A DNA stretch of 64,000 nt. It comes from Thuidium tamariscinum (lineage: Eukaryota > Streptophyta > Bryopsida > Hypnales > Thuidiaceae). The stretch lies in the NCBI GenBank assembly GCA_947034885.2, contig OX344750.2, positions 4,526,001 through 4,590,000 of the forward strand, read 5' to 3'. The position numbers and the translations under genes were made by a program. The notes under the pieces were generated by a model. The model searched no databases and had not been told where the DNA came from. It was given only the letters and a program-made list of their open reading frames with translations. Below are positions 1 through 64,000 of the stretch, piece by piece (positions within the stretch are counted from its first letter, which is position 1; each line of letters opens with the position of its first letter).

Positions 1-1369
1 TTGGTAGATTAATCTAAAATAGCCTCACTTATCGTGTATGTGATGAAGTTGGCTGAAGTAGGTTCAAAAAAACTTGGTAAGAATCCTAGAGCCCAGTTCC
101 CTAGACAAGTTTCAAGTTTCCAATCGATTTTTTATAGAAACCCTATTGTTAACTTGTAAGTTTGGAAAATATAGCAATAGACCAATCAAGGGAATCTACT
201 GCTAAAGGACAATGTTTCCGAGTTGACTTCATGCTAGGAGCTCAACAATAAAATTGCTTTGCAAAGATTCCTCTCCATGTGAAAGATTTCCTAGACCTCA
301 ATAATTGAAGGATGGTGCGGGATTTTACTATCTTTCAACAATTGTATAGAGCTTAGATTTGGGCTTACACATCTTTTGTAAGATTTTATGGAAGATTATT
401 CAAAAAATTCAAATTTTTTTGATACCTAGAAGATGTTTTTTTGGATAGTCAACTGTTCTAACTTTCAACAAGAAATTTTCAAAAATTACCCAAGTTGTGG
501 TAAAATTTCACTAAAAATTAGGATAATTTCTATACTAATGAAAGGCTCCAACAAGTTTCAAGACATTTTGATAGCCAAAAGTATCCAAACTAAAGGGATC
601 CTCATAAGATTGGCAAAATTAAAAATTACAAACTTACAGTGGGAATTGACCGGTGTTTTAGATGCCTATGGAATTGGAATGGAGCCCAAGTTAGGTCTTT
701 TTTTACTCCCATATACATACTGAAGACCCTAGGTTAGTTATTTTCATAGAAAAAGTCAAACTCCAAAAGTTGAATTTTTATCTTTCTTGGTTGTTAAGTT
801 GGCGCTAAAATTTGTTGAATTTTTGGCATATGAAAAAGAGGTGAGAGTCTTATCACCCTAAAAATGTCCTTGCAAAGCTAATGGCGTAATCCGTTTATGA
901 TTTGGAATTAATTTGTAAAAGTTACAAAATGATCTAGTGTAGAAAGTCAAAATTGGTTTAACTAGGATGAAAATCTTAGGTGATAAGATTACCACACAAA
1001 AATGAAAGAAGGTGGGTGCCCATAGAAGAGTATGTATGGGCACCTATTTCTCTCTCAAAATAATGAAAACACCCCTTGTAACCATTTTTTGGCATACCAA
1101 CACGTTGGCCCATTAATCCCTTAAGTTCTTTGACTAGGTACCAATATTTAGTACCAATATCAATTTTTTTCCTTAAAAGCATTTTTTGAGATTTGTGATT
1201 GTAAGATCTTGTAGTAAATTGGTTTGTGAACATATGCAAAAAATTTCAAAGTTTTTCACCAAGTAGATTGCAAGATATTTGCATTTGAATGGTCAAAAAT
1301 CATTTTTTTCACCCTACGGAAAATAGGGTAGCTGCACTTCAAAAGACAAAATCATATGAAAAATGGTAG

Positions 1370-2190
1370 GGATGCTATTTTGTGAGCCTGTGGGCGTGAG
1401 CCTATGAAAGTATGAGCCTATGAGCTTATGAGTCTAGAATTTTTGATGAAATTTTTAATGATTTTTTGGATGTGGACCTATTACCATGACTTAAGAATTT
1501 AGGATTTTTATAGCTAGTAACCCCCTTGTGGGATTTGAAATTTGTGACTTTCAAAAAAGTAAACTTCAATTTTTTTTCAATTTTTTTTTTCAATTTTTTT
1601 TAATTTTTTAATTTTTTTTGCAACTCCATCACTTTCCAAAACCCTCTTCATATCAAGAAGGTTTTTTGAAGTAGAAGGCTTTGGAGCTCTCAAAACTTTT
1701 TTTTTCATTTTTTTTCATTTTTTTGTTTCTTTTGCAACTATGTCACTAGTTCACTTTTGTTGTGACTTTTCACCCTTCAAATCCTTCTCTTGGTACCAAG
1801 AGATCAATTTGAGGGTGATAAAGTCACAATTTATTTATTTTTTAATTTTTTTTCAGACTCCATCACCCTAGAAAACTCCTTGTTGGATTCTAGATTTTGG
1901 ACCTCAAAAAAAATTCAGGATTTCAAATTTTTTTTTGGAAGGTATTGAAAGGCCCTTTGAAGATAGAAGGGTTTGAAATTTTAAAATTTGTTAACCACAC
2001 TTCCGCGGTCATAGGTTCACGGTCATGGATCCATGATCATGGGGCTGAAATTTTACTATAAATAGACTTTTTTTAATGACTTTTTTTCTTTTTGCCTAAA
2101 AAATTCAAAGTTTTTTTGGTTAATTCTATGGGCTCACAAAACTTACACTCACAGCTCTCAAGCTCATGCTTTTAGGCTCACAAACTAGTG
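1370..2190. repeat. Inverted pair of GAGCCTATG-type short repeats
   Basis: TGTGAGCCTGTGGGCGTGAG and several ATGAGCCTATGAG units at 1380-1435 are mirrored at 2130-2185, which in complement reads TTTGTGAGCCTAAAAGCATG. The stretch between is T-rich, with repeated TTTTGCAACTCCATCAC-like units near 1618, 1730 and 1850. Confidence 0.45.
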
Positions 2191-2234
2191 TCGTTGTGAA
2201 AAATGGTTCAAAATATTTGTACCCCTATAGATTC

Positions 2235-2720
2235 ACTCTCGAGGCTAAGTAGGGTACATACTGAAATATTTCAAATTGTTTAGTGTTGTACGACATATAG
2301 GAAAAAAATAGTAAGTAAAAAGAAGTAGCAAATGATTCAATATACAAAATTCTTAAGAATTTATTTATGAAATTGAGAAATTCCAATCCCAATGGTTGCA
2401 ATGTTGTAATAAACAATTTGCATCCTATGATTTTATTTTTTCCAAAAAATATTGAAAATTGAGTGAAATAAAGGACTTCAAAGTTTATTTTGGTGTACAA
2501 AATCTATAATTGCCCACAAACAAAAAGACCTCATAACTTTTGACTCATTGATCAAAATGGAATGATTCAAAGTTTTCCATGCATACGTAAATGAAGAAAA
2601 TTTATTTCAATTTTTATTTATGAAAAAAGTGATTTTTTCTAATTTGCTCAAACTGCTTAGTTATAAAGAAAAATAACATATTAGACCATAACTTTTGACT
2701 TGTATTTCTAAATGTCATGA
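2235..2720 (-). mobile_element. Family C fragment, ends lost
   Basis: Read in reverse, this stretch matches 7440-7700 of the 7070 element, including the words around AACATTGCAACCATTGGGAT and CAAATGATTTGAA-like blocks. No TTAA terminus is left on either side. Confidence 0.5.
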
Positions 2721-3224
2721 TTGTTGTACATATCAAAGATATTCCTTGTCTCTACCTTGAAAAGTTGCAAGTAGGTGTCCCACATCATGTGAGGCATTAA
2801 AAAAGAAACCTAGAGAATTTTAGTTTGCCATACAAAAAGTGTGGCCCATTTATAAAAGTTTGACTAATGTGACTAGTGCCTTTAAGGGGCATTAGTCACA
2901 ATTGAACATGTCTCCCACTTTGCTTGCTTTTTCAATTTTAAGTTTTGTTTGAAAATTTTCAAAATACCTCATTTGCACCCTAATGTGTCCTTTGTTTTTG
3001 AAAACTTGCAATTACTAGGTGTTTTTCATCATGCCAAGCATATGTAAGGGATTTTAGAGAATTTTGGTTTTCTATGCAATAATTGTGGTGAATTTGTTGA
3101 TGACTGTATTTTTTATCAAGGCTAGAAGGAGTTCCGTTCTCATTTTTTATGTCGCAACTGAATGTTTATCACTCATATTCCAAAGTGAGGTAGATCCCCT
3201 ATATCAGTTAGTTAAGCAATCCTG

Positions 3225-3640
3225 GAACAGATCATGAGGAATATGTGGCTATGCCAATTTTTCACATGTAGCAAAATAAGAAAGATGGGGATTGCAAAAT
3301 TTTCATAATTTTCTTCCCCGAACTAAATTTGCTATGATTTTTAGAAGCCAAAAAGTTTGTTGAACCCATAGCCAATGTCTAGAATCTTCTAATTCGGATC
3401 ATAGCCAAGACTACTTTTCCAATGGGTACTTCCTCCACACTTTATGACACTTTGGGACATGTGTCATGACCTTATTAGTCTCCACCTTAAAAACGAGGGA
3501 AAGTACATTCCAAGCTTTGATTGTAAATTTCTTTTAGTCTTTGTTGGAAATAGCCACATCCTATAGGATGGGTATAGGTCCTTGATCGGGAATAGGTGGT
3601 TCTACCTTAGTGTCCATGAATATAGGGAAGAGTGAGTGAA
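3225..3640 (+). repeat. Dispersed repeat family Q
   Basis: The blocks GGGATTGCAAAATTTTCATA, GCCAATGTCTAGAATCTTCT and GGAATAGGTGGTTCTACCTT recur in the same order at 35795-36190. Parts recur at 31855-32140 and 56790-57020. It is A+T-rich and non-coding; no termini were found. Confidence 0.55.
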
Positions 3641-4827
3641 AAAATAGTCTTTTGCATGATTGATATTAGAAGTCTATACAAATGGCATTTTTTCTACCGC
3701 ACATTTTGCCCTTGAAAGTTTACATTATTGGGTGATTGCAAGAAACACTTGTCCTTTTTTTTGTCCCCTTAACCTTTAGGAGGTAGTTTTTTGCTCATAA
3801 CTTTTGCATCTTTTGTTCATTTGACTTGAAACTTGAAATGAAGGTGATTTCAAAATTTTAGCTTCTCATGAATATGAATAATTTTGAGTCCCAAAGGCAA
3901 CAAGACCTAATTCAAATGTAGTTCATCTAAGAACAAGCATTCCCAATATTTATAGGGTGTCAATGTTGACGAATAGGTTAGAAGAATGCAATTGAACTAT
4001 ATCGAATACAATATTCAACAGGAAATAAAACCTTTTCCAAAATACATAAATGTTGTTCATATTCCCTAATTCACGAATGTTGTTTGTGATCCCGAACATG
4101 AGGAATGTACTTGTTTGTGTATTTTCCTCAACAAACGTTCCACTAAGGGTAAACTAGCCCTTTTGCTTAATGAACCAAGAAAACTAATTCCACAAATAGA
4201 ATGAAAAAAAATATCTTAAATTCTATTCTTGGCAAATTTTGATGCACAATCAATGCTCCTAATTTATCAAGGGGCTCTCATTGCAAATCTGAATAAAATC
4301 AATATTTGAGAATTCTCTCATGTGAATAAAACAAATCATTTATGTTTTTTCCAAGGTCACCCTATGTGTCTGAGGGTTGAGGGGAAAGTTGAAGTTCAAT
4401 TCAATCCAACCGTACCTAACTCAAGAAAACTCACTAGTTCCACCCTTACAGAGCCGGTCACACACAGGGTACACGGATCCAGTGGGATAGTTTCACTTAA
4501 AAACAATAATCACAAATAACTGAAGTCAGCCCCATTATACGCAGTTCATTCCTACCTAATTAGATTTGACAGAGAAAATTCACAAGCCTCCTGATTCATG
4601 AGGGTGATAGATTAATTTATCATTTATTTACTATTTGTGTATTTTAATCAGACCGCCATAATTCATGACTAATGTCATGATACAGCATCACTAGCTACTA
4701 TTTTTTTGTACAAAATTCCACATCCTTCTATACAAGGTATGGAATCATGCCGAACAACACAAAAATTCTTTTGGAAGAAACTCAGCGTGTGGTAATGCTA
4801 CAAAATGTGATGTTAGGGACATACACT
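3640..4827. other. A+T-rich stretch without genes
   Basis: Only short chance frames. I see no clear element borders. Confidence 0.5.
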
Positions 4828-5118
4828 CACTATAAGAAACTTATGTTTTTGGTGACAAATTTTAGGTGACATCCAATGTAACAACTCGTGCTTCTATGTC
4901 AATGACAATGTCCGCCATAACATCTTCATGTTATGGCAGACATCATTATTGAAATAAAAAGATGAGTTGTTAAATTGTGTGTCACTTAAAATTTGTCACT
5001 GAATGTCTACCATAACATCTTGATGTTATTGTAGATGTTAACATTGACATTCAAACATGGGTTGTTACATTGGATGTCCCCTAAAATTTGTCACCTAAAA
5101 CATGGGATTCTTATAGTG
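4828..5118. mobile_element. CACTA (En/Spm)-like MITE, 291 bp
   Basis: The element begins CACTATAAGAA and ends in its complement TTCTTATAGTG, the hallmark of plant CACTA transposons. The inverted ends stay alike for about 63 bp. The flanking 3-bp sites are ACT and ATT, a TSD of the right length with one difference. Inside are two further dyads around CATAACATCTTCATGTTATG and CATAACATCTTGATGTTATT, so the single strand could fold into a branched hairpin. No coding capacity is present. Confidence 0.88.
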
Positions 5119-5489
5119 ATTGGAGGTTCTAGGATCACAATTGTAATTAAATGAACTAAATGAACCACAATGAAGGGAGAAGATTTCATGCGAGGTCAAA
5201 TAAACCAAATGATGCAATATCACCAAAACCAAAACAAAATAAGACAACAACACTATCTGTAATCACCATCAATCCGCAGAAGTGAATCCAACAATACTTT
5301 CAAAGAAATATCAAATATTAACACACAAATAAAAGTAACAAACTACATAATGCAGTGAATGATGTGGAACTTATCACTGAACCTTGTACATCTAGTCTAT
5401 CAGCGAACCGCCGATACAAAACAAAATCAGTCTACAATATAGGTAAATGACTATAAACGGATGATAGACCTCTACATTTAGAAAATTTG

Positions 5490-6300
5490 AGAGAGTGGAC
5501 TTCTACTTCTCTCGAAACTTTCTGGTAGTTAGAGATGATGATCTTATTGAAATGTTGAATTTACTCTGGAGCTCTTTCTTACATTCGTCGACCCACTTGC
5601 GTGGATTTTTTGTCGAAAATCTCTTAATTGCATCTCTAACAGGTTCATTCTCAAGTGAATTCAGAAATTTCTTTTTTCTCTGCGGGAATTTATATTAAGG
5701 TCTTTTGGAAACACACTATCCTGTCTTAAATCCGAAGTATGTACATCCTCCGAGTTTTGTTGCTAGGAAACCTCATGCGCTGAGGCAGGGGAATTGAAGA
5801 ATTCCATGGAGTTAGCGAATGGGTACTCGTGGTTCTGATTGTCAAAGATATAAGCAGAGTTAGTAAAGTATGTGTGACAGGCAACAATGATCACTTGTTT
5901 TAATTTGGTGTGGAAAACATACCAGATGTGGTGTCATTGATTTCGGGGATGTCGATGGAAGTCTATAAAGTGTCTCCACCTCTAAGCTAAGAATGTAGTC
6001 TAGATCTTGAGGATTATAGGAATCTGTCAAGATCCGCGGCATATTGTCTCTATCAACGGAATTTGTTGAAGATTTATTTGAGTCAAACTTTCCAAGTGGA
6101 TTAGTCTGGTCGAGGGTTTGATTGAGGGACTGTGTTTTATTGTTGCTCCGCTCGGGGCTAACTTCAATTTCACCCGAAATGAAGTCATATACTGGTGACA
6201 TGACTTCCTTTACCTTTCTCGCCAGATTCAAAAGTATTTTTAGTGCGACATGGTTCTCTATTTTCCTGCCGGATACATTTTATTTTTCTCTTAGAATGTC
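5490..6300 (-). pseudogene. Remains of a multi-exon protein gene, product not recognised
   Basis: Read on the minus strand, a frame from about 6284 gives MYPAGKIENHVALKILLNLA, then EVMSPVYDFISGE and DSYNPQDLDYILSLE. It runs to a donor-like CTG|GTATGT near 5920. Further on, after an acceptor-like CAG near 5845, protein-like text resumes. The last part (about 5695-5510) reads KFLNSLENEPVRDAIKRFST, then RKWVDECKKELQSKF and SLTTRKFREK before a stop. The charged, non-repetitive composition and plausible splice sites support a real coding past. The frame is interrupted about twice as written. I recognise no domain; it could be a host gene relic or the second gene of a DNA transposon. Confidence 0.4.
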
Positions 6301-7069
6301 ATTAACACAAAGTGTCTATTTGAAGATTGCCTATGAAGAGGAAGAGGTGATTCAATAGATATATATTTTGGTAAAAATTTAGACAGACTAGGGTCGTGGA
6401 AGATGAATGTTAATGTCACTTACAAGACAATAATTCTCTCCCCTAGTTGTTGATAGAGCCGCGATATTATGGCAGACATTTAATTTTAGATCTCGTTTTA
6501 GATCTAAAACTAACCAGTTTTAGATCTCGTCGTGCTCTTTCCAATTCGATCTGCAGAATTGATATTGATTATCTAACAACTGATTCCGTATCTCAAGGAT
6601 TTGAACTTTAATTCCGTGACAATCGATGTAGGTAGTTGTGGGCGCTTTATTCCCACCCTTGGAATAAAGTGTACACAACTAGGTTCTATACTTTTGCGAA
6701 CAATCTCTAGTCGGTGTTTAACCTACGTGTAATCCAATTACGCCTTTCAAACAATGGATCTTTCTAATTTCCTACTCCTAATCAGCTCGCTTGCAATTGC
6801 TAGGGTAAAATAACTTTACTCTAAGGTTTGATTGAATTTGGCTAAGTATTTTTAATTGTTTTCTATTTTTTAATATCTATGGGAGTCTAGAGTTTCACTT
6901 GATTTGGTCAATCTTTTTTGACTTTCATGCAAATGAACAAGTTTTAGCTAAGATTTCGTTCTATTCTAACTTCTTCGCTGGTTGATCAAATTTAAAAAAG
7001 ATGTGGGCTTTTTCTGTTCTAAGATGTCTTTTATGGGATTCTATCCCTAATTTGTCCTTCGGTTGTCTC

Positions 7070-8021
7070 TTAACCCCTAAACATCCAAACTACGTTTTTT
7101 GGCAACATAGCAATTTTGGGCAGCTCACTACGAATAGAGTTTTTATTTTTTTTCTTTGAAATTTTCACACAACGTGTGTCCGAGGAGTAGTTTTAAGGCC
7201 CAACAATTTTCATAACTTTTGACAACATGAATAAAAAGTTATTGCATGATATGTGATTTCTTTTGCTCGGCGGGCAGCCCAGGCAGCTGAAAAAACTTCT
7301 TCAAAAATCACTTTTTCTAAAATTTGAAATTTGAAATTCGTTCTTTAGATTTTTATCTACTTGGAAAGATTTTAGTTATTCCATTTTGATTTGTGAAATG
7401 AAAGTTATGGGAGTTTTAGTTTGAAGGTAGTTTGTGGGAAGTTATGGAATCTCTACTCCAAAATAAACTTTGAAGTCCATTATTTTACTCAATTTTTATT
7501 ATTTTTGAAAAAAAATAAACACATTAGGTGAAGATTGTCTATTACAACATTACAACCATTGGGATTGAAAATTTTCAATTTCAAAAATTAGTTATTACTA
7601 TTTTACTATTTTGATTCATTTTCTACCTCTTTCTACTTACTAATTGTTTTCTACATGTTGTACAACTCCAAATGATTTGAAATTTTTTAGGCATGTACCT
7701 AACTTGACTAAAAGAATGAATCGAAAGAGTAACAACCATTTTGGACTTTTTTTCATACAAAAGTGAGCTACTGAAGTGCAGCTGCCCGGATTTTCGCAGG
7801 GACAAAAAAGGCATTTTTGACAATTCAAACACTATTATCTTGCAATCTATATGGTGGAAATTTCTGAAATTTTTTCCACATATTCTCAAACTAGTTTACT
7901 ATAAGATCCTACGGTTACATTTGTCTTAAAATGTTTTTTAAAAAAGATTTTGGTGTTGTACTAGAAGTGGCAGTTTTGGAGTATTTTTGGCAAAACATAG
8001 TCAAATACATTTAGGGGTTAA
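7070..8021. mobile_element. TTAA-flanked non-autonomous element, long class (family C), 952 bp
   Basis: The left end is TTAACCCCTAAACATCCAAA and the right end in complement is TTAACCCCTAAATGTATTTG. Both sit on TTAA (7070-7073 and 8018-8021), and bases beyond TTAA are not shared. The left half matches the arms of the element at 40553 over several hundred bases. Its middle matches, in reverse, the segment at 2235-2720. No transposase is visible. Confidence 0.75.
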
Positions 8022-8159
8022 TCTCCTTAATGTATTACTTCACTAATTTTGACTACCTTGGTTAAACATTGGAGTAGGTAATTTGAGTCAAAAGAGGAAT
8101 AATTCTATCCCTTCCAACGTAAAAACTTCAATGTTTGACTTTAGAGTAAAAGTGATTTC

Positions 8160-8370
8160 TTATGGTAAATTTTGACCGTTGATCGGTTCATTAAAATTTT
8201 ACCTTGTTGAATTCTTTTTTATCTAAGTGGTCAAATTCTTTTGGGTTTATCCTTTTACCTTCCCTAGTTTATCAAAGTCAATTTCCACTAATTATTCCTT
8301 GGATAAAATTATCATAAGTAAATTTTGACCGTTGTCTGGTTCACCAAAATTTATCTATCAATTACTTTTC
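8160..8370 (+). repeat. Duplicated dyad TAAATTTTGACCG...
   Basis: TAAATTTTGACCGTTGATCG with GGTTCATTAAAATTTTA at 8165-8202 recurs as TAAATTTTGACCGTTGTCTG with GGTTCACCAAAATTTA at 8311-8350. Each copy can fold on itself, since AAATTTT faces AAAATTT. Confidence 0.5.
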
Positions 8371-11300
8371 TTTGGAATTGCTTATGGCTTTTAACTTTCT
8401 ACTTCTACTTCTAATCAAAAGTCTAATACTTCAAAAATCTATGTCCCTTATTGATTTTATCTTGTTTAATTTTTAATGATGTTGTGGACTTTGGATGGCT
8501 CTAAATTCGTGTTACGTTCTAAATTGGTGACTAATGGCTAAATTCTATGTTAAAGAAATGATGGAAAAATGAGAACAAAAGGGATTTTCAAAGACTAACC
8601 TCCATCATGACGACTTCAAGGTCTTCGTGTGATTCTATAAATTCTCCACGTTGCGCTCGTTCCACCTCCATTTTGATATTCTTATATTTGGATATGGTAT
8701 TTGGTTACACTTTTGAATACTTTTGAATGGAGTATTTTCCTTCAAAGCCTCATTCTTTTTTTTTAAACTTCTTTTTGTAGTTTTCTTTATCTTTTAAGCT
8801 CCTTCCTTTTCTTTTAAATGGCCTCCAAGGTCAACCTATAAAATATCCTAATATAATCTAATTTTTGAAAATAATCACTAAATGGTCTTAAAAGTCAATT
8901 CTACTACTGTAAGTAAGGCTTTCCAACTTTTCTCTAATTTGGCAAAGCTTTAAACTTCTCAAAGTCAAACTATTCTTTCATTTGTTTTTTCTATTTGTTT
9001 TTATTCTAAAACAACCATGGTTAAGAAAGTCAACTATTCTAACTAGTTTGATTACGAGCCACCCAAGCCTTCTTCTCCAAATGCTTGTGCCTAATTCTCC
9101 ACTTCAATTCTTGTACCTGTGTTTGTATTTGCAATTTGGAGAGCTTGAGTGTTGGTTGAGAGTATTTGATCAAGGTTTTTGGAGATCCAGCAACTCCGCC
9201 TGCTTTGGCTGCTTCTCAACCTGGGGTGCTGATACCCCTTCCAATGGGGTTGACCTCTCTCAACTGAATTGATGCCTCAGCCTCTAGAGTTGGAGGCCTG
9301 GCCTTCTCTCAACTGAATAATGCCTTAGCTTGGAGTTGGAGGTCTGGACTTCTGATTTGGGTGGTGGTCAACGTGATTTGACCAGATTAGACTTGGTTAA
9401 GAGTCCCTTCACTTCCTCTGGACTTTTGAAATTTTGTTGGAAAATATCCCAAGTTTTGTTGGAAACTAATTTCCAACCTTCTTCCTTCAAGGTTCCTTTG
9501 TCTACTTTGATTTTTGGAAATAAACACTAAATTTGCTTACTTCTGATTCACACTTCACAACTAAATTCTTCCCAAAAAATTTCAAGCTAGATAGTTTAGA
9601 ATTCCAAGTTTTTGGAAAGTGTTTGGGACCCCGTAGGGTATCCTCCCAGTTTTCCCAATCAGATGATGTGGGATGTGTAAGGGCCAATATATCGCCTGAT
9701 TAATATGTGATCAAGGCCAGTAAAGACCAGTGAGTTAATGAGCATGTATTGCTGTGTTGGCCTGTCAGTCCACTGCCGGCTGTTGGTGCCGAGGTTGGTG
9801 GGGGCTCCCTCCACCACTGGGGATGAAACTGGCAACTAGCTCTGGCTGGTCTGCCGCTCGCTGATTGTGAACTTGGAACCAAAAAAACCAAATTAAACCT
9901 GGCAGTTGCTAGCCACGGGTAACACCAATTTTGGGGGTTCCTTGGGGGACCCGTTCACATAAAAACAAATTGAAAAATTAGTATGAGCAAGTTCAAAGCT
10001 TCACCGTCCAGGGGGTTTAGGCCCGAATTTTGAAATGAAATTGATGGGACTTTTGGCAAAAATTATAAAGTTCCTAGAATTTTAGCGATAGCTTTGCCGT
10101 ATTAGAGGTATTAGCCTCAAATTCTAGGATAATTTTGCCAGAGCTTTGCCCACTTAAGGACTGGAAAGGAAGTATGGATCCTATCCAAACTTCCACAATG
10201 CAACAAGGACCTTAATTATACGTTTAAGCTTAAGGGGATCTTTGATAAGCCAATCCAGGCTGTGAATTCCTTGTCAAAAGACTTAAATTGAATAATTTTG
10301 GTGTCAAAGCTTCAAAATAAGAATACTAATGAAATGATTAAGCGCTCCAAAGGTACCTCAATATCCTTTGTAAGTGTTTACAACAAGAAGAACTTAGGAA
10401 TGTAATGGAGATTCAAGTATATCAAAGAGAATAAGAGTTTGGAGAATACCAAAAACTTAGCAAAATAGTCACTTGTAACATGGAGTCATGGACTTGCAAA
10501 ATGAAAAGATGTTGGAATAGAGAATGTGAAATATGGATGTAATGAGTATGCGTGTATATGAAATAAGAGGTTTTAGGTGTAAGAGGTTTTGAGAGTTGTG
10601 GAATGAGGAGAGGGGGAGGCCTTTTATACATTTTCAAGGCCTCCTCCCCCCTCAAGTTACGTTCTAAACTACCTAAGGAAAAACCAAATTAATGTTTAAA
10701 AATCTACTCTACTGCTGTGACTACTCTAACTTTTGGAGAAATGGTCCGATTGCCAAACGAACAGCACCAATAACTTCAAAAGACCCAAATTAGCTTAGAA
10801 GAACCCCTACTCTCTTACTTCCAGAGCCTAATTGTGCTCAAAAGCTAACAATTACAAACCGGTAAAAATGGTAGAAAATCTATCTTTTGAAATTGATTTT
10901 TTTCAAAGATTTTGACTAGCTAGGGTTGTTAGGAAGGTCCAAGAATGTTAGAGAAGAGTCTAATTTGACCTGAATCGGACTCTGTATGCTCCCCGTATGC
11001 CGGTCAACTTGCAAGAATTTTGGTAAAACCATTAAAACTTGTTGTCGCTGCCGGTTCTGGTACTTGTTGATGTCAGAAAGTCTTGAAATTTGTTGAAACG
11101 CTTATTTATGCTAAAACATACTATCTTAATGACAAGTGCAAATTTTCGCTAAAAACCCATACTGCCTAAATAAAGTAAAAATTGTACTATAGCGGAATTA
11201 ATTCCTCCGGGGAGGAATCATTCCCGTACAAAAGAATCTCCACGAGTTAGCTTTGTCATGATGCTCTTGGACGACTATCGGAATCTCATGGTTTCCAATT

Positions 11301-11700
11301 AGCCCAATCCTGCCAAGACCCTTCTCAAGAATTCCGATAAGGTTCGTCTTGGTATTTTTGCACTAACTCGTCTCTCGAATATGAATTAGTGCAATCTCCT
11401 GGTATCTACTTAATATCATACCTAATCATCTAATAAGACGTAGAAATTGGCTCTAAGGAGTCTTTTAAGGTACTCCAGACTAATTGTAATCAATTCCTTG
11501 TAATTATCGGGAATTGTATCAATCCTACTTTGAGCACTCTTTTTAGTTGATTTTTAACCATAATAACCCTAAATATGAGCAATAAGTGAAAAAAAGAAAA
11601 ATTCAAGGCTTGAGTGACAATGACGGGACTCACAGTAGTTTATTCAGTGTTTTCGGCTAAATGATCAATGCTCTACGTACACCTTTGAATTTGTTAAGAA
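8371..11700. other. Non-coding stretch with small dyads
   Basis: No gene is recognised. Small fold-backs are seen, such as GGAATTAATTCCTCC against GGGGAGGAATCATTCC near 11194 and CCTAGAATTTTAGCG against CTCAAATTCTAGG near 10073. Confidence 0.5.
9253..9352 (+). repeat. Tandem repeat of about 50 bp, two units
   Basis: CTCTCAACTGAATTGATGCC with GAGTTGGAGGCCTGG is followed by CTCTCAACTGAATAATGCC with GAGTTGGAGGTCTGG. Confidence 0.75.
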
Positions 11701-12312
11701 TCGTAGTATGAACGTTCACCATAATATGGTGAGTGACACATGTCATGAAGATTAGGTGAATTCCTCATGACCAATAGGAGAAGACAAGTATTCATTGTCT
11801 CTCTCCTTTCTTCCATTGTATATACTTCAAACTCCCTAATGAAGTTTATTATTCTTTGAGTGTATTTTTGAGTTTCTTATTGCTTTGCTATTTTGTTTTG
11901 TATTCTATTCTCAACACGTTATCAACACGCTCTCCATACTATAGTTTTTAGTTTTCTAAACGTTTTCTTCATTTGGTTTAGTTTTGGGTTTTTGAAGGGA
12001 GTTTTTGCAAACACCCCCCCCCCCGAATTCCACTTTGTACACTTTTCTCTCTCTGGACTCCCTCTTTGGACTTCCTCTCTGTGCACCCTCTCTGTGGCTC
12101 GACCCCCCCTCTAAGCCTCTTTAGTCTTTACTAGCCACTCAGTCTCAAATCCCTACTTGAACCAGAATCTTCAACTTCCAGTTTGAAGAAAGGACTGCAA
12201 ATTTACAAACTCCCCTCTGGCCTCTTTGTACACCCTCTCTTTGGCAAATTTTCTTCTCCGAGTTTACCTCTTCTGGGTTAATCCACTCTCCCTGGTTGAG
12301 TCTCCTCTCTTA

Positions 12313-13002
12313 AGGTATGTTCCCACTTGAGCTTAGGAAAGTGCACAACTACAGTACTGTGCAAGTGTTGTGGCCCAGGGCTCGCTAGTAAACGAGTTTG
12401 GAGGTTCGGGTGGACAACGGAGTTGGTTCGGGCGGCATACTTAGACGTAGAAGGCTAGGTATATTGTAGCATCTGCGAATACTGATATGGTTGGCATGCT
12501 TTCCACATCCGCTCGAAGACAAGCTGTACTCTGACAGCGGCAGTGGTAGGGTCCTTCTTGCCTTCGATCACGTAGCTTCCCGTTCATTTGTTTCGAAATA
12601 AAAAATAAAAAATTGTGGCAGGCTAACGTGTGTATCGCTTGCTTCCGAAGAGAGCTGCGTGCACCATCAACAACGCTGCCAGAAGGACCCCACAACCTAC
12701 CAGAGCTGGTTTTTCCTCTAGGCTAGCACCTTCACTACAAGGAAATGCATGTCTGCTGACATGTTGGCTCTTAACTTGCTCAAGGGAACAGTATGGTGCT
12801 TGGAGCTCAATTAATGGCACTAATACAAAATTATTTTAAAATATCTTCGTAGTGTACGCACTGATGCTCCAAGTTCGGCCCGGCTCCAGTGCGTCCACGT
12901 AGGCTTGGCTTGCAACACACTATAGCATTACCTTGAATTATGCCCTCCTCAGACTTTTTTGTCACTAATAGCACTTCCCTAAGCTCAAGTGGGAACATAC
13001 CT
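12313..13002. mobile_element. PIF/Harbinger (Tourist)-like MITE, 690 bp, nested in the copia fossil
   Basis: The ends are near-perfect inverted repeats of 32 bp (31 match), each starting AGGTATGTTCCCACTTGAGC. Both sides are flanked by the trinucleotide TTA (12310-12312 and 13003-13005), the TWA target duplication of the PIF/Harbinger superfamily. The interior is moderately G+C-rich and carries no transposase; small open frames on both strands have no recognisable domain. Its high end identity and its place inside the copia leader show that it arrived after that element. Confidence 0.85.
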
Positions 13003-13259
13003 TTAGTCCACTCTCTAGAATTCACTCCCTCTCAGTTTTTAATTTTTCCTCTCGGCTTCTTTTTGTTTTAATTTTTTTTCTACACCCCCCTCCCAACCTG
13101 AGCAGGCTCTCCAAACCTTTCTACACTCAGCTAACCCCTTTCCCCAGGCCCTCTCCGTCTACTAAGACCCCCTCCCCATCTGGATTCCCCTTGTATCTGA
13201 CTCCCCCACCTTGCCTTCCTTCCTTCACTCCCCATCTGCCTTATTCGCAAGGCCTAAGC

Positions 13260-13560
13260 TCATACAATTTTTATTTTATTTATTTATTACTATTATTTAT
13301 TATTATTATTTTAAATTTACATTGTTATTTCATCTTTATCTTAATTTCATCTTTATCTTTATCTTAATTTCATCTTTATCTTTATCTTAATTTTATCTTT
13401 ATCTTTATCTTAATTTTATCTTTGTCGTTATATTAATTTCATCTTTATATTTATCTTTAACTTCCTCTTTATATTTATTTTTAATTTTTAATTTTAATTT
13501 TAGTTTTAGTTTTATTTCTTTACCTTTGACTTATCTTTCTCTTTATTTTTTACTTCTGCT
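13260..13560. repeat. TTTATC/TTAATTT microsatellite-like tract
   Basis: The units CATCTTTATC, TTTATCTTAA and TTTTAGTTT recur many times in a T-rich tract. It lies in the untranslated leader of the copia fossil, just before AACCCTAATTT repeats near 13590-13620. Confidence 0.8.
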
Positions 13561-16560
13561 TTAACTCTCTTTTCCAATCCCTAATTTTTTCCAAAACCCT
13601 AATTTCTCCCAAACCCTAATTTTCTTCAACAAGCATTTTTTTATCCTTTTTTTTCCTATCATGATTGCATACACTTCCTCGGTTGCTACTTCCACCACTA
13701 TTCCAGTATCCACTACCGCTATTAAGGCACCACAGCTTCAACCACTTTTATTTTCATAGTTGGCAGTGGATGGCAACAATTATTTATTATAGGCAGAAAC
13801 GGCAAAAGTGCACGTATTTGCAGAGAATTTATTAGATTCTATATCATTTGACACAAACACTGCTGTAAGTGCTTCCGTTTCTCCCGCTACTTCCTGGAAG
13901 ACTTTACTACTACTCCATCGTCACATTGTCCCATCTTTGTAGCATCAATATTTACAAATTGATAAATTCATAAACCTGATGAGCTTTGGAAAAAGCTCAA
14001 ATCTCGTTTTGATCACTAGAAAACCATCTTTTTACCCAGAGCCTTGCACAATTGGACTCATTTACAAGTGTTGGATTTTCCAACATTCTTAGCTTTTAAT
14101 AATGAGTTGTACCGCATTGTCTCACAATTGCGGTTGTGTGGTCAAACTATAACCAAGGCAAAAATGATTGAGAAAACTCTCTCAATATTTCCACATGTTT
14201 CTGCTGTACTTGCCCAGCAATATAGAAACATGAAGTTTGATTCCCACTCAAACTTCATGTCTCTATTACTACTTGCTGAAAAGCAAAATGAGATCATTTT
14301 GCGTAATGTAGAGGCCCGTCCTATTGGAACTTTGCTTCCAGAGTCTCATACTATTAAGATTTGTTCTATGAAACCTAAAATACAAAAACATCGCTTTAAA
14401 AATCGTCATAGGCAATCAAGTAGTTACAGCCGTGACAATCCCCATGTCCAGAGGAAGAACACTTCTTTTTCTTCTAACAACCATGGCAAGCGTCCATCAG
14501 AAACACGTTCTTGTCACAAATGTGGTAGAGTGAAGCATTTGGCAAATGTCTGCCGGACATTAGACTATTTTGTGAAGATGTTCCAAGAAAATAAGAAGCT
14601 TCGAGCTCAAAGTCGTGAGGCTCATACCATGGATGCGTCCATCAATCCATATGGAGATGTCGACCTAGAATCACATGTTGTTGAGGATACCTCCACTCGT
14701 GAGTCTTGTGATGCGATCCTAGACTCTGCAAATACTCATACAATCTTGCGGAATAAACAATTTTTTGATGTTAATAATCTTTCAACTTGGCAAACCAGAA
14801 ATTTAATGATTATGGCTCGATCGAATGTGTTTCTTTTTCAAGAGGGTTCAGCAAAGGTGACTTTGTCTGAGGGCACCACCATTACATGCATGTGTGCTAT
14901 GTATTCTTCCTCTGCGCCTCAGAGCCTAATCAGCTATCGAGATGTGCGCACTAATGGTTTTCACCTCTCAGTTAAAACTATAGATAGGTGAGAGGCTTTG
15001 GTTTTTGTACAAAACAATAAAATTGTGAAAAAAAGCTTTTGCTGCGACAAATGACTTGTATCGGATTCCAATCCGGCCACATATTGTTTCTAGTTTTGCT
15101 GTATCTTCTAAAGATAATAAAACTTCCCTTTGGCATGGAAGATTGGGCCATCTTGGCTCAACTTTGTTTCGCAAAATTATTCCTTGTGTTGTTGGCCATA
15201 ATTTGAAACCAGTTGATGTCAATTCAATGACATTATATCATGCATGTGTACAAGACAAGTTTATTGTTAGGCCATTTTCATGGAACCTTCCCCATGAATT
15301 GCCACCGATGCTATCTAGACTACAAGGTGATATTTGTGGCCCAATATCTCCTATGTCTTGACCATTCCAATATTTTTTTGTTTTGGTAGATGCATCGGGC
15401 AGATAGTCACATGTATCTTTATTATCATCTAGAAATTTAACTTTTGTCAATTTACTTTCCATGTTGATCCGTTTCAAGGCTCATTTCCCTGATTATCCAA
15501 TCAAAACATTACAAATAGATAATGCTCAAGAGTTTCGGTTTAAATCTTTTGAAGATTATTGTACTGCTACGGAGATAGATTTAACTTATTCCGCTCCATA
15601 TGAGTATGCTCAAAATGGTTTAGTGGAATCTTTTATTAAACGGATTCAGCTCATCACAAGGCCCTTGCTCCTTCATGCAAATTTGCCTTTGTCTATGTAG
15701 AGACATGCAGTATTACATGCTCCAAATTTAATTCGTTTTCGACCTTCAAGTGTGGAGATTGCTTCTTCACAAGAACTTCTCTTAAGTCGCATTCCCAATG
15801 TATCTCATTTACGAGTTTTTGGTTGTCGTGTACGGGTTCCAATTCCGAAATTGCAACGGCATACTATTGGCACTCATCGCCAAGAAGGTATTTATGTTGG
15901 CTTTGATTCCCGAAGTATTATTCGTTATATTATTCCATCAACCGATACATTACTCCGTGCCCGTTTTGCTAATTGTCGATTTGAAAAAGACGTATTTTCA
16001 TCTTTAAAAGGAGGAGCATCTACTCAAGAAACTTCTATTGACTTTAAGTTTCAGGTATCTCAGACATTTACATCAAATCCTAATCCAAGAACCTCTATGG
16101 CTAAAACTAAAGTTTCCAAGATTTTGCATTTGTAAAAGATTGCGAATCAGGCACCTGGTGGCTTTCATGATGCACCACGGATTACTAGAAATCCATTGAA
16201 TGAAGCTCATAATCTTCATGCTCAGGTTTCTATACCTGACACTACAACAACACCAACTTTTCAATCGACAGGCAAACAAACTCGTGGACCAGATAAGCAA
16301 CTATGCAAACGAAAAGCAATTATAAATGCTATCAATCCTTCTCTACCTATAGCATCCACTACCAATTTTACCAAGTCACTTACAAATGACAGTCCATCTA
16401 CTTCTCAAGGCAATATCTACTCGAGGATCTTCCTATGCCCGGTGTTCAAATCCTAGAAAAGGTAGCATCGATTTAAACGAGCCATGATTCTGTCTTCATT
16501 GCCCCGAGCATTGTCCCATGAGAACTAAAGTGAAGGGGATGTTAGTGGGACTTTCTCTAC

Positions 16561-17402
16561 CTAAAGTGTGTCTTTCAACCCATTGAAAGTTAAGCACTCA
16601 TGAGCTGAAATAGCCTTGCTGCATGCATTCGATTTATCCTTCTAATACTCTACCATATTAAAGTCCCCCAGCATCACTCATTTGTATGAAGTAGGTAAAT
16701 CCCTAGCCAAAGTTTCCCACATGATTCGTCTAGAGTACGAATCATGTGGAACATATAAATTTAAAAAACCTAGATCTCCCCCTAGTACTCGGGAAATAAT
16801 AAACCATTGCACCTGGCTTCCTAGCAGGGACCCGGAAGTCTATAACTACAATTTAAAAATCAATATTAAGTGAAGTAGTTTAATTTTTTGGCACTTCAAT
16901 CTATATTACCATATATAATGAGTCACTAGCTAGTGCAATAACTAGTTGATTTTCTTCATTAAAAAGACATTTATACATTGTTGTATGGAATTTTTTGAAA
17001 TCATGTACACCAACTTCAAAAGTCCACAATTTATACCTAAAGAAGCATGTAAAGAAGAAACCTTCTAAATAATTACTTATTCTGCCTTGCATTCAAGTTG
17101 GAAATGTATATTCAAATTTATAGCTATAATGGTATATAAAATTCAAAAGTGAATCATATACAATGTTGCTTGCAATGCAAAGGTCATACTAAAAACAAAA
17201 TTGTTACTTAAAAAGTGTCCACTCAATCAAACACATATCCTTTTTATATTGAAGAGATGACATTTTACTTGAATTATTGAATCTATAGTCTAACTTTACT
17301 AACACTTTGATTAATTAAACATTGAGATCCAAAATATTCAAGATCATTTCATAGACAACAAGTTGACATTATGACCAACTACCATTTTTAAACTCTCAAC
17401 TA
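16561..17402. other. A+T-rich stretch without genes
   Basis: It lies between the copia fossil and the CACTA-like element. No element ends or coding signals were seen. Confidence 0.5.
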
Positions 17403-18057
17403 CACTAAAATTAGTAAATAGTGTTGGGTGATAGTTAGTGTTGTTCCGTGTTTTTTATCCCCAACACTATTTTTCAACTTATGTGTAAATAGTGTTGGGA
17501 CACTTAATTGCTGCCATAAAAATCTGTCCCTTCCCTGCAAAACTGTAATTTTTGCCTCATAAGAGGATTTTTGGCCCTTTTACAAGATTGCAAATTCCCA
17601 AATGCTAGGAACACAGTGGGAACTCTAGAAACCCCATGCTAATGTGGTCAAGTGACTACCATGTTAGATAATATTAATTAATTAATTAATTTGAAAAAAA
17701 ATTTAAAAAAATTTCTAAATCATTCTTTTTCTTTTTGATACATTCTGAAAATTTTGAAAAAAAAATTTAATTTTTTTTTCGAAATTCAAAAATTCAGATC
17801 AGTAGGGGCTAGTCTGCACCCTGCAACAGTGGGAACAGTTTCAAAGAACAACCCTGAAACAGTCTCTCGGAGGCCCAGAAATCCTCTTGTACATGCCGCA
17901 AAAATCTGTCCCTTTCCTAGAAAACTATACTTTACTATAAATTAGAGCTAAAATAGTATTAGAATGGGTAAATAATCTTCTAATACTAACCTTGCTAATC
18001 ACAATTAGTGTTATCTTAGCAAATTAGTGTTGCCAACACTATTTACCAATTTTAGTG
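17403..18057. mobile_element. CACTA-like non-autonomous element with an inner MITE
   Basis: The left end CACTAAAATTAGTAAATAGT and the right end, in complement CACTAAAATTGGTAAATAGT, match over about 26 bp. The subterminal word AAATAGTGTTGG is repeated several times in both orientations, as is common near CACTA ends. Bases outside (CTA left, TAG right) are complementary rather than a direct duplication, so the exact boundary is uncertain. A second inverted-repeat element lies inside at 17561-17888. Confidence 0.65.
17561..17888. mobile_element. MITE family B copy, nested, 328 bp
   Basis: The ends are inverted: AAGAGGATTTTTGGCC at left, AAGAGGATTTCTGGGCC in complement at right. The interior has the family B words GTGGGAAC, ATGTGGTCAAGTGACTACCATG and CCTGAAACAG. 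It is flanked by two diverged direct copies of a 33-bp sequence at 17513-17545 and 17895-17927. Confidence 0.6.
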
Positions 18058-18158
18058 TAGCTTGACAATTAGACCATCTTTACATTGCCTTTAGAATAAA
18101 GAAGAAGAATATCACATGAATCCAATGTAATAGAAGATATTAAAAGAGCTTTGTCTCT

Positions 18159-18421
18159 AAATGAGATTGTTAGTTCCAAGACAGTGGAGAACTTTGGAAA
18201 CTACACCACTACAGAATCAAATGTAGTCGGGTGATGGCCATGTCAAAATTTTAATTTAATTTAATTTTCTTTATAAAATCAACTTCTTCTTTTCAATTTC
18301 AGAAACAATTTTAAAAAAATATTTATGACAATTGACAATAATCAACTATTCCCTCATTACAGAGCAAATAACATGGGAAATTGGCCTCAAAACGGACCTT
18401 TATTTTTCCAAATCTCCTATA
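18159..18421. mobile_element. MITE family B, degenerate copy
   Basis: It shares the family B order: a GGAAAC word, a TGTAGTCGGGTGATGGCCATG block, a T-rich middle, then GGCCTCAAAACGGACC near the right end. Both ends are eroded. Confidence 0.5.
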
Positions 18422-19219
18422 ATAGTTTGTTAAAAGGAATTTTCACTAAAGTTTATGTCACATGAACATAAATAATATGTGCAAAAATCCTTGTTGTTGT
18501 TTTTACAAAAGTAATTTTTGTGACATGAATATGTATTCAATGCACCTAAGCCTTTCTTATAGTAGTGTCCTCTCAAACTCACCTTCTTCTTCAAATTGTC
18601 CTAAAGGATGCTCTAAAATAGATACATGATGGTCAAGAAATGGACAATTGATTATGTCAAAGTATAAGAAGGTTTAGTTCATATTTCTCCAATGGTTGAT
18701 TTAAGAGCCACGGTAAGTAAGTCCATTTCTAACTAAGTAAATAACTCTCCAGTAAACTTTTTCAAAATGTCTAAGAATTGGCAACCCAACTACCTTCCTA
18801 AAAAAACTTAAATAATGATTGATTCAAACATCCGTTTAAATTTTGTGAGGGTCGCATTTTGGAACCTTCTCTATTTCTTTTTGCATGTCGTAATGGTTAA
18901 TTTTGATAAAGCCATATCTTTCTTTAGACTATGCATGTATGAGTTTTGCAAGGGCTACAAATCAAGAATAGATTTGTATAGCAGATTCCTTTGGAAATTC
19001 TAAACTAATTCATAAATGCTCCAAAAAATATGAAACCACTTGTGCTAGATTCCACATCAATTTGTCTTCAAGTGAAAAATAAGAAGAAGAAAAAAATACT
19101 TATGTACATCTGAAATCCATCAAACAGGCCTACTAGCCCTTACAGGATCGCTTTATGAGCATACCACCTTATGATCTCCTCAGTGAGTATGAAGTCTTTA
19201 CATATTCTTACCATTTTCA

Positions 19220-21010
19220 AGTGTGGGCAAGCTCTCCGCAGACTTCAATTCATACACCAGACAATTAGCAGAAACGGGAAGAAGCCGAAGTGCGCTCTCG
19301 GCTCCAGAATCCGAGCATCTCTTGGTCACCACCCAAAACGAAGGAGCGAACAGTGAGGACGACGTGCGATATGCATGCGTTCGATTTGAGAGCGCGCGAG
19401 AACCCCAAACCTTTCCTCAATTTGTGTCAAACTCCTGTTTGAGCAATAAGTGAGCAACCCAATTCGCCCAGGCCCTTATTAAAGCGTGAAAATCCCAGCT
19501 ATGGGTGAGCAAGGTGCACAATTTCAATGGCTCCCTCTCTGCGTCCGGAAACTGAATTTAGAGCAAATGAATTAGCAAACAGTTTCCATGTTCACCAAAT
19601 GGCGCCACGAGTGGCCAGGGCCTCAGGACTCGGAACTCAACTTTCGATTAACTACAGTATCCAACATGGTGCTCATTCATGCGACTTTTCTAATTGCAAA
19701 TTGAACTGGAAATAGTCAATTTCATCAATCGCATGAACAGAATTAAGAGGTTCCGATTGTACACACATCGCACTGGTCGGCAGCTTGCCAAATGAGCATG
19801 TTTGATAGATCCATCCCACTCAAATGAGCATAAATGGAACATTCCACACGAACGCAAAAATGCCACTGTATGCAAGGAATCGCTCAGAATGGAAGCTAGT
19901 CCGCATCTCAAGGGTATCAAACATTTATAGGAAACTGGAGCCTGAAACTAAAAATATCGGCGATTGATTACTGTCGATCACAAGTACAAGATGCCTCTTT
20001 CACTCTTTGTGACTTGACATGGTGTCTTCCCGCGGTACGGTATCACAGCACCTCTCCGAAACCCGTGAAGATTTCTTAAATAAGGACGAACACCAATTGA
20101 AATTTAGGTTCAATAATTAATCGAGGTATATATTAGCTCCAACTTGAGCATATTCGCAGGTAAGGTTCTGCTGCTTTCTGGAGCCTTGGGTTCACAACGA
20201 GAGTGCATGCCATCCATGACTTTATTAATTATTGCTGGAGTTTTTTTAATGCTTTTTCAATTATGTTGACGCAACAAGAAAGATCTTCCATGCGAAGGGA
20301 TGATTCTGGAGCGTTTTGTGAAGGGATTCTTCATAATATGCCCGTGCTTGATATCATTTTGAATGCATTTCGACAGTAAATTAGGTAACTCTAACAAAGT
20401 CACGAATTACATCATGCTCCACGGCAAGGCAAGCGTCACAACGGAGTACCATTGTACGTAGAACGTGTGCACAACGAGACTGGTGCTACGGATCCAATGA
20501 GCTTCACTTCGGTTGCATGAGTGAGTTCGAATTCAAGCCGGATTCTAGTACAAAATAGGTTCTCACGAAAAAATGGGTGAATCACTTCGGCATAAAATCC
20601 TGAGTTTCAAAAAAGGAAAAATACAAACCATAGTTGAGCTCTTAATTTGTTTGTGCAATCCATGCCGTAATTCCATGACCCCCTCCAGATACTGGGGTTT
20701 AGTTCCCTTGAAGAATTCCACTCTCATTTGTCAACCTGTGATTCAAAAAAGAAATGCTCCTTGAAATAGATGTATCTCAGTGCTCCTCAAATTATGTGCA
20801 TCTCTGGAGGCGGGAGTTGCATTGCAGGACTCTCGTTCGGAATGATCGTATATCCCATGGTCAGATTTGGCACCTTGTGGAGCCTTCGGAGATACCGTGA
20901 GCTTCCCACTGAGGATTCCAAGATACTTTGGTGTTTGCCTCCCCAACTGAAGGTTCATGTTGACCCCCACCCTCCAGACAAGCGGCAGACATTCGTAGTA
21001 CATTTAACCT
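19220..21010 (+). repeat. Segmental duplication, copy 1
   Basis: This G+C-richer stretch aligns, with many differences, to 29120-31080 in the same orientation. Shared anchors in order are the identical block at 19546-19583, GTTCACCAAATGGCGCCA, GGTCGGCAGCTT, GCGCAACGAG-like near 20470, GCTCCACTTCRGTTGCA-like near 20505, and TTGACCCC near 20958. No long coding frame is conserved between the copies. The origin is unknown: old duplicated intergenic DNA, a decayed gene, or parts of a larger element. Confidence 0.75.
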
Positions 21011-21099
21011 GAACATGACTTTTTGAAGGAAGTGAAAAATGACTGAAGATTTTACATCACACTATTGCAATCCTCATCAGGACTTTTTTTTTTGCTTCC

Positions 21100-21345
21100 T
21101 GGTGCCAGATTGCACCATAAAAAAATTATTTGGCTACAAACTGGCAACGAATTGTGAAGTTTTTCGTCAGAAAGCTTTGAAGTACAAAACATTATTGGAT
21201 GAAATCACCAGATTGTGGATGAAAACAAAAGTATGGACATGTGATGCATACAAATGTGATATTTTCTATCCAATATGTGGATGAATGTTGGCACCACAAA
21301 AAAAAATTATATCGACGCTTTGGCACTTCATAAAAAATGAGGAAA
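21100..21345 (+). repeat. Dispersed repeat family F
   Basis: It shares AGATTGCACCATAA, GTGGATGAAAACAAAAGTAT, GGACATGTGATGCATAC and ATTTTCTATCCAATATGTGG, then GGATGAATGTTGGCACCAC, with copies at 54785 and 55120. The style of the right end resembles family E (GGCACTT then A-rich). Confidence 0.6.
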
Positions 21346-21780
21346 AAAATGCCCTGGTCCTCATCCCAAGGACAGATCGAATGTCAACGCCATTAATTTG
21401 GCAGGTATTCCAAAACATGAACTCTAGAGTCATTTTGACATTTACATGAGCTTCTTGTTATGCTGATAGAGATGCCGATTAATAAAATGCAAATTGCATT
21501 TCATTCACAATATTGTTCACTGCAAAGCTCGGACTACCGAAATCATATGTTTCATTTACTTCCTTGCCTGAGAATCCACAGCACCATTTTAATGGAGTTG
21601 CGCCAATGTATCGGACTTGAGGTTACTACAAAGGATGCTTGACACTCCGGAAATTGGGAGTTGCTCTCGCCATGATTCTCCTTGGCCTCATTCACTGATG
21701 CTGTGGTTCCAAATAATAGGGCAATATTGCAAGTTACACAAAAGCCTGACTGTGTCTTCAAGAATTCCAGCTTCTAAAAC

Positions 21781-21824
21781 CCAGTTGGTTTAACGATTTA
21801 ACTCTTCAAAGTTCAACCAACTGG
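21781..21824. repeat. 10-bp stem inverted repeat
   Basis: CCAGTTGGTT at 21781-21790 is complementary to AACCAACTGG at 21815-21824. It could be a hairpin or MITE remnant. Confidence 0.5.
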
Positions 21825-22860
21825 ATCTTAGAATGGGAAATTTTGGTTTCAATCAACTTGATGAAAACGTTGATAAAAACGTTGATCGAACAACTTAAGG
21901 AACAAAGACTCAAATGTCCACGCACAACCAAAAACAATGGTTCTCTCCGTCACAAAACAAGTGTCCAAATTGGAAACTCGTGTATTTTTCAGTACTTTTG
22001 AGTAGGTTGTATGGAGGCTTTCTTGGGACCGATTCTTACGAAGGTTTTAGTGACCATATACAATGTTCTTCATTGATTGTGTTGATATAAAACTTGGAAC
22101 CATATGAATTGTGCATTTTACAATATGATCAATGAAATTGGATAAAAAAAAATATGCGAGGTTTCTATGCGGACACTTATTTCGTGATGGAGTAATACTT
22201 TTACCCTCTTTTGAACATTTTTTTGGGGTAAAGATGTGTGGTTATTAGTACTATCTTACTGCAATATTAGTTGATCGTATTCTGATGAATCAGAAAATGT
22301 ATACAGAAGTCAATTCTACAAACTTTATCATTCATGTACTTCATCAGATCTTGCAGTTTTAGTACATAAAGTGGTAAACAGTGTACAACACTTGTAGGCG
22401 ATTACCGTATAGGTCATTAGATTTTTCAACTTTTTTCAATTCATAAGATTTGAAAATTTCCTTGACTTTGGATCGATTATGAAACTCTCATGAAGATCCA
22501 TGACGGTTGTGAGCTTCCCACTTCTCGTCATCTGAATGAATGGCAATAGTGTTCACCAAGGAGTCCGTCCTTCAATCACGTTTTCATCAAATAAATTGAA
22601 ACCAAAATCATTCAACATTAGACAGCCAGAAAGAAAGGAGTGTGCATAGAAAATGCACTAGAGCTAGCAACCAATTTTTGGTGCCTAGACGATAACGAAA
22701 AGATGAAGTGCTAATGCAATGGTTCGCCATTTGTTATCCAAAAAAAAAAAAAGATGAAGTGCAACAAAATGAGGATAAAGTTCAAGATTCAATAAGTTCA
22801 TGGAATTCTGCTATGACTACCCCATTTTAAGCTTTTTCTTTTTCCTCCTCTTTTCTTAAT
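21825..22860. other. A+T-rich stretch without genes
   Basis: Only short frames on both strands. No repeat ends were recognised. Confidence 0.5.
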
Positions 22861-24096
22861 TTGAAAGTGGATGTCAATTGTCCTGTAAAATGTTTTTCTT
22901 TTTGAAGCAAAAGGGCCAAGAGCCCATTCCTGAAAGAGAAACCTCTACAGTACGTGAGAAGCTCGGCGACGTTCTCTGTCCTCAAGGCCAAGGCACCGAC
23001 AGTCTGATTGGAGCTTCCCTCACTCTCCATAAATTGCAAAGCGCCCAAAGGATGAACGACGAGGATGGAAGTTCGGTGCTGCGGTCACTCGCAGTCCCGC
23101 ATCGCTTTTTCCCAATTTAGAGAGCCCCCTTGGAGCCATAGCCTTAAATTGAATTGAACTGCATTCAGCGACCAGAGCAGAATTATTGCCCGACGTAGTA
23201 ATTCAAGACTCAATCATCTTCCATCATGTGCTGCATGCACGTTGAATTGCAGCTAGCGCAGCAGGCTCCCGAATCGAGGTGAGCATTTTCAAATTCAACT
23301 GTTCCCCGAAACAAATGCTGATCGATAGTCCTTGATGGCTCGTGCTAGCAAAAGGTCAACTCCAATCAATGCTAGAAAGCCCACATTATTGCTCCAATTC
23401 AAACTTTGCGATCGGCGGAAGTTTCTTCACACAACCACAACAGTGCTTCTTCTTCTTCTTTTCTGACTTTTTGAAAGTCCATGAAATTCATTCAACCTGA
23501 CCTCTCATCAAGGTCCAAAGCTCTGCCGCCATAGCCACGCGCGCCGTAGACGTCGCAAGACACTGTACACCACTCCCGCCAGGTATGACGGTGGGTCCAG
23601 TGCCGAGAATTATACTCCGTATCTCAGAATGCAATGCACCCAGTTCAATCGTACACAAGCATCGTGATTTTTTCCTCATTTGTTAATAAAAATTTCGATC
23701 AAATGTTCAAGTAGTGGAGGTACATGTTGTGGAAAATTTCAAGTGAAGCTCCGCCAGACAATGGCGTCAGTTGCACTGAAAGATTCCACAGTCAGTCAAT
23801 CGTACTGCTCTGTAAAGTATCACATGAAATCAAAATGGAGAGGAGACGCACTTGCCTGACAAGATTCGGAGCGCATTTCCACCGCCGGACGCATGGTCAT
23901 GTTTGGCAACTTGCGGGAGGGAAAGTCCCGAATTCCACAGATACTTTGAGTTTCGGTGAACATACCAAAGAAGATCAACAATATTTAATAGAATTTCGAA
24001 GAGGCGTTTGAACTTTCCTGTTGACCCCAATTCCAGACTCGTTCCCACGGACCACAGACCCCCGCAAAACGTGCTCACGGTCGGTCGAAGAAATCG

Positions 24097-24807
24097 TCAT
24101 ATGGCAAAATGGCTCTGGTGGGGACAGAGTAAGAAAGACCTCCGGAAAGGCAGGTGAAGCAACTGCTGGCGTTTGAGGCAGACGAGGAGATTCGTCAGTT
24201 TGCAATTGGCGGCATCCAGGGAACTTCGCCAGAGGGGCTCAGGGGCATCAGATGACGCTGCCGTGGCGGCTGCAATTTCACCCACAATCTTGATAAGAAG
24301 GGAAATTCTTTTTTTTTCAAATGGAAAACGGCAATCCGCCACAACTGCCTGAACAATAGAGCAAATCACAACCCAATTGGCGGAATAGTCGAATCTGCCG
24401 GCTCTGCCCTTCGGAATCGCGCGCTTTTTCTTGGTACGTGTCGGCAATTCAGAAGCCCACGCCGCTCTGACTGCCCTGAATCTATTGCCGTCGGTGGTCC
24501 CCAAAGGCCGAAACCCCCAAAGACGAACGAATTGCTTGCTGTAGAATGGTTTACGAATTGGTCCCACTGCCGACGAAGCAGATTGCGTAAGAAAAGCGCA
24601 TCGATGACCTCCTGCACGGCATCCGATCAATGGAAGCAAGCAAGGTCCGGGACCTTCCACGCCAGCTTCCACCTCCACCCCCACCCCTACCTCCACCCCC
24701 ACCCAAGGAATTTTCTCCTCCATAGCTACGCCTTGACTCTTCAATTTCTGCCGATTCCCACTTGAGCAACTTCCCCTCTTTACCTCCATCAACTGTTGCC
24801 TAGACAT
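24097..24807 (-). CDS. Open frame of 236 codons in a G+C-rich tract, doubtful; weak F-box resemblance
   Basis: The frame includes a glycine/valine/glutamate run (VGVEVGVGVEVEAGVEG) that simply translates the C-rich tract at 24655-24712. Its last third reads ISLLIKIVGEIAAATAASSD then PLWRSSLDAANCKL. This loosely recalls plant F-box domains (LLxEIL..V..SS.AP.DL...CK). The usual Leu-Pro start is missing and no later domain is seen. Mostly a chance frame is possible. Low-confidence guess only. Confidence 0.2.
   Translation of the reverse strand: MSRQQLMEVKRGSCSSGNRQKLKSQGVAMEEKIPWVGVEVGVGVEVEAGVEGPGPCLLPLIGCRAGGHRCAFLTQSASSAVGPIRKPFYSKQFVRLWGFRPLGTTDGNRFRAVRAAWASELPTRTKKKRAIPKGRAGRFDYSANWVVICSIVQAVVADCRFPFEKKRISLLIKIVGEIAAATAASSDAPEPLWRSSLDAANCKLTNLLVCLKRQQLLHLPFRRSFLLCPHQSHFAI
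24655..24712. repeat. C-rich CCACC/CCCACCCC tract
   Basis: Iterated CCACCTCCACCCCCACCCCT gives a nearly pure pyrimidine-plus-A strand with several C runs. The complementary strand has G runs that could form a G-quadruplex. Confidence 0.6.
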
Positions 24808-25619
24808 GTGATGTAAGCAAGTTTTGGAATCCTCGAATCAGGATCCTCCACTGCAACAATTATCTGCCCAGCTGTCTGTCCACCTCACCATCGCAAGTCA
24901 AAAGCTTATCTAAACTTCGGTATTTTGCACCTCCATTTCAGACGTCCGACACCGAACCTAGGGTCATGTTCTATTTCGACTCCATTTCCTGCTCCGCCAG
25001 GCTGCAGCTTCGTGAGGATGTTCCATGATCCTCCAAATTTCATTATTCACTCTCATGCCGTGCAAGACTCGAATTGGCTGGGAAATGTACTTCAGTCCGT
25101 CACGAGCAGGAGGTTTGAATTGCTGTCTGCAAAGGGGTGAGCACATGTGAAAGAATTGAATCACATGTCAACGTACGTTCGCCCGACCCAAATGATTAAA
25201 AATTCGACGAGTCTCCTTCAGGAAACGAATTCTTCCGAGCTTTTCTATTGTTTTGTCCGATCACGCGATCAGATTGGCTTGCGCAAGGGGCCGCCCCTTT
25301 TCGTTTCGGGATATGCTCCTGGCGACTCTCCAGCAGTCCAGCGGCTGAGATTGGCTCCCTCGCTGTGCCCCACGGCGGACCTTTCGGGATCGCCCCACTC
25401 GCCCAATTGGGCGAACTGAACAACAACAGTCCGAACTCACCAATGAAGCCCCTCCTCGTCACTTTTGGAGGTACTTTGGCTTTTTGCAGTGTTTTTTCGG
25501 CCCTTGTAATTTGATCCAGTTGAGCCAGTGGGGCGGATGAGAGCGACGGATGGATAGGCAGGACCATCCCAACTGAACTACTCCGAGCAACTTATCTGCA
25601 GGTAAACCTTTCTTTTTCT

Positions 25620-27271
25620 TTCTCTTTTTTGGTTGAGACGATTGAAACGGAATTTCATTGCAAACTTCTTCTTTTCTATGTTTCTTTTCCGACACAAATA
25701 ATAGGCAACCTTTTTCCATTGCAAACATTCAATTTGAACCACGCCAAGATGCAGTACCTGTGTGGAAATCATGTGAACCTGCACGCTGATTTTGCCCATA
25801 CCTTAAATGATGTGTCTGGAGCAAGGAATCGGGGGAGTCTCCAAGAAAGTAAAACATGTTAATAAGCATGACTCACCATTAAGTGGACGGCAGTAATTGC
25901 ATGTTTGTGATACGATTCTTGACTTGGGATGGGATTTGCTCTGGAGCACGCTTGATTAGTGTGATGAGAGGAAACCAATTTGAATTTTGAAATTCTCGGA
26001 GGAAACGCAGATGATCCTTATTTTATCTATTATATTATACTGGAGGCTGAATCTGGTGCAAGACTTTCTGGCAATGATGCTTTGCTTTACCCACTCATTT
26101 GCACTTTTGCAGGGGTGTGTGTGTGTGTTGTGATAAATGACGCACCCACCCACTCAGAGATGCGATCACAGTCCTTCAAATTTTGCTGGTAATTAGGAGG
26201 ATCCAATCTTTCTCCAGTTGGGTGTAACTTAGCACCTGCAAGGAGGACATCATTAAGAACTTAAGACTGCTAATAAGCTTCTTTTTTTTTAAACAAATGA
26301 AACGGGAATTTAATGTATTCTTTTCTTTGCAATCAAATTTCGTTTCATTTGTGTAAAAAAAACGAAAAAAAACAGGAATTTAATTGCACTCGAGTCACTT
26401 GACTATACTTTTCACGTAAACCTGTGTGTTGTCAGCAAACATATTCTATAGCTCCGCAACAGAAAAATATATATGCTTATTCAAAAGAAAAGAAAAAGTT
26501 ACATATGCTTGGGTATTATGCAAGGATTTTTTTCTGGTTTTCGGACAAATGGTGATGTGGCCTTCCTTTCAAGAAGGTTTTAAGTTGATGAGCTCCTTAA
26601 TTTAGGAGGCTTTAATTGAAGGAGGCCAATTTTGAGTATACAATTTTGAATATGTAATTTTTGTATGCAATTTTGACTTTGCATGACAGATGAAATGAGG
26701 TTCTTGAAACATGTTGGCAATAGTAAAAAAGGCTATTATTTTTGTCTCGCATTTTTTGTCACATTTACCCTCATTTTTTTCTATAGGCTTGAAGCTGCCC
26801 ATTTTTTTTTAGGAAATTGGGCATTTAATTGCCAAAAAAACACCTGGTATTATGTGCTTACCAACGAGGCAATTAAATGCAGTGACATCGAACTTTTAGA
26901 TAAATTAAGTTTCCTTATCCAGTACTGTACTGTAGTTTATTTTTAAAAATTTTAATTTTGAAACAAATGACTGTGCTGTAGTTGATGAGCTCCATGTTCC
27001 TGAAGCAAAAAGTAACTTAGAACTTAGGTTAGGCTTGCAGTTCAATGTCCTCCACAAATCCCACAGTTTACTTTTTCAGGACTTTATTAAGTACGCCAAT
27101 TTTTTACAAATTTTTTTGAAACAATTGAAATGGATTCCATTGCAGAGAGTTATGTATGCCAAATTTTGAACTCCAAACAGTCAGTGAGTCAGTCTAAGGT
27201 AAAGCTGTCCAAGAGTTTAAATTTTTTAGTGCACCAGTACAAATTTTTGAACATTTTTTTCTTAGTACTTA
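25620..27271. other. Non-coding stretch rich in the A-tailed short motif
   Basis: It contains a GT microsatellite near 26115-26131 and several copies of the GAAATTYCGTTTCATTTGTT motif. No gene is recognised. Confidence 0.5.
26275..26362. repeat. Inverted pair of the short A-tailed motif
   Basis: AAACAAATGAAACGGGAATT, preceded by a T run, faces AAATTTCGTTTCATTTGTGT, followed by an A run. The motif recurs about a dozen times elsewhere, for example near 25635, 27110, 27528, 47500, 47832, 49520, 55385, 57720, 57990, 60540 and 62982. Confidence 0.6.
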
Positions 27272-27409
27272 AGGTGGGAACACCCATTCCCATCCATATG
27301 TAGCAAGGGTGCACATTTTTCAAAGAAAAATGTGCACCCCTGCTACATATAGACGGGAATGGATACATGGATGGGAATGGATATATGGACGGGAATGGGT
27401 GTTTTGCCC
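27272..27409. mobile_element. Fold-back relative of family K with internal tandem copies
   Basis: The left end AGGTGGGAACACCCATTCCC and the right end in complement GGGCAAAACACCCATTCCC pair up. The hairpin goes on with GTAGCAAGGGTGCACATTTT against AAAATGTGCACCCCTGCTAC around a four-base turn. The right arm carries three copies of GGGAATGGATAYATGG-like units where the left has one. TTA/TAA lies at the edges. Confidence 0.75.
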
Positions 27410-27807
27410 TTAGATGTGGTGAAGATAAACGTTGTTTAATTGGCAACCAGATCGTTCATTCGTTCCTCTGTGGATCTTTTGGATAAACTGCAATCACATG
27501 ATGATCATGAAACCTCTCTTGGTTCTAATGAAATTTCGTTTCATTTGTTTAAAAACTAATATTATCATTTGTGCCAAAATAAAAAAATTTAAAAAATTTA
27601 ATAATAATAATAATAATTTAATTTTAAAACTAATATTTGAATATTAAAAATAAAAATAAAAAACTTCCTTGGTTCACTAAAGGTTATTCCCTCAGACAGG
27701 AGAGGAAGGCTGCCCTGCCCACACACAAGCACACTATGCAAAGTTAAATACTCAGTTAATATTTATATTGTATACTTTGATCTTTTTTCTAAACCAAACT
27801 AATTTTT

Positions 27808-28220
27808 CGTAACATTCAATAGCACCTTGCCAAACTGCCTCCTAGTGGACGGAATGATGTCCAATATTCCACACCATTCTTTAGCTATAAGTCCACGCGT
27901 CATAAAATGTCAGAGCAAGCCAACGGAGTAAAATGTACTTTGTTGTAGGATCCAAATTAATAAATAACTTTGTTATATCAAGAAAGGAACTAGTACATCA
28001 TTCTCTATGTAGCAGGGCAAATTGGCAACAAACAACTAGTTAATCGTGTTAGTCATTACATCATGTGAATTTTAATTTAAACATAAATCCTACTTCTAAT
28101 GTCACTCTTTATTTGGGCATGACAAATTAACATAAGTACCTTAGGGATGTCATTGGTGAAATTTCGGGATGTGGCTTTTCAAAGGGAAAGCAGCCCTTCT
28201 GTAAGCTACTAAATGTTATG
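27808..28220 (+). mobile_element. MITE family L, longer diverged copy, 413 bp
   Basis: The left part (CGTAACATTCAATAGC, then ACTGCCTCCTAGTGGACGGA and CAATATTCCACACCATTC) and the right part (CAAAGGGAAAGCAGCCCTTC, AAATGTTATG) match the other copies. About 200 extra A+T-rich bases lie in the middle and may be a further insertion. Confidence 0.6.
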
Positions 28221-28474
28221 TTGATGTAAGGTAGCCACATATCCATTTCCAAGAACTCACCCATAAGCTTGAATATAAGTACATATTCAATTCACGATGT
28301 ACAAGCCATTCACATTCAAATTAGGGCATGATTTTTAGATCGATTGTGTTAGACTGTGAAAAATTATAACAAACTCACAAGTTATTCATTATAGAAACAA
28401 AAATGCACCTACTGATCCAACAATTGAAACATTTTGTTTGACTACCTTGATCACAAAGGGCGTTTTTTTCACGA

Positions 28475-28709
28475 TTAACCCTTGAACATCAACATGAATA
28501 CCGAACATTCTTTGGATGAGAAAGAATCTTCCTTTGTAGGATGAAAGTGCAACTATTCATCTTCAAATTTTTATGTGGAAAAAGGAGATCTTTTATATTA
28601 CTTTGACTTGCAATGAATACTTTTTGATTTATTTATTTTTAATGAAAGATTCTCTCAATATCAAAATCGATGATTTTACAATCACCTAGGTCCATCCTTC
28701 AAGGATTAA
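28475..28709 (+). mobile_element. TTAA-flanked MITE, short class (family D), 235 bp
   Basis: The ends are TTAACCCTTGAACATC at left and TTAATCCTTGAAGGATGG in complement at right. The interior carries the family words GTAGGATGAAAGTGCAACTA, TTCATC and GGAGATCTTTTATATTACTT, then ATCAAAATCGATGATTT. A second copy in opposite orientation begins 33 bases downstream. Confidence 0.8.
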
Positions 28710-28741
28710 ATCCTTACAATACAATTGCTCCAAAATCATTA

Positions 28742-28964
28742 TTAACCCTTGAAGGACATACTCATGGCCATGGAAATCATACATTTTGATACCATGTGAC
28801 ATCATCTACTTTGAATAAGCCAAATATACTCATTAGAAGTCAAAATATTGTAGAAGATCTCCTTTTCCACCCTTGATGTCGAAGATGAATAGTAGCACTT
28901 TTGTCCTACAAGAAAAAAATTCTTTGTCATTCCTCAACCACAAAATGTCCTTATCGATGTTTAA
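28742..28964 (-). mobile_element. TTAA-flanked MITE, short class (family D), reverse copy
   Basis: The left edge TTAACCCTTGAAGGACATAC is the right-hand end of the family in reverse. The interior, read on the minus strand, repeats the order of the copy at 28475. The other edge has TTAA followed by AACATC and seems to have lost a few terminal bases. Confidence 0.75.
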
Positions 28965-29119
28965 GAGTTCAGTCTATCAAAAAAAATCCACAAACTAGTT
29001 TCTTTTGTGATGGTTCATCAAGTACTTTGCATATACACTCGATGTTAGTGGGGTGAAAATGTTTTAGCTGAAGAAAGAAATTCAGTACGGTTAGCAATTT
29101 CAACGGTGGGCATGATTTT

Positions 29120-31080
29120 AGCACAGACTTCATCTCAACCAAACATCAGAAACGTGAAGAGAGCCACCGTATGCGCGTTCACGGCCCCAGGAATTGCGCA
29201 TCTCTTGGTTACCCACCCCAAAACGGAGAACCAAATAGTGCCCGGGCAACGCGTGGCAAGCGCGCTTTCAATCTGAGAGCAAGAAGCCCAGATCAGATGT
29301 TTCTTCATTTGCGTCTAACTACAAGTTGAACAATAAGTGAGGAACCCAATTCGTCCGATCCTGGAATGGAGTGAAATCCCAGCTACGGCCGTGCGAGGAG
29401 CACAGTTTCAGTGGCTCCCTCTGAGTGTCCGGAAACTGAATTTAGAGCAAATGAATTAGCAAACAGTCCCCATGTTCACCAAATGGCGCCAGGAGTGGAC
29501 AGGGGGACAGGGAATTCCAGCCTCGACGTACTGTAGTACCCCAAATGTTCTTTCGTACTTTCCTTCTAAATGCAAACTAATCTCAAAATAGTCATCTTCA
29601 TCAATCATGGCAATTGCAAGAACGGAACAGAACAGGCTTCGATACATTGTTTACTCATATCTCAGTGGTCGGCAGCTTAGTTTGCCAAATGAGTATGTTT
29701 GGTACTTTGGTAGCTCCCACCCTCGATCTCAAATGAAACATTCTTCATAGATTCCGCAAACACAAATTAAATTGGCACTGTATACGCGCAAGTACTCACT
29801 CGGAATGGAAGCTCGTCCGCATCCCAAGGGTATCCAACTTAATCTATAGTAAATTGGATCCTGTGAAGGCAACGCTGAAGCTAATTAAAACATTGATTGA
29901 TTGATTGCTATCGCAAGGACACATTTCCTGTTGAAAACAGAGGTAAGTCGTGCTTCCCGCGGTGCAGTATCATAGGACCTCTCTCATCAGAACCCGTGAT
30001 CGAGAATATCCTCACGCTGGCAAGATCGAACACAAGACAGTTGAAATTCAGGTTCACTAATCGAGGTGTGTTTTTCGCACTATGCTCCCCCATTGCGCAT
30101 ATTCTCAGCTACGCCTCTTCTGGAACGACGAGAATGCATGCAACCCATGACATTTTTATTGCTGGAGCTTTTCTAATTCTTTAAATTAATGTTGAAGCAG
30201 TAAAAAGAACTTCCGTGAAGGAGAGATTCAAGAGCCTATTCTGAAGGGATCCCCTCAGGCCATGCCCGTGCTTCTTACGGAGTATCGCTTTGAATGCATT
30301 CCGACAGTAAAGTAACTTACTCCAATTAAAACACGATTTGCACAAAGCTCCGTGCCGAGGCAAGCCTCACCACGTCGTACCGCTGTAGATCGTCTGCGCA
30401 ACGAGGCTGGTGCGCGCGAGGGATCCTATACATGAGCTCCACTTCAGTTGCAGGAGACCAAATTCAAGACTGGTTCCTAGTTCGGCCCCAGGGCTGTCCT
30501 GTCCTGTTTTCTGTGCAATGAACCTGTTCAATTGTGTAAATTTTTTTTTAAAAACAAATAAAAACGAGTTCCTCATATTAAGGAATTTCTTATTAAAAAC
30601 GTGGTTGAATCACTTGGGAATACAATCTTGAATTTCAGAGGGAAAAAAACCCGTGACCGATTGAGTACCTAATTTGTTTGCGCTTGCCGTACCGTAATTC
30701 CCATGACCTCCAGATATTTGGGTTGAGTTCCCTGGAACAATTCCTCTCCGCATTTGTCAACCTCTGATTCAAAAAAAAACTACAGTAATGCCCGTCAAAG
30801 AAAGTGTAGGTATCTCTGGAAGCAAGGGCGAGAGTTGCGCGTTCCAGGCCTCTCGTTGGGAATGAACGGTAAATATATCCCTAATAAGTTAGTCAGATTT
30901 GGCAACCAGTGGAGGAAAAAGCCTGCGGAGTGTGGAGATCCCCTCGCGCTTTCATTGAGGATTCCGAGATGCTTTGGGGTTTTTTCCCTCCCCAACTACA
31001 GTAACAACCAAAAGGTTCACGTTGACCCCACTTTCGAGATATTCATCAAGCGGCCGAGAGACAGTCAAGGATTGAGTGAT
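29120..31080 (+). repeat. Segmental duplication, copy 2
   Basis: It is the direct partner of 19220-21010, about 9.9 kb downstream. The strongest identity is at 29430-29467. Small gaps and substitutions are spread throughout, so the duplication is old. Open frames of 60-115 codons occur on both strands, but none aligns cleanly as protein with copy 1. Confidence 0.75.
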
Positions 31081-31099
31081 TCTAACAAGTCAGTGCAGT

Positions 31100-33190
31100 G
31101 AACCGCAGCTTCAAATTGAATCTTCGAAGGAAATTGGGTGCTGGCGCGGAACGGGGTCACCCACCTTTACAAAATCATTCGCAATTGCGAACGTGTTCAT
31201 TCTGCGACCCAAATTTTTTTGAGGGTTTAAACAATTCGGCAGCAGTGTCTGTAAGCATGGGTGGCTGCGCAGTAAGCTTCAAGTACAGTCCACACGCAAA
31301 TTGAGGTTCCAAGGGAAACTGAAAGGAGCTGGAATGGGAGTTTGGAAGCAACAGCTGACGTCTTGTGACACCCTGGCTCACCTCGGAAGTTACGCCACGT
31401 GAGAATTTTTGGCTCCCCTCCCATTCAAAGTGGATGAATTTTTTTTTTGGAGTTGCAACCGTACTAACACTTTTTTGTACTTGGTTTGGATGAATTTCAT
31501 TGGTGCAAAATTTACTGGGATGGGATGCACCACTCGTTGTCATTTTGAACATTTTGAGTGGAATAATTGCTAGTGAGGACGAATGGTGAAAATCACTAAT
31601 TTTCACTAACTTATAATATATTCATTTCTTTAAAAAAAAAATCATGCCAAAGTATACAACGAAGATTTATTTGAAGTCAATTCCATACACATCATTTGAA
31701 ATATACATGTCGGTGGATGGATGAGCGGGTGTAAATACTAGTAGAAACAAAGTATTTGAGTATGAAATCAAATGGGGGTATTAGAACTTCTTTTCAAAGT
31801 AAGTGAAAGATATGGTAGAGAGACCCATAACCAATAAAATAAGCACATTTGGACATGATCTAGGCAAGTGCAAGGCAAAGCAAATATTTTCAAATGTGCA
31901 TTGATAGAAATGATGAAGATTGTAAAAATTTTGGTAATTTTATCTCTTGAATTGAGATTATTATGAATTTCGAAAGGCAAAAGTTGGGCTTGACCTATAA
32001 CCAACATCTAAAGTCATCCAATTTTGATCATTCAAGAATATTTTCCCACTAATTACTTCCTACATTTATGCTCACTTATATGTCATTAACTTATTGGTCC
32101 AAGCCTTGAAAAGGTACAAAGACACACATTCCAAGGAGAAAACGGAAATCCATTCCAATCTTATTTGGAATAGGGTACCCTATTTATTGTTGATGGAGCG
32201 TGTGTCGAGAATGGATCTTTCTACTACAAATTAATAACCAATTTTACGTATTACTCAATGTTGAATTGATTTTGGTTTGGAGACATCAAACAAATTAATC
32301 TCTTAGTTCAAATATTCAAATAAAGTTCCAATACATGAACACCCCCACCATTTTTCTACTATGGAACATTTCTATTATTAAACTTGCAAAATACATATAT
32401 TGTAACATTGGCAAATAATCACAGATTTTAGTGCACCAATGCGATCATCAAAAATTGATTTTTTGAAATAACCTCAATTTGATCATTTCACCCAATGGTT
32501 AGTATTCTTATTAACATTATTAACTAGTCTAAACAATTCTGGCTTGCAAATTGGGGCAATCCCTCTATGGATGCTTGGGAGATAAATAATGTTGTAATGC
32601 TAATACCATTAGGTGGCTTGGAAGTTGTTGTATTAGGACCTTTGACTTTCTAAGAGAGTAACAAAAACACACACATTTCCCATGTTTATTGATAGTGCTA
32701 TATTAATTAGACATCTAGTGCATTTGGATGTCCTTCCCTCAAGGTATACAACTTATTTCAAAAATGTTAAGTGTTTTAGCATATGTCCAATTAAGTGGTG
32801 GTAGCACTTGGGGATAATTTTTTTCTAGTCATGGAATAGAAATAATGAAGATTGTATCATTTTTATTAATTTTCCATCAAATTTGAAATTTGTTAGTAGA
32901 AATTAAGGAAGTTTAGTTTACAATCCAATTTGTTCTCAGTATATAGGCAAACAACCCATTCCTCGAAAGAACAAAATTAAAAATTGGCCTTTGCAGCTCC
33001 ACGAGATGACAATGTGTTCTCCGTCACACAAGAATGAAGTTTCTAAAACACATCATATTTTCCTCATTCATCAGAAAAAGGTCACCCTATTTTGTGCAAA
33101 TGGTCGGAAACAAGTCATATACCTTCCTTCAAATGTAGATTTTATCAATGCCAAAAAGTGTCCAGCCTAGAGCCCATCAACATGGGCCTT
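31100..33190. other. Mostly A+T-rich stretch without genes
   Basis: Apart from the family Q copy and a 143-codon minus-strand chance frame at 31175-31606 with no recognisable domain, nothing is assignable. Confidence 0.45.
31855..32140 (+). repeat. Dispersed repeat family Q copy
   Basis: It shares CATGATCTAGG, GTGCAAGGCAAAGC, AGAAATGATGAAGATTGTAA and TAATTTTATC with 35795-36190, in the same order. Confidence 0.55.
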
Positions 33191-33194
33191 CAGT

Positions 33195-33423
33195 TTAAAC
33201 CTTAAACGACGCCAAAGCCATTTTGTGGTCAATGAATACAAGAAAATCTCTCTATGCAGGACAAAATAGCAATCATTCATCCTTAGAATTAGGGGTAGAA
33301 AAGGAAGATCTTCTATAGTGCTTTGACTTCCAACGAATGCTTTTAGAATTTTTTGAACCAATGATTCCCATGGTATCAAAATTCCTCATTTCCACGGCCA
33401 CCGGCTCATCGTTTAGGGGTTAA
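33195..33423 (+). mobile_element. TTAA-flanked MITE, short class (family D)
   Basis: The left end is TTAAACCTTAAACGACGCC and the right end in complement is TTAACCCCTAAACGATGAGC. Interior words GACAAAATAGCAATCATTCA and GGAAGATCTTCTATAGTGCT place it in the family. Its right terminus has the CCCCTAAA form otherwise seen in the long class and so links the two classes. Confidence 0.8.
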
Positions 33424-34643
33424 ATCCTATTTGACTTGTACCAAATGAAGTCAATGGTTGTGTTTTATGCATTTTCTTGGATCATTCAAAATGAGGGGCT
33501 TCAGTTGTTTGGGAGGTGGGGCCAGTGATCTCTAAACAGATTCAAGGTTTTTAGCCAAATGTTCATTTTTGGAAGATTTTTAAAATTTATACAAAGGGCA
33601 GTAAAAAATTAAGTAGAAAATGAGCGAAATTTATCAAGTTTTGGAATCACTGGTGGGGGCTTAAGTTAAGTTTTGATTAGTAAATTTTAGAATCAAACCA
33701 AAGAAAAAGAAAAAAAAAAAAAAAAAAGTTAAGCTTTGTTTTCTTCCATCCTAGGTGGCACATATCCATGTGCCTTCATCACAGGCTCATTGTCTGCGCA
33801 AGCTGTCTAGTTGTTTCCTCTTTCCTTTTAATTGATTGGTCTCCCTTGGTTTCAAAAGATGAAGAAGATTTGTTTTGTTTTGATACAAATGAGACGTGGG
33901 AGCTTAAGTTGCGTGTTAATAAATTAAGGTTGGACCACCCAATAGCAAACAGGGATGGATTCTCGACTTGTAGGAAACTGGTATTTCCGACCAGACCAAA
34001 CTTTTTTGTGAACCCTGTCTAGGAGGTTAGTTGTAATGACATGCACAGTATACGAGGTTGTGGGGGACATTACGATTACTTAAAATCTCTACAACTCAAT
34101 CGGTCCCAACCCAATCCGACAAATTGAGTTACAAAGGTTTATTCATTTAGGGAGGGTTAGATTTACTCACATCTTTGGTAATTTGACTGAGTCTCGGACT
34201 AGTCTGACACATTAAGTTACAGAGGTTTATCAACTTAGAGAGGGTTTAATAAGAGAGGTTCTACTGTATTTTGTTGAATGCCAATTGTTACTACACGTAT
34301 TTTTTGAAATTTATAGGCTTGAATAGGAAATAGTCTCCTCCATGAGTTCGTAGAATTGTAGGACTCCAGACATTAGATACTTGTTTGGAATACTTTTCGC
34401 CTCCCCAAATTCACAAGAATCTCAATTTCACAATTAAAATTTCGAACATTTTGCAATCACAATCTTTTCTATCTTCCTACACAAGAAAAATTTCCATTGC
34501 ACTTCGAGTGTCCCCACTATTGCAGTGCAAAGCAACACTACAAATACTTTCAAACCACTAATCTTCCTTGTCAAAAGAAAATCAATGGTCCAACTATTTA
34601 CCGTGTTTTGCAGTGCAGCCATGGGGCTACTCTTCACATAAGC

Positions 34644-34875
34644 TTAACCCTTGAATGCCGCCGCAGATGTTTGACGTCCGCGGAATGAAAAAAAATCTTT
34701 CCTTCCTAGACAGAAATGCAGCTTTTCATCCTTGGTATTGAGAGTGGAAGGGAAAAATTATCTACAGTACTTTGACTTCCAATGAGTATGTATTTGGCTT
34801 TTTCAAAGTAGGTGATGTCATTAGGTATCCAAATGTATGATTTCCACGGCCACCAATTGGTCCTTCAAGGGTTAA
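34644..34875 (+). mobile_element. TTAA-flanked MITE, short class (family D), cleanest ends
   Basis: The left end is TTAACCCTTGAATGCCGCC and the right end in complement is TTAACCCTTGAAGGACCAAT. TTAA stands at both edges (34644-34647, 34872-34875), with AGC outside left and GAG outside right. The interior matches the copies at 33195 and 36463. Confidence 0.85.
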
Positions 34876-35039
34876 GAGATTAGGGATGTGTGGTCCGACC
34901 TTGAGCCCAAGAACCCATCAATTTGTGTGCCATGACGGAGTCGGCCTGCCCGCCCTAGAACTAGTTCTTCAAGTACTATCTTCCCAAGTTATTAAAAGTT
35001 CGGTTTAAGACAAAAGCCCTTCATTTGATTTGATTGTGA

Positions 35040-35400
35040 TTGTGATCAGTGGGCTCCCCACCCACTGATTGGTCCGAACCGATTCTACGCTAAGTTAAAG
35101 TTCTTCCCAGTTCCCACTTCCCACCACTGGAAAGGAAAGGTAAAGTACTGTAATGGAGGTTCCCCGGACAGCACTTGTCGGGCGCTCATTGGTTGGGAAC
35201 CCCGGCCTTTTCGTCGTCTGATTGGTCCAACTCGGGTGTTTTTCATTGGACCAGCGCGGCAGCCTCGGTTCCGTTGGACGGAAAAGGGAAAGCCCCGCTG
35301 GACCCGGCTGAGGGAAAAGTGCAGCGGCGACAGTGGTCAGCACGCAGCGATGCCACGTCAGATTTCAGGCTCTACCAATTACCAAAGCCAGGCGGACTAA
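35040..35400. promoter_or_regulatory. G+C-rich island with clustered CCAAT boxes
   Basis: ATTGG (inverted CCAAT) occurs four times (near 35068, 35189, 35220 and 35248), and CpG is frequent. A small dyad GGTCCAACTCGGG/CATTGGACC is present. No gene start can be assigned nearby, so the island may be a promoter relic or part of an unrecognised element. Confidence 0.3.
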
Positions 35401-35499
35401 CTTAGGTTAAGGTTGGGGGCTGTAATTGTGACCTTGTCTCTATAAGCGATCTGGTAGATTTTATCTCTGACAAGTACCAGAAGTGTACATTTCAAGAGG

Positions 35500-35712
35500 G
35501 GGCCGCTTCTAGAAACCATTGTGTTTTCAACTTCAAAAATTCATAACTAATTCCATGAAGGTCCAAAAAATATGAAATGACTTGGGTTAGATAGATGCCA
35601 ATTCCATTTTTCTTACCACAAAAATTTACTAAAAATTATTTTAAGGAGTTTAGCTTCCCCAAAATGCAAATCAGCTGATAAAGAGTCGCTTTTATAGCCC
35701 CCTACTTTAGTA
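35500..35712 (-). mobile_element. MITE family P fragment, reverse
   Basis: Words GCCGCTTCTAGAAACCATTG, ACTTCAAAAATTCATAACTA and GAGTCGCTTTTATAGCCCCC, then CTACTTTAGTA, are the complement of the left half of the element at 54171. Confidence 0.6.
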
Positions 35713-35794
35713 AAATACGGAATACTTCTTTTCCTTTAGTTTCAGGCAGGGCATTTGGATAGAACTACCTATAACCAATCAGTTTAGGGTATCC

Positions 35795-36190
35795 TAGACA
35801 TGATCTAGTGTAGTGCAAGGCAAAGCCTAAAAAAATTTAGGGATGCAATCATAGAAATGACAGGGGTTGCAAAAAATTTGATAATTTTATCGCATGAACT
35901 AAAATTACCATGAATTTTGAAAAGCAGAAAGTGTTGTGGACACATAGCTAATGTCTATACTCTTTCAATTATGATCATTGAAGAACTCCTTTATTTTTTT
36001 TATTACTTCCTCTTTTCTTGCTCGTGAGTTTGAGACATGTATTATGAATTCATTAGTTGCAACCTTAGAAAAAAAAGGAAAAGAAAATATTCCAAACTCT
36101 GGTTGGAAATTTGTTATAGCCTTACCAGAAATAAATGTAGTCTATATGTTGGTATGGGGGGTCGGTATAGGTGGTTCTACCTTAAATAAA
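35795..36190 (+). repeat. Dispersed repeat family Q copy
   Basis: It shares CATGATCTAGTGTAGTGCAA, AATTTGATAATTTTATC, AATGTCTATACTCTTTCAAT and GGTATAGGTGGTTCTACCTT with the other copies. Confidence 0.55.
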
Positions 36191-36462
36191 TCTTCCATTT
36201 GAAGTAGGCCCAATAAGGTAAATTTTGGGTTCTTTGGGATAAAAATAAACTCTAACATTGCATGGTAACAACAACGTTTAAGATATTAACACTTATTGGT
36301 AGCAAGAATAGTAAGTGTCAACAAAATTTTCAACAACAGAAACAAAAGTATAAGAACCAAGATAATGCATTCTACACTACTACACTATCTGACGTGGACA
36401 CTAATTTTCAACTTAACAAGACTAGTTAGAGTGAATAATATAAAATATGATACTTAACACTG

Positions 36463-36691
36463 TTAACCCATAAATGACACCTACACCATTTTCTAGTCAA
36501 TGAATGAGAGATCATCTTATTGTGTAGGACAAAAAAAAAACTATTCATCCTTGTAATTAGGGATGGAATAGGAAGATCTTCTACAATAGTTCGACTTCGA
36601 ATGCATATTTTTGAATTCTTCAAACCCAACAATTTTTATGGTATCAAAATTGATGATTTCCATTGTTAGTAGTCCCTTATTTAAGAGTTAA
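36463..36691 (+). mobile_element. TTAA-flanked MITE, short class (family D)
   Basis: The left end is TTAACCCATAAATGACACC and the right end in complement is TTAACTCTTAAATAAGGG. Interior words such as GTGTAGGACAAAAAAA, GGAAGATCTTCTACAATAGT and TATGGTATCAAAATTGATG are those of the family. Confidence 0.8.
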
Positions 36692-36925
36692 TAGATACCC
36701 TAAGACAAAATTTTATGATTAATGTGGTACTTCCAATAATCGCTTTGCCAAATATTTACTCCTATAAAACAAAGTTTTTCACTCTTTTCCAAAATCCTAC
36801 TCAAAATTCTTATACCACAAGTCATCCTTGTTAGTTTTGTCCATTGCAAACATGATCTCGTACCCAACGTTATATTTTTACAGTTTTCAACTTGGACACA
36901 ACTGAACGTCTTCCACCAATTTTCC

Positions 36926-37010
36926 GTAAACTACCCCATTACAGAATAAATGGGAGCAGACCCATTGCAGGTCAGATTTTAGTGGTGGTGTACATTTAAG
37001 TTCTTATGTT
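36926..37010 (+). mobile_element. MITE family J, left-end fragment
   Basis: It reads GGAGCAGACCCATTGCAGGT and TAGTGGTGGTGTACATTTAA as in the left arm at 57325. It lacks the inner hairpin and the right arm. Confidence 0.55.
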
Positions 37011-37340
37011 CCACCAAGGTTTTATGGCTTGGACACGTGTTTTGGGTTGGTTTTTTTTTTAACAACTGGGTAAGACCCATTGCTGGACACGTGTTTTCAC
37101 TGGATGCCATGTCCTCCAAGCAAGTCCGAAGTTGATCCATTCATTTCAGTTATCGGTAATGGAGAAAAGGTAATTGATTTGCCACGTCGGATAATTATAC
37201 AATCAAAAACTGGTGGGTGGGGGTGGGGCTTTGATAGGACAATTCAGCCAATGAAGATTAATGTATTCATATAATAAATTCCAGGATTTTTACGAGGGGG
37301 GGGGAGCATATGGGTTCAGTTTGTTCTCCCAGTCTCACTG

Positions 37341-37363
37341 GCCAGGGTGAATTGACCCCCTCG
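37341..37363. mobile_element. MITE family A terminal fragment
   Basis: A lone copy of the family terminus, GCCAGGGTGAATTGACCCCC, without the rest of the element. Confidence 0.4.
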
Positions 37364-37379
37364 TAGGAAAAGAACCATT

Positions 37380-38310
37380 GGGTGTGTAGTTTTTTCAATT
37401 CTGTACCTAACTCCTTAACAGTCTAGTAATTTCAATCATATCTTATCTCTTTCTACTTACTATTTTTTTTTTCTGAGTATGATTATGAAATATTTTTTTG
37501 GTGATTTTTTTAATAAATATTCCTTGTTTCTTTGACATATTATGGAAAGAATGTCAAAGAAACAAGTTGGGAATTACTAGTCGGGAAACAAGTTGGAAAA
37601 CAAGTTGGAAAGATGCAAAGTGTAGGGTGTACACATTTTGGGGATAGAAAGGTTGAAAGATGAAACTTTAACCATTTGGAAAGATTTGAAAACAAATCTA
37701 TTTTTAAAATTCAAGCACCATGATCTTGCAATTAATAAGTCTTCTACTCTAAAATTATAGGAGGTGGGTACAAAGAAGCAACTAGTACACTATGAGAGGC
37801 TTTCTCCTTGTTGTAGTGACTCCCTTACAAAGAAAGGGAGCTACTCCAACTCCTACTTAATAGCTTCTCTATATACAAAGCCTCCTCTCCTACTATCCAG
37901 AACCAACAAATTTCAAGCTTGAATTCATGTCAATCTTTTAGAGAAAAACCATAACATTCACGAATAGGGAGGAAAGTGAGAGATTTAATTTACAATATGA
38001 CTATCAATAAATGGAATACTTTCATGCATAGTTGGATCTAAAGTTCATTAGCAAAGAGTAAATGCCATCCAATTTGTAGGCCAATGAAAACATTTTCATT
38101 CCTAGAGAAATCTTCAAAAGTCATCCATCCACTCTTTTAGACCTCAACACCTCTCTAAGGTTAACAATTCATATTGATTTTTTCAATCATATTTGTTTCA
38201 AATTAACATAGTTGGTGGGGAGCAAGCTATCATCCAAATTCTATGTTATAAATATTGTGATAATTTGTTTGGCCATGAATCCAAATATTGAATGAAAGGG
38301 ACAACAAGAG
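37380..38310. other. A+T-rich stretch without genes
   Basis: Apart from the hairpin at 37523-37566 I see no structure. Confidence 0.5.
37523..37566. repeat. Perfect 16-bp stem hairpin
   Basis: CTTGTTTCTTTGACAT at 37523-37538 pairs fully with ATGTCAAAGAAACAAG at 37551-37566 across a 12-base loop. Three AACAAGTTGG-like copies follow directly. Confidence 0.8.
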
Positions 38311-38354
38311 ATTCCTCTTTCTAAATCCATATACAAAAAATTTATTTACTCTAA

Positions 38355-38736
38355 GGACAAAACACCCATTTGCGCACTTGTTCCTTGCAATGGACTGTAG
38401 ATTCATACAAATGTGTAAGTAGAGTTTCCTTCATGTGTTTGCCACATACGTGATTGTAATTTGCTGACACAATTGAAGGACACATAAGAACATCTGGTTC
38501 GCTGAGTGCTGATTTTTGCAAGGTTCAGTTTCGGGGGCACCTATAGGACGGTTCTATAGGTTTAGGAAGCCAACACTTTGAAAATCTATAGAAATTACAT
38601 ATTGTACCCAAAAAAATCTAATTTTTTGTAATATTCATGATTTTCACTCACTAATACTAAAAGAATATCATTTTTAGAAAACGCTGCCTCCAACTATGAT
38701 GAATTCCTTATTTGGACGGTTTTGGTATTTCCACTG
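38355..38736 (+). mobile_element. Tourist-like MITE family K, 382 bp
   Basis: It is flanked by TAA on both sides (38352-38354, 38737-38739). The ends are GGACAAAACACCC and, in complement, CAGTGGAAATACCAAAACC. The interior aligns along its full length with the inverse of 48023-48399. A diverged direct repeat of about 42 bp lies outside on both sides (38311-38352 and 38748-38791). Confidence 0.8.
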
Positions 38737-38879
38737 TAACAAGAAACTCCTCTTTCTAAGTAAATCCATTTAAGAAAATTTATTTACTCTACGTTAAAGA
38801 GAAAGGGCAAGGGCAAGGGGCAAGGCCACGACGGATGCTTTTTTAATTTTACGGTGGGATAAATATCAGGGCACCTGGT

Positions 38880-39340
38880 TATTAAAAATAGTAACAAAGG
38901 GACGCTGAAGGAGTGGCGGCACCGCGTCCGTCCCGACTCCCGACTCCGGACGAATCGCCGCATTCGTAAAAAGTAAGTTCCACAGTCTACTACACTGGCT
39001 GAAAAATCTGACGTGCTCAGTTGGACCGTAGCTCCAGGGCCCGCCCTCTTGGACCTGGCTGGCTTCAAGTTGGGCCCGCCCCTTTCCAAAGGCCAGGAAT
39101 ATGCCGGCGACTGGTCCCTCCGCTTCTGGCTGGGGACTTCAGTCCGTCAGTTGCTGGCTGGCTGCGGTGGCTGCGGTCCGGTCCGATCCGGTCCCCCGCT
39201 ACGCAGCTCATGGGTCCAATGGAGGAAACTCGCCGCGGTCATGCACCGGTGCAGGTCCGCAGTTCAGTGCTGCAAAAGAACCCCGTTCACATTGCGGCGA
39301 TGGAGTGGGGACTCGTCAGTGCTCCGGTTTAGGGTTTCCC
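38880..39340. other. G+C-rich island, no gene recognised
   Basis: Composition shifts sharply to G+C, with many CpG and iterated GGTCCGGTCCGATCC-like words near 39175. Several overlapping open frames exist in different frames, none with a recognisable domain. Confidence 0.4.
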
Positions 39341-39479
39341 AAAACTGTGACTAAATTTCGCATGGTTTCTACTTACTTCTCTCATGCTTTTAGTGTAAAT
39401 TTTATTATATATATATATCGTTCTAAAAATGATCATTTGGCTAAAAACCCTGAACTGTTTTGAGATTGTAGGTTTGGGA

Positions 39480-40550
39480 TATTTGTATTGTTGGACTCAG
39501 TTGTTCTAGATCTTCTTCTTGACTTTCTTCTTGACTTTCTTAGGTTGATAGATTCAATCCATGAAAATACTAGAATATTACCTTATGCAAAAGTCAAATT
39601 TAACAAAAAAATCAAGTCATTTTTATAATTAAAAAGAGAGATGCCACATGTCATCTTAAGCATGATGTGAAGTGATGCACACCTATAAGAATCTAATGTG
39701 GAAATTCAATTTTGACACATGAGAGCCGATTTAGACGTTGAATGTCATCCATGGAAATTATTCTAACGTAGACCAAGCTTGGTCTACTTGGTCTACTTGG
39801 TCTTACATCTGAGGTCACTTTCTTGGTATAAAGACATAACAGAGACTCAGGCTTGGGGGGCAGGTCTCTCTTATCTGGATGCCATGGACTTGACTTTGAG
39901 CGAACTTTCGCACAAACTTTCCTGTCCCTCCCATTCTTTTGGTGCACGTATGTTGATCAAAAGAATGTCTCAGTGTTGAACATTTGGAGCACATGTCAAA
40001 GAGTTTCTTTCAAAATATCCCAACTTTCGGGGGAACTCCGTTTCGTGCCATGGCTTGCAGCGACTTGAGTGAGTGTGTCTGTAGCATACAAAGATTGCCA
40101 TTCATGCGCAAAAATAGCACATGTGAATGGCAAGTCTACAGAGGAAAGATCTTTAGGTATTTCATCAGTGTCTAAGGTAGCAGCACCTCAAAGCCATAAA
40201 CGGTACTCCAAGTCTTTCAGGAGTGTAAGAGTTTTAGTGGTTTTTTTTTAATCTGGCAACATATTGGTAGCAGGGCTTTTTTTTTCATTTTTTATGAAGA
40301 GGCAAAGTGGTGATGTAAAATGTTATTGTGGTGCTCCAAATTTTTAGAGAATATCACATTTGTACATATCACATATCTATAATTATGTTTTCATCCATAA
40401 TTTGGCAATTTCATTCAAGATTTTATAGTTTGAAGTTTTGTAGCAATAAACCTTATAATTTTTTGCCATTTTTTTTGCCAAAATTTTTTGGGGGTGCAAT
40501 TTGACACAAGAAAGCCAAAAAACCCAACCTAATTGGTAGTGAAACTTTTT
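39480..40550. other. Non-coding stretch
   Basis: It has a short TGGTCTACT triplication near 39778-39801. No gene or element border was recognised. Confidence 0.5.
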
Positions 40551-40552
40551 GT

Positions 40553-41289
40553 TTAACCCCTAAAGGACCAAGGTGCATTTTTTTGGAAACATGGTGATTT
40601 TGGGCAATTCACTACAAGTGGAGTTTTGTTTTGTTTTTCTTTGAAATTTTCACACAACATGCACCCAAGGAGTAGCTTTAAGGCCCAACAATTTTCATAA
40701 CTTTTGACTACATTGTTAAAAAGTCATTGCATGATATGTGATTTTCTTTGATCTTTGGACAACCTATGCAGCTCAAAAAACTTCTTTGAAAAAATAAGAA
40801 ATTGAAATTGGTTCTTTAGAATTTTATGTACATGGGAAGCTTTAAATCATTCCATTTGCATTAATGGAGTGAAAGTTATCAAGAGTTTTAGTTTGTGGGT
40901 ATCTATAGAGTCTTTAAAAACCATACCTACCTACAAACTAAAATTCCTCATAACTTTCACTTCATTACTCCAAAGAGAATCATTCAAAGCTTCCCATATA
41001 CATATAATTCTAAAGAACCAATTTCAATTTCTTAATTTTTTCAAAAAGTGATTATTAAAGATTTTTTTTTGCACTGCCTGGGTTGTCTAAAGATAAAAGA
41101 AAATCACATATCATGCAATAACTTTTTAACAATGTAGTCAAGAGCTATGAAAATCATTGGGCCTTAAAGGTACTCCTTCGGCACGTGTTGTGTGAAAATT
41201 TCAAAGGAAACAAAAAAACCTCCACTCATAGAGAGCTGCCCAAAATTGCTATGTTGCCAAAAGACGTAGCTTGGTCCTTTGTGGATTAA
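40553..41289. mobile_element. TTAA-flanked near-palindromic element (family C), 737 bp
   Basis: The left end is TTAACCCCTAAAGGACCAAG and the right end in complement is TTAATCCACAAAGGACCAAG. The two halves are inverted copies of each other across almost the whole element, about 350 bases per arm with many small differences, meeting near 40905-40920. TTAA lies at both edges with no wider flank match. Transcription through it would give a long hairpin RNA. It contains no open frame with a recognisable domain. Confidence 0.85.
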
Positions 41290-41299
41290 GCTAACTTTC

Positions 41300-42360
41300 A
41301 CCTAATTTTAACCCCATGTCTAAAATCTATCCCTACAAATTCTTGTCTAAAATGTACTCCCACTATTCATGAAACTTTAGGTTGATTTTTAAAATACCTA
41401 TTTTGAGCACTTTCAATATTCATAATTTATTCATACTATGTCCAAAAAGTACATTCTAAGATAATTTAGAGTCCCCTTTGACTACCAACAAGACCCCACA
41501 AAAAAATTCAATATAATATTGAAAATTGTGTAGAATTGCTTATTTGGTTGATTTTAGGTGTCGTTACCTTAGATCAATAGATTTAGTGGAGAGATGTTGC
41601 AAGTAGAATTTGAATTTCTTATTACTCAAAGAGTATGGTATAAGTTTTCAAAAGCAACATGTTTTAGGTTCAAACTAGGAATGGCTTGTGACTTGATAGG
41701 AAACAATGAATCTGGAATCTTGAAGCAAAAGAAAGTTAAATATATGAATAGAAATACCAATGAATAGTCACTTTATTAATTTACTAGAATTTGAAGTAAG
41801 AGACTTGGCATTTTCACATGTAGACTTGAAGAGTGCATAACACATAAATTGTAAAAAACACATGAGAGAAAAGATAGCTAGGGTTCCTTTTATTCTACAA
41901 TTTAAAAAAACAAATCACTTAGATGGTGATGTAGTTCCAAAATACCCCCCTCCCCCCTCCATAAAATTATATAAAATTCATTTTATTGTTATTGATTTTT
42001 CGAAGAATTAAATTGAATGTTGGTTATATAAATTACTAGATCAATTTTTTTTTAAAAGTGTGTTTTAATACCATATGTAAAATTCTCAGTTGGCACTCAA
42101 GTGCCAAAATTGCATTTCCATATCAAATTCTCAAGGTTCTACATGAGCTCACACCATTCACATGATGATAAGTGTCACTTTTTTTAATTTTAAAAATGAC
42201 ATACTTTTTGCCAAATCTGACCCAAAATTTCCCCCCTCCCTCCCAACCAACCCTTTTTTTTCCGACACCATGGGGCCAAATTGCACCATTTCAAAATAAA
42301 TGCCTTTTTTTTGGCCTGATAAAAGTAGTCTTTTTTCGCAAATTTTTTTCCAATTCTCTT
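41300..42360. other. A+T-rich stretch without genes
   Basis: No recognisable coding or terminal repeats. It ends at the family E repeat. Confidence 0.5.
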
Positions 42361-42364
42361 TTAA

Positions 42365-42531
42365 ACATGGATGAAGGCACCAAAGTTTGGATGAAAAAGT
42401 GCATGAATATGATGGAAAAGTATTTTTAAGTCCAAAAGATGGATGAATGTAGAAATACAGTGCTTCACCAAATTTGAAGTGATTACCATCTTGGCACTTT
42501 CTCAAAAAGTAAAAAAAAAAGGGCTGCTCCC
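42365..42531 (+). repeat. Dispersed repeat family E
   Basis: The units GGATGAAAAAGTGCATGAAT, TAAGTCCAAAAGATGGATGA and GATTACCATCTTGGCACTTT end with CTCAAAAAGTAAAAAA and then GGGCTG. The same block occurs at 51125 and, inverted, at 59036. Confidence 0.7.
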
Positions 42532-42628
42532 AACCTGACCCTCAACATTGAACACCGCAGGGCCTCCAAATATCGAGGGCTGCTGGGGATGCCCAGATAT
42601 ACCGACTCCTGGAGCCAGGGTCTTATCA

Positions 42629-43061
42629 AGAACTTCCATTGGCACCGAGAATCTTATTATTAACTCTTATCTTTTTCTTTTCAAAGGGAGGTGAATTCAC
42701 TCCTATCTTTTCAGGAACTTCAATTGGCACCGAGAATCTTATTATGAACTCTTATCTTTTTCTTTTCAAAGGAAGGTGAATTCACTCTTATCTTTTCAGG
42801 AACTTCCATTGGCACCGAGAATCTTATTATTAACTCTTATCTTTTTCTTTTCAAAGGAAGGTGAATTCACTCTTATCTTTTCAGGAACTTCAATTGGCAC
42901 CGAGAATCTTATTATGAACTCTTATCTTTTTCTTTTCAAAGGAAGGTGAATTCACTCTTATCTTTTCAGGAACTTCCATTGGCACCGAGAATCTTATTAT
43001 GAACTCTTATCTTTTTCTTTTCAAAGGAAGATGAATTCACTCTTATCTTTCCAAGGAACTG
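42629..43061 (+). repeat. 85-bp minisatellite, five units plus a partial
   Basis: Units start at 42631, 42716, 42801, 42886 and 42971, with a last part at 43057. Each has TTGGCACCGAGAATCTTATT, TCTTATCTTTTTCTTTTC and AGGTGAATTCACTC. Units 1 and 3 share CCATT/ATTAAC and units 2 and 4 share CAATT/ATGAAC. This indicates amplification as a 170-bp pair. Confidence 0.95.
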
Positions 43062-43544
43062 AGGCGGAAGAGCCGATTAGCCGAATGAATCCTGAGATAT
43101 TCATTGATTCCTTCAGCTGAGGACGGGCGGAGATCGTGCGGCAAGGACCGCCAATTCCCAACCGACGTCCCATCCGAGGCGAGTCCCATCCGAGGCGAGG
43201 CGATTTGAACTGGGTGGCCATTTGAACTGGGTGGCCATTTGAAATTCTCTAATTCGGGCACCTGATGGTTGATCAGTGGATTCCTTGGTTGCTGCTCCCC
43301 GAAGGAGAAGGAGAGCCGAGCAGTGAGCAGCAGTGAGCAGTCGCCACGACCAGCAATTATCACGCTTAATTGGGACTATAAGTTGCAGTAAGTAACTTAA
43401 GTGAGGAAAGGTTTCAATTCAATTTCTTAATTCAAATTATTAGTCAAATCTGAAATTTTTGAAATAGGAATCGGGAGATGCGGTGATGATACGCTTTTTG
43501 GCTCCCTGCGAATGGGACACGATCCCGTGTGGCCCACCTCAGTC

Positions 43545-43605
43545 CTCCGTTTACCGTGCAGGGCCTGTACTGTGCAGTGGTGTTTGGGCAATGCACGGTA
43601 AACAG
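43545..43605. repeat. Inverted repeat around a G+C-rich stretch
   Basis: CGTTTACCGTGCAGG and, in complement, TGTTTACCGTGCAT flank about 30 bases. The pairing is strong but short. Confidence 0.5.
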
Positions 43606-43683
43606 GGAACCGGTAAGTAGGTACTAAGTAGCGAATGCTGATGACTTTGTAAGAATATCCTTAGGGCCTCCTTACATGAGAGA

Positions 43684-44105
43684 GGCGGGGTAAACTAGCC
43701 CCCTACATAACATTCAGTAGCGCATGGAAGGACTGCCTTCCCCTTGGTGAAGTCCCCATCACCTAATTTCATCTGACATTTCTTGGAGTTGCAACTTTAG
43801 TTATTGATTGGAGTGGAATACCATTTTAGCTGGATGGAATGGCGTGGAATATCCCACACCATTTCATCCGCTGGGAGGCAGTGTGACACTCTGCTACTAA
43901 ATGTAATGTAACTCAGCCCCTCCAAGTCATTCTAGAGGTGCAAGTAAAAAAATGTCTCTTATTTTGTGCTTGATTAATTTATCTTTTATTCCCCTCCTAG
44001 CTAATTTGGGACCTTTGATTGCATGTACAAATTCAAAACTTGCAATTTTTATCATATGTGGAAGATACAAAATTTCAACATCATCCTTGCTCATGAGAGT
44101 TTGGT
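43684..44105 (+). mobile_element. MITE family A copy, interrupted by family L
   Basis: The left end GGCGGGGTAAACTAGCCCCC is cut by the L element at 43706-43908. It resumes at ACTCAGCCCCTCCAAGTCAT and continues through GGTGCAAGTAAAAAAATG to about 44105, where the end is eroded. Confidence 0.65.
43706..43908 (-). mobile_element. MITE family L, 203 bp, inserted in a family A MITE
   Basis: The ends are CATAACATTCAGTAGC and, in complement, CATTACATTTAGTAGC. A TA dinucleotide flanks both sides. Removing the element by eye rejoins family A sequence (CCCCCTA with ACTCAGCCCCTCC). The middle holds a dyad, GGTGTGGAATATTCC-like. Confidence 0.78.
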
Positions 44106-45700
44106 GATTTGTGCTAATTGAAGTAATAAAACAAAATAGGCTCCACTAATTGTCTTGTTGGGGTGGGTGAGCTAAAAAATAGAATGCCATGTTTCATTAA
44201 TATTAGTTGAGATTGGTCAATCTTCTGGGAATCAATGTGAATGGAGTTCTTGGCGTATCCTCCAACATCCACATAAAAATGCAATTGTTCATTTAAATTT
44301 ATACCACTAGTGTTAAGTTTGTTCAATGATAGAGTATATAAGGAGGTCCTTAGTCCTAGGTTGATAACTGAGCACTACAATAATATACCTTGTGGATTTG
44401 TATCCGCATTTATTTCTAGCTTCAACCCCAAAGAAAAGTACCTTAACCTTGTCACTATACTTGGGTTCACAAACCACCCAACACTTTCCATTCCATAATG
44501 GCCTAATCACAAATCAACTTGTTTTCTGACATTACTATAATCAATGTACTCCTTCTACTTCCACTCATTGGCTTAGGATGGCATCGTTACACTCTCAAAG
44601 GTTTTGCTAGCTCAATTCGAGGGCAAAATATAAATATAAGAAATTATTGTGTGGAAAAAAATTGCAAAGATGTTAAAATTGATGAACCTTTTGAGGTTGC
44701 ATTAGGTTGATATTCTTGCTTTTGTATGTTCAAATACAATTGAAGTGACCACTTAAAATTTACATTGAAGATGCTTTAATGCTTTAATTTCTGCAATACT
44801 GGGAATTTCATTGTGTTGTAAACATTGTAGTAGAGAAGTCAATCGAATATTAGAATTGTAATGTGGGCATACTCATTATAGATCCTAACTCCATCCCTAT
44901 AGTTGAAGATTTTAGGGGTTGAAATAGACTGAAATTTTGGACAAAAATAGAGATTTAGAAGCAACTAATGGACATGCCCATAATGGGTATAGCTACCTTA
45001 ATACAATCTTTACCAATTACTAGTTCATTTTGCTCACATTGAGAACATTAGTAGAAACATGGATTCCATTATTGATGGAAATAACTAATGAGAAGACCCA
45101 CAAGACTAATTAGATCCATTGCTTTAGGTCTTTCTACTAACCATGTTTTCACTGGTAAAAAGTTGATTGGTTAATTTAAAGAAACCATTAGTTTGTTAGT
45201 TGGTATACTATTGTAATGTACAATAGAACTTTTTTTAACACGATAGGTTTAGGACCAATTTGACACATTGGCTTACAAAGATTAATTGGCTCATAGAAGG
45301 CCAACTTAGAGAGGTTCTATTATAGATAATACACAACATTTTTGGGTGTTAAGCGCACAATCATTTGAAAGATTAATTTTTGAAGACGGGAAACTTGAAG
45401 GTACACAATGTTGCATTGCATGTGGAATGAAAACTATACACTGTGCTCCAAGTTTATATATAGGTATACCTAGAATAATCCCTAATTAAAATTTTGTCTC
45501 TCCTATGCACATAAGCTTAACTGATGATCAATTTTACATAAATGATAGTTCAAGCATGCATCCAAACCCAAAGAAGACCAAGGTAGGAGGTTCGTAAAAC
45601 ACTTGGGCTTTAAAAGCACCCACCTCTTAAATTGTACATTATTTGTACATTATTTTTTGTTTTCACATTGCACCAACAATGTACAAATAGTGTGCTTTTC
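44106..45700. other. A+T-rich stretch without genes
   Basis: Short frames only; no element ends recognised. Confidence 0.5.
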
Positions 45701-45704
45701 AAGA

Positions 45705-45880
45705 AGTGATTGCTTCTAGTGACCATTGTATTTCAACTTCAAAAATTCATAATGAATTCTTCAAAGCTCCAAAAAATATGAAATAACTTGAATCAGATGC
45801 CGCTTCGACTTGTCTTTCAAGAAAAAATTGGGTGAAAAATATTTCAAGAAGTCTGACCTCCCCAAATGAGTTTCCAGTTC
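45705..45880 (-). mobile_element. MITE family P fragment
   Basis: It shares ATTGCTTCTAGTGACCATTG, ACTTCAAAAATTCATAATGA and CTCCAAAAAATATGAAATAA with the copy at 35500. A shorter remnant lies near 19005-19080. Confidence 0.5.
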
Positions 45881-46193
45881 TTAAATGGTTGATGATGTGG
45901 TCAAAATTCAAATCATATATCAGTATGCTCAGGGCATGCCCAGCAGAGATAAGATACAGGTAAATAATTCAATTGTGAAAATAGGAAATTCATGCCAGCA
46001 GGCACCACCTGAAAAACTCGTTTTTGCCAGGGCAGTGTATGCATGAGCAGCACGATGCAATTTGTCCTTCTTTTTATAATTCACTGCAATTTTATTCAAT
46101 TCTGCTGCCATCGGCACCCCGGCAGTCTTTGTAGGGGCAAAGAAAAAACAAGAAGTTTTGAGGAAAAAACAAAAGGAGCACTCAAAGGAACTG

Positions 46194-46398
46194 CATTACA
46201 TTCAATAGCAGACTGGCACACTGCCTCCCAGCGGATGAAATGGTGTGGAATATCCCACACCATTCCATCCAGCACCAATGGTATTTCACGCCATTCTGTA
46301 ACTAAAGTTGCAACTTCCAAGAAATGTCAGATGAAAATTAGGTGATGGGGACTTCACCAAGGGGAAGGCAGTCCTTCCATAGGCTACTGAATGTTATG
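46194..46398 (+). mobile_element. MITE family L, 205 bp
   Basis: The ends are CATTACATTCAATAGC and, in complement, CATAACATTCAGTAGCC. It is the inverse of 43706-43908 along its whole length, including GGTGTGGAATATCCCACACC and ACTTCACCAAGGGGAAGGCA. TG flanks both sides. Confidence 0.78.
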
Positions 46399-46516
46399 TG
46401 ATGCATACTTCCATCCAAGGAATAACAACCCATTGCATAATTCAAAGTATTATTTATTTCTCGAAGAACTCGGACGGAACTGCTTGACGGAACCCCTTGC
46501 ATTGAAAGGTGATAAT

Positions 46517-47446
46517 TTAACCCCTAAAGAACCAAGGCCTTTTTCTGTCAAAAACCTCTCAAAACTGCCATTTCTGTTGCAATCACCCAAGAAAACAAAA
46601 AATAATAATTTTTTAAGAATCTAACCATAGGATCTTGTACTTAACTTGATTGAGATCATGTGGTAAAAATTTCATGAAGTTTGACCGTATAGATTAGAAG
46701 ATATGAGCATTCAAAGTTGGAAATACAATTTTTTTTGAACTGTGGACTGCAATTTCAGATGACTTTGATTGCCGTTTGTTGAACTTTTTTGCACTATAGA
46801 CTTTGATTTTTTTTTAAATTGTGTTTGATAATTGAGTTAAGAGTCCAAGAAAAAAAACTTACACAAAAAGCACTTGATTTTCATTCTTTGAAAAATTGTT
46901 AAGTAGATGTAGGTCCAAGATTTAAAGAAAAACTAAATGGTTAATAACTCTAAGGTGGGATTGAAATACAATAATCCCAATGGTGAGATTGTTCTAGAAA
47001 GTAACCATAACCTTGTCCAACAATTTCTTTTGAAAAAATGTGAAAATTGCATTTAGAAATGAATCCTATAGGTTATTTTTTTGAGAAATTGTTTAGATTG
47101 CCCGAGAAATAAGATTGTCCATAACTTTCTCATTATAAGTCCAAATAGAATGAATCAAAGCTTCACATGTAGGCAAAAATATATTATTTCAGAAAAAAAA
47201 ATCAAAAAATCAAACTTTGAATTTTTGCAAAAAAAAATTCTGCCTACCGAACGAAAATTTGGGCTTTTTGTGGTATAACTTTTGCTTCTGGTCACCAATT
47301 GAAATAAAAATTACATTCCCACAAAACTAATCAGTTTTTCTATCTTGTGAGAAAGTTTCAAAAGGTTTCACCAAAAATTGAAGTCTACATAACTTGCCCA
47401 AACTCCAAATTGTCCTCCGAGGGGACAACGGTCCTTTAGGGGTTAA
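46517..47446. mobile_element. TTAA-flanked element, long class (family C, second subtype), 930 bp
   Basis: The left end is TTAACCCCTAAAGAACCAAG and the right end in complement is TTAACCCCTAAAGGACCGTT, with TTAA at 46517-46520 and 47443-47446. The interior differs from the 40553 element, but part of it (near 46930-47000) recurs in reverse at about 52990-53070. It is non-coding. Confidence 0.75.
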
Positions 47447-48022
47447 GAGCAATTGCTTCGCCGGGTTTTTTTCCCTTGGTTCGATGTACTGTTTCCTTTA
47501 TCAGTGGAAATTGTCCATTTGTTTAAAAGAAAAAAAGAAAAAGGTGATCATTTCAATTGTTTTGACACAAATGAAGAAAAGTGATTTCGGAGTAAGTACA
47601 ATTGAAACAACAAAACCTGGGTAACCGACTTTGGTCTGGATGGAGGGGTACTCACTAAAGAGCCGGCTAATTTATTATATCTGCAACAAATCATGCTCAT
47701 GTTCAGTTATAGACTTACGGCAAGTTCTTTTTTAAAATTCATTTCTTGGTGTTTTGTCTTTCAAAATTGGACTGCGGCTCTTTGTTGTCTGCCAGGCCAC
47801 TTGTGGCTGGTTGTGTATTTTTCTTCTGGCAATGAAATTCCGTTTCATTTGTTTCAAAAAAATAAAATAAAATTGGACTGCGTTATCAAGATACTTCAAC
47901 AATTGACAGCCCGACCTGGACGGAGGGTTTGCTGTTTGCATGTTTTCCAATTAGGAATTGCTAAACCCAAAAGAAAGTAACATGAAATTGAAGGATTCAA
48001 ATTGCAATGTAATTGGATATTA

Positions 48023-48399
48023 CAGTGGAAACACCCAAAACCGTGCAAAGAAGGAATTCAGCATAGTTGGAGGGAGTATTTTCTAAAAATGACATTTTCC
48101 TAGTATTAGTGAGTGAAAATCATGAATATTCAAAAAAAAAATTCCAATACAGTATGTAATTTCTACAGATTTTCAAAGTGTTGGCTCCCTAGACCTGTGA
48201 AACCGTCTGGTAGGTGCCTCCAAAACTAAAACTTGCGAAAATTAGCATTGAGCCAACCAGATTCTCCTATGTGCCCTTCAATTGTGTCAGCTAATTATAA
48301 TTACACATGTGGGGAACACATTAAGGAAAGTCTACTGACACAATTGGGTGAATCTATGGTCCATTCCAAAGAACATGCACAGGAATGGGTGTTTTGCCC
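48023..48399 (-). mobile_element. Tourist-like MITE family K, 377 bp, reverse copy
   Basis: It is flanked by TTA on both sides (48020-48022, 48400-48402). The ends are CAGTGGAAACACCCAAAACC and, in complement, GGGCAAAACACCCATTCC. Its interior is the inverse of 38355-38736. Two independent copies with matched TWA sites fix the boundaries well. Confidence 0.82.
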
Positions 48400-48534
48400 T
48401 TATTGTGTTTCAATTCTGACTCAAATGAAAGTTCTTTCACTAGAAGAGCCAGCAATTAGGAGCAAGATTGCATAACCAACAAACCTGATGGATATGAGGG
48501 TAGAGAGTTTTAGAATGTAGGGGTAGTAAGAGCA

Positions 48535-48765
48535 CTTCCAATGCGTGTATGCAAACAACACGGAAACGGTGCAAATGGGCGTTTTGACGTCACTTTGCCA
48601 AAAGCTGCTTCTCAATGCAGCTGCTACTACCAACCGCATTTCCCAGGGCTTTGCATATAAGAGCCCTAGCTCTGCATATTTGGGCGATTTGCCAAGCACG
48701 GAATACAACTCCGTGAGTAGATTCTCTGACAATGATGACACGTGGTGGTGGTTCTAGGGTTCAAA
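48535..48765 (+). promoter_or_regulatory. Region with bZIP-type palindromes and a TATA-like site
   Basis: TGACGTCA near 48593, GCATATAAGAG near 48652 and ACACGTGG near 48738 resemble plant regulatory words. GAGCACTTCCAATGCG at the left also resembles Tourist MITE ends, so this may instead be an element fragment. No gene follows. Confidence 0.25.
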
Positions 48766-48967
48766 GATGCAAAGATTCTTCAGGAAGATAAAAAAAAGGG
48801 AAAGTTTGCCGTCTCCGATCTGTTGTCACGTTGGGACATTGGAAGTTGAAAATGAACTTGGCCCGATCTCTGCTACAACAACAGACCCAAGCCTTACAAT
48901 TTCTCATGTTATTTTCAAGATAAGCATTGGAGGGGCTCTAATACTTATTTGTTTTTGAAAAAGCCCC

Positions 48968-49218
48968 ATATATTGGTCCGGGTGAACTGGCCCCCTTGCT
49001 CGGCCACTCCAAGTAACTCCAGGGGGGCAAGTAAAACAAAAAGCCCCCCTATTTTGTATTTATCTAATTTACCTTACACACACCTCCCAAATAATTTCGG
49101 GCCTTTGATTACAAATATGAATTTAGAATTTGCAAAAAAAAATATTTGCAAAAAAATAAAAAATTCCAGCATTTTCCCAAGCGGCCGAGCGAGGAGGTCA
49201 GTTCACCCCGGCCCATAT
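48968..49218 (+). mobile_element. MITE family A, 251 bp
   Basis: The inverted ends match over about 35 bp: GGGTGAACTGGCCCCCTTGC at left, GGGTGAACTGACCTCCTCGC in complement at right. CCCATAT occurs at both edges and could be a 7-bp target duplication. The interior is A+T-rich with CCTTTGATTACAAATATG. A second family copy starts about 30 bases downstream in the same orientation. Confidence 0.78.
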
Positions 49219-49247
49219 TTCCTTAGTAAAATACAGAGGGAGTATAG

Positions 49248-49486
49248 CACTATGAGTGAGTTGATCCCCTCGCTCCACCCCTCCAAGTCATTCCACGGGT
49301 GCAAGTAAATAAAAAAATCCCTCTATTTTAAGCTTGATTACTTCACCTTGTACACCTATCCTTGCTAATTGGGGGCCTACAATAGTAACTTTGAATTCAA
49401 AATTTGCAAATTTTATCATGCAAGAAAAATAAAAAAATTCGGCATTTTTCTGAGTGGCCAAGAAGGAGGTCAGTTCCCCCGCCCTA
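49248..49486 (+). mobile_element. MITE family A, tandem neighbour copy
   Basis: It begins GAGTGAGTTGATCCCCTCGC and ends AGGAGGTCAGTTCCCCCGCC. In between it follows the copy at 48968: CTCCAAGTCATTCCACGGGT, GCAAGTAAAT, CTTGATTACTTCACCTTGTA, GGCCAAGAAGG. The terminal repeats are more diverged. Confidence 0.7.
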
Positions 49487-49803
49487 AATTAACTTGCTAT
49501 GCTTCGATGTACTGTTTCCTTTATCAATGGAAATTGTCCATTTGGTAAAAAAAAAAGAGAGTGAACTTACTATGGTAACCCTAATAAACAGTGCTTGCAA
49601 AACCCCACCCGAGCAAAAAGAACCGCGGCTAGTCGACAGCCCCCAAACGGACCTTCGGCGGAGCGGATCCACCAATCCCAACCTCGGAATGATGACTGTT
49701 CATATTCGCTGCAGGCAGGCAGGCCGGCCCCTCCCCCGCCCAGTCAGGGGCTCCCAAATTGGGCAGTGTCCGAACCCCCTGGATTCTGGAGCCTTCTAAC
49801 GGA

Positions 49804-49859
49804 GCCAGATTTAGAGGCTCCTGCCAGATTTAGAGGGACCTCCAAATTTAGAGGCTCCA
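49804..49859 (+). repeat. Short tandem repeat of 19-20 bp, three units
   Basis: GCCAGATTTAGAGGCTCCT, GCCAGATTTAGAGGGACCT and CCAAATTTAGAGGCTCCA follow one another. Confidence 0.8.
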
Positions 49860-50254
49860 TGATCACCCCGGAGGCCCTGACATCCTCCACCAGGCCTGGC
49901 CGCTGGGGAAGATTTTGACCACCACTTCCTGCAACTTCCGCATGCTAACTTTGGCGGACGGCTTCCAAATTTGGACCCCCTTCTATTTTGCTTTTTCTGC
50001 GGGCAGGGCAATTGGGGAATGATGCTTGGATGATTATTGTTCTTATTATTATTACTACCGTATTCAGACCCTTTTGGAATAATTGGAAAGAGATGCCAAG
50101 ATTCCTAGTTATTAAGTTCTCTTCTGAACCTAAATTAGTCACACTAATAATGAAGCAATCAACTGAAAGCTTGAAGCCTGGCCTAAAGTTATCTTTACTC
50201 CGTCTCATGAAATGTTTGCAATTTGCTAATGGGTGGGAATCAAGAATTCTTTTC

Positions 50255-50462
50255 AAGTGCGACCGTCCTTCTTTCTCTTTTTCTTTTTCTTTGCAAATGG
50301 GATGGAGGGCACATACTGTATTAGGCAACTGAGTGAAGTGGGGCCTCCTTTTTTCTTTTTCTTTGTCTCTGCAAATGGAATAGAGAGCACTTACTGTATT
50401 AGGCAACTGAGTGAAGTGGGGCCTTCTTTTTCTTTTTCTTTTTCTTTGCCAAATGGAGGACA
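50255..50462 (+). repeat. Tandem repeat of about 75-78 bp, two and a half units
   Basis: Units contain GCAAATGGRATRGAGRGCAC, TACTGTATTAGGCAACTGAG and TGAAGTGGGGCC, then a CTTTTT-rich run. The starts are near 50293, 50371 and 50446. Confidence 0.85.
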
Positions 50463-51124
50463 CTTATAATTACGCAAGTTGGACCCTGGCAACTCTGTCT
50501 GTCAGGGGAGAGGGGAGTGCCCATCTCTAATAATAATTAGCTTAAGTTAGTGAAGCTAAAATTGTTTAGCTAGACTAATTTGATGGTTCTCCTGATTAGC
50601 AGTAGTTTTAGAGGGAGTTTCAGTGGCTCCAGGCCCCCCTCGACGCTGCATCCAATGCAAAACCATTGTTGTAAGTTATTTGGGGGATGCTCATGCAGCC
50701 ATCATGTGCAGCTGCTCAGACCTTAGATTCAAATTCCTAAAAATTCCTTACAACCAAATTGTGTTTTATTAGGTTTTGTTCAACTTGGGCAGTTTGACGT
50801 TTGACTTGTTAGCTTGCAAATTTTGTATTTTTAAATGCATATTTCTTGCTAAGGCTTGAGTGCAAAATTATCAACTATGATATTTTAGTGATTATAAAAA
50901 ATGAACAAAATTGTAATTTCCTTTTAATTTTGATAACCATTTATAAAAAAAACAATCTAAAATCTTTGATAGACTTGTAGAAGCTTGTTAGATTTTATAC
51001 GGTCTTTTGGCTATCTTTCCTATTCTGTCACAAATATTCCATAAAATAAATACTTCCACTTGAAATGAAGGTTAATAAATTCCTATTGCAAAAAAGAGAA
51101 CTTAAGGTCTACTTTGCACATCAA

Positions 51125-51348
51125 AACTCAAGAAGAAGATGTAGAAGAGTGTAGAAATACCAAATTTGAAGTGATCGCCATCTTGGCACTTTCTCAAAAA
51201 GTAAAAATTTGGATGAAAAAAGTGTATGAATATGATGAAAAAGTGTTTTTAAGTCCAAAAGATAGATGAATGTAAAATTAAAATGCTTCACCGAATTTGA
51301 AGTGATTGCCATCTTGGCACTTTCTCAAAAAGTAAAAAAAAAGGGCTG
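51125..51348 (+). repeat. Dispersed repeat family E, partly duplicated copy
   Basis: The right-hand module, ending in GCCATCTTGGCACTTTCTCA, occurs twice, first near 51165-51208 and again near 51300-51340. The second is followed by A-rich sequence and GGGCTG as in the other copies. Confidence 0.7.
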
Positions 51349-51850
51349 GTCATGACCACACCCTAGGCACCGTGCACCCTCCTTTGGTCCGTCCGTCCGT
51401 AATCTCTCATGTGCGAGATTGCAGAGGACGTTAGCCGAGTCGCAGATCAATAATACCCCCCGGCAAGCAAGCAAGGTACATTCATGGCAAGCTGCAAGGC
51501 TTTTGCTGGCTGACCCTCCAGTTGAGTTAGCTGGCCAAACAAGTGCGGCACCCTCCCTCCCTCCCATCGCAGATAATTCCAAATAATGAACGACCAATCG
51601 TCCGTCCTGGGCCCTTTGAAGCTTAGGATCTTCCCATCCCATGTTCGCCCACTGATTGTCTTCATAATGCCTTCCATGGCCTCAGGGCTTGCCCTTTCTT
51701 TCTCTTTTGCAGCCCTCGATTATCAATGATGGAAGAGCTTTGCTTCACTTGTGGCCTTCCACTTGACCCACTTGGATGCCGGTATTGGATACCCTGGAAC
51801 CTAATCACAAATAAGGGTACCGTACGTGTAGGTCAGTTTTGTAAACATTT

Positions 51851-52087
51851 GGGGATTTTTGAGGCCATTGGAAGACTACGGGAACATAGTTTCTGTTGCG
51901 TGAACAAGAATCTTATGTGGTCAAGAGAGTGCTACATCATTAAAAAAATTGAATTTTTTTGGGGTCTTTTTTCATATTTCAGGATCCAATTCTTTTTGGA
52001 TAAATGCTCGCCTAACAACGGCCAGCAGTTATAGGAACAATTTCGGGGAATAGCCCTGAAACGGCCCTTTGGAGGCCTCAAATCCCC
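51851..52087. mobile_element. MITE family B copy
   Basis: The left end is GGGGATTTTTGAGGCC and the right end in complement is GGGGATTTGAGGCC. The interior holds GGGAACATAG, TATGTGGTCAAGAGAGTGCT, TTTTTTCATATTTCAGGA and CCTGAAACGGCCCTTTGGAG, in the same order as the copy at 55904. Confidence 0.75.
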
Positions 52088-52359
52088 TCTAATGATAATT
52101 CGGGAAAATTTGGAAAATTGTTTACAACTATTTCTAAAAAATTGTTCTTGAGGAAAAATAGAAAAAGGAACATAATTACTCATGAATAGAAAGAATCAAT
52201 CCAAAATTAGGAGTGTCCCCATAAATTGCCGAAAATGAGAAAAATTTCAATTTGCCTACTGAATTGTTGAAGTGAAAAAAGTAAACTCTTTTGGCATGAC
52301 TTGTTGAAACAGACCTGCATGTATGGCAGATAAGCCTACTATTTACCATGCAAAACTAG

Positions 52360-52745
52360 CAATTTGAATATCTATACCTATCGAGAAAATAAAAATCCTC
52401 ATAACTTTCATCTCATTAATAAAAATAGAGTGATTCAAATCTTTCCACATGTATATGGAAACATGTGAAGAATTAATTTCAAGTCTTTCTTTTTTAGGAA
52501 AATGATTTGAAAAGAAGTTTTTTGAGGTGCCTCAAGTATCTTTTGGAGCAATGAAAATCACATATCATTCAATAACTTTTCATCCATTTCGTCAAAAAAT
52601 CGAAAATTGTTGTCCTTAAAGCTATTCCTTGAGCCCATGTTGTGTGGAAATTCAAAAAAATAAGTAAATCTCTATTTTGTATTTAGCTACCTAAAATTGT
52701 TATGTTGCCAAAATAAATGTGCTTTGGTCATGTAGGGCTTCACCC
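52360..52745 (-). mobile_element. Family C fragment, reverse orientation
   Basis: Reading the minus strand from about 52745, the order GACCAAAGCAC, TTTTGGCAACATAACAATTT and CACACAACATGGGCTCAAGG follows the arms of the 40553 element. The outer TTAA end is eroded. Confidence 0.6.
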
Positions 52746-52749
52746 CTAC

Positions 52750-53360
52750 AATTCTGAATTGTCTTAAAATTTAGATTTATGAAAATATTTGTTTTCTTAT
52801 CAATTACATTTTTGTCTACATGGGAACTTTTGATTCAATACATTTGAATAAGTTATGGAAAAATTTTAGACAATCTTAATTTCTAGGTAGCCTCATCATA
52901 TTTTTGAAAAAACACACTTTGTAGAATTCATTTATGAATGCATTTTTCAAAATTTTTAAAAACAAGTTCCAAATAGTACAAATTTGCTTGCTTGCTAGGA
53001 CAATCTCACTATTGGGATTAATGTATTCTAATTCCATCTTAAATATATTAATAATTTAGACATTCTTTCTATCTTGTACCTAATTAATACTTGACAATAT
53101 TTTTAAGGATGAAAATTAAGTTTTCTTAAAATCATTTTTTTCCTAGATTTTTCCTAAACTCTATAGTGCAAAAGTTTAAGTTAAGAAGGTTCAAAGTCAA
53201 TAATCTAGTCCTGCATGTGCAAAAGAAAATTTCGTTTTGTCTTTTGTTTTGTTTCTGATTTCAAATGCAAATATCTCCCAATTTGTGTGGTCACAATTCC
53301 TGAAATTTATTCCACCCATTCTTATACTAGGTGAGTGCAAGTTCCTACAATAAAATGTCT
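52750..53360 (-). mobile_element. Family C (46517 subtype) fragment, reverse orientation
   Basis: Words such as GACAATCTCACTATTGGGAT (52999 on) are the complement of the block near 46980 in the 46517 element. The next blocks keep the same reversed order up to about 53360. Ends are lost. The fragment abuts MITE family B at 53362. Confidence 0.5.
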
Positions 53361-53361
53361 A

Positions 53362-53600
53362 TAAGAAATTTTGGACTGTGGGAACGCAATTGTTGTCGCG
53401 GGAACAGGAATCCTACGCGGTCAAGAGACTATTACGTCATTAAATTAATTTTATTATTATTATTTTTTTAAATTCTCATATTTCAAGACCCAAATTTTAT
53501 TTATTTTTTGGTTAATGCTGGCTTGACAATAGCCAACAATATTGGGAACCATTTCGGAAACAGATCCAAAATGGCCCTCCAAAGCCCACAAATTTTATCT
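53362..53600. mobile_element. MITE family B copy, eroded ends
   Basis: The interior shows GTGGGAACGCAATTG, CCTACGCGGTCAAGAGACTA and TCTCATATTTCAAGACCC, ending with TGGCCCTCCAAAGCCC. It matches the copies at 51851 and 55904, but the terminal repeats are no longer clear. Confidence 0.65.
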
Positions 53601-53677
53601 AATGCAAGAGTTAAGCAGCTTATCCTGAAGTTCAAACTAGAAGAAGAGTGATTTGCAAATTGCGTGGTTGAATCAGT

Positions 53678-54067
53678 ATGGGAGTTAAGCATCATATGCT
53701 AACTTATGCCAACCCAAGCTTGACGTGCAAGATGAGATCCATTCTTGGAGGCATCTTACTTGAGGTGCTGGCCAAGGTAGAGTGCTTTACGTATCCAAAA
53801 ACAATATTTAGTTTTTTCTTGAAGGAGCCTCATAAGTCCATTCTGTACCCATTCTTGGGGCCCATTGTGAATAATGGGCTACCACTAGAGAAATTCAGTG
53901 ATATTATTTTGGCTTGCATGAGTGAGTGGTGGCCAAGTTATAACAATTGGAGTCAAAAAACTATTCAGAAACACTTCAATAGCAAAAAGGCCGGCATGGG
54001 AATGTTATGGCCCGGCAATCACAAGAAGTATGCTCTCGTCAATCATTCAGGGTGTGTGAGACATTAG
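53678..54067 (+). CDS. Open frame of 129 codons, possible gene fragment
   Basis: The frame reads MGVKHHMLTYANPSLTCKMR, later GGILLEVLAKVECFTYPKTI, IILACMSEWWPSYNNW and GMGMLWPGNHKKYALVNHSG. It is the longest frame in an A+T-rich area, has a protein-like mix with several tryptophans, and lies outside the mapped MITEs (between copies of families B and P). I do not recognise a family. It may be an exon or remnant of a larger gene or transposon, or chance. Confidence 0.3.
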   Translation: MGVKHHMLTYANPSLTCKMRSILGGILLEVLAKVECFTYPKTIFSFFLKEPHKSILYPFLGPIVNNGLPLEKFSDIILACMSEWWPSYNNWSQKTIQKHFNSKKAGMGMLWPGNHKKYALVNHSGCVRH

Positions 54068-54170
54068 GTAGACAGACCGGTTACAGACCGGACCCCATCC
54101 CTACTTTGGGACCCAATTTTGCTCTCTTGCATCCTAATGTAGCAGCGGAGCACTCTGTAAAAAAAATATA

Positions 54171-54700
54171 CTAAGGTAGACTGCTCTAAAAGCGACCACT
54201 TAAGAGCTGATTGCCTTTTCGGGGAAGCTGAACTCCTTGAATCAATTTTCAGTCAATTTTCATAGGAAGGAAAATGGGATTGGCATCTAACCCAAGTAGT
54301 TTCATCTTTTCTGGACTTGTGTAGAATTAGTTATAAATTCTCAAAGTTCAAACGCAATTTGCTCTAAAAGTGACCACCTGCTGAAATACACAACTGTAGT
54401 ACATTGCAAAAAACAAAATCTACTAAGGCAGAGGCACCCAATGGCGTGCATGTACCCAATGGCGTGTGTTTCTACAGCGCACAACGATTTCAGGCTATAA
54501 ATGTAGGTAGGCAGTACATGGCTTATTTTTTTGACCTAAAACAATAAGCAGTCTACAATCCCGCTACATTTCTGTTCTAGAATGAATGACTGCTATAGAA
54601 ACGCACACCATTAGGTACAGGCACGCCATTGGGTGCCTCTGCCTTACTATGACATGGTCGCTTTTAGAAACATGGTTGCTTTTAGAGCAGTCTACCTTAA
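54171..54700. mobile_element. MITE family P, 530 bp, with a nested element
   Basis: The ends are CTAAGGTAGACTGCTCTAAA and, in complement, TTAAGGTAGACTGCTCTAAA, followed by an AGCGACCACTT-like block. The left interior recurs in reverse at 35500-35712 and in part at 45705-45880. Another inverted-repeat element sits at 54421-54649. Confidence 0.75.
54421..54649. mobile_element. MITE family O, 229 bp, nested in family P
   Basis: The inverted ends are about 55 bp: TACTAAGGCAGAGGCACCCA at left, TAGTAAGGCAGAGGCACCCA in complement at right. Within each arm the words ACCCAATGGCGTG and RTACCYAATGGYGTG make a small tandem repeat. The resemblance to the outer ends (CTAAGGTAGACTGC) suggests related elements. 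Confidence 0.78.
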
Positions 54701-54784
54701 TGAAAGTGTGGAATTGGAGTTTGTGCAATTCAAATTGGGCTAAGAATGCATTAAGGTAATTACACCTAATCAATGGGTTTTTTC

Positions 54785-55065
54785 CTCGCGATTTGGAGCA
54801 AAATTGCACCAAATTTTTTGGCTTGGCATCATGTCTATAGAAAATAAACAATAGAATTTTTTATGAAACCACCAATAAATTTTAAATTTCTTAAAACTAT
54901 TAGATGAATTGCCAAATAATGGATGAAAATAGAATGAGAGATATGTATTATGTGCTAATATTATATTTTCTATCAAATATATAGATGAATTTTGAAATTT
55001 GGAGCAGTACAATAAAATGAAGTACTGCCACTTTGCCACTTTACATGAAATGGAAAAAAAATTGC
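54785..55065 (+). repeat. Dispersed repeat family F copy
   Basis: Family words AAATTGCACCAAATTTTTTG, AATGGATGAAAATAGAATG, TATTATGTGCTAATATTATA and TAGATGAATTTTGAAATTTG appear in the order of the copy at 55120. Confidence 0.55.
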
Positions 55066-55119
55066 GCCTAATTTCAATATCTTTTCAGAAATTTAGGGCA
55101 TTGTTTCTTCTTAGGCAAT

Positions 55120-55345
55120 TTGTTACCAATTTGCACCAAAAGAATGGGCTGTACACCAAGTCCATAGAACATGCACTACAAACATTTAGGATGAAAGTGC
55201 CACATTGTAGATGAAAACAAAATCATGGACATGTGATATGTGCTAATTTGTTATATTCTATCCAGTATGTGGATGAATGTCAAAATTAGGAGCTACACTT
55301 TGGCAATTTAAAAAGAAATGAAAAATACATAAGTAAATAAATAAA
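55120..55345 (+). repeat. Dispersed repeat family F copy
   Basis: Words AATTTGCACCAAAAGAATGG, GTAGATGAAAACAAAATCAT, GGACATGTGATATGTGCTAA and TCTATCCAGTATGTGGATGA define it. It lies directly after another copy in the same orientation. Confidence 0.55.
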
Positions 55346-55416
55346 AAATAAAAACTTGTTCAAGGTGTCTCTAATCAATAGAAATTATCCATGTGTTTTA
55401 GAAAATGAAAACAAAA

Positions 55417-55560
55417 AACCAAGGTGAACTCACCCCCTTATTCATCCCCAAGGAAAATTGCTAAATTTTTAAAACTTTCCACACATGATATAATTTGCAA
55501 AATCAAAATTTATATTTGCAATTAGAAACCTCAAATTATCTAGGGAGGTCAAAAACATCC
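55417..55560 (-). mobile_element. MITE family A fragment, reverse
   Basis: It reads AAGGTGAACTCACCCCC, then TTCCACACATGATATAATTT and GCAAAATC, the complement of the family A right half. The far end is lost. Confidence 0.5.
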
Positions 55561-55903
55561 CTTGAACATGGCACAAAATAGTAGATTGCTTTTTTACATG
55601 CTCTCTTTAAATAGAAAAAGTTTTGTGAACCATTCTAATTGCATCTTCTCAGGTAGAGAGGTAATAAATCTCTCAACAAGGCAATTTCCAAGAAGCAATT
55701 TCCATCATCATCCAAAACAATTTCCATTTGAATAACTTCCAAAATAAGAATTGGATGAAAAATGATTACTATGATTACATACATCCAAATGCCATTTCTT
55801 TCATTTACCTACGTAAAAGGGTTTAGGTATGCACGTCTAAGATAAAATTCATTGTACTCTAAAACTTCTTTGTATACATTCTTGTCTAATTAAACAATCA
55901 TTG

Positions 55904-56176
55904 GGAGGGATTTGAGGCCTCTGGGAGCCTGTGAGTTCCCAGAGCCCGAAATCCCGAAAACTACCGTGGGAACGCAGTTCCCGTAGGAATCCGACGTGGT
56001 CGAGCGATTGCCACGTCATCGATTTTTTTTTTCCAAATTTTTTTTTTGGACTTTTTTTCATATTTTAGGACCCAATTTTTTTTTTTTTTTTAAAATGTTG
56101 ACCAGCGGCCAGCCGTTCCCAGACCCTGTTTCGGGAACAGTCCCGAAACGGCCCTTTGCTGGCCTCAAATCCCTCC
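55904..56176. mobile_element. MITE family B, best-preserved copy, 273 bp
   Basis: The ends are perfect 16-bp inverted repeats, GGAGGGATTTGAGGCC. Inside are paired G+C blocks around an oligo-T centre: GTGGGAACGCAGTTCCCGTA, CGACGTGGTCGAGCGATTGC, then GGGAACAGTCCCGAAACGGC. No convincing target duplication was found, so the superfamily is open. Confidence 0.8.
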
Positions 56177-56389
56177 TATGCTTATGGACTTAAAAGTCCA
56201 TGATTAACTTTGAATAAATCTATAATCACAACTTTGAAAATATGTAGCATATTCATATGGCATCAACTCATATGTAATAAGATTTCTTTTTTAATTTGCC
56301 AACAACCTTGAAAATTGTATGAAAATTTTATCGGATTGAATTTACAATTATAAGCCTAATATATATATATATGGAACTATTTAACATTG

Positions 56390-56761
56390 TTATACCTACC
56401 CTATAAAGACTCCATACCTTCCCGCAAACAAAAATTCCTCATAGTTTTTGACTCCTTAATCCAAATGGAATGACTCAAAGCTTCCTATGTCTCTAAAAAC
56501 CTAAAGAATCAATTTGAAATTTTACTTTTGAAAAAGAAGTTTTTTCAGTTGCCCAGGCCCCAAGTTCAACAAAACAACATATCATGCCATAACTTCTTAA
56601 CCGTGTAACCAAAAGTTATGAAAATTGTTGAGCCTTGAAGCTACTCCTCAGACACGTGTTGTGTCAAAATTTCAAAAAATAAAAATAAGAACTCCATTTG
56701 TAGTGAGCTGCCCAAAATTGCTATGTTGCCAAAAAATGCAGCTTAGGGATTTAGGGGTTAA
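56390..56761 (-). mobile_element. Family C fragment with a preserved TTAA end
   Basis: The right edge is ATTTAGGGGTTAA (TTAA at 56758-56761). Inward come GGCAACATAGCAATTTTGGG (complement) and the other words of the 40553 arm, in order. The opposite end was not found; a family B MITE lies just upstream. Confidence 0.65.
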
Positions 56762-56789
56762 AGGAAAAAAACACATTGTTAACTTTGGT

Positions 56790-57020
56790 TAGAAATATGT
56801 TGTAGCCTTGGTTGGAAATAGTTGCACTCTACACATTGGGTATGGGTAGTGATCCCTAAATTGGCTAAATTTTGCACAGGTGCTACTTAATTTCTCCATG
56901 CCCTCAATGTATATTGAAAATAAATCTTCCAAGAATGAACATTTGGCTGAAAACCCTGAACCCGTTCGGAGATTGCTGGGTATGGGTCCCTGGTTGGGAA
57001 TAGATGGTCCTACTTTAACA
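56790..57020 (+). repeat. Dispersed repeat family Q fragment
   Basis: It shares GCCTTGGTTGGAAATAGTTG and the GGGAATAGATGGTCCTAC block with 3540-3610. At 56930-56975 it also contains a fragment with ATTTGGCTGAAAACCCTGAA that recurs at 39423-39470 and, inverted, at 33538-33575. Confidence 0.45.
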
Positions 57021-57324
57021 TATCCTCTGTCCTTTGGATGAATATTGTGAACAAAAGGAAGAAAAAAGCAGTTTCACTTCATAAATTAAAGGAAGATTTA
57101 TGACTCCACTCAAAATGCAATTAAGTCTCAAGAAAAACCTCAAGAGATAATCTTCATTAATCAGGCTCTGTCACAACAATCAGGATTCAGGATGGATCTG
57201 ATCTTCAAATGATAACGATAACTGCAAATTCACCCAAAGAATCTGCGCATGAGTGAGTAATAGAAAAACAGTATACTTCTGTCGAAAAGAAAAAAGAAGA
57301 AAAAGAAAACAACACCAATAGTAT

Positions 57325-57708
57325 AAGGTAAACTACTCCATTACAGAATAACTTAAATGGGAGCAGACCCATTGCGGGTCAGATTGTAGTGGTGGTGTAC
57401 ATTCAAGTTCGTTAAGTACTTTCCAGTCTCATTATAAATAATTGATGCAATAACGTATTACAATATTTGGGAAAGTGCAACAATGCACTGCACCGTTGCA
57501 GCACTGGAAAGAAAAAGAAACTCGGCGTGCTTAATGCCGGGTTACAACCCTCCCTTTGTGCATATTGGGAAATTTGCTACCCTCAGGCAGCAATTTCCCG
57601 ATATGTACAAAGGGAGGGTTATAACCCCTTACTTAAATGTACACCACCAGTACAATTTGACCTGGAATGGGTCTCCTCCCAGTTGATTTGTAGTGGGATG
57701 ATTTACCT
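57325..57708. mobile_element. MITE family J, 384 bp, with a strong inner hairpin
   Basis: The left arm AGGTAAACTACTCCATTACA pairs with the right arm in complement, AGGTAAATCATCCCACTACA. Similarity extends about 80 bp through GGGAGCAGACCCATT and GTAGTGGTGGTGTACATT. A partial copy lies at 36926-37010. The target duplication is unclear. The centre carries the separate hairpin at 57539-57627. Confidence 0.75.
57539..57627. repeat. Near-perfect 40-bp stem hairpin
   Basis: The left arm begins GGGTTACAACCCTCCCTTTG and the right arm in complement GGGTTATAACCCTCCCTTTG. About 37 of 40 positions pair, with a loop of about 10 bases at 57579-57588. It lies inside MITE J. RNA from it would make a stem of microRNA-precursor size. 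Confidence 0.85.
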
Positions 57709-58306
57709 CTAGATGCAATGAAATTCATATTCATTTGTGTCCAAAAAATAAAAATAATCTAACTGTATTGTCAATGTGTATAATTGATGTGGCAGAGTCT
57801 CCAATTGAAAAGGAAGAAATGAGGAGGATTATCTTAAATCATAATGATTTTTATTTCATTTGATTGAAACAAAAACAAAAACAACTTAATTGTTACCCCT
57901 TAAGAATTGGATTTACCATTTACTACAAATTGAATTTTAAAAAAATTCAGTGAACAATCAACAAGATTATCAACTCTTTTTTTTTTTTAAACACATGGAC
58001 AAATTCCATTGCAAGGAAAAAGTACACAAAACCAAAGGCTTGAGCCCCGGTGAGAAAATTTGTTTTGTTTAGCACAGTAATGGGGTGCACCCCACCAAAC
58101 ATCCATAACACAACCAACAACTCTTGGGTTTTTGAAATCCATACTGTGAATGATGAATAGAGTGCATTCAATGAAAGTTTCATTCAAAGAATTTCAAATT
58201 GCTAATTTATTCATACATTTGTATATTACCAAATTGATGACGTTGAAATAAATTGTGTATTTGTAAGAAGTCAAAAGCAAAAGAATGCAAAAAAAATCCA
58301 TCATTT

Positions 58307-58443
58307 TAGCCCTCTTTGGATGAATAAGTGCTTTTTTGGTGCTACACTCCTTCCCAAAGTCATTCATCCAACACTTTTTCCCTCCTTGGATGAATATGTG
58401 CATTTTTCGTTGCTCCACTCCCCAAAGTCATTCATTCATCCGA
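58307..58443 (+). repeat. Tandem repeat of about 66 bp, two units
   Basis: Two successive units share TTGGATGAATA, GTGC, a T run, CACTCC and CCAAAGTCATTCATCC. Each unit can fold, because GGATGAAT and ATTCATCC are complementary. Confidence 0.75.
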
Positions 58444-58489
58444 CCCCTAGTTGAGGAGTCTGCCCCACTTTCCTTTTTTCAGCGACAAC

Positions 58490-58960
58490 ATGATAGCCCG
58501 TGTCATGGGATTACCAGGTCGATTATTCGTTCAATTATGAGACGGAATAAAAGAGGCCCCCTGACGGAGAGACGGACGGACGGACGGAATGATCCATGGG
58601 ATCGACGAGCTTTTCTCTCCACTGCGGACGGACGGACGGAATGTCCCATGGACTCGACGAGCTTTTCTCTCCACTGCCGACGAAGGGTGACTTCCGTCAT
58701 CAGGCAGGCCTTCCTGAGAGGTTGATTCATTCTTGCTGCCCCACAGCCCCCAGGCAGGCCAGCAGTCCCTGATTGGTCGGTCGGTAGGTCGGAGCCCTCT
58801 GCAGACCACTGCTGCCCCGCAGACTCGCTTGGGGGCCTCCAATCGGGAAGGGCGTTCACTCAAGCAAGCCGTCGGGCCCCCTGCCCCTGCCCCCTGCACT
58901 TGCCGGCAGCTGAGCTGAGAGCAGCTCTGCAGCTGCCCCCAGTTCAGTCGCTTGGACCCC
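58490..58960. other. G+C-rich island holding the 56-bp tandem repeat
   Basis: Open frames on both strands reflect composition. No known domain is seen. Repeats GGTCGGTCGGTAGGTCGG and CCCCTGCCCCTGCCCC occur inside. Confidence 0.4.
58563..58685 (+). repeat. Tandem repeat of about 56 bp, two units
   Basis: GACGGACGGACGGAATG, then CCATGG, TCGACGAGCTTTTCTCTCCA and CTGC occur twice in a row in a G+C-rich island. The short GACG units inside vary in number. Confidence 0.85.
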
Positions 58961-59035
58961 CGAATTCTAATAAAATAAAGTTCTAGTCCAATGAAAGTCC
59001 AACGATTAGGGGGGGTCTGTCCGGTCAGTGAACAT

Positions 59036-59178
59036 CAGCCCTTTTTTTTTACTTTTTGAGAAAGTGCCAAGATGGCAATCACTTCAAATTTGGTGAAGCA
59101 TTGAATTTCTACATTCATCCATCTTTTGGACTTTGAAACACTTTTCTATCATATTCATACACTTTTTCATCCAAATTT
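59036..59178 (-). repeat. Dispersed repeat family E, reverse copy
   Basis: It starts CAGCCC then oligo-T and ACTTTTTGAGAAAGTGCCAA, the complement of the family end, and continues with the other family words in order. Confidence 0.7.
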
Positions 59179-59179
59179 G

Positions 59180-61900
59180 GTGACTTCATCCATATTTTCA
59201 AGAAAACTCTCCTCCAATTGTCATTGTCCAAGAACTACTATATCACCAAATAAAAATTCACAAATAAACAAATGGGTTAAAGAAACATTTATGGCTTGAG
59301 CTTCATTGTACTTGCCTTTTGGTAGCAATAAACCCTTTCTTTCAACAAGTGAGAGGGAAAAATCTGCCAAACCAAAGAATTTGTTGAAATCACAAGTCAA
59401 TAATGTAGAACTATTTGAAAACCTATCTTTTGTAAACCAAGATAACATTGTTAATTGGCTTAGTTCTCTCCCGTGCAATGGAGGTATATTGCGATCTTCG
59501 ATACCCCAGAATGACTTAAGTTATAACATAAATAAAACTATTCACTGACTAGTTGGAATGTTGTAGAGCAATGGTGTTTGGTTCAACATCCACTCTTCAT
59601 CTAGCTTTCAGAAAAAATAACAATTTAGTCCAAGAGTAGGTCTTACAAGTGTAGCCTAATATGGATATGTATTCCACGAGTGTGACAACTATTTAGTGCA
59701 TGTCATCATTCAAATTTCTACCCATCAATTGTGCAGTCAAAGTGTAGATTCTAGAATAGAGATGTACACCTCCTTCACATGTAAGTAACAAAATAAGAGG
59801 ATGGAAGTAGTAAGCTACTAGCTTGGATAAACACTATACAATAATACACTACATCAAGTTTTTTTAAATTTTTTTTAAATTTAAAAAAAAGCCAGTGACC
59901 AATAACTATACATCACATTTTATTTACAAACATTTGTAATCCTCTCTCTTTTTTCCCTAGTGCAATATAATTAGGAATAGAATTAGTTCTTGGTTAATAT
60001 AATCCTCCTGACGCTAATGAAATCCAATCCAACTGACTACTCAATCCCTTCCTTCCTGTATTTTTAAAACGCCGGCATGGTCCGCCTTTGAATTTCTCTG
60101 CACGAGTTCCCCTTTCTTGGGGGGTGGGGGGCTTGTAATTTGAAACTGGGTAAAAAGTTACTACCGTTCAGTTGGGGGCCAAAAGCTGTCTAAAAGGGCC
60201 CTAAAGCGAGCTGCTGGAGCCAAAAGTACTGACGACCTGGGGAAGAATCACCTCATGTGCTTGAGGGGGGTATAAGTCAGTCCTGGTTTTCAGTCCATTT
60301 GTCATCAAAAAATAATTAAAAATTAAAAATTAATAAAAATAAATCAAATCTAAATCAATCAGGGGAAGATTGGCCCAGTTCATGAGAGCGTGTTTGGCAG
60401 AAAATAAAATAAGGTGAGTTAGTGTGGACAAACTAATAACATAGTAATGGAATTTCGGCGATCCTAGGATATATACATGTCATGTTTTTTTCTTTTCCTT
60501 TTCTTTAAATTTGTGGGCGCCCCAAAATCAGAAATTGAGAATTCCATTTGTTTCCAAAAAAAAAAAAAAAAATCAGAAATTGAAATATGACACCCACGTT
60601 TTGGTCCATCGAAAAGGACCCATTATTTGTTTCAAAAGAAGAAGAAGAAAAGGACCCATTATTTTGAAAGGTGCCACTGATCCTGTACCCACAATGTGGG
60701 TCTCTTTCAAGTTGATACACCAGTTAACTTAGCTTAGTACCCACCCGCACCCACCCACCCACCCACTGTAAGTTAAAGTTATTACTTATTAGGCAGGATT
60801 TCAAATTTAAAAAAAACTACTACTGTAGGCTGGAACAAAGCCCCCCTAACTCCAACGACTGAAGGATCGACACGTGTCCACCCAAGTAAAGTGCACGTCC
60901 AATAGACGCCAGGAAGGAGTGAAGGGAAGCTCACGATGCCGTCTACGGTACTTTGCCCCCAATTTGTACGTCTAACTTACCGTGACTGCCACTGCCCCGG
61001 TTTCCTACTTTTGTTTCACTCGAATTCCCATCCAGTACTCAATCGTAGTATTGTATCCCTCTCCCCCAAATTTATTTGTTAAAAATGTATTTGATGATAA
61101 CAAAGGACTTGGGAAGATTGCTGCTGCGCTTGGAAGATGGGAATGTCGGCTTCAACACAAGCACAATCCTGACACACCAGCACGGCACATGTGCAGCAAC
61201 AGAGCACTAGGAAAAAAAAACAAGAAACAACCCCACTCCACCCCCCTCCCTGCAGATTCGCCCCTCATTTGATTCCAGAAAATAATGTAAAGAAGAGCTG
61301 AACTAACATCAGATTTTATTTGATGTTTATTTACATTTGTTTTTGGATACAAACTAACTGAATGAACAGAATTCATTGCAGGACGGGAGTGAACTTATTA
61401 AAAAAACTCCAGCCCAAAACAAACTGCAGAAGGGAGTGCAGATTGGATCTGCTCAACAGACCTACAGTAGGAGTTGTACACGGATTAACTTGATTACCCT
61501 ATTCACTCAGTCGTTTCATGTGTCACTCATTTACCCAAGTCAAACTGTAAACCACTTAAGTTAGAGTAAGCTGAAATAATTCCACTACTGTTGAACTTAG
61601 TTAATTCCCGCTCAATCAATCCAAGCTCAGTCAAAGTTAGGGCCCTAAATTTTGCAGGTGACACTATTTTTGCAGGATTACCAATAATCAGTGGAATCAG
61701 TGGAGCCTGAAATACGGTAAATGATACGGTTACACTGAGCTGACTAGTAGAAAGGCTGCCTGGGAGGCTGTTTAGTTCAGTTCACTCCCACGACCCACGA
61801 GGTATAAAAGAATGAAGAATTTGACTTTGTTTATACTTTTTTGGTTCCTGTGTGAATGAGCCTCAAAGTTTTCCATTTTGAAATTCAAAAAAGGGAAGAG
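59180..61900. other. Non-coding stretch with simple repeats
   Basis: It has a poly-A run near 60555, GAA repeats near 60640 and a CCCA repeat at about 60739-60766. No gene is recognised. Confidence 0.5.
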
Positions 61901-62460
61901 AAATGTAGGTTTGGCGGTCGAAGGGGGTCAGTCGCCGGCGGCCCCTCCGAGGCGAGGCGAGGCAAGGCGAGGTAAGCTGGAGGTGAAGGTGACCAAGTAG
62001 TAAAGTTAGCTGGCTTTCTTCGTCTCGTCCGTGTGCTTCACGGTTCTCCTCGCTCGCTCCGTCCGTCTCTGGCTGACCAAGCCCAAGATATAAGCTTAAC
62101 TTATGACTGCAAGCCAGCTAGATGACTGACTGAACGGGAGGAAGGAAAGGCCGGTTCAAAGAAAGGGGCTGACGGAACGGGGGCGGAATGATGAGGTTTA
62201 AATTATTCTTATTGTGTTGTTCCGACTGTCGTCAGAGCGCGAAGTGCAGGTGTCAGTGCTGTGTCAGAAACCTGGTCAGCCACGGCGCTGCCTGAACGAA
62301 CCCTCCCTCCCTCCCTCCGTCTGCTTGCCTGCCCTACCTGCCTGCAGTGACAAAACGACTGAGCTGCCCCCGGGGGTCAGAGGGGGCATCGCGTTTCAGG
62401 TGGGGTCATGTCCCGGCCATGTGAGCGACGGAGCGAGCGTCGGAGCCTAGAAGAAACCCA
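61900..62460. other. G+C-rich tract upstream of the kinase gene, no gene recognised
   Basis: Short iterations (GAGGCGAGGCGAGGCAAGGC near 61950, CCCTCCCTCCCTCCGT near 62300) and many CpG are seen. It may be distal regulatory DNA. Confidence 0.35.
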
Positions 62461-62569
62461 AATATCGCAAGCAGACGGCAAGGGAGGGAGAGAAGAATTA
62501 CCGTACAACAGTAGACCTCTGATGAAACTACAGTAATAACAAGGCCCAACTTCCTTACACTAACTTAAC

Positions 62570-63731
62570 TTACCAAAGGCGCGAATCGAAGCCCGAATCG
62601 AAGCCCTGGGACGCATGAGATCAGCCAATGAAAGCTTGGAAATTTTCAGACAAAGAGAAGATCAACCGAACGTACACTTTACACTTCGAAATTTGCAGTC
62701 TACTAAGAAGAGAGGGAACGACGACGTCGATGTCACTTTTGTCCTTCGAGGCGGTCGAAGTGCAATTCTTTTTTGGGTTCCTCGGGAATTGGTGTCATGC
62801 CCAAAAGAGTATGACGCAAGTTCAGTTTGACGGAGCTTGAACATTTGGCACATTTTTTCGCAACGGAGGACGGAAGTCATGTCCACGTCATTCTTCCCTC
62901 TTGGGTCCCGGCTGAAAAATCCGAGGGTTGTCAATTTCTTCAAGTTCTCCATCTCTGCAGTGAAACTCCTGCCATGTCAAACAGAAATTGTCCATGTGTT
63001 TCAAAAAAACAGAAAAAAATTCTCACCATGTCTGGAAATTGCTCACCCGTAGTGTGAAGAGGGCCTACGACGGAGTGGGGAGCGCTCTCTTATTCGTTAA
63101 CAAAAAGCAGACAGGAACGGAAGTTGAAAGACTGACTGGGGGCGCTAATTTCACGTGGCCCTATTCATCCACCTCCACCTGATTCCGTTGCCGATCCGTG
63201 TACCGCGTTCGTGTGGGGTCGCGCAGTGGGCCGGTATGGATTGATCCCCCGCCCCTTCCCTCCCTCGAGTAATGGCCTGGTGGGGATCCACGTTGCCGGC
63301 GCCATTCCAGGGAGCAGTTGGGTGGCGAGCATTATGGTCATGATCCCAGGCCCAACAAGCGCCCAGAGGGTCGCAGGAGCCTCAGAACAACCACCACCAC
63401 CCCGACCAATCTGACAACTTCCAGCCGCGCGGGCCCAAGCCTACCTTTCATCTCACCTGGCGCCCCACTTGCTGTAGCGCGGGGCCTCGTTCCCTCTTCT
63501 TCTTATACCCCCTCCCCCTCCCTCATAATCTCTCAATCTTCCCCTTCCTCTCTTGCCTGGCTCTCCTCGGAGCCACAGAGCTTTTCGAGCAGAGTCCAAC
63601 GGGATTCACACGACGCACACACTTAACAGATCACAACCTACAGCGCTTCAATCCCTTTGTGGGATTTAGCAACTGACACAGGATTTGGGCCCTTCTCCTT
63701 GCGGAGTTAGTGTTTTGAAACAGGGGATTTG
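62570..63731 (+). promoter_or_regulatory. Putative promoter and 5' leader of the kinase gene
   Basis: This stretch immediately upstream of the kinase is G+C-rich and contrasts with the surrounding repeats. A weak TATA-like TTATACCC lies at 63503-63510. It is followed by pyrimidine-rich tracts (63511-63550), a pattern common around plant core promoters. No ATG occurs between about 63511 and 63731, consistent with a leader of about 250 bases. A CCAAT motif is present near 62626. The start of transcription is inferred only. The inverted repeat at about 62706-62911 sits inside it and may be an inserted MITE. Confidence 0.45.
62706..62911. repeat. Inverted repeat in the kinase upstream region, possible MITE
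   Basis: The left side reads AAGAGAGGGAACGACGACGT and the right side, in reverse complement, AAGAGGGAAGAATGACGTGG. Similarity continues about 20 bases inward with mismatches. It explains why open frames lie on both strands here. A target duplication was not seen, so element status is uncertain. Confidence 0.4.
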
Positions 63732-63776
63732 ATGTCGGCTTGTTGAGATAGTCAGTGTTTGGAAACAGAGGATTTG
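63707..63776 (+). repeat. Imperfect tandem duplication in the kinase leader
   Basis: Two units begin AGTGTTTTGAAACAGGGG and AGTGTTTGGAAACAGAGG and both run into GATTTG, about 47 bases apart. A third shorter relative (ACAGGATTTGGG) lies near 63677. The short upstream ORF sits between the first two units. The main ATG follows the second directly. Confidence 0.6.
63732..63746 (+). promoter_or_regulatory. Short upstream ORF (Met-Ser-Ala-Cys-stop) in the kinase leader
   Basis: The only ATG seen in the presumed leader opens a four-codon frame ending in TGA, 36 bases before the kinase ATG. It is too short to be a gene. Such minimal upstream ORFs can lower translation of the main frame. Whether it is in the mRNA depends on the start site, which is not shown. 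Confidence 0.4.
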
Positions 63777-63782
63777 GGAGCC

Positions 63783-64000
63783 ATGGCGTGGATTAGGGGG
63801 AAGTTGTTGGGCGCCGGCGCGTTCGGCAGCGTGAACCTGGCGATCAATCGCGAGGACGGGGAAGTGTTTGCGGTGAAGTCGGTGGTCGCGAACACGGGTA
63901 GCGAAGTGGCTGTCCGTGCTCTTGAGAACGAGATTAGTTTGTTACAGGAATTGGATAGCAGGTACGTTGTGCGTTGCTTAGGAAGCGATTGGACTCAGGA
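63783..64000 (+). CDS. MAPKKK-like serine/threonine protein kinase, N-terminal part (runs off the window)
   Basis: The frame opens with ATG in a good context (G at -3, G at +4) and stays open for 72 codons to the window edge. The translation starts MAWIRGKLLGAGAFGSVNLA. It shows the kinase glycine loop G10-A-G12-A-F-G15-S-V17, the ATP-binding lysine in F29-A-V-K32, and a glutamate in E48-N-E50 that fits the alphaC partner of that lysine. It then reads LLQELDSRYVVRCLG, typical of the beta4 region. The kinase domain beginning at residue 3 with W-x-RG-K is characteristic of the short plant MAPKKK (MEKK-like) group, which phosphorylate MAP kinase kinases in stress and hormone signalling; that role is family knowledge. 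Codons are G+C-rich, unlike the A+T-rich repeats upstream. No intron is seen in the visible part. The catalytic loop and activation segment lie outside, so activity cannot be judged. Another MEKK/STE-like kinase is possible. Confidence 0.9.
   Translation, partial: MAWIRGKLLGAGAFGSVNLAINREDGEVFAVKSVVANTGSEVAVRALENEISLLQELDSRYVVRCLGSDWTQ

Follow-up and report, generated by a model that had tools for sequence, protein, structure and literature searches.

The window, by which we mean the whole stretch of 64,000 nucleotides of Thuidium tamariscinum DNA analysed here, holds eight MITEs with both ends preserved and several fragments of the same families. The first of the two-ended elements, at 7070-8021 (plus strand, 952 bp), represents family A; its limits were read directly and are corroborated by alignment and by empty sites that span the junction. 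Five short elements, each delimited by reading of the ends and by alignment, form family B: 28475-28709 (plus strand, 235 bp), 28742-28964 (minus strand, 223 bp), 33195-33423 (plus strand, 229 bp), 34644-34875 (plus strand, 232 bp), which served as the genome-wide query for this family, and 36463-36691 (plus strand, 229 bp). The element at 40553-41289 (737 bp, without strand) was recognised by alignment as a palindrome, family A', built of two inverted copies of the left ~360 bp of A. Family C is represented at 46517-47446 (plus strand, 930 bp), both ends of which match both ends of a piggyBac element in locus L032. A one-ended family A fragment at 56404-56761 (minus strand, 358 bp) was delimited by terminus search and family match. 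Fragments of A or A' at 2197-2696 and 52363-52740, and of C at 52787-53348, were found by family match within the window and are given without strand. In addition, 3188-3315 (plus strand, single TTAA, 82%) is an empty-site paralogue of a family B insertion at C4:14564689-14564922. MITE families and fragments together occupy 5,865 of the 64,000 bases of the window (9.2%).

Direct reading found TTAA at both edges of all eight two-ended elements at these coordinates, as a first-pass annotation of the window had described. An exact CCC follows TTAA in 11 of their 16 ends; the remaining five are degraded, with TTAATCC, TTAACTC, TTAAACC and TTAAACA among the forms, and the most decayed, the right end of 28742-28964 (TTAAACATCG), has kept little beyond TTAA. 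The one-ended copy reported at 56761 is likewise genuine: its terminus, at 56745-56761 on the minus strand with four mismatches, is the edge of the 358-bp family A fragment. The two size classes distinguished earlier are replaced by the four families A, A', B (the five short elements) and C when the elements are aligned. Their interiors, previously held to be unrelated, are indeed unmatched between B and A or C, but A and A' are related sequence, and A and C have stretches of about 65-220 bp in common at 66-78% identity.

The termini are far more abundant than expected by chance. The window contains 12 TTAA-anchored termini with at most three mismatches, whereas 30 order-1 Markov simulations yielded 0.37 on average and never more than 3. 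Across the 363-Mb assembly, the exact 17-mer terminus occurs 5,238 times (2,682 + 2,556), its reversed control not once (0 + 0). The inverted pairs of this terminus that were anticipated genome-wide are present: the first 100 listed of the 5,238 occurrences include 18 neighbouring convergent pairs less than 1.3 kb apart, 17 of them spanning 915-934 bp, as opposed to two close divergent pairs and one on the same strand. A first look at the genome gave 11,407 candidates for A, 2,184 for B (query 34644-34875) and 8,227 for A', figures that overlap and are not copy counts.

Much longer elements with the same kind of ends encode a transposase. A profile search of the genome with PF13843, the piggyBac transposase family, yielded at least 116 scored matches among 658 candidates (best E 5.7e-80), all exceeding the curated cut-off; none of 14 control genomes gave a match. 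Eight 9-kb loci, selected from the at least 116 with a view to diversity and frame length, were followed to the element ends, as were ten further copies of one of them. Inverted TTAACCC-type termini span the transposase in seven of the eight (L029, L030, L032, L033, L034, L035 and L036), and these elements measure 5.1-7.1 kb; in L031 the right end alone was detected among the 9-kb locus ends. Open frames, counted from stop to stop, reach 1,214 codons. Compared with solved structures, the L030 protein matches piggyBat (9c0f, E 1.8e-32) and piggyBac (6x67, E 7.8e-25), and its DDD motifs align to both. The triad D174, D253 and D366 (numbering of the L030 stretch) is invariant in all eight proteins compared, and a C-terminal cysteine/histidine cluster occurs in seven, the frame of L034 being without it. 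The long copy with a DDD transposase that the first-pass annotation had thought worth seeking thus exists, with a piggyBac profile match and TTAACCC ends, and the resemblance to piggyBac that it had pointed out reflects kinship, since the ends of the full-length piggyBac elements match those of the MITEs. Its notion of an undescribed system does not hold at the level of the superfamily, which is piggyBac and already described. We assign the system to piggyBac, as a plant variant in moss.

The palindromic MITEs bear on the end requirements of this system. Among the best 40 places scored for A', 39 match at least 712 of 749 bases of one ~740-bp palindrome, in both orientations, and the window copy at 40553-41289 was recovered among them as C2:4566553-4567289. 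Ten copies were read: nine are bordered by TTAA left and right within differing flanks, and the tenth has TTAC on the right. When the ends of 10 copies were compared (leaving aside the right end in L129, shifted by one base in the reading), 28-38 of 40 bases agreed with the left end of A, against 22-27 of 40 with its right end. We interpret both ends of A' as A's left end. Native piggyBac of T. ni requires asymmetric ends, and LE35/LE35 constructs are inactive in cells for both excision and integration (PMC7351741), which favours the alternative that the palindromes were formed site by site through inverted duplication after insertion and are not mobile symmetric elements; moreover, empty sites were not found for the two A' joins tested (40553 and L004, with 40 candidates scored each). 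However, separate duplications are at odds with the match of 39 of the 40 scored places to a single palindrome and with the TTAA and differing flanks of nine of ten copies, and we consider this origin improbable. A hyperactive piggyBac mutant tolerates LE35/LE35, to a lesser degree (PMC7351741). If A' moves as a symmetric element, either the moss enzymes would be relaxed on end asymmetry, or all needed sites would lie within A's left end alone.

Comparison of the MITEs with the full-length elements indicates the parentage of two further families. Family C matches the element in L032 over 289 bp at 73% at one end and over 74 bp at 80% at the other. Between family A and L035, similarity extends over 219 bp at 70% at one end and, on the other side, over 144 bp at 74%, located 209-350 bp inward of the end in both. 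We regard A and C as derivatives of L035-like and L032-like piggyBac elements, respectively, that have lost the coding middle; Sola3 is not needed to account for them. The suggestion that one common transposase mobilised all of the window elements is not upheld, as A goes back to an L035-like and C to an L032-like lineage, and a parent of B was not found among the eight piggyBac loci read to their ends. The best similarities of the B ends are to L031 and L029 at one end (z 2.1-2.6) and to L036 at the other (z 3.5). Pairwise identity among 20 B copies is 87-96%; in family A, the copy in L006 has 93-96% identity to the 39 best of the other full-length copies.

Sola3 and Kolobok also target TTAA, and family B might have been moved by one of these superfamilies, with its TTAACCC terminus acquired by convergence. 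The missing parent among the loci read and the dissimilarity of the B interiors to A and C would fit such a history. On the other hand, B combines TTAACCC-type ends with TTAA empty sites, like the elements of piggyBac kinship, and its parent was sought in eight of at least 116 piggyBac loci (and ten copies of one of these). Mobilisation of B by a foreign superfamily therefore appears very unlikely to us.

All 51 copies examined are flanked by TTAA left and right: 20 of B and 10 of A, chosen as best full-length matches, the eight window elements, six other MITEs and seven full-length elements. Selection by end sequence or full-length match brought many of these into the set, so the tally is weak evidence by itself; the set also includes two B copies that are a segmental duplicate with common flanks, and the L029 join, which had a wrong left edge. 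Identity of the neighbouring bases outside TTAA extends over 2 bp in five copies, 3 bp in two, 4 bp in two and 5 bp or more in none.

Empty sites, sought among paralogues, are more informative about the target. For the family A element at 7070-8021, 31 of 46 paralogue rows span the empty junction, and of seven read, six have TTAA and one TTAG, all without a gap. For the full-length element in L034, the junction is spanned by 35 of 40 rows, and all eight that were read have TTAA. For a family B copy in L059, two paralogues are empty and show a single TTAA, one of them the window stretch 3188-3315. One repeat bears a B copy at one and the same TTAA in L057 and L061, inverted in one relative to the other; empty paralogues of this repeat lie in L010 and L017. 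The view that TTAA is the duplicated target is borne out by these empty sites of A, B and L034, which, but for the one TTAG, carry a single TTAA. The same check gave a different outcome elsewhere: five of 40 rows span the junction of a family C copy in L002, four reading CTAA and one CTAG with the length unchanged, and the one empty tandem neighbour of L029 has CTAA. Here the length is right and the letters are other than TTAA, and we count these sites against a strict TTAA duplication. No empty paralogue was found for the six joins of the other seven window elements, nor for the joins of L004, L030, L032, L033, L035 and L036, with 40 candidates scored per search.

A duplication of TA, as in Tc1/mariner, or of TTA/TAA, as in PIF/Harbinger, with TTAA as a mere target preference, has to be considered as well, because at a palindromic TTAA a TA duplication with ACCC...GGGT ends, or a TAA duplication with CCC...GGGT ends, gives identical letters. 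Yet all four bases are kept on both sides in every one of the 51 copies, selected as many of them were, and the enzyme in the elements with A and C ends is piggyBac. A TTAA duplication is favoured because the enzyme is piggyBac kin, and we see hardly any room for the shorter duplications.

The element type found in L029 indicates how recent this mobility is. At least eleven copies carry a 1,023-codon frame with no stop within the match, and a comparison of nine gave 99.9-100% identity along 3,984 bp or slightly more, with the similarity ending at one shared edge. In 11 of 11 copies the termini lie 5,096 bp apart and are bordered by TTAA at either edge, the flanks differ, and both orientations occur; a single copy was read over its full 5.1 kb. 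Near-identical copies at differing flanks imply that, judged from their sequences, these elements must have transposed very recently, and their present activity is likely. That the piggyBac copies are contamination or assembly duplication can practically be dismissed, as the listed domains sit on contigs C1 to C10 of 24-54 Mb, contigs with such domains also bear LHC and RbcS genes, and the near-identical L029-type copies differ in their flanks.

As for the LHC and RbcS genes themselves, the assembly contains 49 LHC matches, with exons counted apart, and two RbcS genes with four exon matches. In a PDB comparison, one LHC exon scored best (342-344 bits) against 6l35, 7xqp, 7ksq/7kux and 8htu, which we take to be Physcomitrium patens entries; the next score was 331 and the rest at most 316. 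A second LHC exon discriminated less well between entries. Taken by themselves, these matches make a moss the likely host.

A further feature of the moss elements is a conserved module of about 110 residues, located 5' of the transposase domain in seven of the eight loci and not detected in L032. Its LGW motif is invariant, WPD is present in five of seven, and a methionine precedes the module core by 35 or 43 residues in six of seven. With the L034 module as a query, at least 150 scored matches were obtained among 328 candidates in the genome. Of the modules listed, 36 lie 1.8-4.4 kb 5' of a listed transposase domain on the same strand (0.14 expected), and none lies on the wrong side or strand. 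Among those listed, 80 of the at least 116 transposase domains have no module and 114 modules no nearby domain, numbers limited by the listed portion of each set (at least 116 of 658 domains) and by a query that overlooks divergent modules, that of L029 for one. Searches of Pfam and PDB returned no match that would assign the module to a family or fold. We infer that this putative helical module may contribute to the binding of DNA or of another protein.

Taken together, it is highly probable that the window elements are MITEs of piggyBac-superfamily DNA transposons in the moss genome. In the piggyBac reaction, the excised ends carry TTAA hairpins, the donor is repaired seamlessly and insertion takes place at TTAA (PMC7351741). 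By analogy, the moss transposase would cut at the element ends, forming four-base TTAA hairpins; the element would be released, the donor site would rejoin at TTAA with no footprint, and the freed element would insert at another TTAA. Each MITE would be carried by the enzyme of whichever element has matching ends. More tentatively, and with somewhat more doubt than confidence, we suggest that mosses may hold a long-standing plant branch of piggyBac that has its own N-terminal helical module and is still moving. Its end rules would be relaxed, one type of end sufficing for left and right alike; palindromic MITEs would in this way have multiplied beside thousands of other TTAA MITEs, perhaps to the point of filling a considerable part of the genome.

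A plant in which piggyBac has been mobile until very recently would extend the recorded hosts of this superfamily, a tool of genome engineering, and its elements could supply transposase and ends of natural plant origin. Natural substrates with symmetric ends would likewise help to test the need of insect piggyBac for asymmetric ends.

The hosts with which piggyBac is chiefly associated are insects and other animals; to our knowledge intact elements have hardly been reported in land plants. The piggyBac label as such is not new for plants because there are prior mentions: a MITE review includes PiggyBac in its seven superfamilies of angiosperm MITEs (PMC10004981), the C-fern repeat table has a PiggyBac row with 1,230 copies and 122,417 bp (PMC6890710), and general accounts describe piggyBac as isolated from insects, fungi and plants (PMC10813416) and the superfamily as present in most eukaryotic lineages (PMC9499001). 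In the accessible text of a 2022 review of land-plant transposons, six TIR superfamilies are recognised and the name piggyBac does not occur (PMC9033089). What appears to be new in the literature searched, on our reading of the genome, are recently mobile full-length elements in a moss, their N-terminal module and palindromic MITEs made from one end.

The moss elements resemble piggyBac of Trichoplusia ni and piggyBat of Myotis in their homologous DDD transposase with a C-terminal cysteine cluster, their TTAA target, CCC termini and clean four-base empty sites. They differ from both in the land-plant host and in the amplification of identical-ended derivatives. They are also larger, at 5.1-7.1 kb against about 2,472 bp for piggyBac (PMC10813416), with stop-to-stop frames of up to 1,214 codons as compared with a transposase of 594 residues (PMC7351741), and a conserved module takes the place of the disordered N-terminal region of about 100 residues in piggyBac (PMC9499001). 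The CMITEs of corals are similar in being non-coding and tied to a piggyBac-like autonomous element of their own genome; apart from the different host, their interiors, in the published description, are more conserved between families than their ends (PMC2872659), whereas in the moss the families have their termini in common and B differs from the others in its interior. The angiosperm PiggyBac MITEs (PMC10004981) and the C-fern elements (PMC6890710) bear the same plant piggyBac label, but in the portions of these sources available they consist of a label and a row in a repeat table, in contrast to the moss, in which transposase-coding elements, their ends and their empty sites are documented.

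At locus L029, which carries a full-length piggyBac element, the same TTAA-type site recurs in copies of a tandem repeat (920-2238); it is empty in one copy, filled in another by a different TTAACCC-ended sequence starting at 1264, and occupied in a third by the full-length element, at 2239. Among the MITEs, members of the short family B are inserted at the same TTAA of one repeat in L057 (C1:20178375) and L061 (C2:45642770), in opposite orientations, and empty copies of this repeat are found at L010 and L017. At L141-L142 (C3:19001620) CCCCTAAAGGTC comes immediately after the right TTAA of a copy of A', the palindrome of about 740 bp, as if a second element had used the same TTAA beside it.

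In three further full-length piggyBac elements, an ATG in the +1 frame lies shortly 3' of the WPD motif of the N-terminal module (L030, ~6907; L036, ~2151; L034, ~6616). In L030 and L036 the +1 frame appears to be the one that is conserved; the arrangement may reflect overlapping frames or a frameshift.

The window itself contains a tandem array with a period of 85 bp (42621-43138), listed as five 178-nt copies that overlap. Inverted repeat arms at 43705-46399 (65 nt matching at 97%, 122 nt at 88%) are separated by 2.3-2.6 kb and lack TTAA at their edges; they perhaps delimit another transposon, with long inverted repeats. A decayed Copia-like retrotransposon occupies 14020-16135, where a CCHC-type motif was recognised by eye in one frame, itself without a Pfam match, and one segment matches Pfam PF25597.
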